DNA of 64,000 bases from Pegea sp. RAD2-039 (Eukaryota; Chordata; Thaliacea; Salpida; Salpidae): NCBI GenBank assembly GCA_034620365.1, contig JAQGEQ010000036.1, positions 62,001 to 126,000 of the forward strand, written 5' to 3'. This document shows, piece after piece, positions 1 to 64,000 of the stretch. The notes under the pieces were generated by a model. The model was not told where the DNA came from. It saw only the letters and a program-made list of their open reading frames with translations, and made no database searches. A program made the translations under genes and the position numbers. Within the stretch, counting starts at the first letter, position 1; the number at the start of each line of letters is the position of its first letter.

Positions 1-1284
1 TATACTCATTCACGATTACTATAAAAAATAGTGACCATATAACTTCACTTGATTAAAAAATTATTTCAACTTTTTGTTTTAACTTAACAGAATAACTTCA
101 AAAATAATAAATTTGAATAAAATCTACCATTCTTCATTTAAAAATGAACTTAAAAAAGTATATAAAGTATATTATATATATATTAACTTTTTCCTTTGTT
201 TTTTAATGTACTATAGTGATACCTAATATCATGAAAAAGCTTTAAAATGAATGAGTACATTTTTTGTAAAATTTGTTTTAATTATCAGGATAAACATTTA
301 TGCCTTATTTTAAATAAAGCTGATATATTTTGTTATTTAATTATTTCAATAAGTTTTTTTAATATTAAACTAACCCTTTTTATATTTTTGGATAAGTAGT
401 TTGGCAACATGGCTCACTAAATTTGCAAATTTGACTAGCGTGGTCGGATTCTGCCTTCTAAATGTCTAGTCATTCATGTAGGCCATAGTTGGTTTTATAA
501 TAAAGTAATATTAATTAGTTTAATTTAATATTTTAAATGAATCTTTCTTATCTGTAATAGTTTAAATTTTTTTTCCTTTTTTAAGTTTGTAATATTTTAA
601 ACCTAGTTAAAAAGTTTTTTTTCATACATATATATAAAATCAGTTATATTAGTGTTTTTGGGCACTAACTTATATTTAACTTTTTGTATGCCTTAGCTTA
701 TAATATTGATTTTATTGATAGTTTAATTTATATTTTATATGATTTCATATTCTTGACAAGTTTTCTTTTGCTTATTCTGAGATTATTTTGTTGATTATTA
801 TTTTCTGTGCCAAAATATATGTTTTATGAAATCTATTTTATTCTTTCTTATCAAGCATATTAATTAAATGTTGTAATTTTTAACTTGGGAATTTATAAGT
901 AAATTAAATTTGGAATTGAAGGTCTTTGACAGTCTATTTAACTTTATTAATTTTATGTAACCTTTCTTAATATTTATTAGAGTGTATAAAACTAAATATT
1001 GTGATATATAAATTATACTTTATATAAATCATTAGTTTGTAATATTTTTAGTTTATCCAAATGTTTTGTATATTTCAAATTTATAAAGATTTTTATGCTA
1101 ATAAATTTTATATTATATTTGTTTTTTTATGATTTGAGTGTAGTTTTTATAAATTTATCTCATTCTTACATAATTATTTTATTTATTTATATTAAGATTT
1201 ATATAAATTGTTAAATAACTAAATTAATTATATATTTTCTTCAGTCTTTAGTTTTACATAAAAGTAACCAAATTTCAACATACA
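1..1284. other. AT-rich flank upstream of SNU13
   Basis: No gene is supported here. Most of it is long A/T runs. A less AT-rich patch at about 395-495 stands out from its surroundings, but it has no usable reading frame and no recognised RNA boxes; it could be an untranslated exon or the tail of a gene lying further left. A T-rich stretch ending in AG at 1243-1244 is a good 3' splice site about 40 bases before the SNU13 start, so the SNU13 5' leader may be spliced. Confidence 0.5.
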
Positions 1285-1668
1285 ATGGCTGATGGAAGCA
1301 ACCCAAAAGCTTATCCTTTGGCTGGACCTGAATTGGCAAAAGAAATTTATGCATTAACTGGACAAGCTGAAAACAGTAAGCAAGTGAAGAAAGGTGCAAA
1401 TGAGTCCACTAAGACTTTGAATCGTGGCCTTTCTAAGTTGATCATACTTGCTGCTGATACTGAACCATTAGAGATTTTGTTGCATCTCCCACTGCTCTGT
1501 GAAGATAAGAATGTTCCTTATGTTTTTGTCCCATCTAGAGAAGCTCTTGGCCGTGCTTGTAATGTTTCAAGACCAGTTGTTGCCTGTTCGTTGATACATA
1601 AAGATGGATCACAACTTACTTCTAAGCTGGATGATGTTTGTCACCAAATTGAGAAGCTTTTGATCTAA
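1285..1668 (+). CDS. SNU13: SNU13 / NHP2L1 (15.5K) RNA-binding protein
   Basis: Complete single-exon gene for a 127-residue protein of the L7Ae/Nhp2 family, close to the 128 residues of human SNU13. The family binds kink-turn RNA: in U4 snRNA of the U4/U6.U5 tri-snRNP and in box C/D snoRNPs, so it acts in the nucleus and nucleolus. Diagnostic blocks are clear: KGANE at about residues 37-41 followed by TKTLNRG, then [20 protein letters not shown] and a [15 protein letters not shown] block that forms the RNA-binding face. The start is the first ATG of the conserved N-terminus (NPKAYPLA follows within six residues). PSMA2 follows on the same strand 409 bases after the stop. Identification is by family motifs and is very secure. 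Confidence 0.97.
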
Positions 1669-1891
1669 AGAAGTCATCATAGTTTGACTTATACTGCCTG
1701 GAGGACCAGCTCTTTTATTATAGACAATTTTATTTAGAAATAGTCAAATTATCGTGTTAATTTTTTGCTAAATTATAACTCTGGTTGGTATTTTAGTTGA
1801 ACTTCCTGATACATTATTAGTTTATGTATCATTTGAACAATATCTAATGATTTGGTTTAATTCTCAACATATTTTGACTTGAAATAATATA

Positions 1892-1897
1892 AATAAA
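1892..1897 (+). terminator. Polyadenylation signal, SNU13
   Basis: A canonical AATAAA lies about 225 bases after the SNU13 stop and about 180 bases before the PSMA2 start, with T-rich sequence after it. It is the best candidate 3' end for SNU13. Confidence 0.55.
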
Positions 1898-2077
1898 AAT
1901 GTTTATAAATTAGTCCTTGTCTGATGTATTTTGTTTTCAGGTATGAGTTTTTCTAAGCTTTGATAAATGAGAGTGTTGACTAGATTTTTTTATTTATTTT
2001 GTCTTTTAATACTTAACTTTAAATCATTTTGTTGATGTTATATTTTTAATTTTTATGACCATCTGTAGGAGTGAAAG

Positions 2078-4186
2078 ATGAGTGAAAGATATAGTTTCTC
2101 TCTGACTACTTTCAGGTACATAATATATCAGTAACCACATTATTCTTTAATGAATTATAAACCACATATGTGATATAAATAAGAATTTGATAAATTGTTA
2201 TATATAATTTATGCTTTCTTTCTATGTTTATATTTTTTGTAATTTTTAATTGGGTCATGCCTTTGTTGTGTTTCAATTTTTTACATTAATTATATTAAAT
2301 TATATCTGATATTTAAGACTTCTCTATAGTTGGTGTGCTTTCTTTCCTCTAAGAGTTGTATGACTTGTTTTCTACAGTAATGTGCTAAATACTTGTATAT
2401 AGAATTATACCTATTATAAATATATAACTTTAAATCATTACTAAAAGGTATTAATCATAAAACTTATTACAAGTATCTTATTTTTAAATTTATTTGCATT
2501 TCTTATCTATTTTAATATAAAGTTATTTTTAGCCCAAGTGGCAAGTTAGTTCAGATTGAATATGCCCTTAATGCTGTCACTTCTGGGGCTCCTTCTGTTG
2601 GCATCAAAGCAAACAATGGAGTAGTGATTGCTGCAGAAAAGAAACAAAAGTCAATTCTTTATGATGAAGATAGTATACATAAAGTAGAGCAGATCACTTC
2701 TAATATTGGAATAATATACAGTGGCATGGGCCCTGACTACAGGTACTGTTCAGTTGTTATTGTTATTTGTCAAATCAAATTCTCTTTATAGTAACTTAAT
2801 ATTTCAAACTCTTCAAACAATCTCTTTTCTTTTATTATTTGAAGGTAGTTTTTGTTAAATGCTATTTATTAATATGACAGACATCTGAAAGCCTACAATT
2901 TTCATATTTCTTTATTTTCTTTCATCTCAGAGTTCTTGTGGCCCGGGCAAGAAAAATTGCTCAAATGTATTATCGTCGATATCAAGAAACTATTCCAACT
3001 ATCATGTTAGTTCAACAAGTTGCTAATGTCATGCAAGAGTATACACAATCTGGGTAAATATAACTCATTTATACAAAATATATAGTTAAAGAACTGACTG
3101 ATGTAGACAGCTAGCTTTGATTAGCTGCTTATCAAATACTGATTACAAGCTTTACTATCATTTATTTGTTTTGTATTTTTCAGTGGCGTCCGTCCTTTTG
3201 GTGTTTCTCTTCTCATATGTGGTTATGATGGTGGAATTCCTTATTTGTTTCAATGTGATCCTTCTGTGAGTTTCTCGTTTTATTTGTAAAAATGTAAATA
3301 ATTACGTTTTATTTGTCAGGGTGCATATTTTGCATGGAAGGCAACTGCTTTGGGCAAAAATCATCTTAATGGAAAGACTTTCTTGGAAAAAAGGTGAGAT
3401 TTACTTTCTCTATTTCAAACCTATCACTAGAAAGTTACTTGCATTGTAATTTAATTTTTTTTATTGAACTTGTTGTAAGCTTATTCAAATCTTTCAGATA
3501 TTCTGACGATTTGGAACTTGAAGATGCCGTACATACAGCAATTTTAACTTTGAAGGTGATCACAACATTTCTTGATTTTTGCAATCACTACATGATGTTT
3601 ACATATCCAATCTTATTTTTCACAAAATGTTTGCTTACAGAGGAACATTATTAAGATCCTCTATAAAAGATCAACTAATCTCCCCCTAAACTGTTCGGAG
3701 TTTTCTCTAAACTTTCTGTAAATTACAATTCTTCTGATACAGTTCTGAAACCGATATTTCTGAAGGTGCTGTTTGTTAAACAACTTGCCACTTTGAAATC
3801 TTAATCTCACTTCTTTAAAACTTCTTTTGTTTGCTTAATGTTCTAGAAAATGATAAAATAGCCAATCAAATCATCTTACAAACTTATCATTTACGGTGCT
3901 TTCTCTATGTAATCACCTGATTAGGTTTGTTCAAATCTTTTTGCACATAAGAAAGTCCTCAGCTCGCGCTTCTAAACTGACTTTTTAATGAACAAATTAG
4001 ATAACAACCTCAATGCTCGTTGATTGCTTCTATTTCCACTTCTATTTTCTATTAATCTTGTTCATTCAGGAGTCTTTTGAGGGTGTAATGGATGGAAACA
4101 ACATTGAAATCGGAATTGCTGATACTAAAGGTTTTCGAAGACTAACTCCCGACGAAGTGAAGGATTATTTAGCATCTATCGCTTAA
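2078..4186 (+). CDS. PSMA2: Proteasome subunit alpha type-2
   Basis: Seven-exon gene for a 233-residue 20S proteasome alpha-2 subunit (human 234), part of the outer heptameric alpha rings that gate the proteolytic chamber. Exons: 2078-2115, 2533-2742, 2931-3053, 3184-3265, 3320-3393, 3498-3555, 4070-4186. All introns are GT-AG and the reading phase is kept at every junction. The N-terminus carries the alpha-subunit signature [20 protein letters not shown], followed by [11 protein letters not shown] and [15 protein letters not shown] near the middle, and it ends with [16 protein letters not shown], almost as in vertebrates. Alpha subunits are non-catalytic, so no N-terminal threonine is expected. 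The longest intron (3556-4069) holds no other gene. A T-rich AG acceptor sits only nine bases before the start codon. Confidence 0.97.
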
Positions 4187-4319
4187 TTGTCGCGATTTAT
4201 CTTTTTCATTTCCTAAATATAGATCCCAAGATAGAAAGGGACTTTTGCTCGATTTATATTATTCTTTTAGAAATGTTTTTTGTTAGTGATTGATCTTATT
4301 TGTTATTTTTTATGTAAAC

Positions 4320-4325
4320 AATAAA
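4320..4325 (+). terminator. Polyadenylation signal, PSMA2
   Basis: AATAAA 134 bases after the PSMA2 stop, followed by a T-rich tract. Consistent with a short 3' UTR. Confidence 0.6.
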
Positions 4326-5433
4326 TTTAAAGATGTTTAGTTATAACTTTTCTCTTCCAAGCCCAGTTGTGTGAAGTCCTAGGTATCTATTTGTTAAAGA
4401 TGGATAAAAACTACAATTTTCTCTGCTGATTTTGAATTCTTGTTCATTTTGAGTTAGTTATTTTTGTGATTAAATTTATTTCTAATACAGCACTTGTGAT
4501 ATTAATGAAATATGGTGATTTTCTTAAATCTTCAAACTACCGACTCACATATCAGAATCACATCCTCATTCAACTCACTGATTAGTTTAAATTAGCACAA
4601 AATCCCTTTTATGAAGTACAAAATGAAGTTTTAATTTTGACCTTTGCATACGACAAGTTTATTGTTTGTAGTTCTTGTGCGTTGTAGTTTAGGATGTTGA
4701 AAGCTTGTTTACTTCGGATAACATGCGAATTTGCTTAACCTACTTTAGTGTTAGTTGGCCATTTCTTACATTTGAAAAGTTTGCTGTAGTAGAAATTACT
4801 GTATAAAAGATAATTGTTGATAAATGAAAACTTAGTTCATGTTCTAAGATATTGTATAAAGTTCTTTGATAGTTTGAGACAGCTTCAACCTATTAAGATA
4901 AACAAACATTTTTTTAATTACTAGAAAGTGTGATGTTTATGAACACATATAACTTCAATTAAACTGATCATATTGTGTCTAGATTAAATTCATAACTACA
5001 TTTATCTTCAAAAGTACTTAGTTTCAAAAGATGAGTTATCAGTATATCTGGGTTATTGTACGGCCCTAGTTAGATTAATTTTTAACTGATACAGCCTGAT
5101 GAAGACATTTGCTTTTTAATGGTCAAATTAGAGATTATATGTGAAAGAAAGCAATGTATTTAGTTTGATTTTTGTCAAAAAACCAAATTGTTCATGTTGT
5201 CATGGTGCACGGCTCAATAATAGTTTAATTATAATTAAAAACAAACTAATTGTACATAACTGATTTTTTATTATTTGATTATTTAAAAATAGTCTTTTGT
5301 CACTTTGTAAAACATTACATTTAAAACTGTAAAATAATAATAAAACGACAAATTTTTCTCAAAGATATCACAGCTTCTTTTAAGTAAGAAAATCGACTAA
5401 TCTTAGATCTTTGAATGAAGGAGAAAATTAAGC
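4326..5433. other. Intergenic, no feature seen
   Basis: AT-rich sequence with frequent stops in all frames. I see no coding block, repeat or RNA gene. A T-rich acceptor-like AG at 5405-5406 lies 28 bases before the start of the next gene model. Confidence 0.5.
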
Positions 5434-6467
5434 ATGCCTGCAAAACTGAAGTTTGGTAATTTATAAGCTACTTAAAAACATTTAAAGATTCAGAAAATAT
5501 TTTCTATATAAGTTGTTATAAATTATATAAGTACAAAATAAATATTTCAATCAGTTGATGCAATTAAAAAGTTGTTTGAAAAGAATAAATAATATATATA
5601 ACAGGCTAAAATATAAATATCAAACCAAAGTTATTTTTAGTAAAGCCAGATTTTAAACAAAAGTCATTAGGATTAAGGAGAAGCATTAGAGTAAAAACCA
5701 GGCCTATTAAAAGATCGAAAGGAGAAAGATTGATATATGAGTAAGTAACTTTTAGTTTCTATTTTTTAGATTTAATTTGAATTATTTTAGTCGTGAAGGT
5801 CATCTCAAAGCATTGAAACGAAAAAAAACCTCAAAAATAAGTTAGTTTTATTAATTAAAATTAAAGATCTACCAACTTACTACTTTTGTTTAAAAAAAAT
5901 CTTTAGTTTTACTGAATGATTCGAAAGTTACTCGCTTTAGAAGACGAGAAATGAATCGATATGTGGAAGATTTGATACTTTTCAAACTTACAAAAGCACG
6001 TTAGTTAAAGTTATCAGTTCTTGACTATCGACTTCACTATTAATTATTGAAAATAATCTTTGTTAATTTTAACACTTATTTATCAGGGTTGAATTCTAAA
6101 ATCAAACAAGCTATCAAGACAAAAAATAAAAATAAACGAAAAAAAACTTTAAAAACTCAAATGAAAAAAGTTCAAAGAAAAGGATGCGAAGTAAGCCGAA
6201 CGCTATTTAGCTTTACAGTAGAAGTAATTTTAGATTTATAAATGTATATTACTGAAGTGTATAAAAGAAGTTAAGAAAATGTCTTTTGTGTGAAAACTAC
6301 ATCTTTAAATGCAACAATTTTAACTAATTAACTGTATAATGTCTTTTAAATATTAAATATTTTGTTCTATATTTAACTTTATTACTGTTTTGAATAATTA
6401 TTATATTTTATTTTTATTTTAGACTAAACAGAAACACAAAAGAAAAAGCCAGGCTACAACTGTTTGA
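5434..6467 (+). CDS. Small very basic protein, six exons; possibly RPS19BP1/AROS-like
   Basis: A gene too finely split to appear as one open frame. Exons: 5434-5455, 5641-5740, 5791-5840, 5907-5999, 6087-6190, 6423-6467. Every intron is GT-AG and the phases (1, 2, 1, 1, 0) join into one 137-residue frame from ATG to TGA. The product is lysine/arginine rich throughout: an N-terminal basic stretch, then a central FRRREMNRYVEDLILF segment (about residues 74-89) that should be helical, then a polybasic tail of nuclear-localisation type. Length, composition and the FRRRE core with its spaced hydrophobic residues recall RPS19BP1/AROS, a 40S-assembly protein with an YRKRE core, but the similarity is short. 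The gene model is fairly secure; the family name is a guess. Another small nucleolar or ribosome-assembly protein would fit as well. Confidence 0.68.
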
Positions 6468-7749
6468 AAGTTTGCTTTTAAACAGCTTGATATGCTTTTG
6501 AACTCAAAACAAGCTCAAAAAGAAAATTATGCGAAATAACTTATTGTTTCGAATTAAAAACATGATAAAATAGACAAACAAAGTTAGACTGAAAGTTTAT
6601 CTATAACAACTACCTAATATCAGAAGTTGTTTCAAGACAATTAAACTTTTACAATATCAACTTTGATATAAAACAAATCAACAAAGTTAATTACAATTTT
6701 AAACTAATGGACCTAAAACTTTCTTGAGCCTGAGTTTTGTTCATTGTGTGACAATCAAGAGAAAAAACGTCGTCAAATCATATCTTAAAAAAACCTAAAA
6801 AATTTATTATAAAACTAGCAAATCAAGTTATATTATGCTCGTGGAAATGTCGCCTTATATCATCTGAACTTATTTCAGATCTTCTGGAATAGAAATCAAG
6901 AATAAATATGTTAGCTTAACATATAAGTTTCTTAAACTAGATAGTTTTTACTAATGTTAAATTTAAATTATTTACTTCATCCGCTAGATAGTGTTCTTAA
7001 AAAATTATAAAAAATCGAAGATATTTTGGTCTTTTGCTTTGTACTTTTTAAACAGTTGGGTAATAAATCAAACAAAACGTTTTTAACTATATGGTAATGA
7101 CTTTAGGTTATTAGTTATGCTTGACTTAATAACTTGGAAAAAGTTTAAGATATTTCTCTCCCCATAATCTTCATGACTTAAATACAAATTAAAGTAATCA
7201 CTTACATCAAATTTTTATCTAATATATTGCCAAACATATATTAATTAAAGTTAATGCATCTAAAATTACATTTTAAAGTAACCTTTAAAAAAACTTGGAT
7301 ATCTAATTTTTAAAAACTTACCACAAACCACTATTAATGAATTTTTTTATCATGTATTTTTTAAATTTTCTTTTAATTAAACTTTTTTTCTAAATTAGTA
7401 TTTTTTTAAATCTAAAAGTTTCTTTCAAATATAATATAGTCTTACAGCTAAAATGATTTGTTTTTCTGAGTAAAATCATGATAAACTTTGAAAAATATAT
7501 TCCTAGTTACGCAAACTCAGTAAAATATCAATAGAATTGAGAAATAACCCAATTATACTTTTATTTTATGCATTGTTAACTTTATTTTCTTTGAAATTTT
7601 AAATAGATGATAGTTTGGCGGTCATGCTTCATGCTTGAATGATTTTAAGAATTCTTCACGGTTGAAGATCATAAATTGAAAAAAAATATTTTTTGGATAT
7701 TGTGTGATTCAAGATTTTACAGAATAGAATAAGAAGAAACTTGTAGAAG
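6468..7749. other. Intergenic, no feature seen
   Basis: AT-rich and without a supported coding block or repeat. A T-rich AG acceptor at 7721-7722 lies 28 bases upstream of the next start codon and may mark a spliced 5' leader. Confidence 0.5.
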
Positions 7750-9568
7750 ATGCCACGAGTAAAACGAGTTGGTAAACGTCAGTTGTATCATATAATAGTT
7801 ATACTATTATTGATGATTTTAATGTGCTTGTTACTGTTTACAATAAACAGTTTTTCATCAGTCTTTAGTCACAGATTACCTTGCAAGTTAGTTGGAATTT
7901 TTTTTACAATATCTTTAAATTTCATCTTTATTTTTACCGTTCTATCTTTTATGTAAACACATTAGTTATAAATTTATATATCTGAATATGTTGAATAAAT
8001 AGAAATAATTTAATAATTTGGTAAGAATATTTGTTAAACCAAGCACTGTTTTAGCAAGTTTATGTTTTAGATAATAATTCTAGAACTTTTTTAGTTATTA
8101 TTTCGTCGTTTCTTTAAACCATTTTGAAAGAAATTATTTATAAACTCTTTTTTTAATAGAAAGCCAAGATCTGAAGACGAACTAGTGATAAGAAAAGCTT
8201 ACAAAGAAGGAAAAGATTATTTTAAACCTTTAAGAATTGATAATAGATATCTAGAAGAACCCTGGTATATCAAGAAGCCATTTTGTGTCAAATCTAGCTG
8301 TACTAATAATGTAGATTTCAACAAAACACTTAAAAGTAAAATTTATATTCTTTGAAATTGAGTCTTCATTTTAAAGATTTAAATTTAAAATTTGTCATTC
8401 TCCTTAAATAGTTAACATCAAAATCGTTTGACAAAATCGATTGTTGGTTTTTACTATGAGTTTTTGTTCTTGTAATCACAGTGATTTTTAAAAATTATTT
8501 ATATGATGATAGTTCAAACAAATAGTAAAATGAAAACTTATATATTTTGAGCTCTTTTGACAATCATTTCGAAAAAAGGTGAAAACTATGAGAGCATTTA
8601 TGAATAAATTTGATTCTGTAGTTCGATTGTGAGAATATTTTTAAATAACTTTTCCTAATTTTTGCTTCAAAACTCTTTTATCAGATGCACAATGGACAAT
8701 GGTTCAGTTTGTTAAATCTTCCGCTCATTCATTCTACAGAAGAGAGATGTTACGAAGATCATGGGGATCTCTTAGATATGTTGAAGGAGTTCGGTTTGAG
8801 ACTCTTTTTATTGTCGGTTGGAGTAACTCTTCAAACACAGCTCGAAAATTGATTGAAGAAAATAAGATTTATGGAGACATCCTTCAATACGATGGACCTG
8901 ACGATTACAAGTGAGAAAAATGGTTTCTACTTTATTTCTTAGAAACAAATGTATAAAAAGTAACTTGGCAACATTATAAACTCAGACATATTGCACTTAA
9001 AACACTTTCTGGAATGGAATGGGCTGCCAACAATTTACCCCGAAAATGGCTTTATTCATCAATGGATGATGACTTCATGATTCATGTGATCAAAGCGCGC
9101 GATGCGATTGATGATTCGTGGAAACAATCGATTGATGGAAACTGGGGGGAATTCCCTATTCTTTGTATGTTCCGAAGAGGAGAAGGAGAAGAACCAGTTC
9201 GGGAGGTGAATGGACTGTATAAGAAGTGGTACATCAATGAATCTATCTTCAAATGGCATGTTTTTCCCATCTATTGCCACGGAGGGATGTACTCTGCATC
9301 TGTTCAAGTTGTTTCTGATCTTTTTGAGATCTCAAGAGTTTTCAAAGATCTTTATTTGGATGATGTCTGGATTACAGGTATCTTACGACAAAAACTTGGA
9401 ATGCCAGATGATATGGTGCTGGAACCAGATCAAGATGTCGCTGTTCATTTCACTGGCTATATTGGAAAAGAAAAAGATGGAGTCACTGAATATGTGAAGC
9501 AGTGGGAGAAGCAACTGATCTTGTTCAACACAAAGAACAAAACTATTTGTCAATGTTACAAAACATGA
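7750..9568 (+). CDS. GT31-family beta-1,3-glycosyltransferase (B3GALT-like)
   Basis: Four-exon gene (7750-7886, 8160-8335, 8685-8910, 8986-9568; GT-AG, phases kept) for a 373-residue type II Golgi enzyme that moves galactose or N-acetylglucosamine from a UDP-sugar to a beta-1,3 linkage. Residues ~13-35 form one membrane anchor after a short basic cytosolic tail. The stem (about 45-105) has paired cysteines. The catalytic part begins with the family block FVKSSAHSFYRREMLRRSWG, then MDDDF with the metal-binding DxD at about 207-209, FPIYCHGGMYSAS near 274-286, and a DDVW acidic block near 305-308. GT31 enzymes usually read YCSGGGY and EDV at the last two sites, so the donor or acceptor pocket differs a little. 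Donor and acceptor cannot be decided from sequence. A signal AATAAA at 10014-10019 could end the transcript. Confidence 0.9.
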
Positions 9569-10406
9569 AATTTTTAAATTTCATTTCTTAGTAATCTTAC
9601 TTTCTGTCAAAGATTTCTGCTAAATCATTCAAACTTTTATAATTATATTAAGTTATTTTTCAAAATTGTTTGCTGAGAAACTGTTTTGATATATTTGAAG
9701 ATTTGTTGAAATATCTTTTTTATTTTGTACTTCTACATTTAAAAAGTTATTTCAGTAGGAAACATTTATTAATTTAGTTGTTTTAAGATATTAAATATAT
9801 CTTTAAATATAGCTTTAATGTTTTTAGTTTTAATTTTGTAAAAAAAGAAGATGACCTTACTCATGCATGACTTCAAGCTAAATTAATTTAAATTTTGACC
9901 TTATTCTATTTATAACTAAAATTAGAAATATAGTCGATCTCAAGCAAGATGCTGTTACTTTTAAATATTTCGAATTCTAAAATGTAATTATGGAAATATC
10001 ATGTTTTACATAAAATAAAATATGAAAAATCTTCAAAAAAATAAATGATTTATTATTTATTACTAGAATATTTATTAAGCAATGTTTAACTAAAATTTCT
10101 TATAATCTTTAATAAATTAAAACATGAATGAACCAAAGTGACTATAAATTTATTATCCTGTAAACTAAACGAATAAAAGAAAAGAATACTAGTTGACAGA
10201 GTAAAATATTAAGCTACTCAAAGCAAAATAAAGTAAAAATTAATGCTTTTAATCTTTCGAATTTTAAAAAACAATAGATATAAAACTGTACATGGTTGTT
10301 TTAAAACTATCCGGTAAGCAGCGTACTTCAGCAATTGTTAGAAATTTGATAGATTTAACTTATAAGATATAAACCACTATTTAGTGTAATAGTCAAAGTC
10401 ATAAAG
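9569..10406. other. 3' UTR and intergenic spacer
   Basis: AT-rich, no coding block. AATAAA at 10014-10019 may end the glycosyltransferase transcript. An acceptor-like AG at 10391-10392 precedes the ACE start by 14 bases. Confidence 0.45.
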
Positions 10407-13400
10407 ATGATTTTGATTCGAATAATTATATTATTAGGATTAAGCAGTTTATATATTTCAACTTCAGCTCAATTTGTTGGTTTTGACCGACAAACATGTT
10501 TAGGCAAGTATGTTGATATGAAAGTTAAAGATTTCAAAAAAGTCCGGGAGAAACTTTTAAAAAGAAACAAAGAAATTGAAGATTGTAGCAAATGTTTGAG
10601 AGATGAAAAAGAGGAGAAAGAAGACTCTTTAAATCCGTTTAAATATTTTGTAAATTTTGAATTATTCGACTTTAATTTAAATGTGGATACTCTTCCAGCA
10701 AAAACACCATCTTACTGCAGTGAGTATTTTAACATCTTATTCTTACTTACAAAGATTTATAATTTGAGTCAAGTTCTTTGAAGCTTTGTTTTCGAATAAT
10801 TTTTAATAATTGCACAAGTCAGTCCCTCACTTCCGCTCGTTATAATGCAGAGGATATACATTTTCACTTACCCTTTATTTCAAACTGTTTTTATAATTAG
10901 CACAAGTTTTTAAAAAATTTTACTCTATTTATCTACTGGAACTTTATCAGTGAAGATACAAATGATGAAACGGTTTTTAGTGATTCACATTAACTTTTTT
11001 ACTTATTTCTCAACACTAATAGAACTTTTAAGACCTGCTTTCAGAACTTTTTAAATGATAGTATACTGCCAACTTTGTAATAGATTTATATTCTAAATAT
11101 TAATGAATGAAAGTTCTTTATTTTTTATCTGATTAAACTAGTCAATGTCTTCAAACTTTTAGCAATTGATACAAATAATTGAGCAAAAAGCTTTGCCACG
11201 TGACAAAACTTTTGTCACATCTAAAGTGTGTGGTTAAAAACAAAATATACTTCCTGGACTTGAGTAGATAATGAATCAGTATTTTTGAAAACTTTGTTAA
11301 TTCTGCATCTCAAATTTCATGTCCGAAAAATATAAGAAGATTTGTAAGAAAAAGATTGTTCTTTTGTACAAAGTTCTCTTCTTTAAATATAAAATATAAG
11401 CAAAGAAATTCGTACAATTTTTTTAATAAATTCACTGAATTTGTGTTGACATGTGTAAGGATAGGTTTCAAAAACTAAAAAACATATCAATCTATATCAC
11501 TTTCCTATCTCAGTTGTCTGATAGATTGTTAAAGTAGCTAGATAACTGATTCAAGTTTTGAGCTCATCAAAGCAACCGAAAAGTATAATATCGATCGTTT
11601 TTAGTTGATTTATTTTTATCCTTTAATGTAAGTCTTATATCAAAAGTTACTCAAATTCGATTTTGTCTGAGAGCTAGTTGGTTGTCGAAAGATTTTGATT
11701 CAATGCACATGGTTATTTAAAATTGTATTCATATTTAAGTTAAATGTGAATTAAAAATAACATTATAATATTATATTTTTATATTTATTATGTTCACATA
11801 TTTATGATAATTTTCTCAATTACAATTTAGGAAAGGACTTTATAAATGGTTTTTTATATCAATATGAAAAACTACGTCAACTTTTCAAGAGGGAATCAGC
11901 TTTAGCAGAATGGAACCGTGAAACAAATCTTACCAAACATAATTCACAATTTCAAACAAAGGTTTTCAGTTGTTTAATCAATGAATAAAATCTAACTTAA
12001 ATTACTGATTTTTTAATAAGTTCCAACAAATAAATTATTTAAAATTTGCAACCCAGATATATTAAATCCTCAAAACATATTTAAAAGTTCTAACCTTTAA
12101 AACTTTGTTTTTATTGATAAATTTTCAAACTTTAAAGCAGTTTTAAATTATAAATAATCTGAAAATATTTATTACTTTTTGAAAAATAATTTCATAATAA
12201 TTAGGTTTATGATTTACTCAAGGTCTATTACATAAATTTTACAAATTGAATTAACAAATTAATTTATTATTTTCTATAGATGAGAGAGAGACATCATAAG
12301 GTGTTGCATAAATACTATGGTATTCTGGATAAGCTTGCTGAATGTGAAAACATCGACTGTAGACAAAAGAAGATATTATATCCATTATATGAAAACTTAC
12401 AACAGTTGCCCAAGTATCTTAGAAAGTAATGATATTTTTCTAAACCTTTTTGACATATAAACAATTCTTAAACTTACTTAAGTATTTACAGAATCGGTTA
12501 TAATATAAAATAATTTGCTCACTAATGATTAGTAAAATATCAAAAAATATTTTTATTTCAATGAATTTTAAATTAAAAACAAATGTCTAATATTTCGAAT
12601 TTCTATTTGTGCAATATAAATTACTCTAGCAATTTTTTTCAGCTTATGAGTTTCATATAACAAATCGATTTGAAGATATCTAAAACTAATTTAAATTTTA
12701 TATTTTTGCAGTAAGAAAAGTGAACTGGACAACAAAATTGAAGGTATCTACAGCAAAGCGAAGATCTGCAGAAAGGAAAATGGAAATAACAAATGTTATC
12801 ACTATGAACCTGGTATAACCAAACTAATGGCAAAGTCACGTGACTACAAGTTAGTAAAACATTGATGAGTGTAATAATTTCAGTTGAAGCATACAAAACT
12901 TTGCTTATTTTGTAAATATCAATTAGCTTTTGATAGTTATGAATTATTTTAATCTATGGTTATCTGATTTGTTCAATTTCTTATTCTAATTAAATAAATT
13001 TCAATGATTTCAGTGAACTTTTGTGGATTTGGAAAAGTTGGAGAGATGCAATTGGTCCTAAAGTAAGAAACGACTGGTTGTGTGACGAAGAAATCAAGAA
13101 ACAAGACTCACGTTTGGATGGTTTGTTCAACTAACTTGTTGCAAATTGCTTTTAATTCACATTTATAATTTGTGATAAAATCAAAACTAATAAATTTGAT
13201 AATAATCAAGTTGTGAGATTTGTTTACTTCAAAGATTCAGAATTTTTAAAATCTTATAAATAATTAATCAGGAAACACTGATCTTGGTGATGAATGGAGA
13301 TCATTCTATGATGTTAGTGATATAAAAGAGAAAGCTGAAAAATTATGGCTGGAATTGAAGCCTTTGTATCTTCAACTTCATGCTTACGTACGATACAATC

Positions 13401-16400
13401 TTCATCAGATGTACGGAGATAAAGTTAACTTAACTGGACCAATTCCTGCTCATTTATTAGGTAATTGTTAGATTTTGTCTCAAATGTCTAAAATCATTTT
13501 TTAGAAGTTTTCTTAATCATTCTTATTTTTTTTATTGTTGATTGAAAATATACTTAAATTTTGTTTAAAAATTATCTTTTAATTAATAAAACTTACTTGT
13601 TTGAATTAGAAGAATAATAAAAAAACTTAAAAAAAACGAATACTTTTAACTATTGAGTTATTTAGTAAAATTAGTTAAATTAATCAAAATTTCAAACAAC
13701 AAAAGTTCTGCCCACATGGTATCAGCATACATTTTTCCAAGGAAAGCTTCAAAAAGCTTTCAATCAAAAACTAAAATACATTTACTGTTTTAATAACTTC
13801 TATAAAATAACTACAAAATTATAGAAAAAATCAAATTTATTTCATAAGTAAAGATCGTAAGGTGTGACATAGACATTGGAATCTAAATTCTATCTTCATT
13901 AAATTCTTATTATAATGATTATCTTCTGTGATTTCTTTTGTAGCTAAATTGAAATGTTGTAGATTGTCATTTTTTTTAAATCAAACATTTTAATGAATTT
14001 TCATTTTTATATATTACTTTCTTATTTTAACTTAAAAATAATTTAAACAGAAAAAAGTAGAAGACTACATCTTTAACATTTTAATGTTAGATTTTTGAAT
14101 GAGCTTAGTTTAAAAGTTTTGCAAAGTATTCATTCAAAAATAATCAATTGTTTTCAACATTTGGATATTTAACAGTAATTGTAGTCATACTTTGAAATAT
14201 TAAACATATAAATTATTACAGGAAATATTTGGTCTATGACTTGGGCTAATCTGTATAACGATATTAAGCCTTACAAAGAAATAGATGACTATCAAGTAAC
14301 TGCTGGTTTGAAGAAAAAGAATATAACTGTAATGAAGATGTTTCATTTGGCTGATGAATTTTATCAATCGATGGGTGAACAAAAATTGTTTTAATTCTTA
14401 ATTTTTAATGTAAAATATTAGGCTGCTTTAAATCAACAACAAAAAGTTGTTACATTTAAAAACTAAACACTTTAAAAGCTTTCATAGAATCTCTGAAAAG
14501 TTTACAATAGCACATAAAAATCTTTATAATTATAGTAAATATCTTTATAAAAAAGAAAGAATAGAAGTTAGAAGCTGTTCATGAATAAATTCACTTTTAA
14601 ACTGTACTTTTTGAAAGAAAGTTTTATCTTTGTTCAGACTTCCGTTTATTTAACGTTAGTTTTCAAAAAAATTATGAAATGTTGTTTGTATTCACGTTAA
14701 AAGTTATCACTAAACTATATAAATTTTATTTTTGTTTTTTAAGGACTACCTCCTATGCCTGAAAGTTTCTGGAAAAAATCTATGTTTGTTCGACCAAAAG
14801 ATGGTCACCCAGTGGTCTGCTATGCTTCTGCCCATGACCTTGGTGGTACTGATGTCAGGTTTGACAATTGCAAGCATTAATTTGCCTGAGTTTACTAGAA
14901 TAGAATATATGATATAATAAAAGATATGTTCTACGAATATATTTGAAAATAGTTGGCACAATAAGATATAAAAGTAAGATGAACTAGAGTTAGACATAAA
15001 CTTAATTTCAAAATGACAAGTTCAAAGTCAAAATTGGTTTTCACAGAATTAAGATGTGTGCTGAAGTTTCATCGACTTACTTTTATGTAATTCATCACGA
15101 AATGGGTCATTGCCAATACTTTCTCGCATACAATACCCATCAAAACTATTTTTTTCAAGTAAAAAAGAAACTGAAAATAACATAACGTTTGTTTAGATGA
15201 TAAAAGTTATTTGAATTTAATTTGCATAAAACTGTTTTCTTTCAAGCTTATTTTAAAGTTACTTTACAATCAAATCTTCAAAGATATTAAGAATAAAAAG
15301 ATTAAATCTTAGGGTGGGGCAAATCCAGCTTTTCATGAATCAATTGGAGATACAATAGCTCTTTCAGTGATTAACCCAAAACATTTACTAAAGTTGGGAT
15401 TTTTAGAGAAAGAAACAGATCCTGAAAAAGAACGCAGTATTTAAATGATTAATTTCTTTATTTCAAAATCATTTTTTTCATTTATCAAATTGAAAAATTA
15501 TTAATTATTATTTCGTCTGACAAATATTCAATATGGTAATTAGATTGTTTTCTTTTAAAATTATGTCCTACAAAAATAAATGTCAATCTTACATAGTATA
15601 ATTAAACACTTTATTAAAAAGTTATTAATTTTGCTGTACAGAAAGAAAAATCAACTTTTTGATGAGCCGAGCTCTCGAAAAACTAACTCTTCATCCATTT
15701 GCACTTTCACTTGAGAAGTTTAGATGGGATTTATTTGGAGGAGACATAAAAGATGGGAAAATAAATGCAAGATGGTGGAAACGGAGGTTTCAATATGATC
15801 TTTGTGAATATTTTTAAGTTCAATTCTTCTTGAATACCGACAGGCTCGAATATCAAGGAATTACTCCTCCAATTGAAAGAAGTGAGAAAGACTTTGATCC
15901 AGCAGCAAAGTATCATGTGGCTGCTTATGTTCCTTATATCAGGTTTATCTTATAGATTGTTTCATCTATCTATGTATAATATACAGTTTTTATAACTGTA
16001 TACTTAACTCGTTTTTTTTTTAAATAAACATTTGACTTCAAACATTTAAAATTTAATATTCCTAACCAAATTTCTAATTTAAATTTATACATTATAGATA
16101 TTTCTTCAGCCATATATTACAGTTTCAGTTTTATGAAACTCTATGTGAATCAGCAGATCATAAAGGACCTTTATACAATTGTGATTTTGGTGGCTCTAAA
16201 AAAGCTGGAAAAGTTCTTAAGTCTGTTTATTTTAACAAACGTTTTATTGCTTCATGCTCTCAATAAGAAATTCAGATATTTTTAGAATGTCTTTTTATTT
16301 AACTAAATGATTCATTAATACTAGAAAAAAAATCACCAAAATCTTTTCTCTCCTGTTTAGGGGAATGCTTGATAAAGGAACCAGTGAACATTGGAAAGAC

Positions 16401-16523
16401 ATCTTATGTGAGATGACTGGAACTTGTGATGTTTCTACTGAACCTGTTAAACGATATTTCAAACCATTACATGATTGGTTAGTTGAAGAGAACCACCGAT
16501 TAGGAAATACAATTGGTTGGTAA
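10407..16523 (+). CDS. ACE: Secreted angiotensin-converting-enzyme-like M2 metallopeptidase
   Basis: Fourteen-exon gene for a 685-residue single-domain ACE, a zinc dipeptidyl carboxypeptidase that trims peptides outside the cell. Exons: 10407-10719, 11831-11961, 12280-12425, 12712-12849, 13014-13120, 13272-13460, 14222-14374, 14744-14858, 15047-15158, 15313-15436, 15642-15786, 15844-15942, 16098-16220, 16361-16523. All junctions are GT-AG and in phase. Residues 1-22 form a signal peptide; there is no C-terminal membrane anchor, as in insect AnCE. Zinc site HEMGH is at 448-452 with the third ligand in HESIGD (E477). The residues equal to human testis ACE K511, H513, Y520, R522 and Y523 are all kept (K580, H582, Y589, R591, Y592). 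The position of human H353 is tyrosine (Y419) and W357 is histidine (H423), which should change the S1'/S2' pocket. Fragments of this gene recur many times between 30 and 61 kb. Confidence 0.95.
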
Positions 16524-18289
16524 TATATAAGGATGTTTATAGAGTTAACATTCTTTCCGCTTCTACCTGTTTCTGCTTATAAACGGTTTATATTTATTCA
16601 TGACAGTAGCAAACATTCAAATAGATAATTTTATTATCAAATGTTAATGACATTTGCGTATTAAATTGAAGTTTACTAATCGAAAACTGTCTCTTTTTTA
16701 TTTCTGCAAAACTGAGGTTTTAGAATTAATATTAGACGAATTTTGAAGTAAATACCTAAATCTTTCAATCAAACATTCTCATAGTCTAATTTATTCTTTT
16801 TTATAAATTAGCAGTAATTAATAACATATACATAATATTTTAATTACAAAGAAACAAACAGTAAACAAGTTTTGATAAAAAATCTTTAATCTATTTATCT
16901 TATAAGTAGAATCCAGAAAAGCTTTTTTAAACCAATTGAATTGTATAATGTTTTAGGTGTACAAGGTAACTTTGAAAAGCTTTAAATAAACTTTTATAAT
17001 TTTATATAGTCTAAGTTCTAAAATCATCAAATCCAATGTACAAATTTCAATTTATAAATCAGCATAATTTTAAGTCTCATGTAAAATTTTCCTGACAGTT
17101 TTTAGCTTTCTCCAAAGCTATTTTCTGCACTCATTTGAGCCCAACGATTCTATTTTGCTTTTTAAGCATTAAATAAGCTTCAATATGTACTTAAAAAAGT
17201 TATTATTGAGCTCAGGAAGTTTTCATTGTTTTTTTTTGGAATGATTGAGATTTAATTGTATTTAAAATTAACATTGAAATAGAATTCGAACAATTTGAAG
17301 TCATTACAAGAAAGTACTACTTCCTAAGAAATATTTTTTTATAATTTTGTTTAGTAGCAGCTTCTGAATGATTAATAAATGTCTTGAATAAAAATTCTGA
17401 TTTCAATTAATAAGTCTTATAAACTGTAATATAACTAATAAAAGAATTAGAAAGAAAACTTAATGAACTTGTTATGCATCTTAATTAGCAGTTTCATTGA
17501 CTAAATTGTTCATAATAATTTCATTAAAAAATATGTTTATACAATAATTTTGTTTGAATAAGTTCAGGTTATAGGTTATATTCTACATGAATAGGTTGTG
17601 ATACAGTTACTTTTAGTTGGTGATTTGTATATTACTTGTAATAATTTATTCTTTCTGAATAAGAAATCGATTCCAACCATTTAGGTTGGTGACAATAAAA
17701 ATATATTAATTAATAAGTCTTATATGGCTCAAATATACATTTCTAATTGTGTGCACGATTATCTAAAAGGATCAAGGCTTTCGTTGAAATAGGACTCTAG
17801 AAGCATTAGAACTTTTATGAACATTTTAATGAGGACTGAGGGTTAATCAATGTACTAATAAACATGCTTTGACTGTTGCATAATCGATTTTTTAACGATA
17901 ACTGAGAAAATTCAGTTTAGATAGTTGACAATCTCTGAAAATCATTTTTTTAAATAAATAACAAGTATTCAAGCAGAAGTAAGTTTCCACTTTTGCTGAG
18001 TTAAAATGTTTATTAGCAGATTTTATGATATAAGTTGGCAAAAATATTCTATTAGAATAAGGTTCTTAGGTTTTAGGTTATACTTTACTGAATAGTCCTT
18101 GTAAGTTGTGATACAATTATTTTTAGGAAGTAATTTGTATATTACTTTTGATAAATTAATCTGGATAAGAAATCGATTCAAACTTTTTTGATTTGGTTAC
18201 ACCAAAAATTTTTCATGAAAGTAAAAACTATAGTGGATTCAAATAATAGTGGTAAGACTTTACGTTCTAGCATACAGAAAAGTTCTGAC
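16524..18289. other. ACE 3' flank, source of duplicated sequence
   Basis: No coding block. AATAAA at 16985-16990 is a possible ACE 3' end. The stretch from about 17130 to 17400 is clearly related to the right ends of the downstream B blocks (for example 37150-37390, 54260-54379 and 62290-62480), which fixes this locus, or a close paralogue, as their source. Towards 18290 there is no recognised feature. Confidence 0.6.
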
Positions 18290-20730
18290 AAACCGATTTC
18301 AACAAAACAAGCTTGCAATTGTCAATCCTGCAATAAAATGTATTAAATGACTCTCCTGGTTTCATCTCACTCGTAGTGATGTGAGTAAAGAATTTATGAA
18401 CGATTTGAAAACAATCAAATGAAGCAAATGGGATTTAAATTTAATGCAGAACCATGGACATAACAACCACCTCCTCTAATTCTAATTCAAACCTATTATC
18501 CGACATCAGCAAATCTATATCCGCTGAATTTACCGTTTCAAATTAGAGTTCAAATCTGAAATTGGCAACGATGTTGTCGAGATCAACAAAAAAATTATAG
18601 TTTGTCTTAATCAATGGAAGAACCGAATACTTGTACAAAGAAACCTGTCACATGGGCCTGTGGTCGGTGATTCCGGTACCGATAAAAATGCTAGCATGGT
18701 GCAGCTTTTTACCAAGAAGGTCACCGACACGCACAAAGGCTCACTTTAGACCGTGAGGACAAAGAAAACAATGTCATCATCTCTAATGTCTCTGAGACTG
18801 ATAAAGATGATGAAAGTAAGTTTTTTAATCTAATGTACTCCAAAAGCCTTGATTTTGTGGACGTTCCAAAGGTATCAATGACCAGACATGGAGCGAAAAG
18901 CTCAGATCATCAAAGACCATTGAAAGTGTCCTTTCAGGAAAATTGGAACAAACGCAAGTTTCTTGCCAAGCTGTATAAGCTAAAGCTTGACAAAAAATTC
19001 GAGCGCATTAGAGTAGCACATGATATGTGTGAAGATGATCGCTTAGAAAAAAAGCGTCTTCTAAAAGAGGCGTATAACCGAAATCAGAACAAACAACCAA
19101 CTGATTTCAAATACAAAGTTTGAGGTCCACCATGGGCCTTAAGAATTGTCAAGTTTTTTTTTTCAAAAAAGGGAAGTGGCAAAAGACCACTGGATCCACA
19201 TCTTCTTTTTTCAAACTCTCTTCGCACGCAATTGTGAATACCGAAAATATCAATTTACAAAAGCCCATTATCAAATCTCACAAGCGTCCAAAGCTAATGA
19301 TGAGATTACTGTTACGGCCTTATTGAAGGTTCTGAAGAGTGTTGTGTCTTCTGAGTTATGTATTTTAAGGGATTTTAACTTGAGTAAAATTGATTGGAAT
19401 AACCCGAATTCAGCATTTATGGGAAAATTGTTTAACTTGTAATACGACAATACTAATTAAGCTTTTCTAAGTCATGCCTTTGTAAGCTTTCTCGATGCCA
19501 ATAATCTATTTCATATGGTTACTTTTCCAACCCAAGCTAGTGGTAATACTTTGGATCTTCTTATCACATCGAAACCTCAGAACATTATCTACGTTGATCA
19601 AAAACAACCCTTTGCTTCGACATGCGATCACAAGATGATTGAATTCAAGCTCCATCAAACTTTTTATATGAACGTTTAAACTTCAAGCAAACAGAATTTT
19701 TACTGTGGAAATTATAATGATATAAACAAGTTTCTATCAGGTGTTGACCGGATTTTCTGTTTTCAACTCTTTCGAAGATATCAATATTATTTACTAAAGG
19801 TTTACTATCATCGCTAAAGAGTCAATTGAGAAATTCATACTATTTTATCGAGTCAACAAAAAAACACATTTACTCAAATATTTAAGGAATTTACATCGTA
19901 TGAAAAACCTCCTTTACAAACAAACTAAAACAGACCCTTCCATCAAATCTCTGTACAAAGATCTTTCTATAGTTTACAAGAAATATATTTCTAATTTTGA
20001 TTTAGGAAAAGAAAGTGTAGTCTTATCTTCACATAGCAAAAAACGTTTTTTTTGTCTTCCTGTTTTTAAGAAAAACTACTTCCTCGTTATCACTACCTCT
20101 ATCGTCAGTGATATCAAAAAAATCAAATCTATTCAGGCGATATTTACGAGATTGGTATGCAGGAAACTTAATATTAAAAACGATAGCTATAAGCATCATC
20201 TCAGCTTCTTCGATTTAGGTACTTTGGAAATTCGACGAATGAAATACAACTTAATTCTTATTTTTAAAATTATCAACAATTTAATTGATCTTCAGTTTGA
20301 TGACTTCTTTTCCATCAGTGCTTCCCTCAAGTTATACCATCTCAGACGACACATATTACGTCTTAATGAGCCCATATCACCCGGTACATTAATCAGACTG
20401 ATTTTTTTCTTATACCGCACAATTAGTACATGGTACCAGCTGCCATAAGACATTGTCATGTCAGAATCACTCGCGCTGTTCAAAAAAAAGTTGAACCGTT
20501 ATAATATTGCCATTTCTAAACTGTGAATTTTTCCTTGTTTTAATATTACTACAATTATATGTAATTTTTCACTGCTATATGCTTTGAGGGTTATTGAAAT
20601 ACCATGTGTTACATCTTTTACTTTCTATATTTTTGACTTAATAGATGTTATTTGTGAGAATGTGTGTTAGCGAGAGGTGCTCTCTTCAGGCACCCTCCAT
20701 GACATTTATTGTAATAAATTAATAATTAAG
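18290..20730 (+). mobile_element. CR1/Jockey-type LINE, internally deleted
   Basis: Decayed non-LTR retrotransposon. About 18760-19120 encodes an ORF1-type protein (an RNA-binding-like core, then a basic segment ending near 19122). ORF2 follows: endonuclease pieces with DFNLSKIDWNNP at about 19370-19412 and a NTLDLLITS-type block near 19545, then the endonuclease-RT linker at 19900-20090. The reverse transcriptase palm and fingers are missing: the linker joins directly to the C-terminal region (SDIKKIKSIQAIFTRL onward, 20110-20450) and the 3' UTR. The tail ends in a TAATAAATTAATAA-like stretch at ~20730. It carries several stops and frameshifts besides the large deletion. ORF1 and ORF2 were recognised by comparison with the other copies in the window and by family motifs; the 5' boundary is approximate. 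Confidence 0.8.
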
Positions 20731-23700
20731 TATATTCTGAAATTGAAAATCTTTAAAAATTTTTTTCCGATAAAAAATTGTAATTCTTCACAAACTGATT
20801 ACTATCTATAAGATTCTATGGTACAAAATGCATAAATATTTATTGATAATAGTTGTTTGTGGACACAAAGGACTCTTTTATCAAAAATATCCAGAATTTC
20901 TATCTTCATATGAAGATAATTGCAAATTATTTGATGACAGCTCCAATAAATCCAATCTCAATTTACGGACACAATCTTGTGGTTATCAGTTACCAAAAGT
21001 TATTGGCGAGATCACAACTGAAGCATCTACATCAACAAAAGTCCTTACATCAGTTGAAGTATCTGTTGAAGAGACATCAAAAGTATCCTTACCTTCCTAA
21101 CAGCCTTGTCCTGGTAGCCTGATACTGTTCATTAGGCTGCAATGACTTGAGTTTATTTATTTTTGTTTATTTAAGATAGATAGAACAATTTAGAATAAAA
21201 TTTCTTTAACCGTTCAGTATTATAAGTAAAGTTTCGTAGAATGATTTTTGCATACAAACAAACCCAACGATTTTTTCGATTTAAATAAAGATAACAAAAA
21301 ATTAGCAATCAGTATTCTTATTGTAGACCAAAGCTCCCAACCTGGTTATAGTGTGCAATCGTTTAAAGTGATTCTTTATGGAAAATAATTTTTAGGTGAT
21401 TAAATTAATTCTTTACAGTTTTTGATAAATTACGAAAACCTCTATCATGAAGCAACTTAACAAGTTTTCCCAAAATTGTAATTCTAATTTTAAACTTTTG
21501 ATAAAAAACTTTAAGTGTTTTAAGCATCAATTTTTAAAGCTTATGTTGGATTGTAGCTCATTAAAGTTTGAAATTATCGAAACCATAAGAAAAGTTAAAA
21601 CATTTTTCTTGATGTTAAATTGTTTGGAAAACTTTGTAAAATAGTTGTCGAAAATTAAAGATCTTATTGACAACATTGAAGATTTAACGAAGTCTAAAAG
21701 TTATCTTAAAATACATGTTGTGATCACTCAAAGTAATTCAAAGTAATGGTATCTTCGTTTTGGTTTCATTCTAATTTGAATACTGGATTTTAAAAAAATA
21801 AAATGCAAACATTTCTATTTTTTATGTTTGTTACTTTTGTAGTAAGACTTATTTTGATAATTGATTTAGAAAGGAAACTTTGCGACTATTTAAAAAGGTC
21901 ACACGAATAACTAAGTTTTCCAAGAAAAACTGGTTTTAGTTGCCCAGCTTCGCGTTTATTGTAATAAAAGAAACAAAAAAAACTTATATAGTAAATTTTT
22001 GATTAAATTAGAGTTGTTTGTTGTTTAGTTAAAACTCGTTTTAGTTTTTTTTTTACAAATAACATATTCATTTCACCCATATGTAAATGGTAAAAGTTGA
22101 AAATATGATTTCAGTTGGTTAGAATATTTTTCTTTGAAATACTTTTTACAACATCATTATTATCAGTTTTTCTTCTTGTTTTTTTTTCTGTACAGCGATG
22201 CACAAATGTTTTCAAAAAATGGATTAAAACATTTTGTTTTACTCTAAAACTTATTTGAAATATTTTGTTCTTACCAAACACCTGTCATTGAGTATTCTAA
22301 TTGATTATTTGTAAGCTGACACAAATGATCCTGATTTTACACATGATTTGACAAATGATTTTTTTTAGACAAATGATATTAGATCCTGAATCAAAGTTTT
22401 TATAAATATAAAAGTTTTTGCGTTTTCAGTTGAATTTGGTCTAAAGAATTACAATGGAATTTTAACTTTATAAATTTTCTTCTGGTAAATGGAATTTCAG
22501 TCTCGTTCTTCAGTTAGTCTAATTTATTTGTGAATACAATAGACAACTAGATCTACTAAAGAATATGAGCCAGAGAAAACCTTTTGGTACAAAAAAGAAA
22601 TGTTTTGTAACTGACTTCACTTAACTGAGGCTTACAAGCTGAATAATAAACACAACTATAAATCTTATATTAAAAATTCTAACAAATGTAATAGAGCTTT
22701 TTAATTTGCAAATATCAAGTTTTAGAGATATTCTATGAATTTAATTGTTTTAAAAAGTTGAAATGAGCTGCAGCTGGTATTAATGATTCATTTTAAGGTT
22801 GTATATAGCGACTAAGTTCTCAAGATAAACCTGCTGTACAAAGAAGTCGTTTAATTTCTTAGAAGCCCTTAGCTACAGTTCAAATACTATATTCAGCTTA
22901 AAAAGAAATTCGAGAAATTCTGTTAGTGAGCTTGTTGATAGATAATCATCAAGATCAAATTTACATAAACTGCGAGATTAGTCCGGTAATTAAGATATTT
23001 TGTTACTTTCACAAAATATTCTATCTATATATTCTATGTTATTTTTTAGTCTTGAAATAAAACTGTTGAAATTTTTTATGATTTCTAGATTTTGGGAGTT
23101 ACATAGATGCAAAATATTAGCTAACACCACAAATATTTTCAAACCAAATTCAGTGAACGTTCAAATTATATCACAAATATGTTCAATGCCTAATTTTGTA
23201 AGTTTTTATTTATGTACTGCAACGCTAACTTAAGCAAGAGATTAAAAACAAATTTGTAATTTAAATTTACAATTTATTACAATTTTTTCCCTTTTGCTTA
23301 TCAAGAAAATATTTTTGTTTTTTGAAATTTTCATGTTAAATTTTTGGGGTTCCTGCAAAAATATATTAAATTATTCAGTAAAAGTACATTTACAAAACCT
23401 TCAAAAACCAGAGTAAACTCAGCTGATAGTAGTAAAATAAAATAGTATCTTCAAATGTTGTATCTATTAAAAAATTTCAGTTTACACCTTTAGTCATATA
23501 AAATCATTTGTAAATGTATCACATTGCTAGCTCTATTGAAGAATATGGATTGGGTTTATGAAATCTTTAGAACCTAGTTAAAGATTGAGGAATGAAAAAA
23601 GATAAAAATATTAAGCCTTTTTACATTCAACATCGGGTGACCTGCTTTAAAAAAAGAGAAAAGCTAGTAATGGCTTTCTTTTTTCAACAATTGATCAGTA

Positions 23701-23798
23701 CGATTGGTGTTCTTTTATTCTGAACAATTTCAGAACAATCAAAATATTGTTAGTTTATCAGAGTTGAAAATCATTAAGAAATATTTTTTGTTGTAAAG
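20731..23798. other. Intergenic between LINE and GPCR
   Basis: AT-rich and mostly featureless. One 90-codon frame at 20828-21100 begins with a hydrophobic leader-like stretch and has a Ser/Thr-rich end, but it overlaps an equally long frame (20853-21122), matches no family I know and is not counted as a gene. The DNA just before the GPCR start ends in a T-rich tract and AG. Confidence 0.4.
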
Positions 23799-26700
23799 AT
23801 GTTGATCATAAATCAGACCTTTTATGATATGAAGAATGATAGCTTTCAACATCAATTAAGTAAAGTGGAAATATTTGAAATTATATATTTGTTGTTTGTT
23901 TCAATTTCTGGAGCATTGGGAAATTTATTGATAATATTTTCTATTATTTTCGCCAAAGCGTTTAATAATCTTGGAAATATTTTTCTAATAAATCTTGCAT
24001 TTTCTGATTTATTGGTTAGTATATATATTATAGTGGTTTTATTTTTAAATAAGCATTCAATTATTATATAATCGTGTAAAGTATAATTATGGATTTGTTA
24101 TTTTAGTTTTAGTTGATAAAAGTTTGTTTAAGAAGTTTTTTTCAAATCATTTGATAATTATCTTTTTCTTACTCAATTGCATTATAAAGTATAACAATAT
24201 GTGAATAAAAGTTACGTTTTATACTCAGGTAAATCTAATTTTGTTTCCGATTGCTGTTATCAACGTGATGAGGTCTGACAATGTGTTACCTGATATTTTT
24301 TGTCGCCTTGTTGCTTATATCGGATGCGTTTCAATGTCTTGCTCTGTCTACAATCTCAGCTGGGTTGCACTAAACAGGTTTTCTTCTTTTTAGCAGCTTA
24401 GTTTATTTTTGGTAAATTTTAACTATTGAATAATTGTTTTGTCGAAATAGAAAAAACATTTTTTGTAATTGATTAAGTTGTTCGTACAAAGTTAAAATTT
24501 GTTTCCAATTTGCCTCAATTTTTTATTAGTGCTTGTTTAAAAAATTCACTCGACAAGTCTGCATAAGACTTTAATAAAATTTTGTTTAAATACGTTTGAA
24601 TCAATTGATATCAAAATTATTAGGTCGTTCGTAACGTGCGTACACGTAAACCACATGTATAAAGGTTGACGTTTCTAACCACAGTATCCGGCAATTTAAC
24701 TTAATTGTCAAGCTGGTAACCCCCTTACTTTAATGTTATGGCTCATTAAATCGCGTATGACGTCATCGTTTATTAAAAATAAGATTATACGAAGTGACTA
24801 TTGAACATGATTTTAAATTAAGTATAATTTGGTTTCCTCTTATAAATCTTTCAGTAAAATAAACCTTTGAATAAAAATATTAATGAAATATTTATATTCT
24901 GGAATATATTTTCTTCGAATTTATATTTTTTTTTATAAAACTGTTGCTTGTATATAATTCGATATTAAACTTTCGTTTTTAAAGAAATTTAAAGAATTTT
25001 TAAAGTGCATACAAAACGGTGTAAACTAAATTTTGAACAAAAATTGTATATTTCGCAGGTATTGGGCTGTGTGCAGAAGAAATGATTACGGAAAAATGTT
25101 TTCTAAAAAGAGAACAATAATTTATTGCTTGTTTGTTTGGATAACTTCGTTGATGCTATTCATACCATCTTTGTTCGTTTTAGAAAACCCGTAAGTTATT
25201 CTCACAAATATATCACCTTTGTAGAAAATTGTAATTCTAAAACATATCCTAAAAAGGATTTTGAATTCTATATTAAGAAGGTAGATTATTTGTCTTATTT
25301 TGAGACCTTATTTAGATATGATCCTGATTGGATGGTATGTCTTTGGGATACAACCGTTGAAATTCAATATTCTTTTTGTCTAGTAGTCCTTGTGATCTTA
25401 TTACCATTCCTTCTTCAATGTTTCTGCTATTGGAATATTTCAAGGTTTTTAAACTTCATTTTTGATACCAAACAATCAAGAGTAGAGTTTCTAAACGTTA
25501 TTTATCCGCAGAACTAATTTAGCTTGTCAAAAATCTACAGATGCCTAAATTTATTATTCTGCTACTGTAAAAACCTTTATTTTTATGAAACAACTATTTA
25601 TGAGTAAAGCATAACGAACACTTTTAAACGTTTATTGACTCAAATAAGTTATAAAAAATATTTTTCAGAGTTATATTAGATAAACGAAAATGGTTGGAAC
25701 AAAGCTCAGGTGTTAATATAAACCTTGCTTTGAAGTCACGAAGAATTGAATTGAATATTTTGAAAACTATGATATCTGCTCTTTCATGTTATTTGCTCTT
25801 GTGGATTCCATTCGGGGTTGTTGTTATATTAGAAGCCTTTCATGTTAAGTTATGGTTGGTAGCCAAGAAAGTAAGTAGCTAAGAATTTACTCAAATATTG
25901 TTTTTTATACTAAGAAAAATATCCTAAAAGTTTTTTAACAGTTTTGTATAATTTTTTACTTGATAAAATATTCATAATACATTTCTTTAACTGCTGTTTT
26001 TGCTTCAGTAAAAAAAAGCTGTTTCTTCTTAATAGTAAATCTTGAAGTTTATTTTATAAATTCATTCACAGCAAATTGGATAAAAACATTATTGTCCTGT
26101 CGACTTTGATCGAAATTTACAGATTTAAATTTGTTAGTTTTAAATTTAAGGATTGAATTTGTTTTTTAATTATTGTAAAAGACATTTTTGAATGAAAAAA
26201 GAAAACCCGAGCTTTTAAACCTAAAATATCTGTAGCATTCAACCTTAATTGCAAAAAGCTACAATTTTATTGATTGAATAATTTTTATTAAAATAACAAT
26301 AAATTCTATTATATAAGATTGAAAAATGTATTATTGCTAATACAAATAATTATTCTAATAGCTTAAAATTATTTTAATAGATTATGGGGTGGATGGCAAT
26401 TTCAAATTCTTCTATAAACTTTATCATCTTTGGAATATGTAATAAAACCTTTCGTAAACACTACAACACTTTTTTAAAGTACTATTTCTGTCGGTATGTC
26501 ACTTTCAAAATACTTAAATGTAGTCATATTTAGATTTGGTGATTACATACCACCGCAAATTGGTTCATGACCTTCAAATATTAAGCTTACGTTGCTTTGT
26601 AACAAATCTTAATTGACGCTTTTAAAACAATTGAAATAGTTCTGTAAAACATTGCAGGATGACTATATTTATTCCAGATACAACGTAAAAGTTACCTTAC

Positions 26701-26821
26701 TTAGATTATACAAATAAATTTTTTAACTTCATATCTTAAATAAGTAATAATGACTTATCATTTTTTCAGATGTAGCTGTTCGAACGAAACACATTTAAAT
26801 TCAAATAATAGTGCAACATGA
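23799..26821 (+). CDS. Class A GPCR, melatonin-receptor-like
   Basis: Seven-exon gene for a 330-residue rhodopsin-class receptor at the cell surface. Exons: 23799-24014, 24229-24377, 25059-25190, 25316-25444, 25669-25870, 26381-26493, 26770-26821, all GT-AG and in phase. Two N-glycosylation sites (N5, N13) precede TM1 with its GN motif (N42). TM2 has LAFSDLL (D70). TM3 ends in NRY (121-123) rather than DRY, and ECL2 has YDPDWMVC; C97 and C174 should pair. Both the NRY and the YDP-C pattern are typical of melatonin receptors and their invertebrate relatives. TM6 has LLLWIP (W254, P256) without the usual cysteine, and TM7 reads NSSINFIIF where most receptors have NPxxY. The ligand is unknown; an amine or lipid ligand is possible. 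AATAAA lies at 26999-27004. Confidence 0.88.
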
Positions 26822-29800
26822 CGGTTATAATTTTCTTTTTATACCTTAGTTTTTACACTTTTTGCTATGACAAACAAACTATTTTTTTCTTTCAAAACAA
26901 TCTTAAAAGCAATTCTTAATTATTCTCTTTGGTGTAGACTTTCTAAATTTTGATCAATTTTACTTTTTATGAAAAATTCTTTAATGCAATATAGAGATAA
27001 TAAAATCTTTTCTTAAACTTAAAATAACTTACAATGCTAATTATAGTTTAAAGGTAAATTTTCTTAAATGTTTACGATAAGGAGTTTTCATAAAGTATGA
27101 AGTATTAAATGTAAATATTAATTACTTTAATTTTTGCTTGTTTGTAAATATAAAAGTGTTTTATCCTGCATTAATGAACGTATTTTTGAAAAAGATTTCT
27201 AAAATTTATAAATAAATAAAATGATTTTTAATCAATGAAAGATTATTAAAAAAATTTTGAAATACAGAAAATCTTAAATTAATAGTGAACTAGTAAAAGG
27301 ATCGGATAAAGTATTTTTTCCATAAGAAATTGTTACGTTGCTAAAAGTTAGTTATTTTTAGTAAGTCTTTTTATATGTAATTTTATAGATAAAACTTGCA
27401 GGAAAAAACTCTCTTTTACTTTTGCTAATATAACTAATCAAAGTTTAAAAACTTAACAAAATTTAGGCTAATAATATTTAATCAGTTAGTGATAAAAGAT
27501 ATGGTAAGACCAGTTCAATTGATCCAGCCAAAATGGTACAGTTTTTAAAAACATAGAAGTATAAGATCCAACTGAATAGAAAATATCAGGAAACTTCAGT
27601 TTAAAGTTTTTTAACTTCAAACAACTTCTGTTTGACAAACTCAGAAGTTAGTACAAAACAATAAAAATGTATTACAAATTGTTCTTTCTATAGTTATAAC
27701 TCAATAGATATTATTTGTGAGAATGTGTGTTAGCGAAAGGAGCTTTTTTAAGGCACCTTCCTTCGCGGTTATTGTATTGAATAAATTTTCTTTTTGTCTT
27801 TTAAGCTTGTATAATTAACAATGTTTCTTTTTAAAGGATCACATTTAATTTTGAAAGTTACATTTTTTAGAATACTTTTACTGATTTAATAAATGTTTTG
27901 TTCTAGTTTCATATGTTAAAAAAACATATTATTTCAGCTTTCATATCCTTTGTAATAGTTCTTTAAACTTCACTTGATTATGTTTAATTAAAGATTTTTA
28001 TTGTCACAAATTTGTTTAACTTTATCAACATGGAAAACTTATTAAGTGATTAGTTTACATAAGGATTGGTGAACAACAAAGTTAGAACTTTCATAAGATG
28101 AATATATCTGGTATTGTAAGAAGAGAACGTAAGTTTCAAAAAATCTCTTTTATATCCTCTTTACACAAACAAAATTTTGTTCTTTAAACTTCAGGAATTG
28201 TTAACTCTCGTCTAATTAATCAAGTGTTTATCTAAGATTAGCAATACAACTGACTGGAGACCCAATTTTCACATGAAAGTTTTCTGAAATTTTCTGAGTA
28301 AAACAGGAAGTAAAAACCGGGAGTTTTTCAGTTTAGGAAGCTGTTAAGTACTTTCACTGATTTATCATTCCTAAAACATTCATTGAAATAGCTAATTGCT
28401 GCTATAAAGCAAATAACTCAATATTTTTTTGCAACGATACCTAGGTTTTTATATTGTTTAAAATTGAAATAATTTACGAAATAAAATAAGGGATATGCTA
28501 GTATAAATATTGTAACCAAATATATTTGTGGTTTCTAAATAAATAAAATTAGGAATTCTAAACAAGTTCTTTGAATCATGAACTCTGAATTGAGTGAATT
28601 TATAAATATCAAATAGCAAGTTGACTGATCAAAGTAATCTGAGACCATAATAACACTTTGTTTGAAAGACCAGCAGATCAAGATTATTAAGTGAGAAACT
28701 AATTTTATTCTTAAGCACAATAACAAAAAATCATTTGGATTGATATAGAATTATGTGAGGTGGATTTAAACAAAATTCGACGAAACAGGCAAGAACATTT
28801 GTTTCTTACTCTAATCTTGTATATGGTGAGCGAGAATAGTTTAAAAAAACGTTTGTAGAATCGTAAAAAATTGAAGATTTATCCTAGGTTTTTGACTATA
28901 GTTGAGAATTACTCATATAAACAATGTCAGCATTACAAAGAAATTTTTTAAACAAACATTCTTCAATTTAGCTGTAACTTTATTCGTATATCTTTTCTTG
29001 ACTTTATTATTCTTTTGTTTATTACTTTAATCAGATTTTTCTTTTGATCTAAAATTGCGAAGATCACTCAAATTAACTTTAATAAAACTACATATTTAAT
29101 GATACTTTCAATTTGTATTTTGTAATTTCTTGCAAAAAAAAAACTGTTAAGTTTTGACTTTAAATCTTTTATATCTTAATTCAAAAATCACTTTGAATTC
29201 AAGGGAGCTTCCGTTCTTGCAATTATCTTGACGGCTTAAGAATTCTTTAATTCAGCAAAAACTGTTTTTATAATACTTTGTATAAACAATAATTTACTAT
29301 TTTATCGCCAGATGAAAACATCTGACTCTGCTGATAGTCTCATTTAGTGAGGTTGGTAATGATCTCTCAAAGCGATATAACCTACACCTTAAAATTACTT
29401 CTAATTTAACGTCTATAAAAGTATTTTTCCAGGTCACTAAAAATGAATCTAAATAAAATATTTTATAAATAATATCATAGTAATTATAAATCTAAAAGTA
29501 AAACTTCTACTTAAAATCAAAACACATGACTGAAACCATTACAAAATCGTTGATTTAAATTATTAACGAAATTTATTCAATTTGAAATATTTTACAAAGT
29601 ATTAACTTTCAAATAAGCCCTGAACTTAGTTGTAAGAAAGAGCGCTGGCCAGTACAGAGATTTGTTATCTAAATCATAATTTGATAAATATATACAATTT
29701 CTTCTAAAATCACCTCTCTCTGAACTCCTGTAAGAGTTACAGCCAGATTTTTTAATTAAGGATAAAAACTTAGTAGCAAAAGGGGGTGCAATTTAATTGT

Positions 29801-29939
29801 ACCTTTTCGAAGATAATTTTAATTATTACAAATTAAAACCTGTATCATAATTTTCTTTCCACTAAAGTAGCGATCGAATCAAATATTTACAGCAGCATCA
29901 CGAGGGAACAAAGTTAGACTTGCATTGACTTTGATAATA
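26822..29939. other. Gene-free stretch after the GPCR
   Basis: AT-rich with no supported gene. It holds the GPCR polyadenylation signal (26999-27004) and one short LINE tail described separately. From about 29.9 kb the sequence passes into the left arm of the large inverted repeat. Confidence 0.45.
27690..27795 (+). mobile_element. LINE 3' tail fragment
   Basis: About 100 bases match only the last part of the 3' UTR of the LINE family in this window: GATATTATTTGTGAGAATG, then the GTGTGTTAGCGA hairpin region, AAGGCACCTTCC and an ATTGTATTGAATAAA tail. Extreme 5' truncation is usual for target-primed retrotransposition. Confidence 0.75.
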
Positions 29940-30662
29940 ATCTTCCATTCATTTAAATTTAAGTCACAAAAGTTATCTTTTCTATCGCTATAATGTAGCC
30001 ATTTCGAATCCTAGCAGTCAACTTTCCTTAAAATTATTGATGGGAATTTATTTTAAAACCTACAAACATTAGAGAAAAGAGCTAAATGCAAATATCAGAA
30101 GAGAAAAGTTAAAGAAAATATGATTTATGTAGATACCAGTTCTTGAAGTTAGATAAGCTGCAACTTAATTTCGCAGCTAATTCATAAATAACAATTTGCA
30201 GAGCTAAACTGGATTCATTTGGAAGAATATTTTAAAACTATGCTAGGGAATAATCTTTGTATAAATGTGACATTTCATATTTGACTACAAATTTCACTTA
30301 TTAAAAGCAATTTTGTAAATAAAATTTTGCTAAATCTTTTGATGAAACAGTTTGATTTATATGAAGAATTAATTTTATTATATTTGTAATAATAAAACAT
30401 TATAGAATTATTTATTTATGCAGTTCTTAGATTTTACATATAAGATTGGAAAGTTGAAGTAATTTCAGTCTGAATTGTCTAATTGAAAAGTTAGCAGCCA
30501 GTTGAATAACTCCAAATCATTTGAATTTAAGAACAAAAATATATTTAAGAGTTGGTTTCTTTGACGAATAAAACTCGAGTACAAATTGAAATAGTAGATG
30601 TAGAAACAATAATAACTGTAAGAGTATTCCTATATATTATCAACCAATCATATTTTCAAATC

Positions 30663-30770
30663 AGCTGTTCTCTTCAACTAACCAATGATGTCTTAGTTTG
30701 GAAGATTGTTTGAATGGATAGTAGAAACATCACAAGTTTCAGTCATCTCACATAAGACATCTCTGCTGAG
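30663..30770 (-). pseudogene. ACE exon 14 fossil (left arm)
   Basis: The reverse complement matches ACE exon 14 from the [12 protein letters not shown] segment to the WLVEEN segment. The middle is altered and there are in-frame stops. It is the mirror partner of 43865-43975. Confidence 0.8.
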
Positions 30771-31036
30771 TTGATGATTGTTGACAAACAATCTTTTAAT
30801 AAATGATTAACTCCCAATGAAATAAAAGTTAAAAAAGTTTGGAAATACAAATGCTGATATTAATAAACCAGTTAGTTTAGTTTGTAATAAACAAAATTAA
30901 CTTTCAGTGTATTTAAAAAAAAATTTAATGTTTGAAACCTCATTTGAGTTATATCAAAAGTGAATTGAATGAAAAAGGCTTTTACAAAATGTTTTTAAAT
31001 TTGATGATATGTTTTGATAGAAAATCCAACAATTAC

Positions 31037-31208
31037 CTAACAGGTGAGTGGAAAGTGATCCATTTAATTTGACTCTATCTCCAATAATCTGATGAAGATT
31101 GTATCAGATGTAGGCATGAATTTGAAGTTACAAATACTACATTCAAACTTCAAGTCACATTTCTTCAGCTATATTATTTATATCATACCAAAATCTTTAA
31201 TCTTCTTC
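31037..31208 (-). pseudogene. ACE exon 6 fossil (left arm)
   Basis: Reverse complement of a diverged ACE exon 6, including the end of the exon and its GTAATTGTTGG-type donor (compare 13450-13475). Coding sense is lost. Mirror partner of 43428-43605. Confidence 0.7.
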
Positions 31209-33052
31209 AAGATTAGTTCACCATGAGCAAATATCAATAATGAGTTTAGAGATGTTTTCCAAAAGCCACACAACTTGACCTTGCATATTTATAGATCTGC
31301 CATCAGTTAAGTTCTCAAGGGCCTTGGAAATTGTTGCCTTTATTAATAGTCTTATGAAGAAATCAATGCAATAAGTTTACTTTATCTTATAAACTGTAAT
31401 GAATAATAAATAAAGAATTATTGTGAAAATATACAATTTCAATCAAGTAACTATCTTCAAGCTTGTTCTATTAAATATTTAATTATTTTAAAATATTGAG
31501 TTTCTAGATTACACTAATAAAGATAAAAATTGTTTAGCCAAAATTGAAAAAAAAGATTTAACAATCATTTTATTTCTAAACTCTGGACAAAGTCACCTAG
31601 ATATCCAAGTAGATACACATTGAATTGAGTAGAGGTAAGGGTAAGTTGACAAACTTTTTGAGTATTGTAATAAATGATAAATTGTATAAAATGCTAAATA
31701 ACTATTTGTTAATGAAATTGGATTTAAAGACCTAATAAACTAACTAATTTCATTTATATAAAAAAATGTTTCTTTTATTTTTCTCATTTTTAAAAAAAGA
31801 ATAACTTACTTAAATAACTGATTATTTATATAAGTTTTAAATAAAAGACAAAATATCTTTCCTTGTCTATGACTAAAGTTTTTAAAAGTTAGGCAAGCTC
31901 ATACATAGGACATAGATACATTCATAATGAAAGATATTGTCATAATGGATAATTTACCATCTACTGGTTAGATTTATATGTAAACAATTATAATAAAAAC
32001 ATCAATAGATAAGTAATAAATATAAAAGCAAAAAACTTTAAACTTTTGAATAAAATTCTAACTAAAAATTAAATAAATTACATTATTTTTTATAAACTAT
32101 ATAAAACAATAACAATAAATTCATAAGCATCACAATATTAGGCCACTTTTATATCTTTATTCTATTAAAATCATATAACTGGAAAACTTTATTAACTAGT
32201 TGAAGAATAAATATCAAAATTATCTTTTTAAACAATATTTCAATTTTCAATAATAAAAATATTAGAGGTTGCTGATAATTAATGATTTTTTTAGTTTATT
32301 TCTTATAATTCCAGAAAAGTAAACATTAGGATAAATATATTATATACATAATATTCTGTTAACAGAATTAAATGGCCAAACATAATAGCTTAAATCTATG
32401 AGTTGTAATTAGAAAGACTTGTATTTTTTAGCTAAAACAATTTCTTTTTTTAAATATAAACAAAATTTTAATTAAATGTATAACAAATTTAACCAACAAC
32501 ATTTTGTATAACACAATAAGACAGATGAAAATAATAACACTGAAATTAAGTAAACAAATAAAAAGTACAATTTATATCAAGCTACAATATATATTAAATG
32601 ACCAAATTAACCACTAATATAAACCATTCTAAACATGTGCTAAAGGCTTTAACAACTTCACATCAAAATGTCAACAAACCACTTGGTATCAAGTAAGGCC
32701 GATTTTGGTCAATTACATAAAAGAATGAAATTAAAATAGTTAAAATGTTTAAACATTTATTATTAGAATAATATGAAGGACTCAATCTTTAAATAGTCAC
32801 TTAATAATTCTGAGAAACTTTTAATATCGTTTTTACAGAGTAAATAAGCTTTAATATGCAAGAGCATAGTAAATAAGCTTTACTAATAATGATGTTGATG
32901 AGGAAGAAGAGACAACGTCAGTGGGAAAAGTGTAGCAAAAATCATAGAAGAATATTATTGCATATAATGTTGGAACTCTTTCTCTAACTAACTACTACTT
33001 TAAACAATCTCTATTATACAGGTTTGTTAACTAGATTTTGAAAACATTGCAG

Positions 33053-33185
33053 GATCTTCATCACAAGATTATGAAGCAGAAGAAGAGATCAACTTCCAAG
33101 ACTCCTCAGCATCTAATTGCCAACTTATCTGCAAATGTATCAAATCAAATAAAATTTGATGAAAGGTTGCTCCTGAAACTTACAA
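33053..33185 (+). pseudogene. Candidate captured exon, coiled-coil type, B1
   Basis: A 133-base segment with a good acceptor before it (TTGCAG) and a GTAAGC donor after it, open in one frame (DLHHKIMKQKKRSTSKTPQH and onward). The same 133-base length is kept in the copies at 49859-49991 and 58138-58270. In this copy the preceding partner exon is absent because block A is missing here, so it cannot be expressed as in the other copies. No family recognised. Confidence 0.4.
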
Positions 33186-33321
33186 GTAAGCTTTTCAAAC
33201 TGAATATTGAATCTAATTTAAATTTGTAATTGGTCCACCTGTGTGTAGTAAGTTTGATAAGTATAATGTACAGATAATAATAGACAAGAAAAATCCACAA
33301 CATCCGGGTAGAAGGGTTTTG

Positions 33322-33558
33322 CTAGCCGCCAGGGGGTTCATGTTCCGCTGCATACCTAGTTGGTGAAGAGAGTAAAATTCCTGCTACATATGCAACAACT
33401 GGATCTTCATGAATTCTTCCCTGGATTTGTGATCTAAATAGGACAGTCCAGTCTTGTCGAATTGACACTGGAAAGACATATTTACCAATAATAAACCTAA
33501 TCTTGTTTGGTGAAGAGACAGGAGCTAGTGGTGGTTTCCGTCTGTAGATGGGATGTAT
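33322..33558 (-). other. Unassigned open frame, B1 copy
   Basis: An open frame of 78 codons plus stop on the minus strand, without its own ATG at the usual place (a stop precedes it). Its residues match the frames in copies 2 and 3: IHPIYRRKP, LAPVSSPNKIRF, GKYVFPVSIRQ, DPVVAYVAG, SSPTRYAAEHEPPGG. Function unknown. Preserved frame in three diverged copies suggests real coding origin, perhaps the last exon of a transposon or captured gene. Confidence 0.35.
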
Positions 33559-33710
33559 TCATGCCACTGAACAGTCATCACCTGCCTTAAGCTTGACAGT
33601 CCTGAGCCAAGGGTTTAAAATCATCACTCAAATCACACCCCGCATGGCGCTTTTTGGTAAAGCAGGCCCCTATTATTATTATTAAGAAAAGATTAAACTG
33701 TTAGTATAAT

Positions 33711-33782
33711 GGCGAGATGAACTAGCGGTTAAATCTATTGACTACTGATCATGCAAGCGTGGCTTCGAACCATCTCTTGTCG
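33711..33782 (+). repeat. tRNA-like segment (SINE-type head), B1
   Basis: A 72-base piece folds like a worn tRNA. GGCGAGA at the 5' end pairs with TCTTGTC at the 3' end over seven positions with two G-U pairs; a TGG/CCA T-stem encloses a CTTCGAA loop; a TGA/TCA stem encloses the loop CTACTGA with T33 in place; the D-loop has AGCGGTTA. The D-stem pairs poorly, so a working tRNA is unlikely. It lies just after a TTA microsatellite. Best read as a tRNA-derived SINE head copied along with block B. Confidence 0.5.
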
Positions 33783-35274
33783 TCGAGAAAGTATGGCACC
33801 TAGTGCTATTTAGCGCCACCTATCGGACTAAGCAGAAAATATTTTGTTAATTTGTTCTGTACTTTTCTGCCTACTTTATATCGGGGACAGGAACCTCGCT
33901 CATGTTGACTCTTTCAGTGTCTGAGCTGAAAATAAACTAAGTTGTCCCCTGACCACTTACAGGGGATTGTTTAATGAAGATGTTTTATTGTAAGTTTCCG
34001 ACCTTTCTGTGTCACAGTTAGACCAGTACCACACCTGCCGTCCTGGTCCCTACGGTAGATGAGAAATGAACAACTGAAGATCAAAAGTAAATCCGAACAC
34101 AAAATCATTCTATCTTGGGTCACAACACGGTGGTCGCAACCATTTCCCACAAGCTTAGGAAACTTGGGTCTGAGGTGAGCAGGAAACGTGGTTTTCCATC
34201 AAGTGAAAGATTCGTGAATCTGGATGTTGTTGATTAGGAAAAGGAAGATAAGATAGTAACGAAAACTAACCCGACAATAGTAGCAGTAAGCAGAGACTTA
34301 GTACTAGCAGAATCCGACAAAGTACAAACGTCTAACATCCTGAAGTGGCTGTTTGGGAAAAGAAACGATCTGGAGAGTTTGAAATGAGAACGTTTGCTCT
34401 TTTTATCGACTTCTAAGGTACCTGGACACCAAGAAGTTGGTAATCTTTGACAAAGATGGACATGACAGCTGAATTTCTAAGATAACTTAAGTTATAAAAC
34501 CGCTAAACTGGAATTGAATTCACAGATGTGTCTGTATATGTTCGGATGTCTAAACGAAGAAGACTTTTGACGATCCCTGAAGTCAATCCGCTGTGTCTTA
34601 ATTTTCTGAAAAGATCGAGAAGGAAAGAGAAGACTTCTTGTTGATTCAACTACTTGTTATTGTCCTTTTCTTGAGGTAGTAGGAAAAAGAAAACAAGAAG
34701 ATCAACATCTTGAGACACGCAGGGACTCCACAAACGAAAAGAGTGACTTTAGGTTAGCGACAAAACTCCCTACTCTGATTAGGATCCTTTTTCTGGATAT
34801 TAAGAGACTTCTGGCTGCTATAATTTAGATAACTGACCAATTAATCAGCAGATTTATTTTAGTTCTGGATTTACACTTCAAAAACACTAGTGTCATATTT
34901 TAAAGAGTAATTCTTGATTTGATTTTCAAAGTAACTACATCACAAACTAAATTAATTTTTATAATTTAACTTAAAGAGATTAAAAATGATCAATAAAAAA
35001 AGATTGATTTATATTGTCATAATTTGATTTAAAAATATTTATATCCAGTTTACTTCCTACAATTTTTATTTATATCTTTTTTCAAGTTAAGAAAACTTTG
35101 ATGTTAAATTCACTTCTGAAAAAACTCAGTTAAAAATTTGAAAATTAATTTTAGTTGAAATTCATTCTGTTTCTTGTAAATAAAACTAACTGATCTACTC
35201 ATATCACAATTTGAATCACCAATATTGTCTTTTTAAAGTTTATATTGGACTTGATTGGCTAGAAGATTCTCTTC

Positions 35275-35416
35275 CTAGAAACCAGTAAACTTCAAGGACA
35301 CATCTTCTGTAAGATGTCTGGAAGTTGTGATGTTGAGATTATCAAACAATATTTCAAACTGTTTCATGATTGGTTAGTTGATGAAAACCACTGATTAAGA
35401 AATAATGAGTTGGTAA
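35275..35416 (+). pseudogene. ACE exon 14 fossil, B1
   Basis: Matches ACE exon 14 from the region of KDILCEMTG to the terminal GW and stop: here CKMSGSCDVEIIKQYFKLFH, then DWLVDENH followed by a stop. The 3' flank continues to resemble the ACE 3' flank. No neighbouring catalytic exons are present, so it cannot give a peptidase. Confidence 0.85.
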
Positions 35417-37539
35417 TATGTTGGGATGTTTCCAGTGTTATTATTGGTTCTTATTTTCAATTTATGTATATACTCATGCAACAAACTCTAAAATAAATCT
35501 TTTTAATATCAAACTCAACTAATATGAAGTGATTCAACTAAATACTGGAAATTCATTTGTCAATTTCTTCAACTTTGCAATTTTATCGATAAAATTCAGC
35601 AAATCTAACCTTTCAGCAAATTTTAAATTGTATATCTTAGAATTATAACTAGAGCCATTTTTTATTTAAATCAAAGTATTTTCATAAATTGGCAAAGATT
35701 GTTTATAAAATATTTATAATCAAAAAGTTTCCAATTAAAGTTGATTATTGAGATGTCATATTCATGTAGAAAGTATTTCAAAGTTTAATTTCTAACTACA
35801 ATCCTAAAATAATTCATTTTAATTATCTAAATTGTAAAAGTTAAATTAGCAGTTTAAATATAGCTGAGAACATTTGGATTCTAAATATAAGAGATAGTTT
35901 CTATTCACAAAATATTTTCTCTGATGTTTACAATCTGAAGTTTTGATTTCGTCTCTTTGATAGTAAATCAGTTTTAATGAATAATTTTGTGAAAAAGTCC
36001 TCACTGGTTTGAAGACTCCTTAAATTGTATGATAACTAATTAACTTTTTTAAGCATAAGTGAACAGTTTCTTCAACTACTTTGTTGAAGTAGATCTTAAA
36101 AGATTGATGAGAAATATAACTGAATAAGATCTTTTATAAAAATGTTGAATTGAAGTTGTAGTAAAGTTCTAAACGGTTAGATAACTCATTTTGCTGCTAA
36201 GTTTGTTTTAACAATCAACAATTCTATTAAGTGATCTCATCTTGGATTAATTAGAAAACTTCAAATATTTTTAGGAGATATCTTTAGGAAAATTAACTCT
36301 GCCTTCGGCTGTACAATTTCTAACAACTTTGATTATTATGCGCAAGATAAATAGAATAATAAATTAATCTTTGACTGGTGTCATCGAAGAGTTTTTATTG
36401 ACTAATGTCATTAATCTAACTAGTTATTGACTGATTCTTTATTCTGTTTTGAATTAAATCAACTTTGCTACATTCCAACATTATACAGTTTTGGGTCACA
36501 TTTCATTAAAAAGTAAAAATTAGATCAGTTTTTGCAAACAAGATTTATTTATTTGAATGACATTTAAACCTTATGATTAAAGTTGATATGTTGTGCTACC
36601 TTATATATTTTCCTATTGCTGTTAGGAGCAACCCAAGCAGATCGCCCTGAATGGCGCTCTCTACTCCGCAGATAAATCAAGAATAGAGAGGAAATTTAGC
36701 TTTAAACAATAATTTGATCAATCAACTAACTTTTGACTAATTCTTTTGGTTTGTTTGATCAAACAAAATTGATATGGTGATGCTTAGAGATTTTGAAATT
36801 TATAATCGAAACATATTCAGGTTTGATGCTCTGATGTTTTGCAATCGTCAAATAATATTTTGATAACATTTTATCAATCAAAATATAGTATCTTCATTTA
36901 GTAAATTCTTGTAGTTAATCAGAAGTTTCAGTTTTAGTGGTTAGTAGTTATCATTATTGAGATATCTTTAATTTAGGTTTAATTGCAGTGTTTCGGTTTA
37001 TAGTAATTGCTTTTATTGATTTACAATTTTATAAAAAAATGTAAAATTTAGCTACAAAACTTTTCATCGTCATTAGCATGCCAATAGGGCCACAAAAAAC
37101 TGGTCTTCAACCACAGGAGCTGATTTAAAATCAAATAGAGACTAACGATTCTATTAAGCCTTTCAAACATCAATTAAGCTTAAATATATATTTGTATTAG
37201 GAAGTAATTATTGGGCTTACGAGTCTTCCACTTATGTTAGTATATCACGATGATTAAGATTTAATTGTATTTAAAATTAACATTGAAATAGAATCAACAC
37301 AATTTGAAGTCATTAGAAAGTACTACTTCCTAATAAATATTGTAGTTTTCTCAATTTTGTTAAATAGCAGCTTCTGGGAAAATAATAAATGATTTAAATG
37401 AATAATAAGGCTTTACAAAATATCTAGAGACCTCATCAGATTAAATCTGAGTTGCTGTCATCAAGGTTCAAACTAATTTTAAGATATTTTGAGACTAGTT
37501 AAAATACGGAATAAAATTGTTCTGCTGTTTTATAGTTTA

Positions 37540-40500
37540 TTTATAACTATAAATGCAACGGAAGGTTCCTATAGAGAGCATCTCCCGCTAACACTCGTTC
37601 TCACAAATAACATCTATTAAGTTAGAACTATAGAAAGTAAAAGATGTAACACATGGCATTTCAGTAATCCTCAAAGCATATATCTGTGAACTTATATAGA
37701 GTTATAGTAATATAAAAAAAGAAAGAACAATTCACAGTTTAAAAATGGCAATATTGTAACAGTTCAACTTCTGCTTGAACATTGCGAGTCATTTTGGCAT
37801 GACAGTGTCTGATGGCAGCTGGTACCAAGTAGTAATTGTGCAGTATGAGAAGAAATTCAATCTGACTATTATTACCAGGTGATATGAGCTTATTAAGTGT
37901 GTCGTCTGAGTTAATATAGCCTGAGGTAAGAACTAATGGAAAAGCAATCATCAAACTAAAGGTCAATTAAACTGTGGATAATTTTAAAAATAATAATTAA
38001 GTCGTATTTAGTTGGTCGAATTTCCAAAGTATCTAGAGTGAAGAAGCTGAGATGATGTTTATAACGATCGCATTTCATATTAAGTTTTCTGCATACCAAT
38101 CTTGTAAATGTTGCCTGAACAGATTCGACTTTTTTAATGTGAACAACTTAATATGGCATCCATGTACTAACAATGTATTTAAAAATCGAACGTAGGTACA
38201 ATTTGAAAAGATTGATTAAAAAGTATGGATCCGCTGAATTAAACGTAATTAGAGAAAGGTGGACAAGGTTGATTGATTTTTCAAAAATTTTGGAAACATA
38301 ATTGCGACATTTAAAGTCAGATGATGGAGTAACACCAAGGCTTAGGACCGAAGATATTCGTTTAATAATAAATCCATTAATGGAGTAATGGTTCAAGAAA
38401 TTTGCAACTGGTTTACGAGAAAAAGTTATAAGTTCAGACTTTATGGGCTGGATTCTAAGCTGCCAGTTCATAGACCAGTTTTCTACAGCATGTAAAGCAA
38501 TTTGAACTTGTGAATGATAACAAGATATTAGTTTGCTGCCATCTGCATACACAAACACACCGACATCATCTACTGCTACCAATCTTCTGATGATGTCTTT
38601 AATGAAAATTTAAAACAGATGGGGATCCAGAACGGAGCCCTGAGGACAAAAACACCACTGGTGACTTGACTAGGAGTAGATAAAGATCTTTCACCACAAG
38701 TTTGTTGGATTCTATCTGATAAGTAATCTTCAATCCACTTTGAGATAAAGCTGCTGCTTTTAAAAGTTTGTTATACAGTAATGAGGTTGTTGTGTCGGAC
38801 AGAGTCAAACGCTTTAGCGAAATCGAGATACATGATGTCACAAGGAGTATTACTTTCATAATGGGCTGTAAGCTCATTATTAAAAGTGAGATATTGAGTC
38901 AGGGAAGATCTCCGTTTCACAAAACGATGATTGACATCAGATATAAAATGACTGGCTATATGGCTGTGAATGATTTGTTCTTGAGTTCTGCAGATAACTG
39001 TAGTCAGTGAAACTGGTCGGTAGTTTATTGCAATGTTTCTGGGACTTGTTTTATGAATAGGAAAAATGATAGCTTTCTTCCAAATTTGTGGAAGTCTTCC
39101 TTGCTTCAGAGTGATGTTAAAGAGTAACAATGAAGGTAGTGATAACAAGGAAGTAATTTTTCTAAAAAGAAACCAATAGAGTTCATTAGGGATGTTGGAA
39201 ACTGATGATTTTAAAGATGAAATAGTCCTAGATACTATATCGACCGTTATGTCAAGATTTATCATCTTGTAGATAGACATTTGTAGGAATGTTGGAGTAC
39301 GAAACATATGGAGTATCGTAATTATCGGTTATAAAAACTTTATTAAATTGATTGTTTAGCAATTTAGCTTTATTCTCTGGTTCCATCACAAGCTGGTTGC
39401 TGTTATCAACTAATAGAGCAAATGTAGTTTTATGTTGAATCTATAAGAAAGTATAAGTTTCTCAATTGATTCTTTAACGATGTTAGTAAACCTTGAGAAA
39501 ATAGTATTGATGTCTTTGGAAGAGATGAAAACAGAAATCCAGTCAACACCTGATAGAAACTTGTCTATATAATTATAATTTCCACAATACAAGTTCCCTT
39601 TGCTTGAAGTTTTAACGTTCTTGGAAAAAGTTAGATGAAACTTGAATTCAATCATGTTGTGATTGCATATCGGAGCAAAGGGTTGTCTTTGATCAACGTA
39701 GATAATGTTCTAAGGTGTTGATGTAATAAGAAGCTCAAAAATATTACCACTAACTTGGGTAGGAAAAGTGACCACCTGAGATAGATTATTGCCATCGATA
39801 AAGCCTACAAAGGCATAAGTTAGATTGGCTAAATTAATATTATCGTTTTCCAAGTTAAACGATTTTCCCATAAATGCTAGATTCGGGTTATTCCGATCAA
39901 TTTTACTATAATCAAAACCCCCAATAATTATGTAACTCAGGACACACAACACTCTTCATAACCTTCAATAAGGCCTTAACAGTAGATTATCTCATCAGTA
40001 GATTTAGATGGTGGTGGGTAGGTACAAATAAAAGAAGAAAATTTGATCGTTGAGTAATGAAAATCGAAAGCGATAATCTCAATCCTGCACAATGGCATCG
40101 ATCTGAATTCTGAAGGTCTTGGGTGCAAGCGATTATTTGTAAATTACTCAAACACTGTCCCTTTATCATACATTCTGTTACAACGTAAAGCACAAAAAAC
40201 TTTATCGTAAACCAGAAAAGAATCAGGATGCAACGGTTTTAACCAAGTTTCTGTAAAAAAAAAACCACATGTAAAATCTTGGGAATGCAAAAGAGCTTTT
40301 AATTGGAAAATTGCGTTAATAATCGACCGCACGTTGAAGAACATACCTAATGTAATAGAAAGATTGTCTTTTTGACGCTGTTGAGATTTGATGATAGGCC
40401 TCTGTAGATTGATATATTTCGCTGAAAGGATGGTATTCATAATTGTGTGCAAAGAGAGCTTGATAAAAGAAGATGTGGGTCCAGTGGTTATTTGACACTT

Positions 40501-40550
40501 CGGTTTTTTGAAAGTTAGTTGATTTGTTTTGTAAACATAACCGATCAGAA
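37540..40550 (-). mobile_element. CR1/Jockey-type LINE, nearly complete ORF2
   Basis: Minus-strand copy with the 3' tail at 37540 and the end of ORF1 near 40550. Order along the element: endonuclease start with TETWLKP (~40230), the DYSKIDRNNP block (~39895), linker (39410-39655), RT with INYRPVSL (~39030), MYLDFAKAFDSVRHN (~38800), a diverged GVxQGS block (~38630), the catalytic box written YADG rather than YADD (38534-38550), then the C-terminal region to ~37740 and the 3' UTR. Several stops and frameshifts break ORF2, so it is not active. The same YADG is present in the copy at 62486-64000. Confidence 0.9.
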
Positions 40551-40926
40551 TTAATAAGCTGTAAGAATCTTAACTATAATACATAGCAAGTGACAAATAA
40601 CGAACAGATTTCGATTTTATCTCAGCTGCACATTTATTAGTAGAAAATAAAACAGCATATGATATTTACCACCAAAATATTCTTATCCTAACAAAAAAAT
40701 TATACTAGTCCAAGAAAACTTATGAGGTCACAAATACAAATTAAGAACTCAATTAAATCATTAGATGGAAAAATAATTATAAGATAAACTATTCTTCTAT
40801 AACAAAGAATACAAAACACAAACAATTTCAGAGTTCTATATCCAGCGTGGACTTGTTTAACAGCACAATAAAATCATTGTTTTAAACCACTTTTGTTACT
40901 AGCAAAATACGTAAAAATAAAATCAC
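40551..40926. other. Short spacer, no feature seen
   Basis: AT-rich sequence between the LINE 5' end and the right inverted arm. Nothing recognised. Confidence 0.4.
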
Positions 40927-42927
40927 TTTTGCAGCTTAAAGTTTATTACTCGGTAAAAAGAATATTAAAAGTTTCTCATAGTTAAAAAGGGCTAATTTAA
41001 GATTGAGTCCATCAAATTATTCTAATAATAAATGTTTCAACATTTTAAATAATTTAATTTCATTCTTTTATGTGATTGACCAAATTCGGCCTTACTTGAT
41101 ACCAAGTGGTTTGTTGACATTTTGATGTGAAGTTGTTAAAGCCTTTAGCACATGTTTAGAATGGTTTATATTATTGAATGATTTGGTTATTTAATATATA
41201 TTGTAACTTGATTTAAATTGTATTTTTTATTTGTTTACTTAATTTCAATGTTATTATTGTCATTTGTCTTATTGTGTTAAAGAAAATATTGTTGATTAAG
41301 TTTTTTTATATAATTAAGAAAAATTGTTTTTATATTTAAAAAAGGAAATTATTTTAGCTAAAAAATGCAAGTTTTACTAATTACAAATCATAGATTTAAG
41401 CTATTCAACTCCTTAGCCATTAAATTCTGTTTAAGTATTATTATGTATATAATATATTTATCCTAATGTTTACTTTTCTGGAATTATAAGAAATAAAGTA
41501 TAAAAAAATCATTAATTATCAAAAACCTCTAATATTTATTATTGAATATTGAATTGAAATATGTTTAAAAAGATAATTTTTATATTTATTCTTCAACTAG
41601 TTAATAAAGTTTTCTAGTTATATGATTTTAATATAATAAATATAAAAAAGTAGTATAATATTGTGATGACTATAATTTTATTGTTATTGTTTTATATAGT
41701 TTTTAAAAAATAATGTAATTTAGTTTTGTTTTTGTCTAGAAGTTTAATTATAAGTTAAAAGTTCTTTAATTTTATATTTATTACTTATCTATTGATATTT
41801 TTATTACAATTGTTTACATATAAATCTAACCAGTAGATGGTAAATTATCCATTATGACAATATCTTTCATTATGAATGTATCTATGTCCTATGTATGAGC
41901 TTGCCTAACTTTTAAAAACTTTAGTCATAGACAAGGAAAGATATTTTGTATTTTATTTAAACCTTATATAAATAATCAGTTATTTAAGTAAGTTATTCTT
42001 GTTATAAAAAAGAAATAAATAAAAGAAATACTTTCATATATAAATGAAAGTGGTCAGTTTATTAGGTCTTTAAAACCAATTTCATTAACAAATAGTTATT
42101 TAGCATTTTGTACAATTTATCATTTATTACAATACTCAAAAAGTTTGTCAACTTACCCTTACCTCTACTCAATTCAATGTGTATCTACTTGGATATCTAG
42201 GTGACTTTGTCTGAGTTAAGAATCAAAATGATGGTTGTGTCTTCTTTCTAAGAATATATATAAAATTATCTTTGTTTATTTTCTAGCTAAGGATATCTTA
42301 TCTTTATTAGTGTAATCTAGAAACTCAATGTTTTAAAATAATTAAATTTTTAATACAACAAGCTTGAAGATAGTTACTTGATTGAAATTATATATTTTCT
42401 CAATAATTCTCTAATTATTTGTCATTACAGTTTATAAGATAAAGTAAACTTATTCCATTGATTTCTTTACAAGACTATTAATAAAAACAACAGTTTCAAG
42501 GCAGTTAAGAACTTACCTGGTAGTAGATCTATAAATATACAAAGAAGGATGCCACGTCAAAAAAATGCTGATGAAAAGTTGTAGCTTAAGTTAGATTTCA
42601 AATAGTTATCAGTTTTATATAATTGCTTTCAATCTCTTTGACAATGTATGTCAGAAAACTTTGTATAAATGATAGACAACTCAATATCAAATAAGAATTT
42701 AATTGACAGATTTATTTTAGTCCTTGATTTACAGTTATGAAACATTGGTCTTATATTCTAAACTTTCATTTGATCTGTACAATTAATTAATATAATAGTT
42801 AGTTTGTTTTCTATGTACAAGGATTTTAATCAATTAAACAAGATTTTTGGATTTGATTTTGGAAATAATTTCATAACTTCTTAGATTGATAACATTACAA
42901 ATTAACTGAATACTTGAATTTAAGCAG

Positions 42928-43335
42928 CAAGAAAAATAAACTAATTAATAAAATTACAAGATATCTACAACAAAGCGAATTTGAAGAAAGAAAGATTGAA
43001 ATGAAAAATGATATGAGTATGAACCTGATATAATCAAATTAATGACAAAGTCATGTGATTACAAGTTAGTAAAACATTGATGAGTGCAATAATTTTAGTT
43101 GTAGCATACAAAACTTTGCTTATTTTGTAAATATCAATTAGCATTTAATAGTTATGAGTTATTTCAATTTATGTTTATCTGATTTGTTCAATTTCTTATT
43201 TTAATTAAATAAATTTCAATGATTTCAGTGAAGTTTTGTGGATTTGGAAAAGTTGGCGAGATGAAAGGGGTCCTAAAATAAGAAACGACTGGTTGTGTGA
43301 CGAAGAAATCAAGAAACAAGACTCACGTTTGGATG
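42928..43335 (+). pseudogene. ACE exons 4-5 with intron, fossil
   Basis: Aligns with ACE 12712-13120 across exon 4, the whole intron 4 and exon 5; the intron is about as similar as the exons. Exon 5 is nearly unchanged ([20 protein letters not shown], then [14 protein letters not shown]), while exon 4 has stops. Retention of the intron shows a DNA-level duplication and not a retrocopy. Confidence 0.92.
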
Positions 43336-43427
43336 GTTTGTTCAACTAACTTGTTACAAATTGCTATTAATTCAAGTTGTGTGGCTTTTGAAAATCATCT
43401 CTAAAATGATTATTACAATTTGCTCAG

Positions 43428-43605
43428 GGTGAAGTAATCTTGAAGAAGAATGAAGATATTTTATGATACAAATAATATATCTGAAGAAATGTGACTTGAA
43501 TGTAGGTTTTGTAACTTCAAATTCATGCCTATATCTGATACTATCTTCTTCACATTTTTGGAGATAGAGTCAAATTAAATGGATCACTTTCCACTCACCT
43601 GTTAG
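43428..43605 (+). pseudogene. ACE exon 6 fossil (right arm)
   Basis: Follows the exon 4-5 fossil and matches ACE exon 6 and its donor site (TTAGGTAATTGTTG), with frame-breaking changes. Sequence after it jumps within about 260 bases to exon 14, so exons 7-13, which contain the zinc site, are gone. Confidence 0.75.
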
Positions 43606-43864
43606 GTAATTGTTGGATTTTCTATCAAAACGTATCATCGAATTTAAAAACATTTTGTAAAAGACTTTTTCTTTCAATTCACTTTTGATATAACTCAAAT
43701 GAGGTTTCAAACATTAAAAACATTTTAAATATATTGAAAATTAATTTTGTTTATTACAAACAAAACTAACTGGTTTATTAATTTCAGTATTTGCATTTCC
43801 AAACTTTTATTTCATTCGGAACTTTTACTTTTAGAAGATCAGTTGTCAACAATCATCAACTCAA

Positions 43865-43975
43865 TAGAGATGTCTTATGTGAGATGACTGGAACTTGTGA
43901 TGTTTCTACTATCCATTCAAACAATGTTTCAAACTGAGACATCATTGGTTAGTTGAAGAGAACAGCTGATTTGGA
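43865..43975 (+). pseudogene. ACE exon 14 fossil (right arm)
   Basis: Very close to ACE 16398-16505 at its start (GATGTCTTATGTGAGATGAC then TGGAACTTGTGATGTTTCTA) and again at TTGGTTAGTTGAAGAGAAC. The middle and reading frame are damaged. Confidence 0.85.
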
Positions 43976-44640
43976 AAAAAGATTTGTTGATAATTTGTAG
44001 GAATACTCTTACAGTTATTATTGTTTTTACATCTACTATTTCAATTTGTACTCGAGTTTTATTCGTAAAAGAAACCAACTCTTAAATATATTTTTGTTCT
44101 TAAATTCAAATGATTTGGAGTAATTCAACTGACTGCTAACTTTTCTATTAGGCAATTCAGACTGAAATTACTTCAACTTTCCAATCTTATAAGTATAATC
44201 TAATAACTGTATAAATAAATAAATAGTTTTATAATGTTTTATTGCAAATACAACAAACAATTTTTATATAAATCAAATTGCTAGCAAAAGAATTAGAAAT
44301 TTTCATTTACAAAATTGCTTTTAATAAATGAAATTTGAAGTCAAAATATGAAATGTCGCATTATAGAATATGCATTTATAGAAAGATTATTTCCTAGCAT
44401 AGTTTGAAAAATTCTTCCAAATGAATTAATTTTAGCTTTGCAAATTGTTAACGATGAATTAGCAGCACAATTAAGTTGCTGCTTATCTAACTTCAAGAGC
44501 TGGTATCTATAAAAGTAATATTTTCTTTATAAAGAAAATATTATCAATAATATTTTTAAGAAAAGTTTACTGCTAGGATTCGAAATTGTTAAACTATCAA
44601 GATAACTTCTCTGACTGAAATTTAAATGAATGAAAAATCG

Positions 44641-45549
44641 TTTTGAAATTCAAGTAAATTTTTTTAAAGACGTTGTTTCAAAGAAATAAAACGTCAGCTA
44701 AATTGTGTTGAGTATACTCACATAAGAAACCTCTAAAACTCAATCTCTGCATGATAGAGTTTATTAGTTGTAATAAGTAAGAATGTCTAGGAAGAAGATC
44801 TATGAATGAAGTTAGCATTATATTTGAAACTATTTAATAAAATGGCATTTTCTGCTACTAAGTTTGTATAAGCAACTAACAACTCTCGCTGTAGATCTCA
44901 CATGAATTTAGATAGAATATTTGAAACTATTTCTAAAAGCAATTGCTCTAAAAATGGCTTATTTGCTATCGACACCATACTTCATAGCAACTTTTGACTG
45001 TAATGCACAAGATTAATTTGTAGGATAAGATTTCTTCCGACTGGTGCCATTAATAAGTATTATAGATAAAAGCCTACATTGATCTGACTAGCTTTAAAAT
45101 GTTTTTATTCATTATGAAATTTAAATCAGTTTTGTCGGTATTTTGAATATAATTTTTTTATGCACCCTAACTTAAAAGTAATTTTTTTTTGTAGTTTTAA
45201 ACTCATAAGAAAGTCTTTAAATGTTTATACAACTAAATTTAGAGAGAATGAAACTTATAAATTCAAAAATGACATTCATGCTCATATTTCTTTATGAGCT
45301 CTATGCTTACTGCTAAAATTGTTATGTAAGTTTATAATACTTAACATATATCTAAAAGTAGTATCAGTTTCTACAACTAATCAATTATATCGCTAAAACC
45401 TTTCACCAATTTAATTTGAACATTTTTGGATAAATCTAAATGAAATTATGACAAAAATAAATTTGTGCAAAAATATACTCTGACACGAAATCTTAAAAAA
45501 ACTAAATTATAGATAAATTTAGTAGCATGTTTCTGCAAAGTGAATATTT
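44641..45549. other. AT-rich spacer with weak similarity to B blocks
   Basis: No gene. The part from about 44980 to 45150 resembles 36330-36470 in block B1 (ACTGGTGCC, TTTTTATT-type landmarks), i.e. ACE-derived flank. The rest has no recognised feature. Confidence 0.4.
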
Positions 45550-46815
45550 ACATTACAAAAATGCTAATATCAAATAATGTTATTAAACTTATTAATCAAC
45601 AACTTTATCTTACAGTGGATTAAAGATTACTTATCAGGTAGAACACAACAAATTCCTGTAGAAAGACCTTTATCTACTCCTAGTCAAGTCATCAGTGGTG
45701 TTTCTCAGGGTTCCGTTCTGGGTCCCCATTGTCTTTTTACTTTTCATTGAAGACCTCATCACAAGACTAGTAGCAGTAAATGATGTTAGTGTATTTGTGT
45801 ATGCAGATGATATCAAACTATAATTTTTTAATCCTTCAATACTTCAAACTGCACTACACACTATAGAAAATTGGTCTAAGTAAAATTGGCAGCTTAGAAT
45901 CCAGCCCGTAAACTGGCGACAGATTGTTGAACTATTACTCCATCAATAAAATGAGTATTCGACAAGTATCTTAGATCGTAGACTTTGGTATTACCCTATA
46001 ATCTGAATTTAAATGGCACAGTTATGTTTCCAAAATCTTTGGAAAATCAAGCAACCTTCTCTACCTTGTTGTAAAGACCTTTAATTCTAAGGTTCCATAC
46101 TTTTTTATCAATCTTTTCAAATTGTACGTACGTTTAATTCTTGAATACAATGTTAGTGCATGGATGCCATATCAAGTTAGTGATATCAAAAAAATCCAGT
46201 CTGTTCAGGTTACATTTACGAGATTAGTAAGCAGGAAATTTAATCTTAAATACAATAGTTATAAACATCGTCTCAGCTTCTTCAACATAAATACTTTAAA
46301 AGCTCGACGAGTTAAATACGATTTAATTATTATTTTTAAAATTATGAAATATTTAATTGACCTTCAGTTTGATGACTTTGTTTCCATTAGTCCTTCCCTC
46401 AAGTTATACCAACTCAGACTACACACATTACATCTTATTAGACCATATCACCGTGTACATTAATCAGATTGAATTTTTTCTCATACTGCACAATTAGTAC
46501 ATGGAAACAGCTGCCATCAGATAATTTTATGTCAGAATCACTCGCTATGCTCAAGCAGAAGTTGAACCGTTATACTATTGCCAACATTGCCATTTCTAAA
46601 ACTTGAATTATCTATTTTCTAAATATTATTATCATTCTATGTAATGCTTTAATGACTTCTGAAATGCCATGTGTTACATCTTTTTCTTCCTGTATTTCTA
46701 AATTAAAAGATGTTAGTTTTGAGAATGTGTTTTAGCGAGAAGGGCTTGCTTCAGGTACCCTCCTTTGCATTTATTGTAATAAATAAATAAATAAATAAAT
46801 CAATAGATAAATAAA
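45550..46815 (+). mobile_element. CR1/Jockey-type LINE, 5'-truncated
   Basis: Begins inside RT (WIKDYLSGRTQQ near 45620), has GVSQGSVLGP near 45700 and an intact YADD box at 45800-45811, then the C-terminal region (SDIKKIQSVQ, about 46180) open to ~46460, and the 3' UTR with its hairpin at 46734-46750 and an ATAA-repeat tail. Frameshifts and stops break it upstream of 46.1 kb. Its 3' part from 46093 is included in the tandem duplication. Confidence 0.9.
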
Positions 46816-46829
46816 AATTTCACTTACGA

Positions 46830-49684
46830 ATGAGATTCTAAAGTTATAGTGTAAACGAAAATATCGACCATTTTTGATTTATTTACTTTTAAAGCTTGCT
46901 CTTAGCTTAAAGAGTAAAGTTACTTAAACTTTGTTGAAGCTCATACTAAGTGGTTTGTTGTCATTTAGAAGTTATTTTTGTTAAAACTGTTAACACATGG
47001 TTGGTTGGATTTGTTTTTGTAGTTGATTAAAATATTTTGTGAATTTGTTGTAAAAGAATTTGCTTTTTTAATTGTGTTTAATATTCTTTTGTTTATAACT
47101 TATTTTGGATGAGTTGTATTCTAAAATGAATTACTTAAATCTTTATAAATCAGTTTCAAAATGAGGTATTAATTATGATTTTTATAAATACAAAAGTTTG
47201 AACTGATTTTGCGTTTCCAATGAAATTATCCTTACCAATCATCACTGACTAACCTCAGTATATATTTCTTATTTTTATCAAGATATTGTTACATTTAAAT
47301 GGTATATTATATCATTATTAAATTATGGTAATAAATTATGTTGTTAAAAAAACTTTAATAATCTTTCATAAATATATGTTAATATAGAATAGAGTTTCTT
47401 AGAAATTGATTAGAAATATGATGTGAATAATTTATAGTTAAGTTACAATTAAATTTATTTGAAATTGATATAATTTATTTCTGTAGATATTTAATTAAAC
47501 TTCATTTGAATTGTTTTTATTGCAAGTGGGAACTTTTACACAAATAATAGTGTAAGTTTGAAAATATTATTTTTGTTTAAAATCTTCTTGTTATGTTTGT
47601 AAAAGTGATGTGTACTAATAGCTATGTTTATTAATATATATATTATTAGCTCTTTTAGCATTGATATATTAAAGAGTTTTAAAGAATTTTAGATTAACTT
47701 TCAAATAATTCAAAAGCGTTCACATAGTTTAATAAAATCAACTTTGACAAAGATGTTAACTTTTCAGTAAAACAGTTGGAAAATAGTTTTCTTTTTTTAA
47801 TTTATTACATGATTAAAAACAAATCTGTTTGATTTTATTAAATGATTTTATTAAGATATGTCTCCAATATTATAACTGTGTTTTAGAGCAAACTACTAGT
47901 TATAACAAGTTTTTGAAATTAACCTCTTAAGATGCTTCTGAAGCTTTATTAATTTTCATTTTTATTTATTGATTTCTAATCAATTTTATATTATAATTTT
48001 GTTTTTAGAATTGTTTTGAAACTTACCACTGAAAATTTGTGTTCAGACAAATCATTTGTTGGTCAATGTTTAAATTGTTCTTTTCCATCTTTCATGACTT
48101 CCAAATCATCTGCTTCATCATTTGTATTAATTTCTAAATTTTATCATCACTATTTAAAACAGATTTTGAAATCAAATCTCCTGCAATTTCTTAAAACAGC
48201 TTTATTTTTCTTACAGACCAACAATCAAACTACAAACTGAAAAACAAATGTTTATCTAGTTGTTGGTAAAGTATCTTCAAATTAGATCTTCATCTTCACT
48301 TAGGAATGGAATTAGAATAATCAACAAATCCTCATCTTCTTATTAAACAAGAATTTTGTAATTTCAACAGAAGATAGAAGTAAGTAAAAATCAATTTCTT
48401 TCTCTTCTAAAAGTAGAGTGGGAACTGAGGTCTCAAAACTTCCCAAAATATCGCCTTGGTCTTCACCATCTTTCTTCAGATAGACTCCTATCCCTTATGC
48501 TTCTAACAATCTTGTAATGGTAGCCAGGTCAACTCTGTCTTTGATGACGTTATTGTGACTAGATGACTTCATCTGTTAAGTTGACTTTATCCAAGTTTCC
48601 CTGGTAGGGTGACAAGCGACCCATAAATCCTACATCTTGCTTCCAGTAGACACATTTGTTGTCTTTTTTAGTTAGAAGCACGATAATTGTAATCAACCTC
48701 CTCCCAGGTTCAAACCTGAAAGCTTTACATAAAGTTCTACTCCATAGATGCTTCATGCTTGCTAGATTTACCTTTCTGGGACAAGTCGAGACCCATTTAG
48801 TGAGTATCTTTAGTATATCACTCATCAGTCTGTAAGACGCGTTTGTCAGAACCCACTCTGTTTGCATTCAATCCACAAAAGAGTCAGTCTCGTTTCAACA
48901 TCCTCACTCAGCTGGTGTTGCTTGTTATTTGGTTGTAGTGACAACATCGCGTTTCACTTAGTGGTGGCTTCTCTGCGTTTCGACTTCATTATTACTTCAC
49001 AATTATCAAACTCACTTTTAATTTAATTCTTTTCAGCTCCTTTGAGGCAAACAAGTGAAGTTGTGTAAAGACTGCTTTCATGATGGAAACTGAAGTCAAT
49101 CCATTGAGGTAGAGGACAAAACTTGATTTGTTTTCAACTATTTTATGGATCAATTATATCAGAAGTTGTCGTTCCTGTTACACCTACAAGACAGGTAACC
49201 ATCTCGGTGGCGATTCCATTTTATGACAGCTTTGTTTGTTTAGCTTTGTTGTTATGGAGCCGACAAAGCTGCTACCTCCATCAAGTGGTCATCTACTTCA
49301 GAGCTGGATGAAAATGAAGAAGATCTGCTTCCAACTTATCAAGTAGTGATCTCTGATAACCTCTTTCAATCTTCTCCACTTTCTACTTGCAGAAATCTGA
49401 TCAAGTTGTCTCAATTCTATCTTCTACAAGCTGTTGCTCCTGCTCTGATCTCTAAACCCGCTCCTACAGATCTTCTTCTTTCTAAGATCAAGAGATCATA
49501 AAGAGCTTGCAAAGTAAGTGGATGATGATTGGTTGTGATTGCTTTATTTGAATATTTTGTAGAAAAAATGAAGAAAAGAATGGAGAAGATACAAACAGAA
49601 AATGAAAGTTCGAAGCCAGTTGTTGAAGTAGACAAACAGAATGATGAAGAGAAGTGGATTGTGTTGAAGGAAGTCGTGAGTATA
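46830..49684 (+). repeat. Block A, copy 1
   Basis: About 2.9 kb present twice (also 55100-57970). Its first half is AT-rich and distantly related to the right inverted arm. Its second half is less AT-rich. A 102-codon frame on the minus strand at 48559-48867 is present only in this copy; the other copy is shifted by an indel, so I do not call it a gene. The end of the block contains the first of two candidate coiled-coil exons. Confidence 0.85.
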
Positions 49685-49991
49685 TAATGATGTTGATGAG
49701 GAAGAAGAGACAACGTCAGTGGGGATAGTGCAGCAAAAATCATAGAAGAATATTATTGGGTATAATGTTGGAACTCTTTCTCTAACTAACTAACTAACTA
49801 CTACTTTAAACAATCTCTATTTTACAAGTTTGTTAACTAGATTTTGAAAACGTTGCAGGATCTTCATCATTAGATAATGAAGCAGAAGAAGAGATCAACT
49901 TTCAAGACTCCTCAGCATCTAACTGGCAACTTATCTGCAAATACATCAAATCAAATGAAAGTTGATGAAAGGTTGCTGCTGAAACTTACAA
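49563..49991 (+). pseudogene. Two candidate exons of an unknown coiled-coil protein, copy in unit 1
   Basis: Exon-like segments 49563-49675 and 49859-49991 are each bounded by good splice signals (TTTTGTAG before, GTGAGT after; TTGCAG before, GTAAGC after) and join in phase. The first gives MKKRMEKIQTENESSKPVVE and onward to EEKWIVLKEV; the second begins DLHH. The mix of K, E and spaced hydrophobics suggests a coiled coil. This copy has an in-frame stop five codons into the second segment. The rest of the gene was not found, and no family is recognised; a captured host exon pair is the likeliest reading. Confidence 0.4.
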
Positions 49992-50128
49992 GTAAGCTTT
50001 TCAAACTGAATATTGAATCTAATTGAATTTTGTAATTGGTCCACTTGTGTGTAGTAAGTTTGATAAAAATAATCTAAAGATAATAATAGACAAAGGAAAG
50101 TCCACAACATTCGGGTAGAAGGGTTTTG

Positions 50129-50410
50129 TTAGCCGCCAGGGGGTTTATTAGCCGGTTTATTAGGGGTTTTGTTAGCCGCCAGAGGAACCTCTGCATACCT
50201 GGTTGGTGAAGAGAGTAGAAGTCCTGCTACATATGCAACAACTGGATCTCCATGATTTCTTCCCTGGATTTGTCTTCTAAAGAGGACACACCAGCTTTGT
50301 CGAATTGACACTGGAAAGACATATTTACCGGTTATTAACCTAATCTTGTTTGGTGAAGAGACAGGAGCTAGTGATGGTTTCCGTCTGTAGATGGGATGTA
50401 TTGATTCCAC
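50129..50410 (-). CDS. Unassigned conserved open frame, B2 copy
   Basis: A 93-codon minus-strand frame starting MESIHPIYRRKPSLAPVSSP and ending in a proline/asparagine-rich tail created by a local duplication of the GGTTTATTAG-type sequence at its end. It matches the B1 and B3 frames. There is no signal peptide or membrane segment, and no family known to me. It could be the last exon of a larger gene, since an acceptor-like TATTCAG (on the minus strand) precedes the ATG. Function unknown. Confidence 0.3.
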   Translation of the reverse strand: MESIHPIYRRKPSLAPVSSPNKIRLITGKYVFPVSIRQSWCVLFRRQIQGRNHGDPVVAYVAGLLLSSPTRYAEVPLAANKTPNKPANKPPGG

Positions 50411-50830
50411 TGAATAGTCATCACTTGCCTTAATCCTGGGCCAATAAGGTTCTGTTCCACCACAGCCGTCATCATTGGGTGCTTGGGGGTTAGCAGTAGT
50501 CTACTGCGACAAGTTAATTGTAGATATTTGCTTCTAGCAATCAAATACTAGTAATTGGGAGGATATCCCAGCAGATCGCTCCGAGTGGCTCTCTCTACTC
50601 TGCAAAAAAATGAAGGATAAAGAAGAAAAAATAATTTTAAAGAAAATAACGAAACCCTAAAAGCTTTTTCTTTTCTATTTCATTGTGTCTTGCTCCATCA
50701 GATTTTTTGCATCTCTCTGTATCATGCTTTCATTTTAATATTATCACTCAAATCACACCCCGCATGGCGCTTCTCGGTGAAGCAGGTCCCTATTATTATT
50801 ATTAAGAAAATATTAAACTGTTAGTATAAT

Positions 50831-50902
50831 GGCGAGATGAACTAGCGGTTAAATCTATTGACTACTGATCATGCAACCGTAACTTCGAACCATCTCTTGT
50901 CG
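50831..50902 (+). repeat. tRNA-like segment (SINE-type head), B2
   Basis: Second copy of the tRNA-like element at 33711, with the acceptor ends and the CTTCGAA loop intact; differences (ACCGTAA for AGCGTGG) lie in the variable and T-stem region and weaken the stem. Confidence 0.5.
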
Positions 50903-52391
50903 TCGAGAAAATATGGCACCTAGTGCTATTTACCGCCACCTATCGGACTAAGTAGAAAATATTTTGTTAATTTGTTCTGTACTTTTCTGCCTGCTTTATA
51001 TCGGGGACAGGAACCTTGCTCATGTTGACTTTTTTAGTGTTTGAGCTGAAAATAAACTAAATTGTCCCCTGACCACTTACAGGTGATTGTTTAATGAAGA
51101 TGTTTTATTGTAAATTTCCGACCTTTCTGTGTCACAGTTAGACCAGTACCACAGCTACCGTCCTGGTCCCTGCGGTAGATGAGAAATGAGCAACTAAAGA
51201 TCAACAGCAAATCCGGACACAAAATCACCGTATCTTGGGTCGCAACACGGTGGTCGCAACCATGTCCCACAAGCTTAGGAACTTGGGTCTGAGGTGAGTA
51301 GGAAACGTGGTTTTCCATCAAGTGAAAGATTCGTGAATCTGGATGTTGTTGATCAGGAAAAGGAAGATAAGATAGTAACGATTACTAACCCGACAATAGT
51401 AGCAGTAAGCAGAGACTTAGTACTAGGAGAATCCGACAAAGTACAAACGTCTAACATCCTGAAGTGGATGTTTGGGAAAAGAAAAGATCTGGACAGTTTG
51501 AAATGAGAACGTTGGGTCTTTTTGTCGACTTCTAAGGTACCTGAACACCAACAAGCTGGTAATCTTTGACAAAGATGAACATGACAGCTGAATTTCTAAG
51601 ATACCTTAAGTTATAAAACTGATAACCTGGAATTGAATTCACAGATGTGTTCGTCGATGTTCGGATGTCTAAACGAAGAAGACTTTCGACAATCCCTGAA
51701 GTCAATCCGCTGTGTCTTAATTTTCTGAAAAGATCGAGAAGGAAAGAGAAGACTTCTTGTTGATTCAACTACTTGTTATTGTCTTTTTCTTGGGGTAGTA
51801 GGAAAAAGAAAACAAGAAGATCAACATCTTGAGACACGCAGGGACTCCACAAACGAAAAGAGTGACTTTAGGTTAGCGACAAAACTCCCTACTCTGATTA
51901 GGATCCTTTTTCTGGATATTAAGAGACTTCTGGCTGCTATAATTTAGATAACTGACCAATTAATCAGCAGATTTATTTTAGTTGTGGATTTACACTTCAA
52001 AAACACTAGTGTCATATTTTAAAGAGTAATTCTTGATTTGATTTTCAAAGTAACTACATCACAAACTAAATTAATTTTTATAATTTAACTTAAAGAGATG
52101 AAAAATGATCAATAAAAAAGATTGATTTATATTGTCATAATTTGATTTAAAATTATTTATATCCAATTTCCTTCCTACAATTTTTATTTATATCTTTTTT
52201 CAAGTTAAGAAAACTTTGATGTTAAATTCACTTCTGAAAAAATTCAGTTAAAAATTTGAAAATTAATTTTAGTTGAAATTCATTCTGTTTCTTGTAAATA
52301 AAACTAACTGATCTACTCATATCACAATTTGAATAACCAAAATTGTCTTTTTAAAGATTATATTGGACTTGATTGGTTAGAAGATGCTGTT

Positions 52392-52534
52392 CAAAGAAAC
52401 CAGTAAACTTCAAGGACACATCTTCTGTAAGATGACTGGAAGTTGTGATGTTGAGATTATCAAGCAATATTTCAAACTGTTTCATGATTGGTTAGTTGAT
52501 GAAAACCACTGATTAAGAAATAATGAGTTGGTAA
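52392..52534 (+). pseudogene. ACE exon 14 fossil, B2
   Basis: Same as the B1 fossil: CKMTGSCDVEIIKQYFKLFH then DWLVDENH and a stop. KMTG here is closer to the intact gene (EMTG) than the B1 copy (KMSG). Confidence 0.85.
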
Positions 52535-54379
52535 TATGTTGGGATGTTTCCAGTGTTATTATTGGTTCTTATTTTCAATTTATGTATATACTCATGCAAC
52601 AAACTCTCAAATAAATCTTTTTAGTATCAAACTCAACTAATATGAAGTGATTCAACTAAATACTGGAAATTCATTTGTCAATTTCTTCAACTTTGCAATT
52701 TTATCGATAAAATTCAGCAAATCTAACCTTTCAGCAAATTTTAAATTGTATATCTTAGAATTATAACTAGAGCCATTTTTTATTTAAATCAAAGTATTTT
52801 CATAAATTGGCAAAGTTTGTTTATATAATATTTATAATCAAAAAGTTTCCGATTAAAGTTGATTATTGAGATGTCATATTCATGTAGAAAGTATTTCAAA
52901 GTTTAATTTCTAACTACAATCCTAAAATAATTCATTTTAATTATCTAAATTGTAAAAGTTAAATTAGCAGTTTAAATATAGCTGAGAACATTTGGATTCT
53001 AAATATAAGAGATAGTTTCTATTCACAAAATATTTTCTCTGATGTTTACAATCTGAAGTTTTGATTTCGTCTCTTTGATAGTAAATCAGTTTTAATGAAT
53101 AATTTTGTGAAAAAGTCCTCACTGGTTTGAAGGCTCCTTAAATTGTATCATAACCAATTAACTTTTTTAAGCATAAGTGAACAGTTTCTTCAATTACTTT
53201 GTTGAAGTAGATCTTAAAAGATTGATGATGAATATAACTGAATAAGATCTTTTATAAAAATGTTGAATTGAAGTTGTAGTAAAGTTTTAAACTGTTAGAT
53301 AACCCATTTTGCTGCTAAGTTTGTATTAACAATCAACAACTCTATTAAGTGATCTCATCTTGGATTAAGTAGAAAACTTCAAATATTTTTGGGAGATATC
53401 TTTATTAAAATTAACTCTGCATTCGGCTGTACAATTTCTAACAACTTTGATTATTATGCGCAAGATAAATAAAAGAATAAATTAATCTTTGACTGGTGTC
53501 ATCGAAGAGTTTTTATTGACTAATGTCATCAATCTAACTAGTTATTGACTGATTCTTAATTCTGTTTCAAATTAAATCAATTTTGCTACATTTCAACATT
53601 AAACAGTTTTGGGTCAAATTTCATTAAAAGGTAAAAATTAAATCAGTTTTTGCAAACAAGATTTATTTATTTAAAAGACAATTAAACCTTATGATTAAAA
53701 TTGGTTTGTTGTGCTACCTTATATATTTCTCTATTGCTGTTGGGAAAATACCGAAGCAGATCGCTCTGAATGGCGATCTCTACTCCGCAGATAAATCAAG
53801 AATAGAGAGGAAATCCAGCTTTAAACACTAATTTAATCAATCAACTAACTTTTGACTAATTGTTTTGGTTTGTTTGATCAAACAAATTTGATATGATGAT
53901 ACTTAGAAATTTTGAAATATATAATCTAAACATATTCAGGTTTGGTGCTCTGATGTTTTGCAATCGTCAAATAATATTTTGATTACATTTTATCAATCAA
54001 AATATAGTATCTTCATTTAGTAAATTCTTGTAGTTAATCAGAAGTTTCAGTTTTAGTGGTTAGTAGTTATCATTATTGAGATATCTTTAATTTAGGTTTA
54101 ATTGCAGTGTTTCGGTTTATAGTAATTGTTTTCATTGATTTACAGTTTTATAAACAAAATGTAAAATTTAGCTACAAAACCTTTCATCGTTATTAGCATG
54201 TCAATAGGGCCACAAAAAACTGGTCTTCAACCACAGGAGCTGATTTAAAATCAAATAGAGACTAACGATTCTATTAAGCCTTTCAAACATCAATTAAGCT
54301 TAAATATATATTTGTATTAGGAAGTAATTATTGGGCTTAAGACTCTTCGACTTATGTTAGTATATCACGATGATTAAGA

Positions 54380-55100
54380 TCCCTATGGTTTTTATCAATC
54401 TTTCCAAATTGTACGTTCGTCCAATTCTTGAATACAATGTTAGTGCATGGATGTCATATCAAGTTAGTGATATCAAAAAAATCCAGTCTGTTCAGGATAC
54501 ATTAACGAAATTAGTAAGTAGTAATTTTAATATTAAATACGATAGTTATAAACATCATCTCAGCTTTTTCAACATAAATACTTTAAAAGTTCCACGAGTT
54601 AAATACGATTTAATTAATATTTTTAAAATTGTGAACAATTTAATTGACTTTCAGTTTGGTGACTTTGTTTCCATTAGTCCTTCACTCAAGTTATACCAAC
54701 TCAGACTACACACATTACATCTTATTAGACCATATCACCGTGTACATTAATCAGATTGAATTTTTTCTCATACCGCACAATGGAAACAGCTGCCATCAGA
54801 TATTTTCATGTCAGAATCACTCGCTATGTTCAAGCAGAAGTTGAACCGTTATAATATTGCCAACATTGCCATTTCTAAAACTTGAATTATCTATTTTTTA
54901 AATAGTACTATAATTCTATGTAAAAGCTCACTGTTATATGCTTTAAGGACTACTGAAATGCCATGTGTAATATCTTTTACTTTCTGTATTTCTAAATTAA
55001 TAGATGTTATTTGTGATAATGTGTGTTAGCGAGAGGGGCTCGCTTCAGGTACCATCTTCTGCATTTATTGTAATAAATAAATAAATCGATAGATAAATAA
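54380..55100 (+). mobile_element. LINE 3' end at the tandem junction
   Basis: Contains only the C-terminal part of ORF2 (SDIKKIQSVQ near 54470, open 54370-54750) and the 3' UTR, with a perfect six-pair hairpin at 55028-55044 and an ATAA-repeat tail. It is the copy of 46093-46815 made by the tandem duplication and not a separate insertion. Confidence 0.9.
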
Positions 55101-57970
55101 AGATTTCACTTACGAATGAGATTCTAAAGTTACATTGTAAACGAAAATATCGACCATTTTTGATTTATTTACTTTTAAAGCTTGCTCTTAACTTAAAGAG
55201 TAAAGTTACTTAAATTTTGTTGAAGTTGATAATCAATGGTATGTTGTCATTTAGAAATTATTTTTGTTAAAACTGTTAACACATGGTTGGTTGGATTTGT
55301 TTTTGTAGTTGATTAAAATATTTTGTGAATTTGTTGTAAAAGAGTTTGCTTTTTTAATTGTGTTTAATATTCTTTTGTTTATAACTTATTTTTGATGAGT
55401 TGTATTATAAAATGAATTACTTAAATATTTATAAATCAGTTTCAAAATGAGGTATTAATTATGATTTTTATGAATACAAAAGTTTGAACTGATTTTGCGT
55501 TTCTAATGAAATTATCCTTACCAATCATCACTGACTAACCTCAATATATATTTCTTATTTTTATCAAGATATTGTTACATTTAAATGGTATATTATATCA
55601 TTATTAAATTATGATAATAAATTATGTTGTTAAAAAAACTTTAATAATCTTTCATAAATATATGTTAATATAGAATAGAGTTTCTTAGAATTAATTAGAA
55701 ATATGATGTGAATAATATATAGTAAAGTTATGATTAAATTTATTTGAAATTGATATAATTTATTTCTGTAGATATTTAATTAAACTTCAATTGAATTGTT
55801 TTTATTGCAAGTGGGAACTTTTACACAAATAATAGTGTAAGTTTGAAAATATTATTTTTGTTTAAAATCTTCTTGTTATGTTTGTAAAAGTGATGTGTAC
55901 TAATAGCTATGTTTATTAATATATATATTATTAGCTCTTTTAGCATTGATATATTAAAGAGTTTTAAAGAATTTTAGATTAACTTTCAAATAATTCAAAA
56001 GCGTTCACATAGTTTAATAAAATCAACTTTGACAAAGATGTTAACTTTTCAGTAAAACAGTTGGAAAATAGTTTTCTTTTTTTAATTTATTACATGATTA
56101 AAAACAAATCTGTTTGATTTTATTAAATGATTTTATTAAGATATGTCTCCAATATTATAACTGTGTTTTAGAGCAAACTACTAGTTATAACAAGTTTTTG
56201 AAATTAACCTCTTAAGATGCTTCTGAAGCTTTATTAATTTTCATTTTTATTTATTGATTTCTAATCAATTTTATATTATAATTTTGTTTTTAGAATTGTT
56301 TTGAAACTTACCACTGAAAATTTGTGTTCAGACAAATCATTTGTTGGTCAATGTTTAAATTGTTCTTTTCCATCTTTCATGACTTCCAAATCATCTGCTT
56401 CATCATTTGTATTAATTTCTAAATTTTATCATCACTATTTAAAAACAGATTTTGAAATCAAATCTTTTGCAGCTTCTTAAAACAGTTTTATTTTTCTTAC
56501 AGACCAACAATCAAACTACAAACTGAAAAACAAATGTTTATCTAGTTGTTGATAAAGTATCTTCAAATAAGATCTTCATCTTCACTTAGGAATGGAACTA
56601 GAATAATCAACAAATCTTCATCTTCCTATTAAACAAGAATTTTGTAATTTTAACAGAAGATAGAAGTAAGTAGAAATCAATTTCTTTCTCTTCTAAAAGT
56701 AGAATGGGAACTGAGGTCTCAAAACTTCCCAAAATATCGCCATGGTCTTCACCATCTTTCTTCAGATAGACTCCTATCTCTATGCTTCTAACAACTTTGT
56801 AATGGTAGCCAGGTCAACTCTGTCGTTGATGACGTCATTGTGACTAGATGACTTCATCTGTTAAGTTGACTTTATCCAAGTTTCCCTGGTAGGTTGACAA
56901 GTGACCCATAAATCTTACATCTTGCTTCCAGTAGACACATTTGTTGTCTTTTTTAGTTAGAAGTATGATAATTGTAATCAACGTTCTCCCAGGTTCAAAC
57001 CTGAAAGCTTTGACATAAAGTTCTACTCCATAGATGCTTCACGCTTGCTAGATTTACCTTTCTGGGACAAGTTGAGACCCATTTAGTGAGTATCTTTAGT
57101 ATATCACTCATCACTCTGTAAGATGCGTTTGTCAGAACCCACTCTGTTTGCATTCAATCCACTAAAGAGTCAGTCTCGTTTCAACATCATCACTCAGCTA
57201 GTGTTGCTTGTTATTTGGTTGTAGTGACAACATCGCGTTTCACTTAGTGGTGGCTTCTCTGCGTTTCGACTTCATTATTACTTCACAATTATCAAACTCA
57301 CTTTTAATTTAATTCTTTTCAGCTCCTTTGAGGCAAACAAGTGAAGTTGTGTAAAGACTGCTTTCATGATGGAAACTGAAGTCAATCCATTGAGGTAGAG
57401 GACAAAACTTGATTTGTTTTCAACTATTTTATGGATCAATTATATCAGAAGTTGTCGTTCCTGTTACACCTACAAGACAGGTAACCACCTCGCTGGCGAT
57501 TCCATTTTTATGACAGCTTTGTTTGTTTAGCTTTGTTGTTATGGAGCCGACAAAGCTGCTACCTCCATCAAGTGGTCATCTACTTCAGAGCTGGATGAAA
57601 ATGAAGAAGATCTGCTTCCAACTTATCAAGTAGTGATCTCTGATAACCTCTTTCAATCTTCTCCACTTTCTACTTGCAGAAATCTGATCAAGTTGTCTCA
57701 ATTCTATCTTCTACAAGCTGTTGCTCCTGCTCTGATCTCTAAACCCGCTCCTACAGATCTTCTTCTTTCTAAGATCAAGAGATCATAAAGAGCTTGCAAA
57801 GTAAGTGGATGATGATTGGTTGTGATTGCTTTATTTGAATATTTTGTAGAAAAAATGAAGAAAAGAATGGAGAAGATACAAACAGAAAATGAAAGTTCGA
57901 AGCCAGTTGTTGAAGTAGACAAACAGAATGATGAAGAGAAGTGGATTGTGTTGAAGAAGGTCGTGAGTAT
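55100..57970 (+). repeat. Block A, copy 2
   Basis: Near-identical to 46830-49684 with a few small indels. The minus-strand frame of copy 1 is broken here. It ends with the first candidate coiled-coil exon. Confidence 0.88.
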
Positions 57971-58270
57971 CTAATGATGTTGATGAGGAAGAAGAGACAA
58001 CGTCAGTGGGGAAAGTGGAGCAAAAATCATAAAAGAATATTATTGGGTATAATGTTGGAACTCTTTCTCTAACTAACTACATCTTTAAACAATCTCTATT
58101 TTACAAGTTTGTTAACAAGATTTTGAAAAAGTTGCAGGATCTTCATCATAAGATCATGAAGCAGAAGAAGAGATCAACTTCCAAGACTCCTCAGCATCTA
58201 ACTGGCAACTTATCTGCAAATACATCAAATCAAATAAAAGTTGATGAAAGGTTGCTGCTGAAACTTACAA
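57850..58270 (+). pseudogene. Two candidate exons of an unknown coiled-coil protein, copy in unit 2
   Basis: Segments 57850-57962 (113 bases) and 58138-58270 (133 bases) have the same lengths and splice borders as in unit 1 and here both are open, joining to give EEKWIVLKKV then DLHHKIMKQKKRSTSKTPQH and onward to LLLKLT. An earlier 27-base mini-exon just before a GTAAGTGG donor would fit in phase. Further exons were not located, so this may be a gene fragment or a gene whose ends lie elsewhere. Confidence 0.42.
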
Positions 58271-58406
58271 GTAAGCTTTTCAAACTGAATATTGAATCTA
58301 ATTGAATTTTGTAATTGGTCCACTTGTGTGTAGTAAGTTTGATAAAAATAATCTAAAGATAATGATAGACAAGAAAAGTCCACAACATCCGGGTGGGAGG
58401 GTTTTG

Positions 58407-58652
58407 TTAGTCGCCAGGAGGTTCATGTTCTGCTGCATACCTAGTTGGTGAAAAGAGTAAGGGTCCTGCTACATATGCAGCAACTGGATCTTCTTGAATT
58501 CTTTCCTGGATTTGTGATCTAAAGAGGACACACCAGCCTTGTCGAATTGACACTGGAAAGACATATTTACCGGTTATAAACCTAATCTTGTTTGGTGAAG
58601 AGACAGGAGCTAGTGATGGTTTCCGTCTGTAGATGGGATGTATTGATTCCAC
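58407..58652 (-). CDS. Unassigned conserved open frame, B3 copy
   Basis: An 81-codon frame starting MESIHPIYRRKP and ending RYAAEHEPPGD. Compared with the B1 and B2 copies, the frame is kept and length is the same as in B1. No family assigned. With three copies it is a fair candidate for the last exon of a gene or of a mobile element's protein. Confidence 0.3.
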   Translation of the reverse strand: MESIHPIYRRKPSLAPVSSPNKIRFITGKYVFPVSIRQGWCVLFRSQIQERIQEDPVAAYVAGPLLFSPTRYAAEHEPPGD

Positions 58653-59065
58653 TGAATAGTCATCACTTGCCTTAATCCTGGGCCAATAAGGTTCTGTTCC
58701 ACCACAGCCGTCCTCATTGGGTGCTTGGGGGTTAGCAGTAGTCTACTGCGACAAGTTAATTGTAGATATTTGCTTCTAGCAATCAAATACTAGTAATTGG
58801 GAGGATATTCCAGCAGATCGCTCCGAGTGGCTCTCTCTACTCTGCAAAAAATGAAGGATAGAGAAGAAAAATATTTACAAAGAAAAGAACGAAACCCTAA
58901 AAACTTTTCTTTTCTATTTCACTGTGCCTTGCTCCATCAGACTTTTGCATCTCTCTGTATCATGCTTTCATTTTAATATTATCATTCAAATCACACCCCG
59001 CATGGCGCTTCTCGGTGAAGCAGGCCCCTATTATTATTATTATTAAGAAAATATTAAACTGTTAT

Positions 59066-59137
59066 GGCGAGATGAACTAGCGGTTAAGTCTATTGACTAC
59101 TGATCATGCAAGCGTAACTTCGAACCATCTCTTGTCG
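59066..59137 (+). repeat. tRNA-like segment (SINE-type head), B3
   Basis: Third copy of the tRNA-like element; the acceptor ends, D-loop and CTTCGAA loop are kept. It follows a longer TTA microsatellite. Confidence 0.5.
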
Positions 59138-60626
59138 TCGAGAAAATATGGCACCTAGTGCTATTTAGCGCCACCTATCGGACTAAGTAGAAAGTATTTT
59201 GTTAATTTGTTCTGTACTTTTCTGCCTACTTTATATAGGGGACAGGAACCTCGCTCATGTTGACTCTTTCAGTGTCTGAGCTGAAAATAAACTAAATTGT
59301 CCCCTGACCACTTACAGGGGATTGTTTAATGAAGATGTTTTAATGTAAGTTTCCGACCTTTCTGTGTCACAGTTAGACCAGTACCACACCTGCTGTCCTG
59401 GTCCTTGCGGTAGATGAGAAATGAGCAACTAAAGATCAACAGCAAATCCGAACACAAAATCATCCTCTTTTGGGTCACAACACGGTGGTGGCAACCATTT
59501 CCCACAAGCTTAGGAAACTTGGGTCTGAGGTGAGTAGGAAACGTGGTTTTCCATCAAGTGAAAGATTCGTGAATCTGGATGTTGTTGATTAGGAAAAGGA
59601 AGATAAGATAGTAACGATTACTCACCCGACAATAGTAGCAGTAAGCAGAGACTTAGTACTAGCAGAATCCGACAAAGTACAAACGTCTAACATCCTGAAG
59701 TGGATGTTTGGGAAAAGAAAAGATCTGGACAGTTTGAAATGAGAACGTTGGGTCTTTTTGTCGACTTCTAAGGTACCTGAACACCAACAAGCTGGTAATC
59801 TTTGACAAAGATGGACATGACAGCTGAATTTCTAAGATACCTTAAGTTATAAAACTGCTAACCTGGAATTGAATTCACAGATTTGTTCGTCGATGTTCGG
59901 ATGTCTAAACGAAGAAGACTTTTGACAATCCCTGAAGTCAATCCGCTGTGTCTTAATTTTCTGAAAAGATCGAGAAGGAAAGAGAAGACTTCTTGTTGAT
60001 TCAACTACTTTAATTGTCCTTTTCTTGGGGTAGTAGGAAAAAGAAAACAAGAAGATCAACATCTTGAGACACGCGAGGACTCCACAAACGAAAAGAGTGA
60101 CTTTAGGTTAGCGACAAAACTCCCTACTCTGATTAGGATCCTTTTTCTGGATATTAAGAGACTTCTGGCTGCTATAATTTAAATAACTGACCAATTAATC
60201 AGCAGATTTATTTTAGTTGTGGATTTACACTTCAAAAACACTAGTGTCATATTTTAAAGAGTAATTCTTGATTTGATTTTCAAAGTAACTACATTACAAA
60301 CTAATTTAATTTTTATAATTTAACTTAAAGAGATTAAAAATGATCAATAAAAAAGATTGATTTATATTGTCATAATTTGATTTAAAATTATTTATATCCA
60401 ATTTCCTTCCTACGATTTTTATTTATATATTTTTTCAAGTTAAGAAAACTTTGATGTTAAATTCACTTCTGAAAAAACTCAGTTAAAAATTTGAAAATTA
60501 ATTTTAGTTGAAATTCATTCTGTTTCTTGTAAATAAAACTAACTGATCTACTCATATCACAATTTGAATCACCAAAATTTTCTTTTTGAAGTTTATATTG
60601 GACTTGATTGTTTAGAAGATTCTCTT

Positions 60627-60769
60627 CCTAGAAACCAGTAAACTTCAAGGGCACATCTTCTGTAATACGACTGGAAGTTGTGATGTTGAGATTATCAAAC
60701 AATATTTCAAACGGTTTCATGATTGGTTAGTTGATTAAAACCACTGATTAAGAAATAATGAGTTGGTAA
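60627..60769 (+). pseudogene. ACE exon 14 fossil, B3
   Basis: Third B-block copy of ACE exon 14. It has the same terminal stop as the others plus a further one (DWLVD followed by a stop). Confidence 0.83.
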
Positions 60770-62485
60770 TATGTTGGGATGTTTCCAGTGTTATTATTGG
60801 TTCTTATTTTCAATTTATGTATATACTCATGCAACAAACTCTCAAATAAATCTTTTTAATATCAAACTCAACTAATATGAAGTGATTCAACTAAATACTG
60901 GAAATTCATTTGTCAATTTCTTCAACTTTTTAATCTTATAAATAGAATTCAGCAAAACTAACCTTTCAGCAAATTTTGAATTGTATATCTTAGAATTATA
61001 ACAAAAGCTATTTTTTTATTTAATTCAAAGTATTTTAATTATCTAAATTGTAAAAGTTAAATTAGCAGTTTAAATATAGCTGAGAACATTTGGATTCTAA
61101 ATTTAAGAGATAGTTTCTATTCACAAAATATTTTCTCTGATATTTATAATCTGAAGTTTTGATTTCGTCTCTTTGATAGTAAATCAGTTTTAATGTATAA
61201 TTTTGTGAAAAAGTCCTGCAATTACTTTGTTGAAGTAAATCTTAAAAGATTGATGATGAATATAACTGAATAAAATCTTTTATAAAAATGTTGAATTGAA
61301 GTTGTAGTAAAGTTTTAAACTGTTAGATAACCCATTTTGCTGCTAAGTTTGTATTAACAATCAACAACTCTATTAAGTGATCTCATCTTGGATTAAGTAG
61401 AAAACTTCAAATGTTTTTAGGAGATATCTTTAGGAAAATTAACTCTGCCTTCGGCTGTACAATTTCTAACAACTTTGATTATTATGCGCAAGATAAATAA
61501 AAAAATAAATTAATCTTTGACTGGTGTCATCAAAGAGTTTTTATTGACTAATGTCATTAATCTAACTAGTTATTGACTGATTCTTTATTCTGTTTTGAAT
61601 TAAATCAACTTTGCTACATTTCAACATTATACACTTTTGGGTCACAATTCATTAAAAGGTAAAAATTAGATCAGTTTTTGCAAACAAGATTTATTTATTT
61701 GAATGACATTTAAACCTTATGATTAAAGTTGATATGTTGTGCTACCTTATATATTTTCCTATTGCTGTTAGGAGCAACCCAAGCATATCGCCCTGAATGG
61801 CGCTCTCTACTCCGCAGATAAATCAAGAATAGAGAGGAAATTTAGCTTTAAACACCAATTTAATCAATCAACTAACTTTTGACTAATTCTTTTGGTTTGT
61901 TTGATCAAACAAATTTGATATGATGATACTTAGAAATTTTGAAATATATAATCGAAACATATTCAGGTTTGATGCTCTGATGTTTTGCAATCGTCAAATA
62001 ATATTTTGATTACATTTTATCAATCAAAATATAGTATCTTCATTTAGTAAATTCTTGTAGTTAATCAGAAGTTTCACTTTTAGTGGTTAGTAGTTATCAT
62101 TATTGAGATATCTTTAATTTAGGTTTAATTGCAGTGTTTCGGTTTATAGTAATTGTTTTTATTGATTTACAGTTTTATAAAAAAAATGTAAAATTCAGCT
62201 ACAAAACTTTTCATCGTTATTAGCATGCCAATAGGGCCACAAAAAACTGGTCTTCAACCACAGAAGCTGATTTTAAATCATATAGAGACTAACGATTCTA
62301 TTTAGCCTTTTCAACATCAATTAAGCTTAAATATATATTTGTATTAGGAAGTGATTATTGGGCTTACGACTCTTCAACTTATGTTCGTATATTAAAATAA
62401 TCAAGATTTAATTGTATTTAAAATTAACATTGAAATAGAACCAACACAATTTGAAGTCATTAGAAAGTACTACTTCCTAATATAA

Positions 62486-64000
62486 ATTATATTGAAATAG
62501 TAATAATAACAAAAGAAAGAACAATTCACAGTTTAGAAATGGCAATATTGTAACGGTTCTACTTTTGCTTGAACAACGCGAGTCATTCTGGCATGACAGT
62601 GTCTGATGGCAGCTGGTTCCAAGTACTAATTGTGCAGTATGAGAAAAATTCAATCTGATTATTATTACCAGGTGATATGAGCTTATTAAGTGTGTCGTCT
62701 GAGTTAACATATCTTGAGGGAAGGACTAATGGAATAGCAATCATCAAACTAATGGTCAATTAAATTGTGGATAGTTTTAAAAATAATAATTAAGTCGTAT
62801 TTAGTTCGTCAAATTTCCAAAGTATCTAGAGTGAAGAAGCTGAGATGATGTGTATAACTATCGTATTTCATATTAAGTTTTCTGCATACCAATCTCGTAA
62901 ATGTTGCCTGAATAGATTCGATTTTTTTAATGTCAACAACTTAATATGGCATCCATGTACTAACAATGTATTTAAAAATCGAATGTAGGTACAATTTGAA
63001 AAGATTGATTAAAAAAGTATGGATCCGCTGAATTAAACGTATTTATAATAAGGTGGACAAGGTTGATTGAATTTTTATAGAATTTGGAAACATAATTGCG
63101 CCATTTAAAATCAGATGATAGAGTAACACCAAGGCTTAGGACCGAAGATATTCGTTTAATAATAAATCCATTAATGGAGTAATGGTTCAAGGAATTTGCA
63201 GCTGGTTTACGAGAAAAAGTCGTAAGTTCAGACATTGTGGGCTGGATTCTAAGCTGCCAGTTCATAGACCAGTTTTCTACAGCGTGTAAAGCAATTTGAA
63301 CTTGTGAATGATAACAAGATATTAGTTTGCTGCCATCTGCATACACAAACACACCGACATCATGTATTGCTACCAATCTTCTGATGATGTTTTCAATGAA
63401 AATTTAAAATAGATGGGGATCCAGAACGGAACCCTGAGGAACACCACTGGTGACTTGACTAGGAGTAGATAAAAATCTTTCTACACAAGTTTGTTAGATT
63501 CTACCTGATAAGTAATCTTCAATCCACTTTGAGATAAAACTGCTGCTTTTTAAAGTTTGTAATACAGTAATGAAGTTGTTGTGTCAGACAGAGTCAAACG
63601 CTTTAGCGAAATCGAGATACATGATGTCACAAGGAGTATTACTTTCATAATGGGCTGTAAGATCATTAATGAAAGTGAGATATTGAGTCAGGGAAGATCT
63701 CTGTAGTCAGTGAAACTGGTCGGTAGTTTATTGCAGTGTTTCTTGGACTCGTTTTATGAATAGGAATAATGAAAGCTTTTTTCCAAATTTGTGGAACTCT
63801 TCTTCGCTTCAGAGTGATGTTAAAGAGTAACAATGAAGGTAGTGATAACAAGGAAGTAATTTTTCTAAATAGAAACCAAAATATATCATCAGGAATGTTG
63901 GAAACTGATGATTTTAAAGAAGAAATAGTCCTAGATACTATATCGACCGTTATGTCAAGATCTCTCATCTCAGAGACATTTGTAGGAATGTTGGAGTAGG
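62486..64000 (-). mobile_element. CR1/Jockey-type LINE, runs off the window
   Basis: Minus-strand copy equivalent to 37740-39290. It holds the C-terminal region, a YADG box (63328-63346), GVPQGSVLDP near 63440, FAKAFDSV near 63600 and the INYRPVSL block near 63720. Relative to the other copy, a segment before the FAKAFDSV block is deleted. The 5' part lies beyond 64000. It has several stops and frameshifts. Confidence 0.88.

Follow-up and report, generated by a model that had tools for sequence, protein, structure and literature searches.

The window analysed here is a 64,000-nucleotide stretch of the Pegea sp. RAD2-039 genome, bases 62001-126000 of contig C145 (134,674 bases). An intact ACE gene of peptidase family M2 spans 10407..16523 on the forward strand, as judged from its splice sites, open frame and Pfam match. 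Its 14 exons lie at 10407-10719, 11831-11961, 12280-12425, 12712-12849 and 13014-13120 (exons 1-5), at 13272-13460, 14222-14374, 14744-14858, 15047-15158 and 15313-15436 (exons 6-10), and at 15642-15786, 15844-15942, 16098-16220 and 16361-16523 (exons 11-14). All 13 introns are bounded by GT-AG, and the 685-aa open frame covers positions 8-581 of the 581 in Peptidase_M2 (PF01401, 1.7e-199), which bears out the original prediction of an intact 14-exon gene at 10.4-16.5 kb. The motif HEMGH and a second motif of 12 residues are both found in the protein, and HEMGH, the HExxH zinc site, aligns with that of the ACE chain 9clx_A. With a full domain and this zinc site, the gene is a member of family M2.

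Upstream of ACE are genes for an L7Ae-family protein (1252-1665), a proteasome subunit (from 2516) and a galactosyltransferase (8957-9565). A second M2 (ACE-like) gene, more compact and with its own HEMGH, is located on another contig (C264:191635-194451). No tRNA was found and no Rfam family matched at gathering; Tandem Repeats Finder returned seven short arrays with periods of 4-19.

Fossil exons and the repeated unit

Comparison of the window with itself by blastn (E<=1e-5, rows of at least 60 bases) recovered 11 rows in which ACE or its flank pairs with sequence past 29.9 kb (30.6-62.5 kb), including a piece that holds exons 4 and 5 with their intron. In this piece, ACE 12702-13159 corresponds to 42918-43374 at 89.1% identity. 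Exon 6 recurs at 43458-43629 (+) and 31185-31013 (-) (74-76%), exon 14 at 35277, 43873, 52393 and 60653 (+) and at 30757 (-) (76-79%), and the ACE 3' flank (17137-17392) at 37138-37402, 54258-54337 and 62285-62488 (74-76%). The same nine fossil exon pieces had been counted originally (exons 4 and 5 once each, exon 6 twice, exon 14 five times). Intron 4, the start of intron 5 and the 3' flank were copied along, as expected from the proposed duplication at the DNA level, and the fossils are non-processed pseudogenes that carry introns and flank with them. A processed (retro)pseudogene is ruled out, with intron 4 present at 93-94%.

The fossils are arranged in blocks. The first of these, A0 (29925..32864, inverted), contains exon 6 (31185-31013) and exon 14 (30757-30594) without exons 4-5, and is 87-88% identical to 44529-43372 and 42542-40926. 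It is followed by a partial B block on the forward strand (32886..37402; exon 14 fossil 35277-35440, 3' flank 37138-37402) and by LINE remains on the reverse strand (37536..40513) that include a reverse transcriptase piece (38774-39328). Block A1 (40926..44653, +) holds exon 4 (42928-43064), exon 5 (43229-43335), exon 6 (about 43420-43606) and exon 14 (about 43834-43994). Further along the forward strand come a LINE 3' part (45585..46800), a segment designated X (46800..49730) and another B block (49684..54380; exon 14 fossil 52393-52558, 3' flank 54258-54337). The LINE, X and B sequence of 46102-54380 is repeated as a tandem copy at 54389..62491 (+; exon 14 60653-60793, 3' flank 62285-62488), which is 94-95% identical in two long aligned pieces. 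A LINE copy on the reverse strand (62485..64000, 91-93% to 37689-39299) opens the next unit.

The repeated unit consists of A (exon 6, with or without exons 4-5, and exon 14), B (exon 14, with the 3' flank further down), and LINE and X sequence between them. Parts of X are related to C21:541548-543083, at 67-68% for 47902-48352 and at 84% over 476 aligned bases for 49269-49729; this C21 locus sits near a cyclophilin-type gene. The unit is much more than ACE pieces: the original prediction missed that it is chimeric with LINE and C21-related DNA, and that the array lies on two contigs. The unit measures 16.7 kb on contig C28, which has two A blocks (969746 and 986413). On C145 the A1 blocks are found at 40.9 and 65.6 kb, a wider spacing that arises because LINE-X-B is doubled between them.

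The LINE family is found genome-wide (best 40 of 4,727 first-look candidates scored); one copy lies 3' of ACE (18100-20760), and pieces occur at several block borders of the array. A short dispersed repeat within B (about 50544-50804), perhaps SINE-like, is 72-86% identical to many genome sites (best 40 of 304 first-look candidates scored, array copies included). LINE pieces adjoin the B-block ends, which would make LINE-to-LINE exchange a plausible cause of the amplification.

Extent and orientation of the array

DNA searches covered 105.7 Mb of genome in 387 contigs, with the best candidates scored and very common words skipped. The array runs past the window to the last base of C145 and recurs in the terminal 40 kb of C28 (967.6-1007.8 kb of 1,007,819). 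Originally it was placed at 29940..62485; the end at 62485 does not stand, since the array continues to the contig end. The genome search that had been proposed for further ACE-derived blocks did yield more, in the rest of C145 and at the end of C28. Among the best candidates scored, A-block DNA occurs on C145 and C28 only, save one 60-bp match on C1; the other matches to block pieces are the X-related C21 locus, the dispersed short repeat, and stretches of 60 bp on C1 and 93 bp on C21. A whole-gene search (best candidates) gave at least 12 exon 14, at least six exon 6 and at least four exon 4-5 rows outside ACE, or at least 11, five and three, respectively, with the contig overlap counted once. 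An extra exon-4 remnant is present in the outermost fossil (C28:967581-968588).

The overlap joins C145:126269-134674 (8,406 bases) to the reverse complement of C28:999398-1007819 (8,422 bases) at 99.25% identity, with 47 substitutions, and the match reaches exactly both contig ends. This is probably a dovetail overlap of one locus at which the contigs can be joined; it could instead represent two very similar units. The joined map is likely to contain a single array, about 75 kb long, that includes a near-palindrome of 13.3 kb; coordinates above 64000 are window coordinates extended along this map. The palindrome arms, 13.3 kb long and 97.9% alike on the joined map, flank a 4.7-kb B copy. The window part of one arm is at 61205..64000 (+), with C28:979554-992849 as its 97.9% counterpart. 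Since C28 alone carries blocks in both orientations, the inversion is independent of the contig join. Self-blastn and block comparison on C145 and C28 show that amplification was both tandem and inverted, as predicted.

We also considered C28 and C145 as two alleles and rejected this reading. Their flanks (C145 from 52001, C28 from 940001) share only the LINE in rows of at least 150 bases, and there is no M2 match on C28.

Truncation and decay of the fossils

Read in the ACE frame, fossil exons 4 (two copies), 6 (two) and 14 (three) contain 2-7 stops each. Their indels are not multiples of three and their differences are spread across codon positions; coding is disabled in exons 4, 6 and 14 of the tested copies, as in a pseudogene. 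Open reading frames of at least 60 aa in the X-B stretch 46900-52800 (18 in all, outside the A blocks, the LINE pieces and the final 1.6 kb of B) were compared with three other copies. A stop or frameshift interrupts 17 of the 18 in at least one of the three, and the remaining one (49491-49715, minus strand) is open in all three with no third-position bias. Pfam returned nothing above cut-off for four X-B ORFs (50132-50500, 51279-51503, 49420-49752 and 48562-48867), and below-cut-off matches for the last two were taken as chance. That the array amplifies a useful gene is unsupported, with none of the 18 X-B ORFs looking conserved, and the ORFs tested gave no evidence of an array product.

The original prediction held that exons 7-13 are missing from all copies. 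We aligned each of these exons to a single stretch of either type, 42500-44700 for A and 50000-52400 for B, with 100 shuffles. For these two stretches their absence is upheld: 13 of the 14 alignments fall within the 100 shuffles, and exon 12 against the A stretch is marginal (z 2.8, 2/100 shuffles). A tblastn search of the ACE protein against the joined map gave five exon-6 fossil matches at 33-42% identity, all of which cross the exon 6/7 border (residue 341) and end at residue 359 (four matches) or 382 (one). We read this overrun as alignment run-on because the exon 7 DNA test is not significant, being reached by 17/100 shuffles for A and 74/100 for B.

A- and B-type fossils are alike on both sides of exon 14 (65-67%) and have much in common between exons 6 and 14 (z 6.3, 0/300 shuffles), a likeness that favours one truncated ancestor. 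In A1, the sequence that separates exon 6 from exon 14 resembles ACE intron 6 weakly (z 2.7, 7/300 shuffles); its match to intron 13 plus the first part of exon 14 is better (z 3.5, 0/300). The sequence upstream of exon 14 in B has no significant match to ACE intron 6 (128/300 shuffles) or intron 13 (42/300), so a deletion shared by A and B rests on the similarity between them. The outermost fossil on C28 is truncated differently, with exon 4 followed by the 3' half of exon 14 and flank; its identity to ACE is 68-71%, with 66 more bases at 79%. There was therefore either more than one truncation or further decay. The proposal of one truncated paralogue, amplified by inversion and tandem duplication, is mostly right. 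Both modes of duplication and the sequence shared by A and B speak for it; it did not include the second truncation type on C28 or a probable conversion step.

Probable gene conversion and alternative explanations

Within the A1 fossil, a tract at 43060..43374 (+) is about 94% identical to ACE 12845..13160 (+), a stretch that begins at the end of exon 4 and reaches the start of intron 5; exon 5 of the tract is open. In this copy (42.9-43.6 kb), exon 4 is 79% identical to ACE, whereas intron 4, exon 5 and the opening 40 bases of intron 5 are each at 94%; identity falls to 63% over the remainder of intron 5 and to 71% in exon 6. For the other two A1 copies the values are 79-81% (exon 4), 93% (intron 4), 92-94% (exon 5), 97% (opening 40 bases of intron 5), 64% (its remainder) and 70% (exon 6). 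These are three of four A1 rows, the fourth falling in the contig overlap. In each of the three copies, the low-difference segment that scores best is ACE 12845-13215, with 18/322, 21/322 and 19/322 differences inside and 111/392, 114/399 and 112/399 outside. It was reached by 0/10,000 shuffles for each copy, under shuffles that carry no model of varying ACE constraint. The 3' flank, as a neutral yardstick, stands at 79% (two copies aligned).

The intron is better preserved than the adjacent exons, which argues for gene conversion with the working ACE gene; neutral sequence that is closer than the flanking coding sequence is the reverse of selection on protein. The tract has the form of a conversion event, with similarity raised inside an older alignment and neutral sequence included. 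Fossil exon 5 is free of stops and indels relative to the ACE frame in all three copies, and such an open exon in a dead fossil favours ACE as the donor. We infer, from these alignments, that about 300 bp of the fossil were overwritten by ACE through interlocus gene conversion, probably in this direction, so that one fossil would combine sequence of two ages. Fifteen differences from ACE are common to the three A1 copies (8 variable sites of 312 in the tract), so the presumed conversion predates A1 duplication. At 43873-43910, the A1 exon 14 fossil has a stretch of 38-39 bases identical to ACE, against 62/199 differing overall (0/10,000 shuffles, with varying ACE constraint outside the model). 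This may be a second, tiny conversion tract; we do not rely on it, since within the stretch the A0 exon 14 at 30757 is one base different and constraint is unmodelled.

The high identity might instead stem from a piece of ACE with exons 4-5 that entered an A0-type block later, as an insertion of its own. Exons 4-5 are missing from both A0 blocks, whose breakpoint coincides with the tract's right edge, and the aligned A blocks (two A0, four A1 rows) begin their shared sequence exactly at this right junction. Against this, the exon 4-5 piece is collinear with exon 6, and exon 4 is frameshifted and at 79-81% next to an intron 4 at 93-94%, where a single late insertion predicts even divergence. 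We regard a later insertion as unlikely.

Inverted copies are a recognised assembly artefact, and C145 and C28 both end inside the array. Copies made from chimeric or mis-joined reads are nonetheless highly improbable here, as the block copies are 2-13% different, with substitutions and indels of their own that are unexpected for miscopies of one locus. The two A0 (outermost A) blocks are 87.4% alike over 1.4 kb, A0 and A1 blocks are 87-93% alike, and A1 blocks 93-98%. Identity among the B blocks is about 95%, without a gradient from outer to inner copies, and it is among the A blocks only that the outermost are the most diverged.

Selection on the stretch in both gene and fossil, as an intronic regulatory element or RNA, would account for the conservation of intron 4 and exon 5 together, but is extremely improbable. 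It needs a 300-bp block with sharp edges inside an otherwise decaying fossil, most differences in exon 5 are at first and second codon positions (3+2 of 6, 5+3 of 9 and 4+2 of 7), and none of the tested X-B ORFs looks conserved. Capture and spread of ACE pieces by a transposable element, which the LINE pieces at several block borders and the dispersed short repeat within B might suggest, is hardly credible: the LINE and the short repeat are on many contigs, whereas A-block DNA (best candidates) is on C145 and C28 only, bar the 60-bp C1 match, and does not form dispersed pieces with common ends.

We thus prefer to read the locus, with a probability of about 0.8, as a dead, non-processed ACE pseudogene array in which an ACE-converted fossil was amplified within a chimeric unit. 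An ACE copy would have lost exons 7-13, which are absent, through a deletion from intron 6 to intron 13, and the truncated fossil would have split into A and B lineages. The A lineage would then have been converted by working ACE across the end of exon 4, intron 4, exon 5 and the start of intron 5, and the converted fossil embedded with LINE pieces and C21-related X DNA in a unit of about 16.7 kb. Tandem and inverted duplication multiplied this unit, possibly driven by LINE-to-LINE exchange.

Comparison with known systems

The array is a compact natural record of a gene fragment that decayed, was probably overwritten by its parent and was then amplified, and the order of these steps can be read. 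ACE copy counts or exon-5 reads in the Pegea sp. RAD2-039 genome can be misled by the fossils, and two contigs break inside the array.

Drosophila hairpin-RNA (hpRNA) loci originate from copies of their targets. On C28 alone, the exon 4-5 piece is present in both orientations, at 985960-986415 (+) and 1004471-1004016 (-). Stretches identical to ACE occur twice in sense (77 bp at 43279-43355 and 53 bp at extended 67987-68039) and once in antisense (53 bp at extended 85676-85728), with sense and antisense of the C28 copies resting on the join. Exact 53-bp matches to ACE 13088-13140, of which 33 bp are in exon 5, occur in both orientations on the joined map. Inverted copies nearly identical to a candidate target mRNA are a feature that the array has in common with hairpin-RNA loci. 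It is very doubtful that the inverted array is a small-RNA source that regulates ACE, with conversion from ACE refreshing the target match. If the inverted copies are transcribed, the birth of a self-targeting small-RNA locus becomes testable. Drosophila hpRNA loci (PMC10317233, PMC10292708) consist of inverted copies, parts of which are almost identical to a gene. The ACE array resembles them in both features, but its inverted copies are kilobases long and far apart.

Human GBA1 and its pseudogene undergo gene conversion. A working gene with a nearby dead copy is common to both systems, the GBA1 pseudogene being described as 16 kb away (PMC9768924). Unlike that pair, the ACE fossil is truncated, lies in a chimeric unit and is amplified in both orientations, and its conversion seems to have run from gene to fossil. 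The array also shares large inverted repeats with arms that stay alike with the palindromes of mammalian sex chromosomes, for which arm identity over 99% is reported (PMC8981503); the arms of the ACE array are at 97.9%, and its tested part has no conserved gene. No published ACE fossil array is apparent from literature titles, which cannot prove its absence from print. The array is a new, well-resolved example of known processes, namely non-processed pseudogene formation, interlocus conversion and segmental amplification, rather than a new system.
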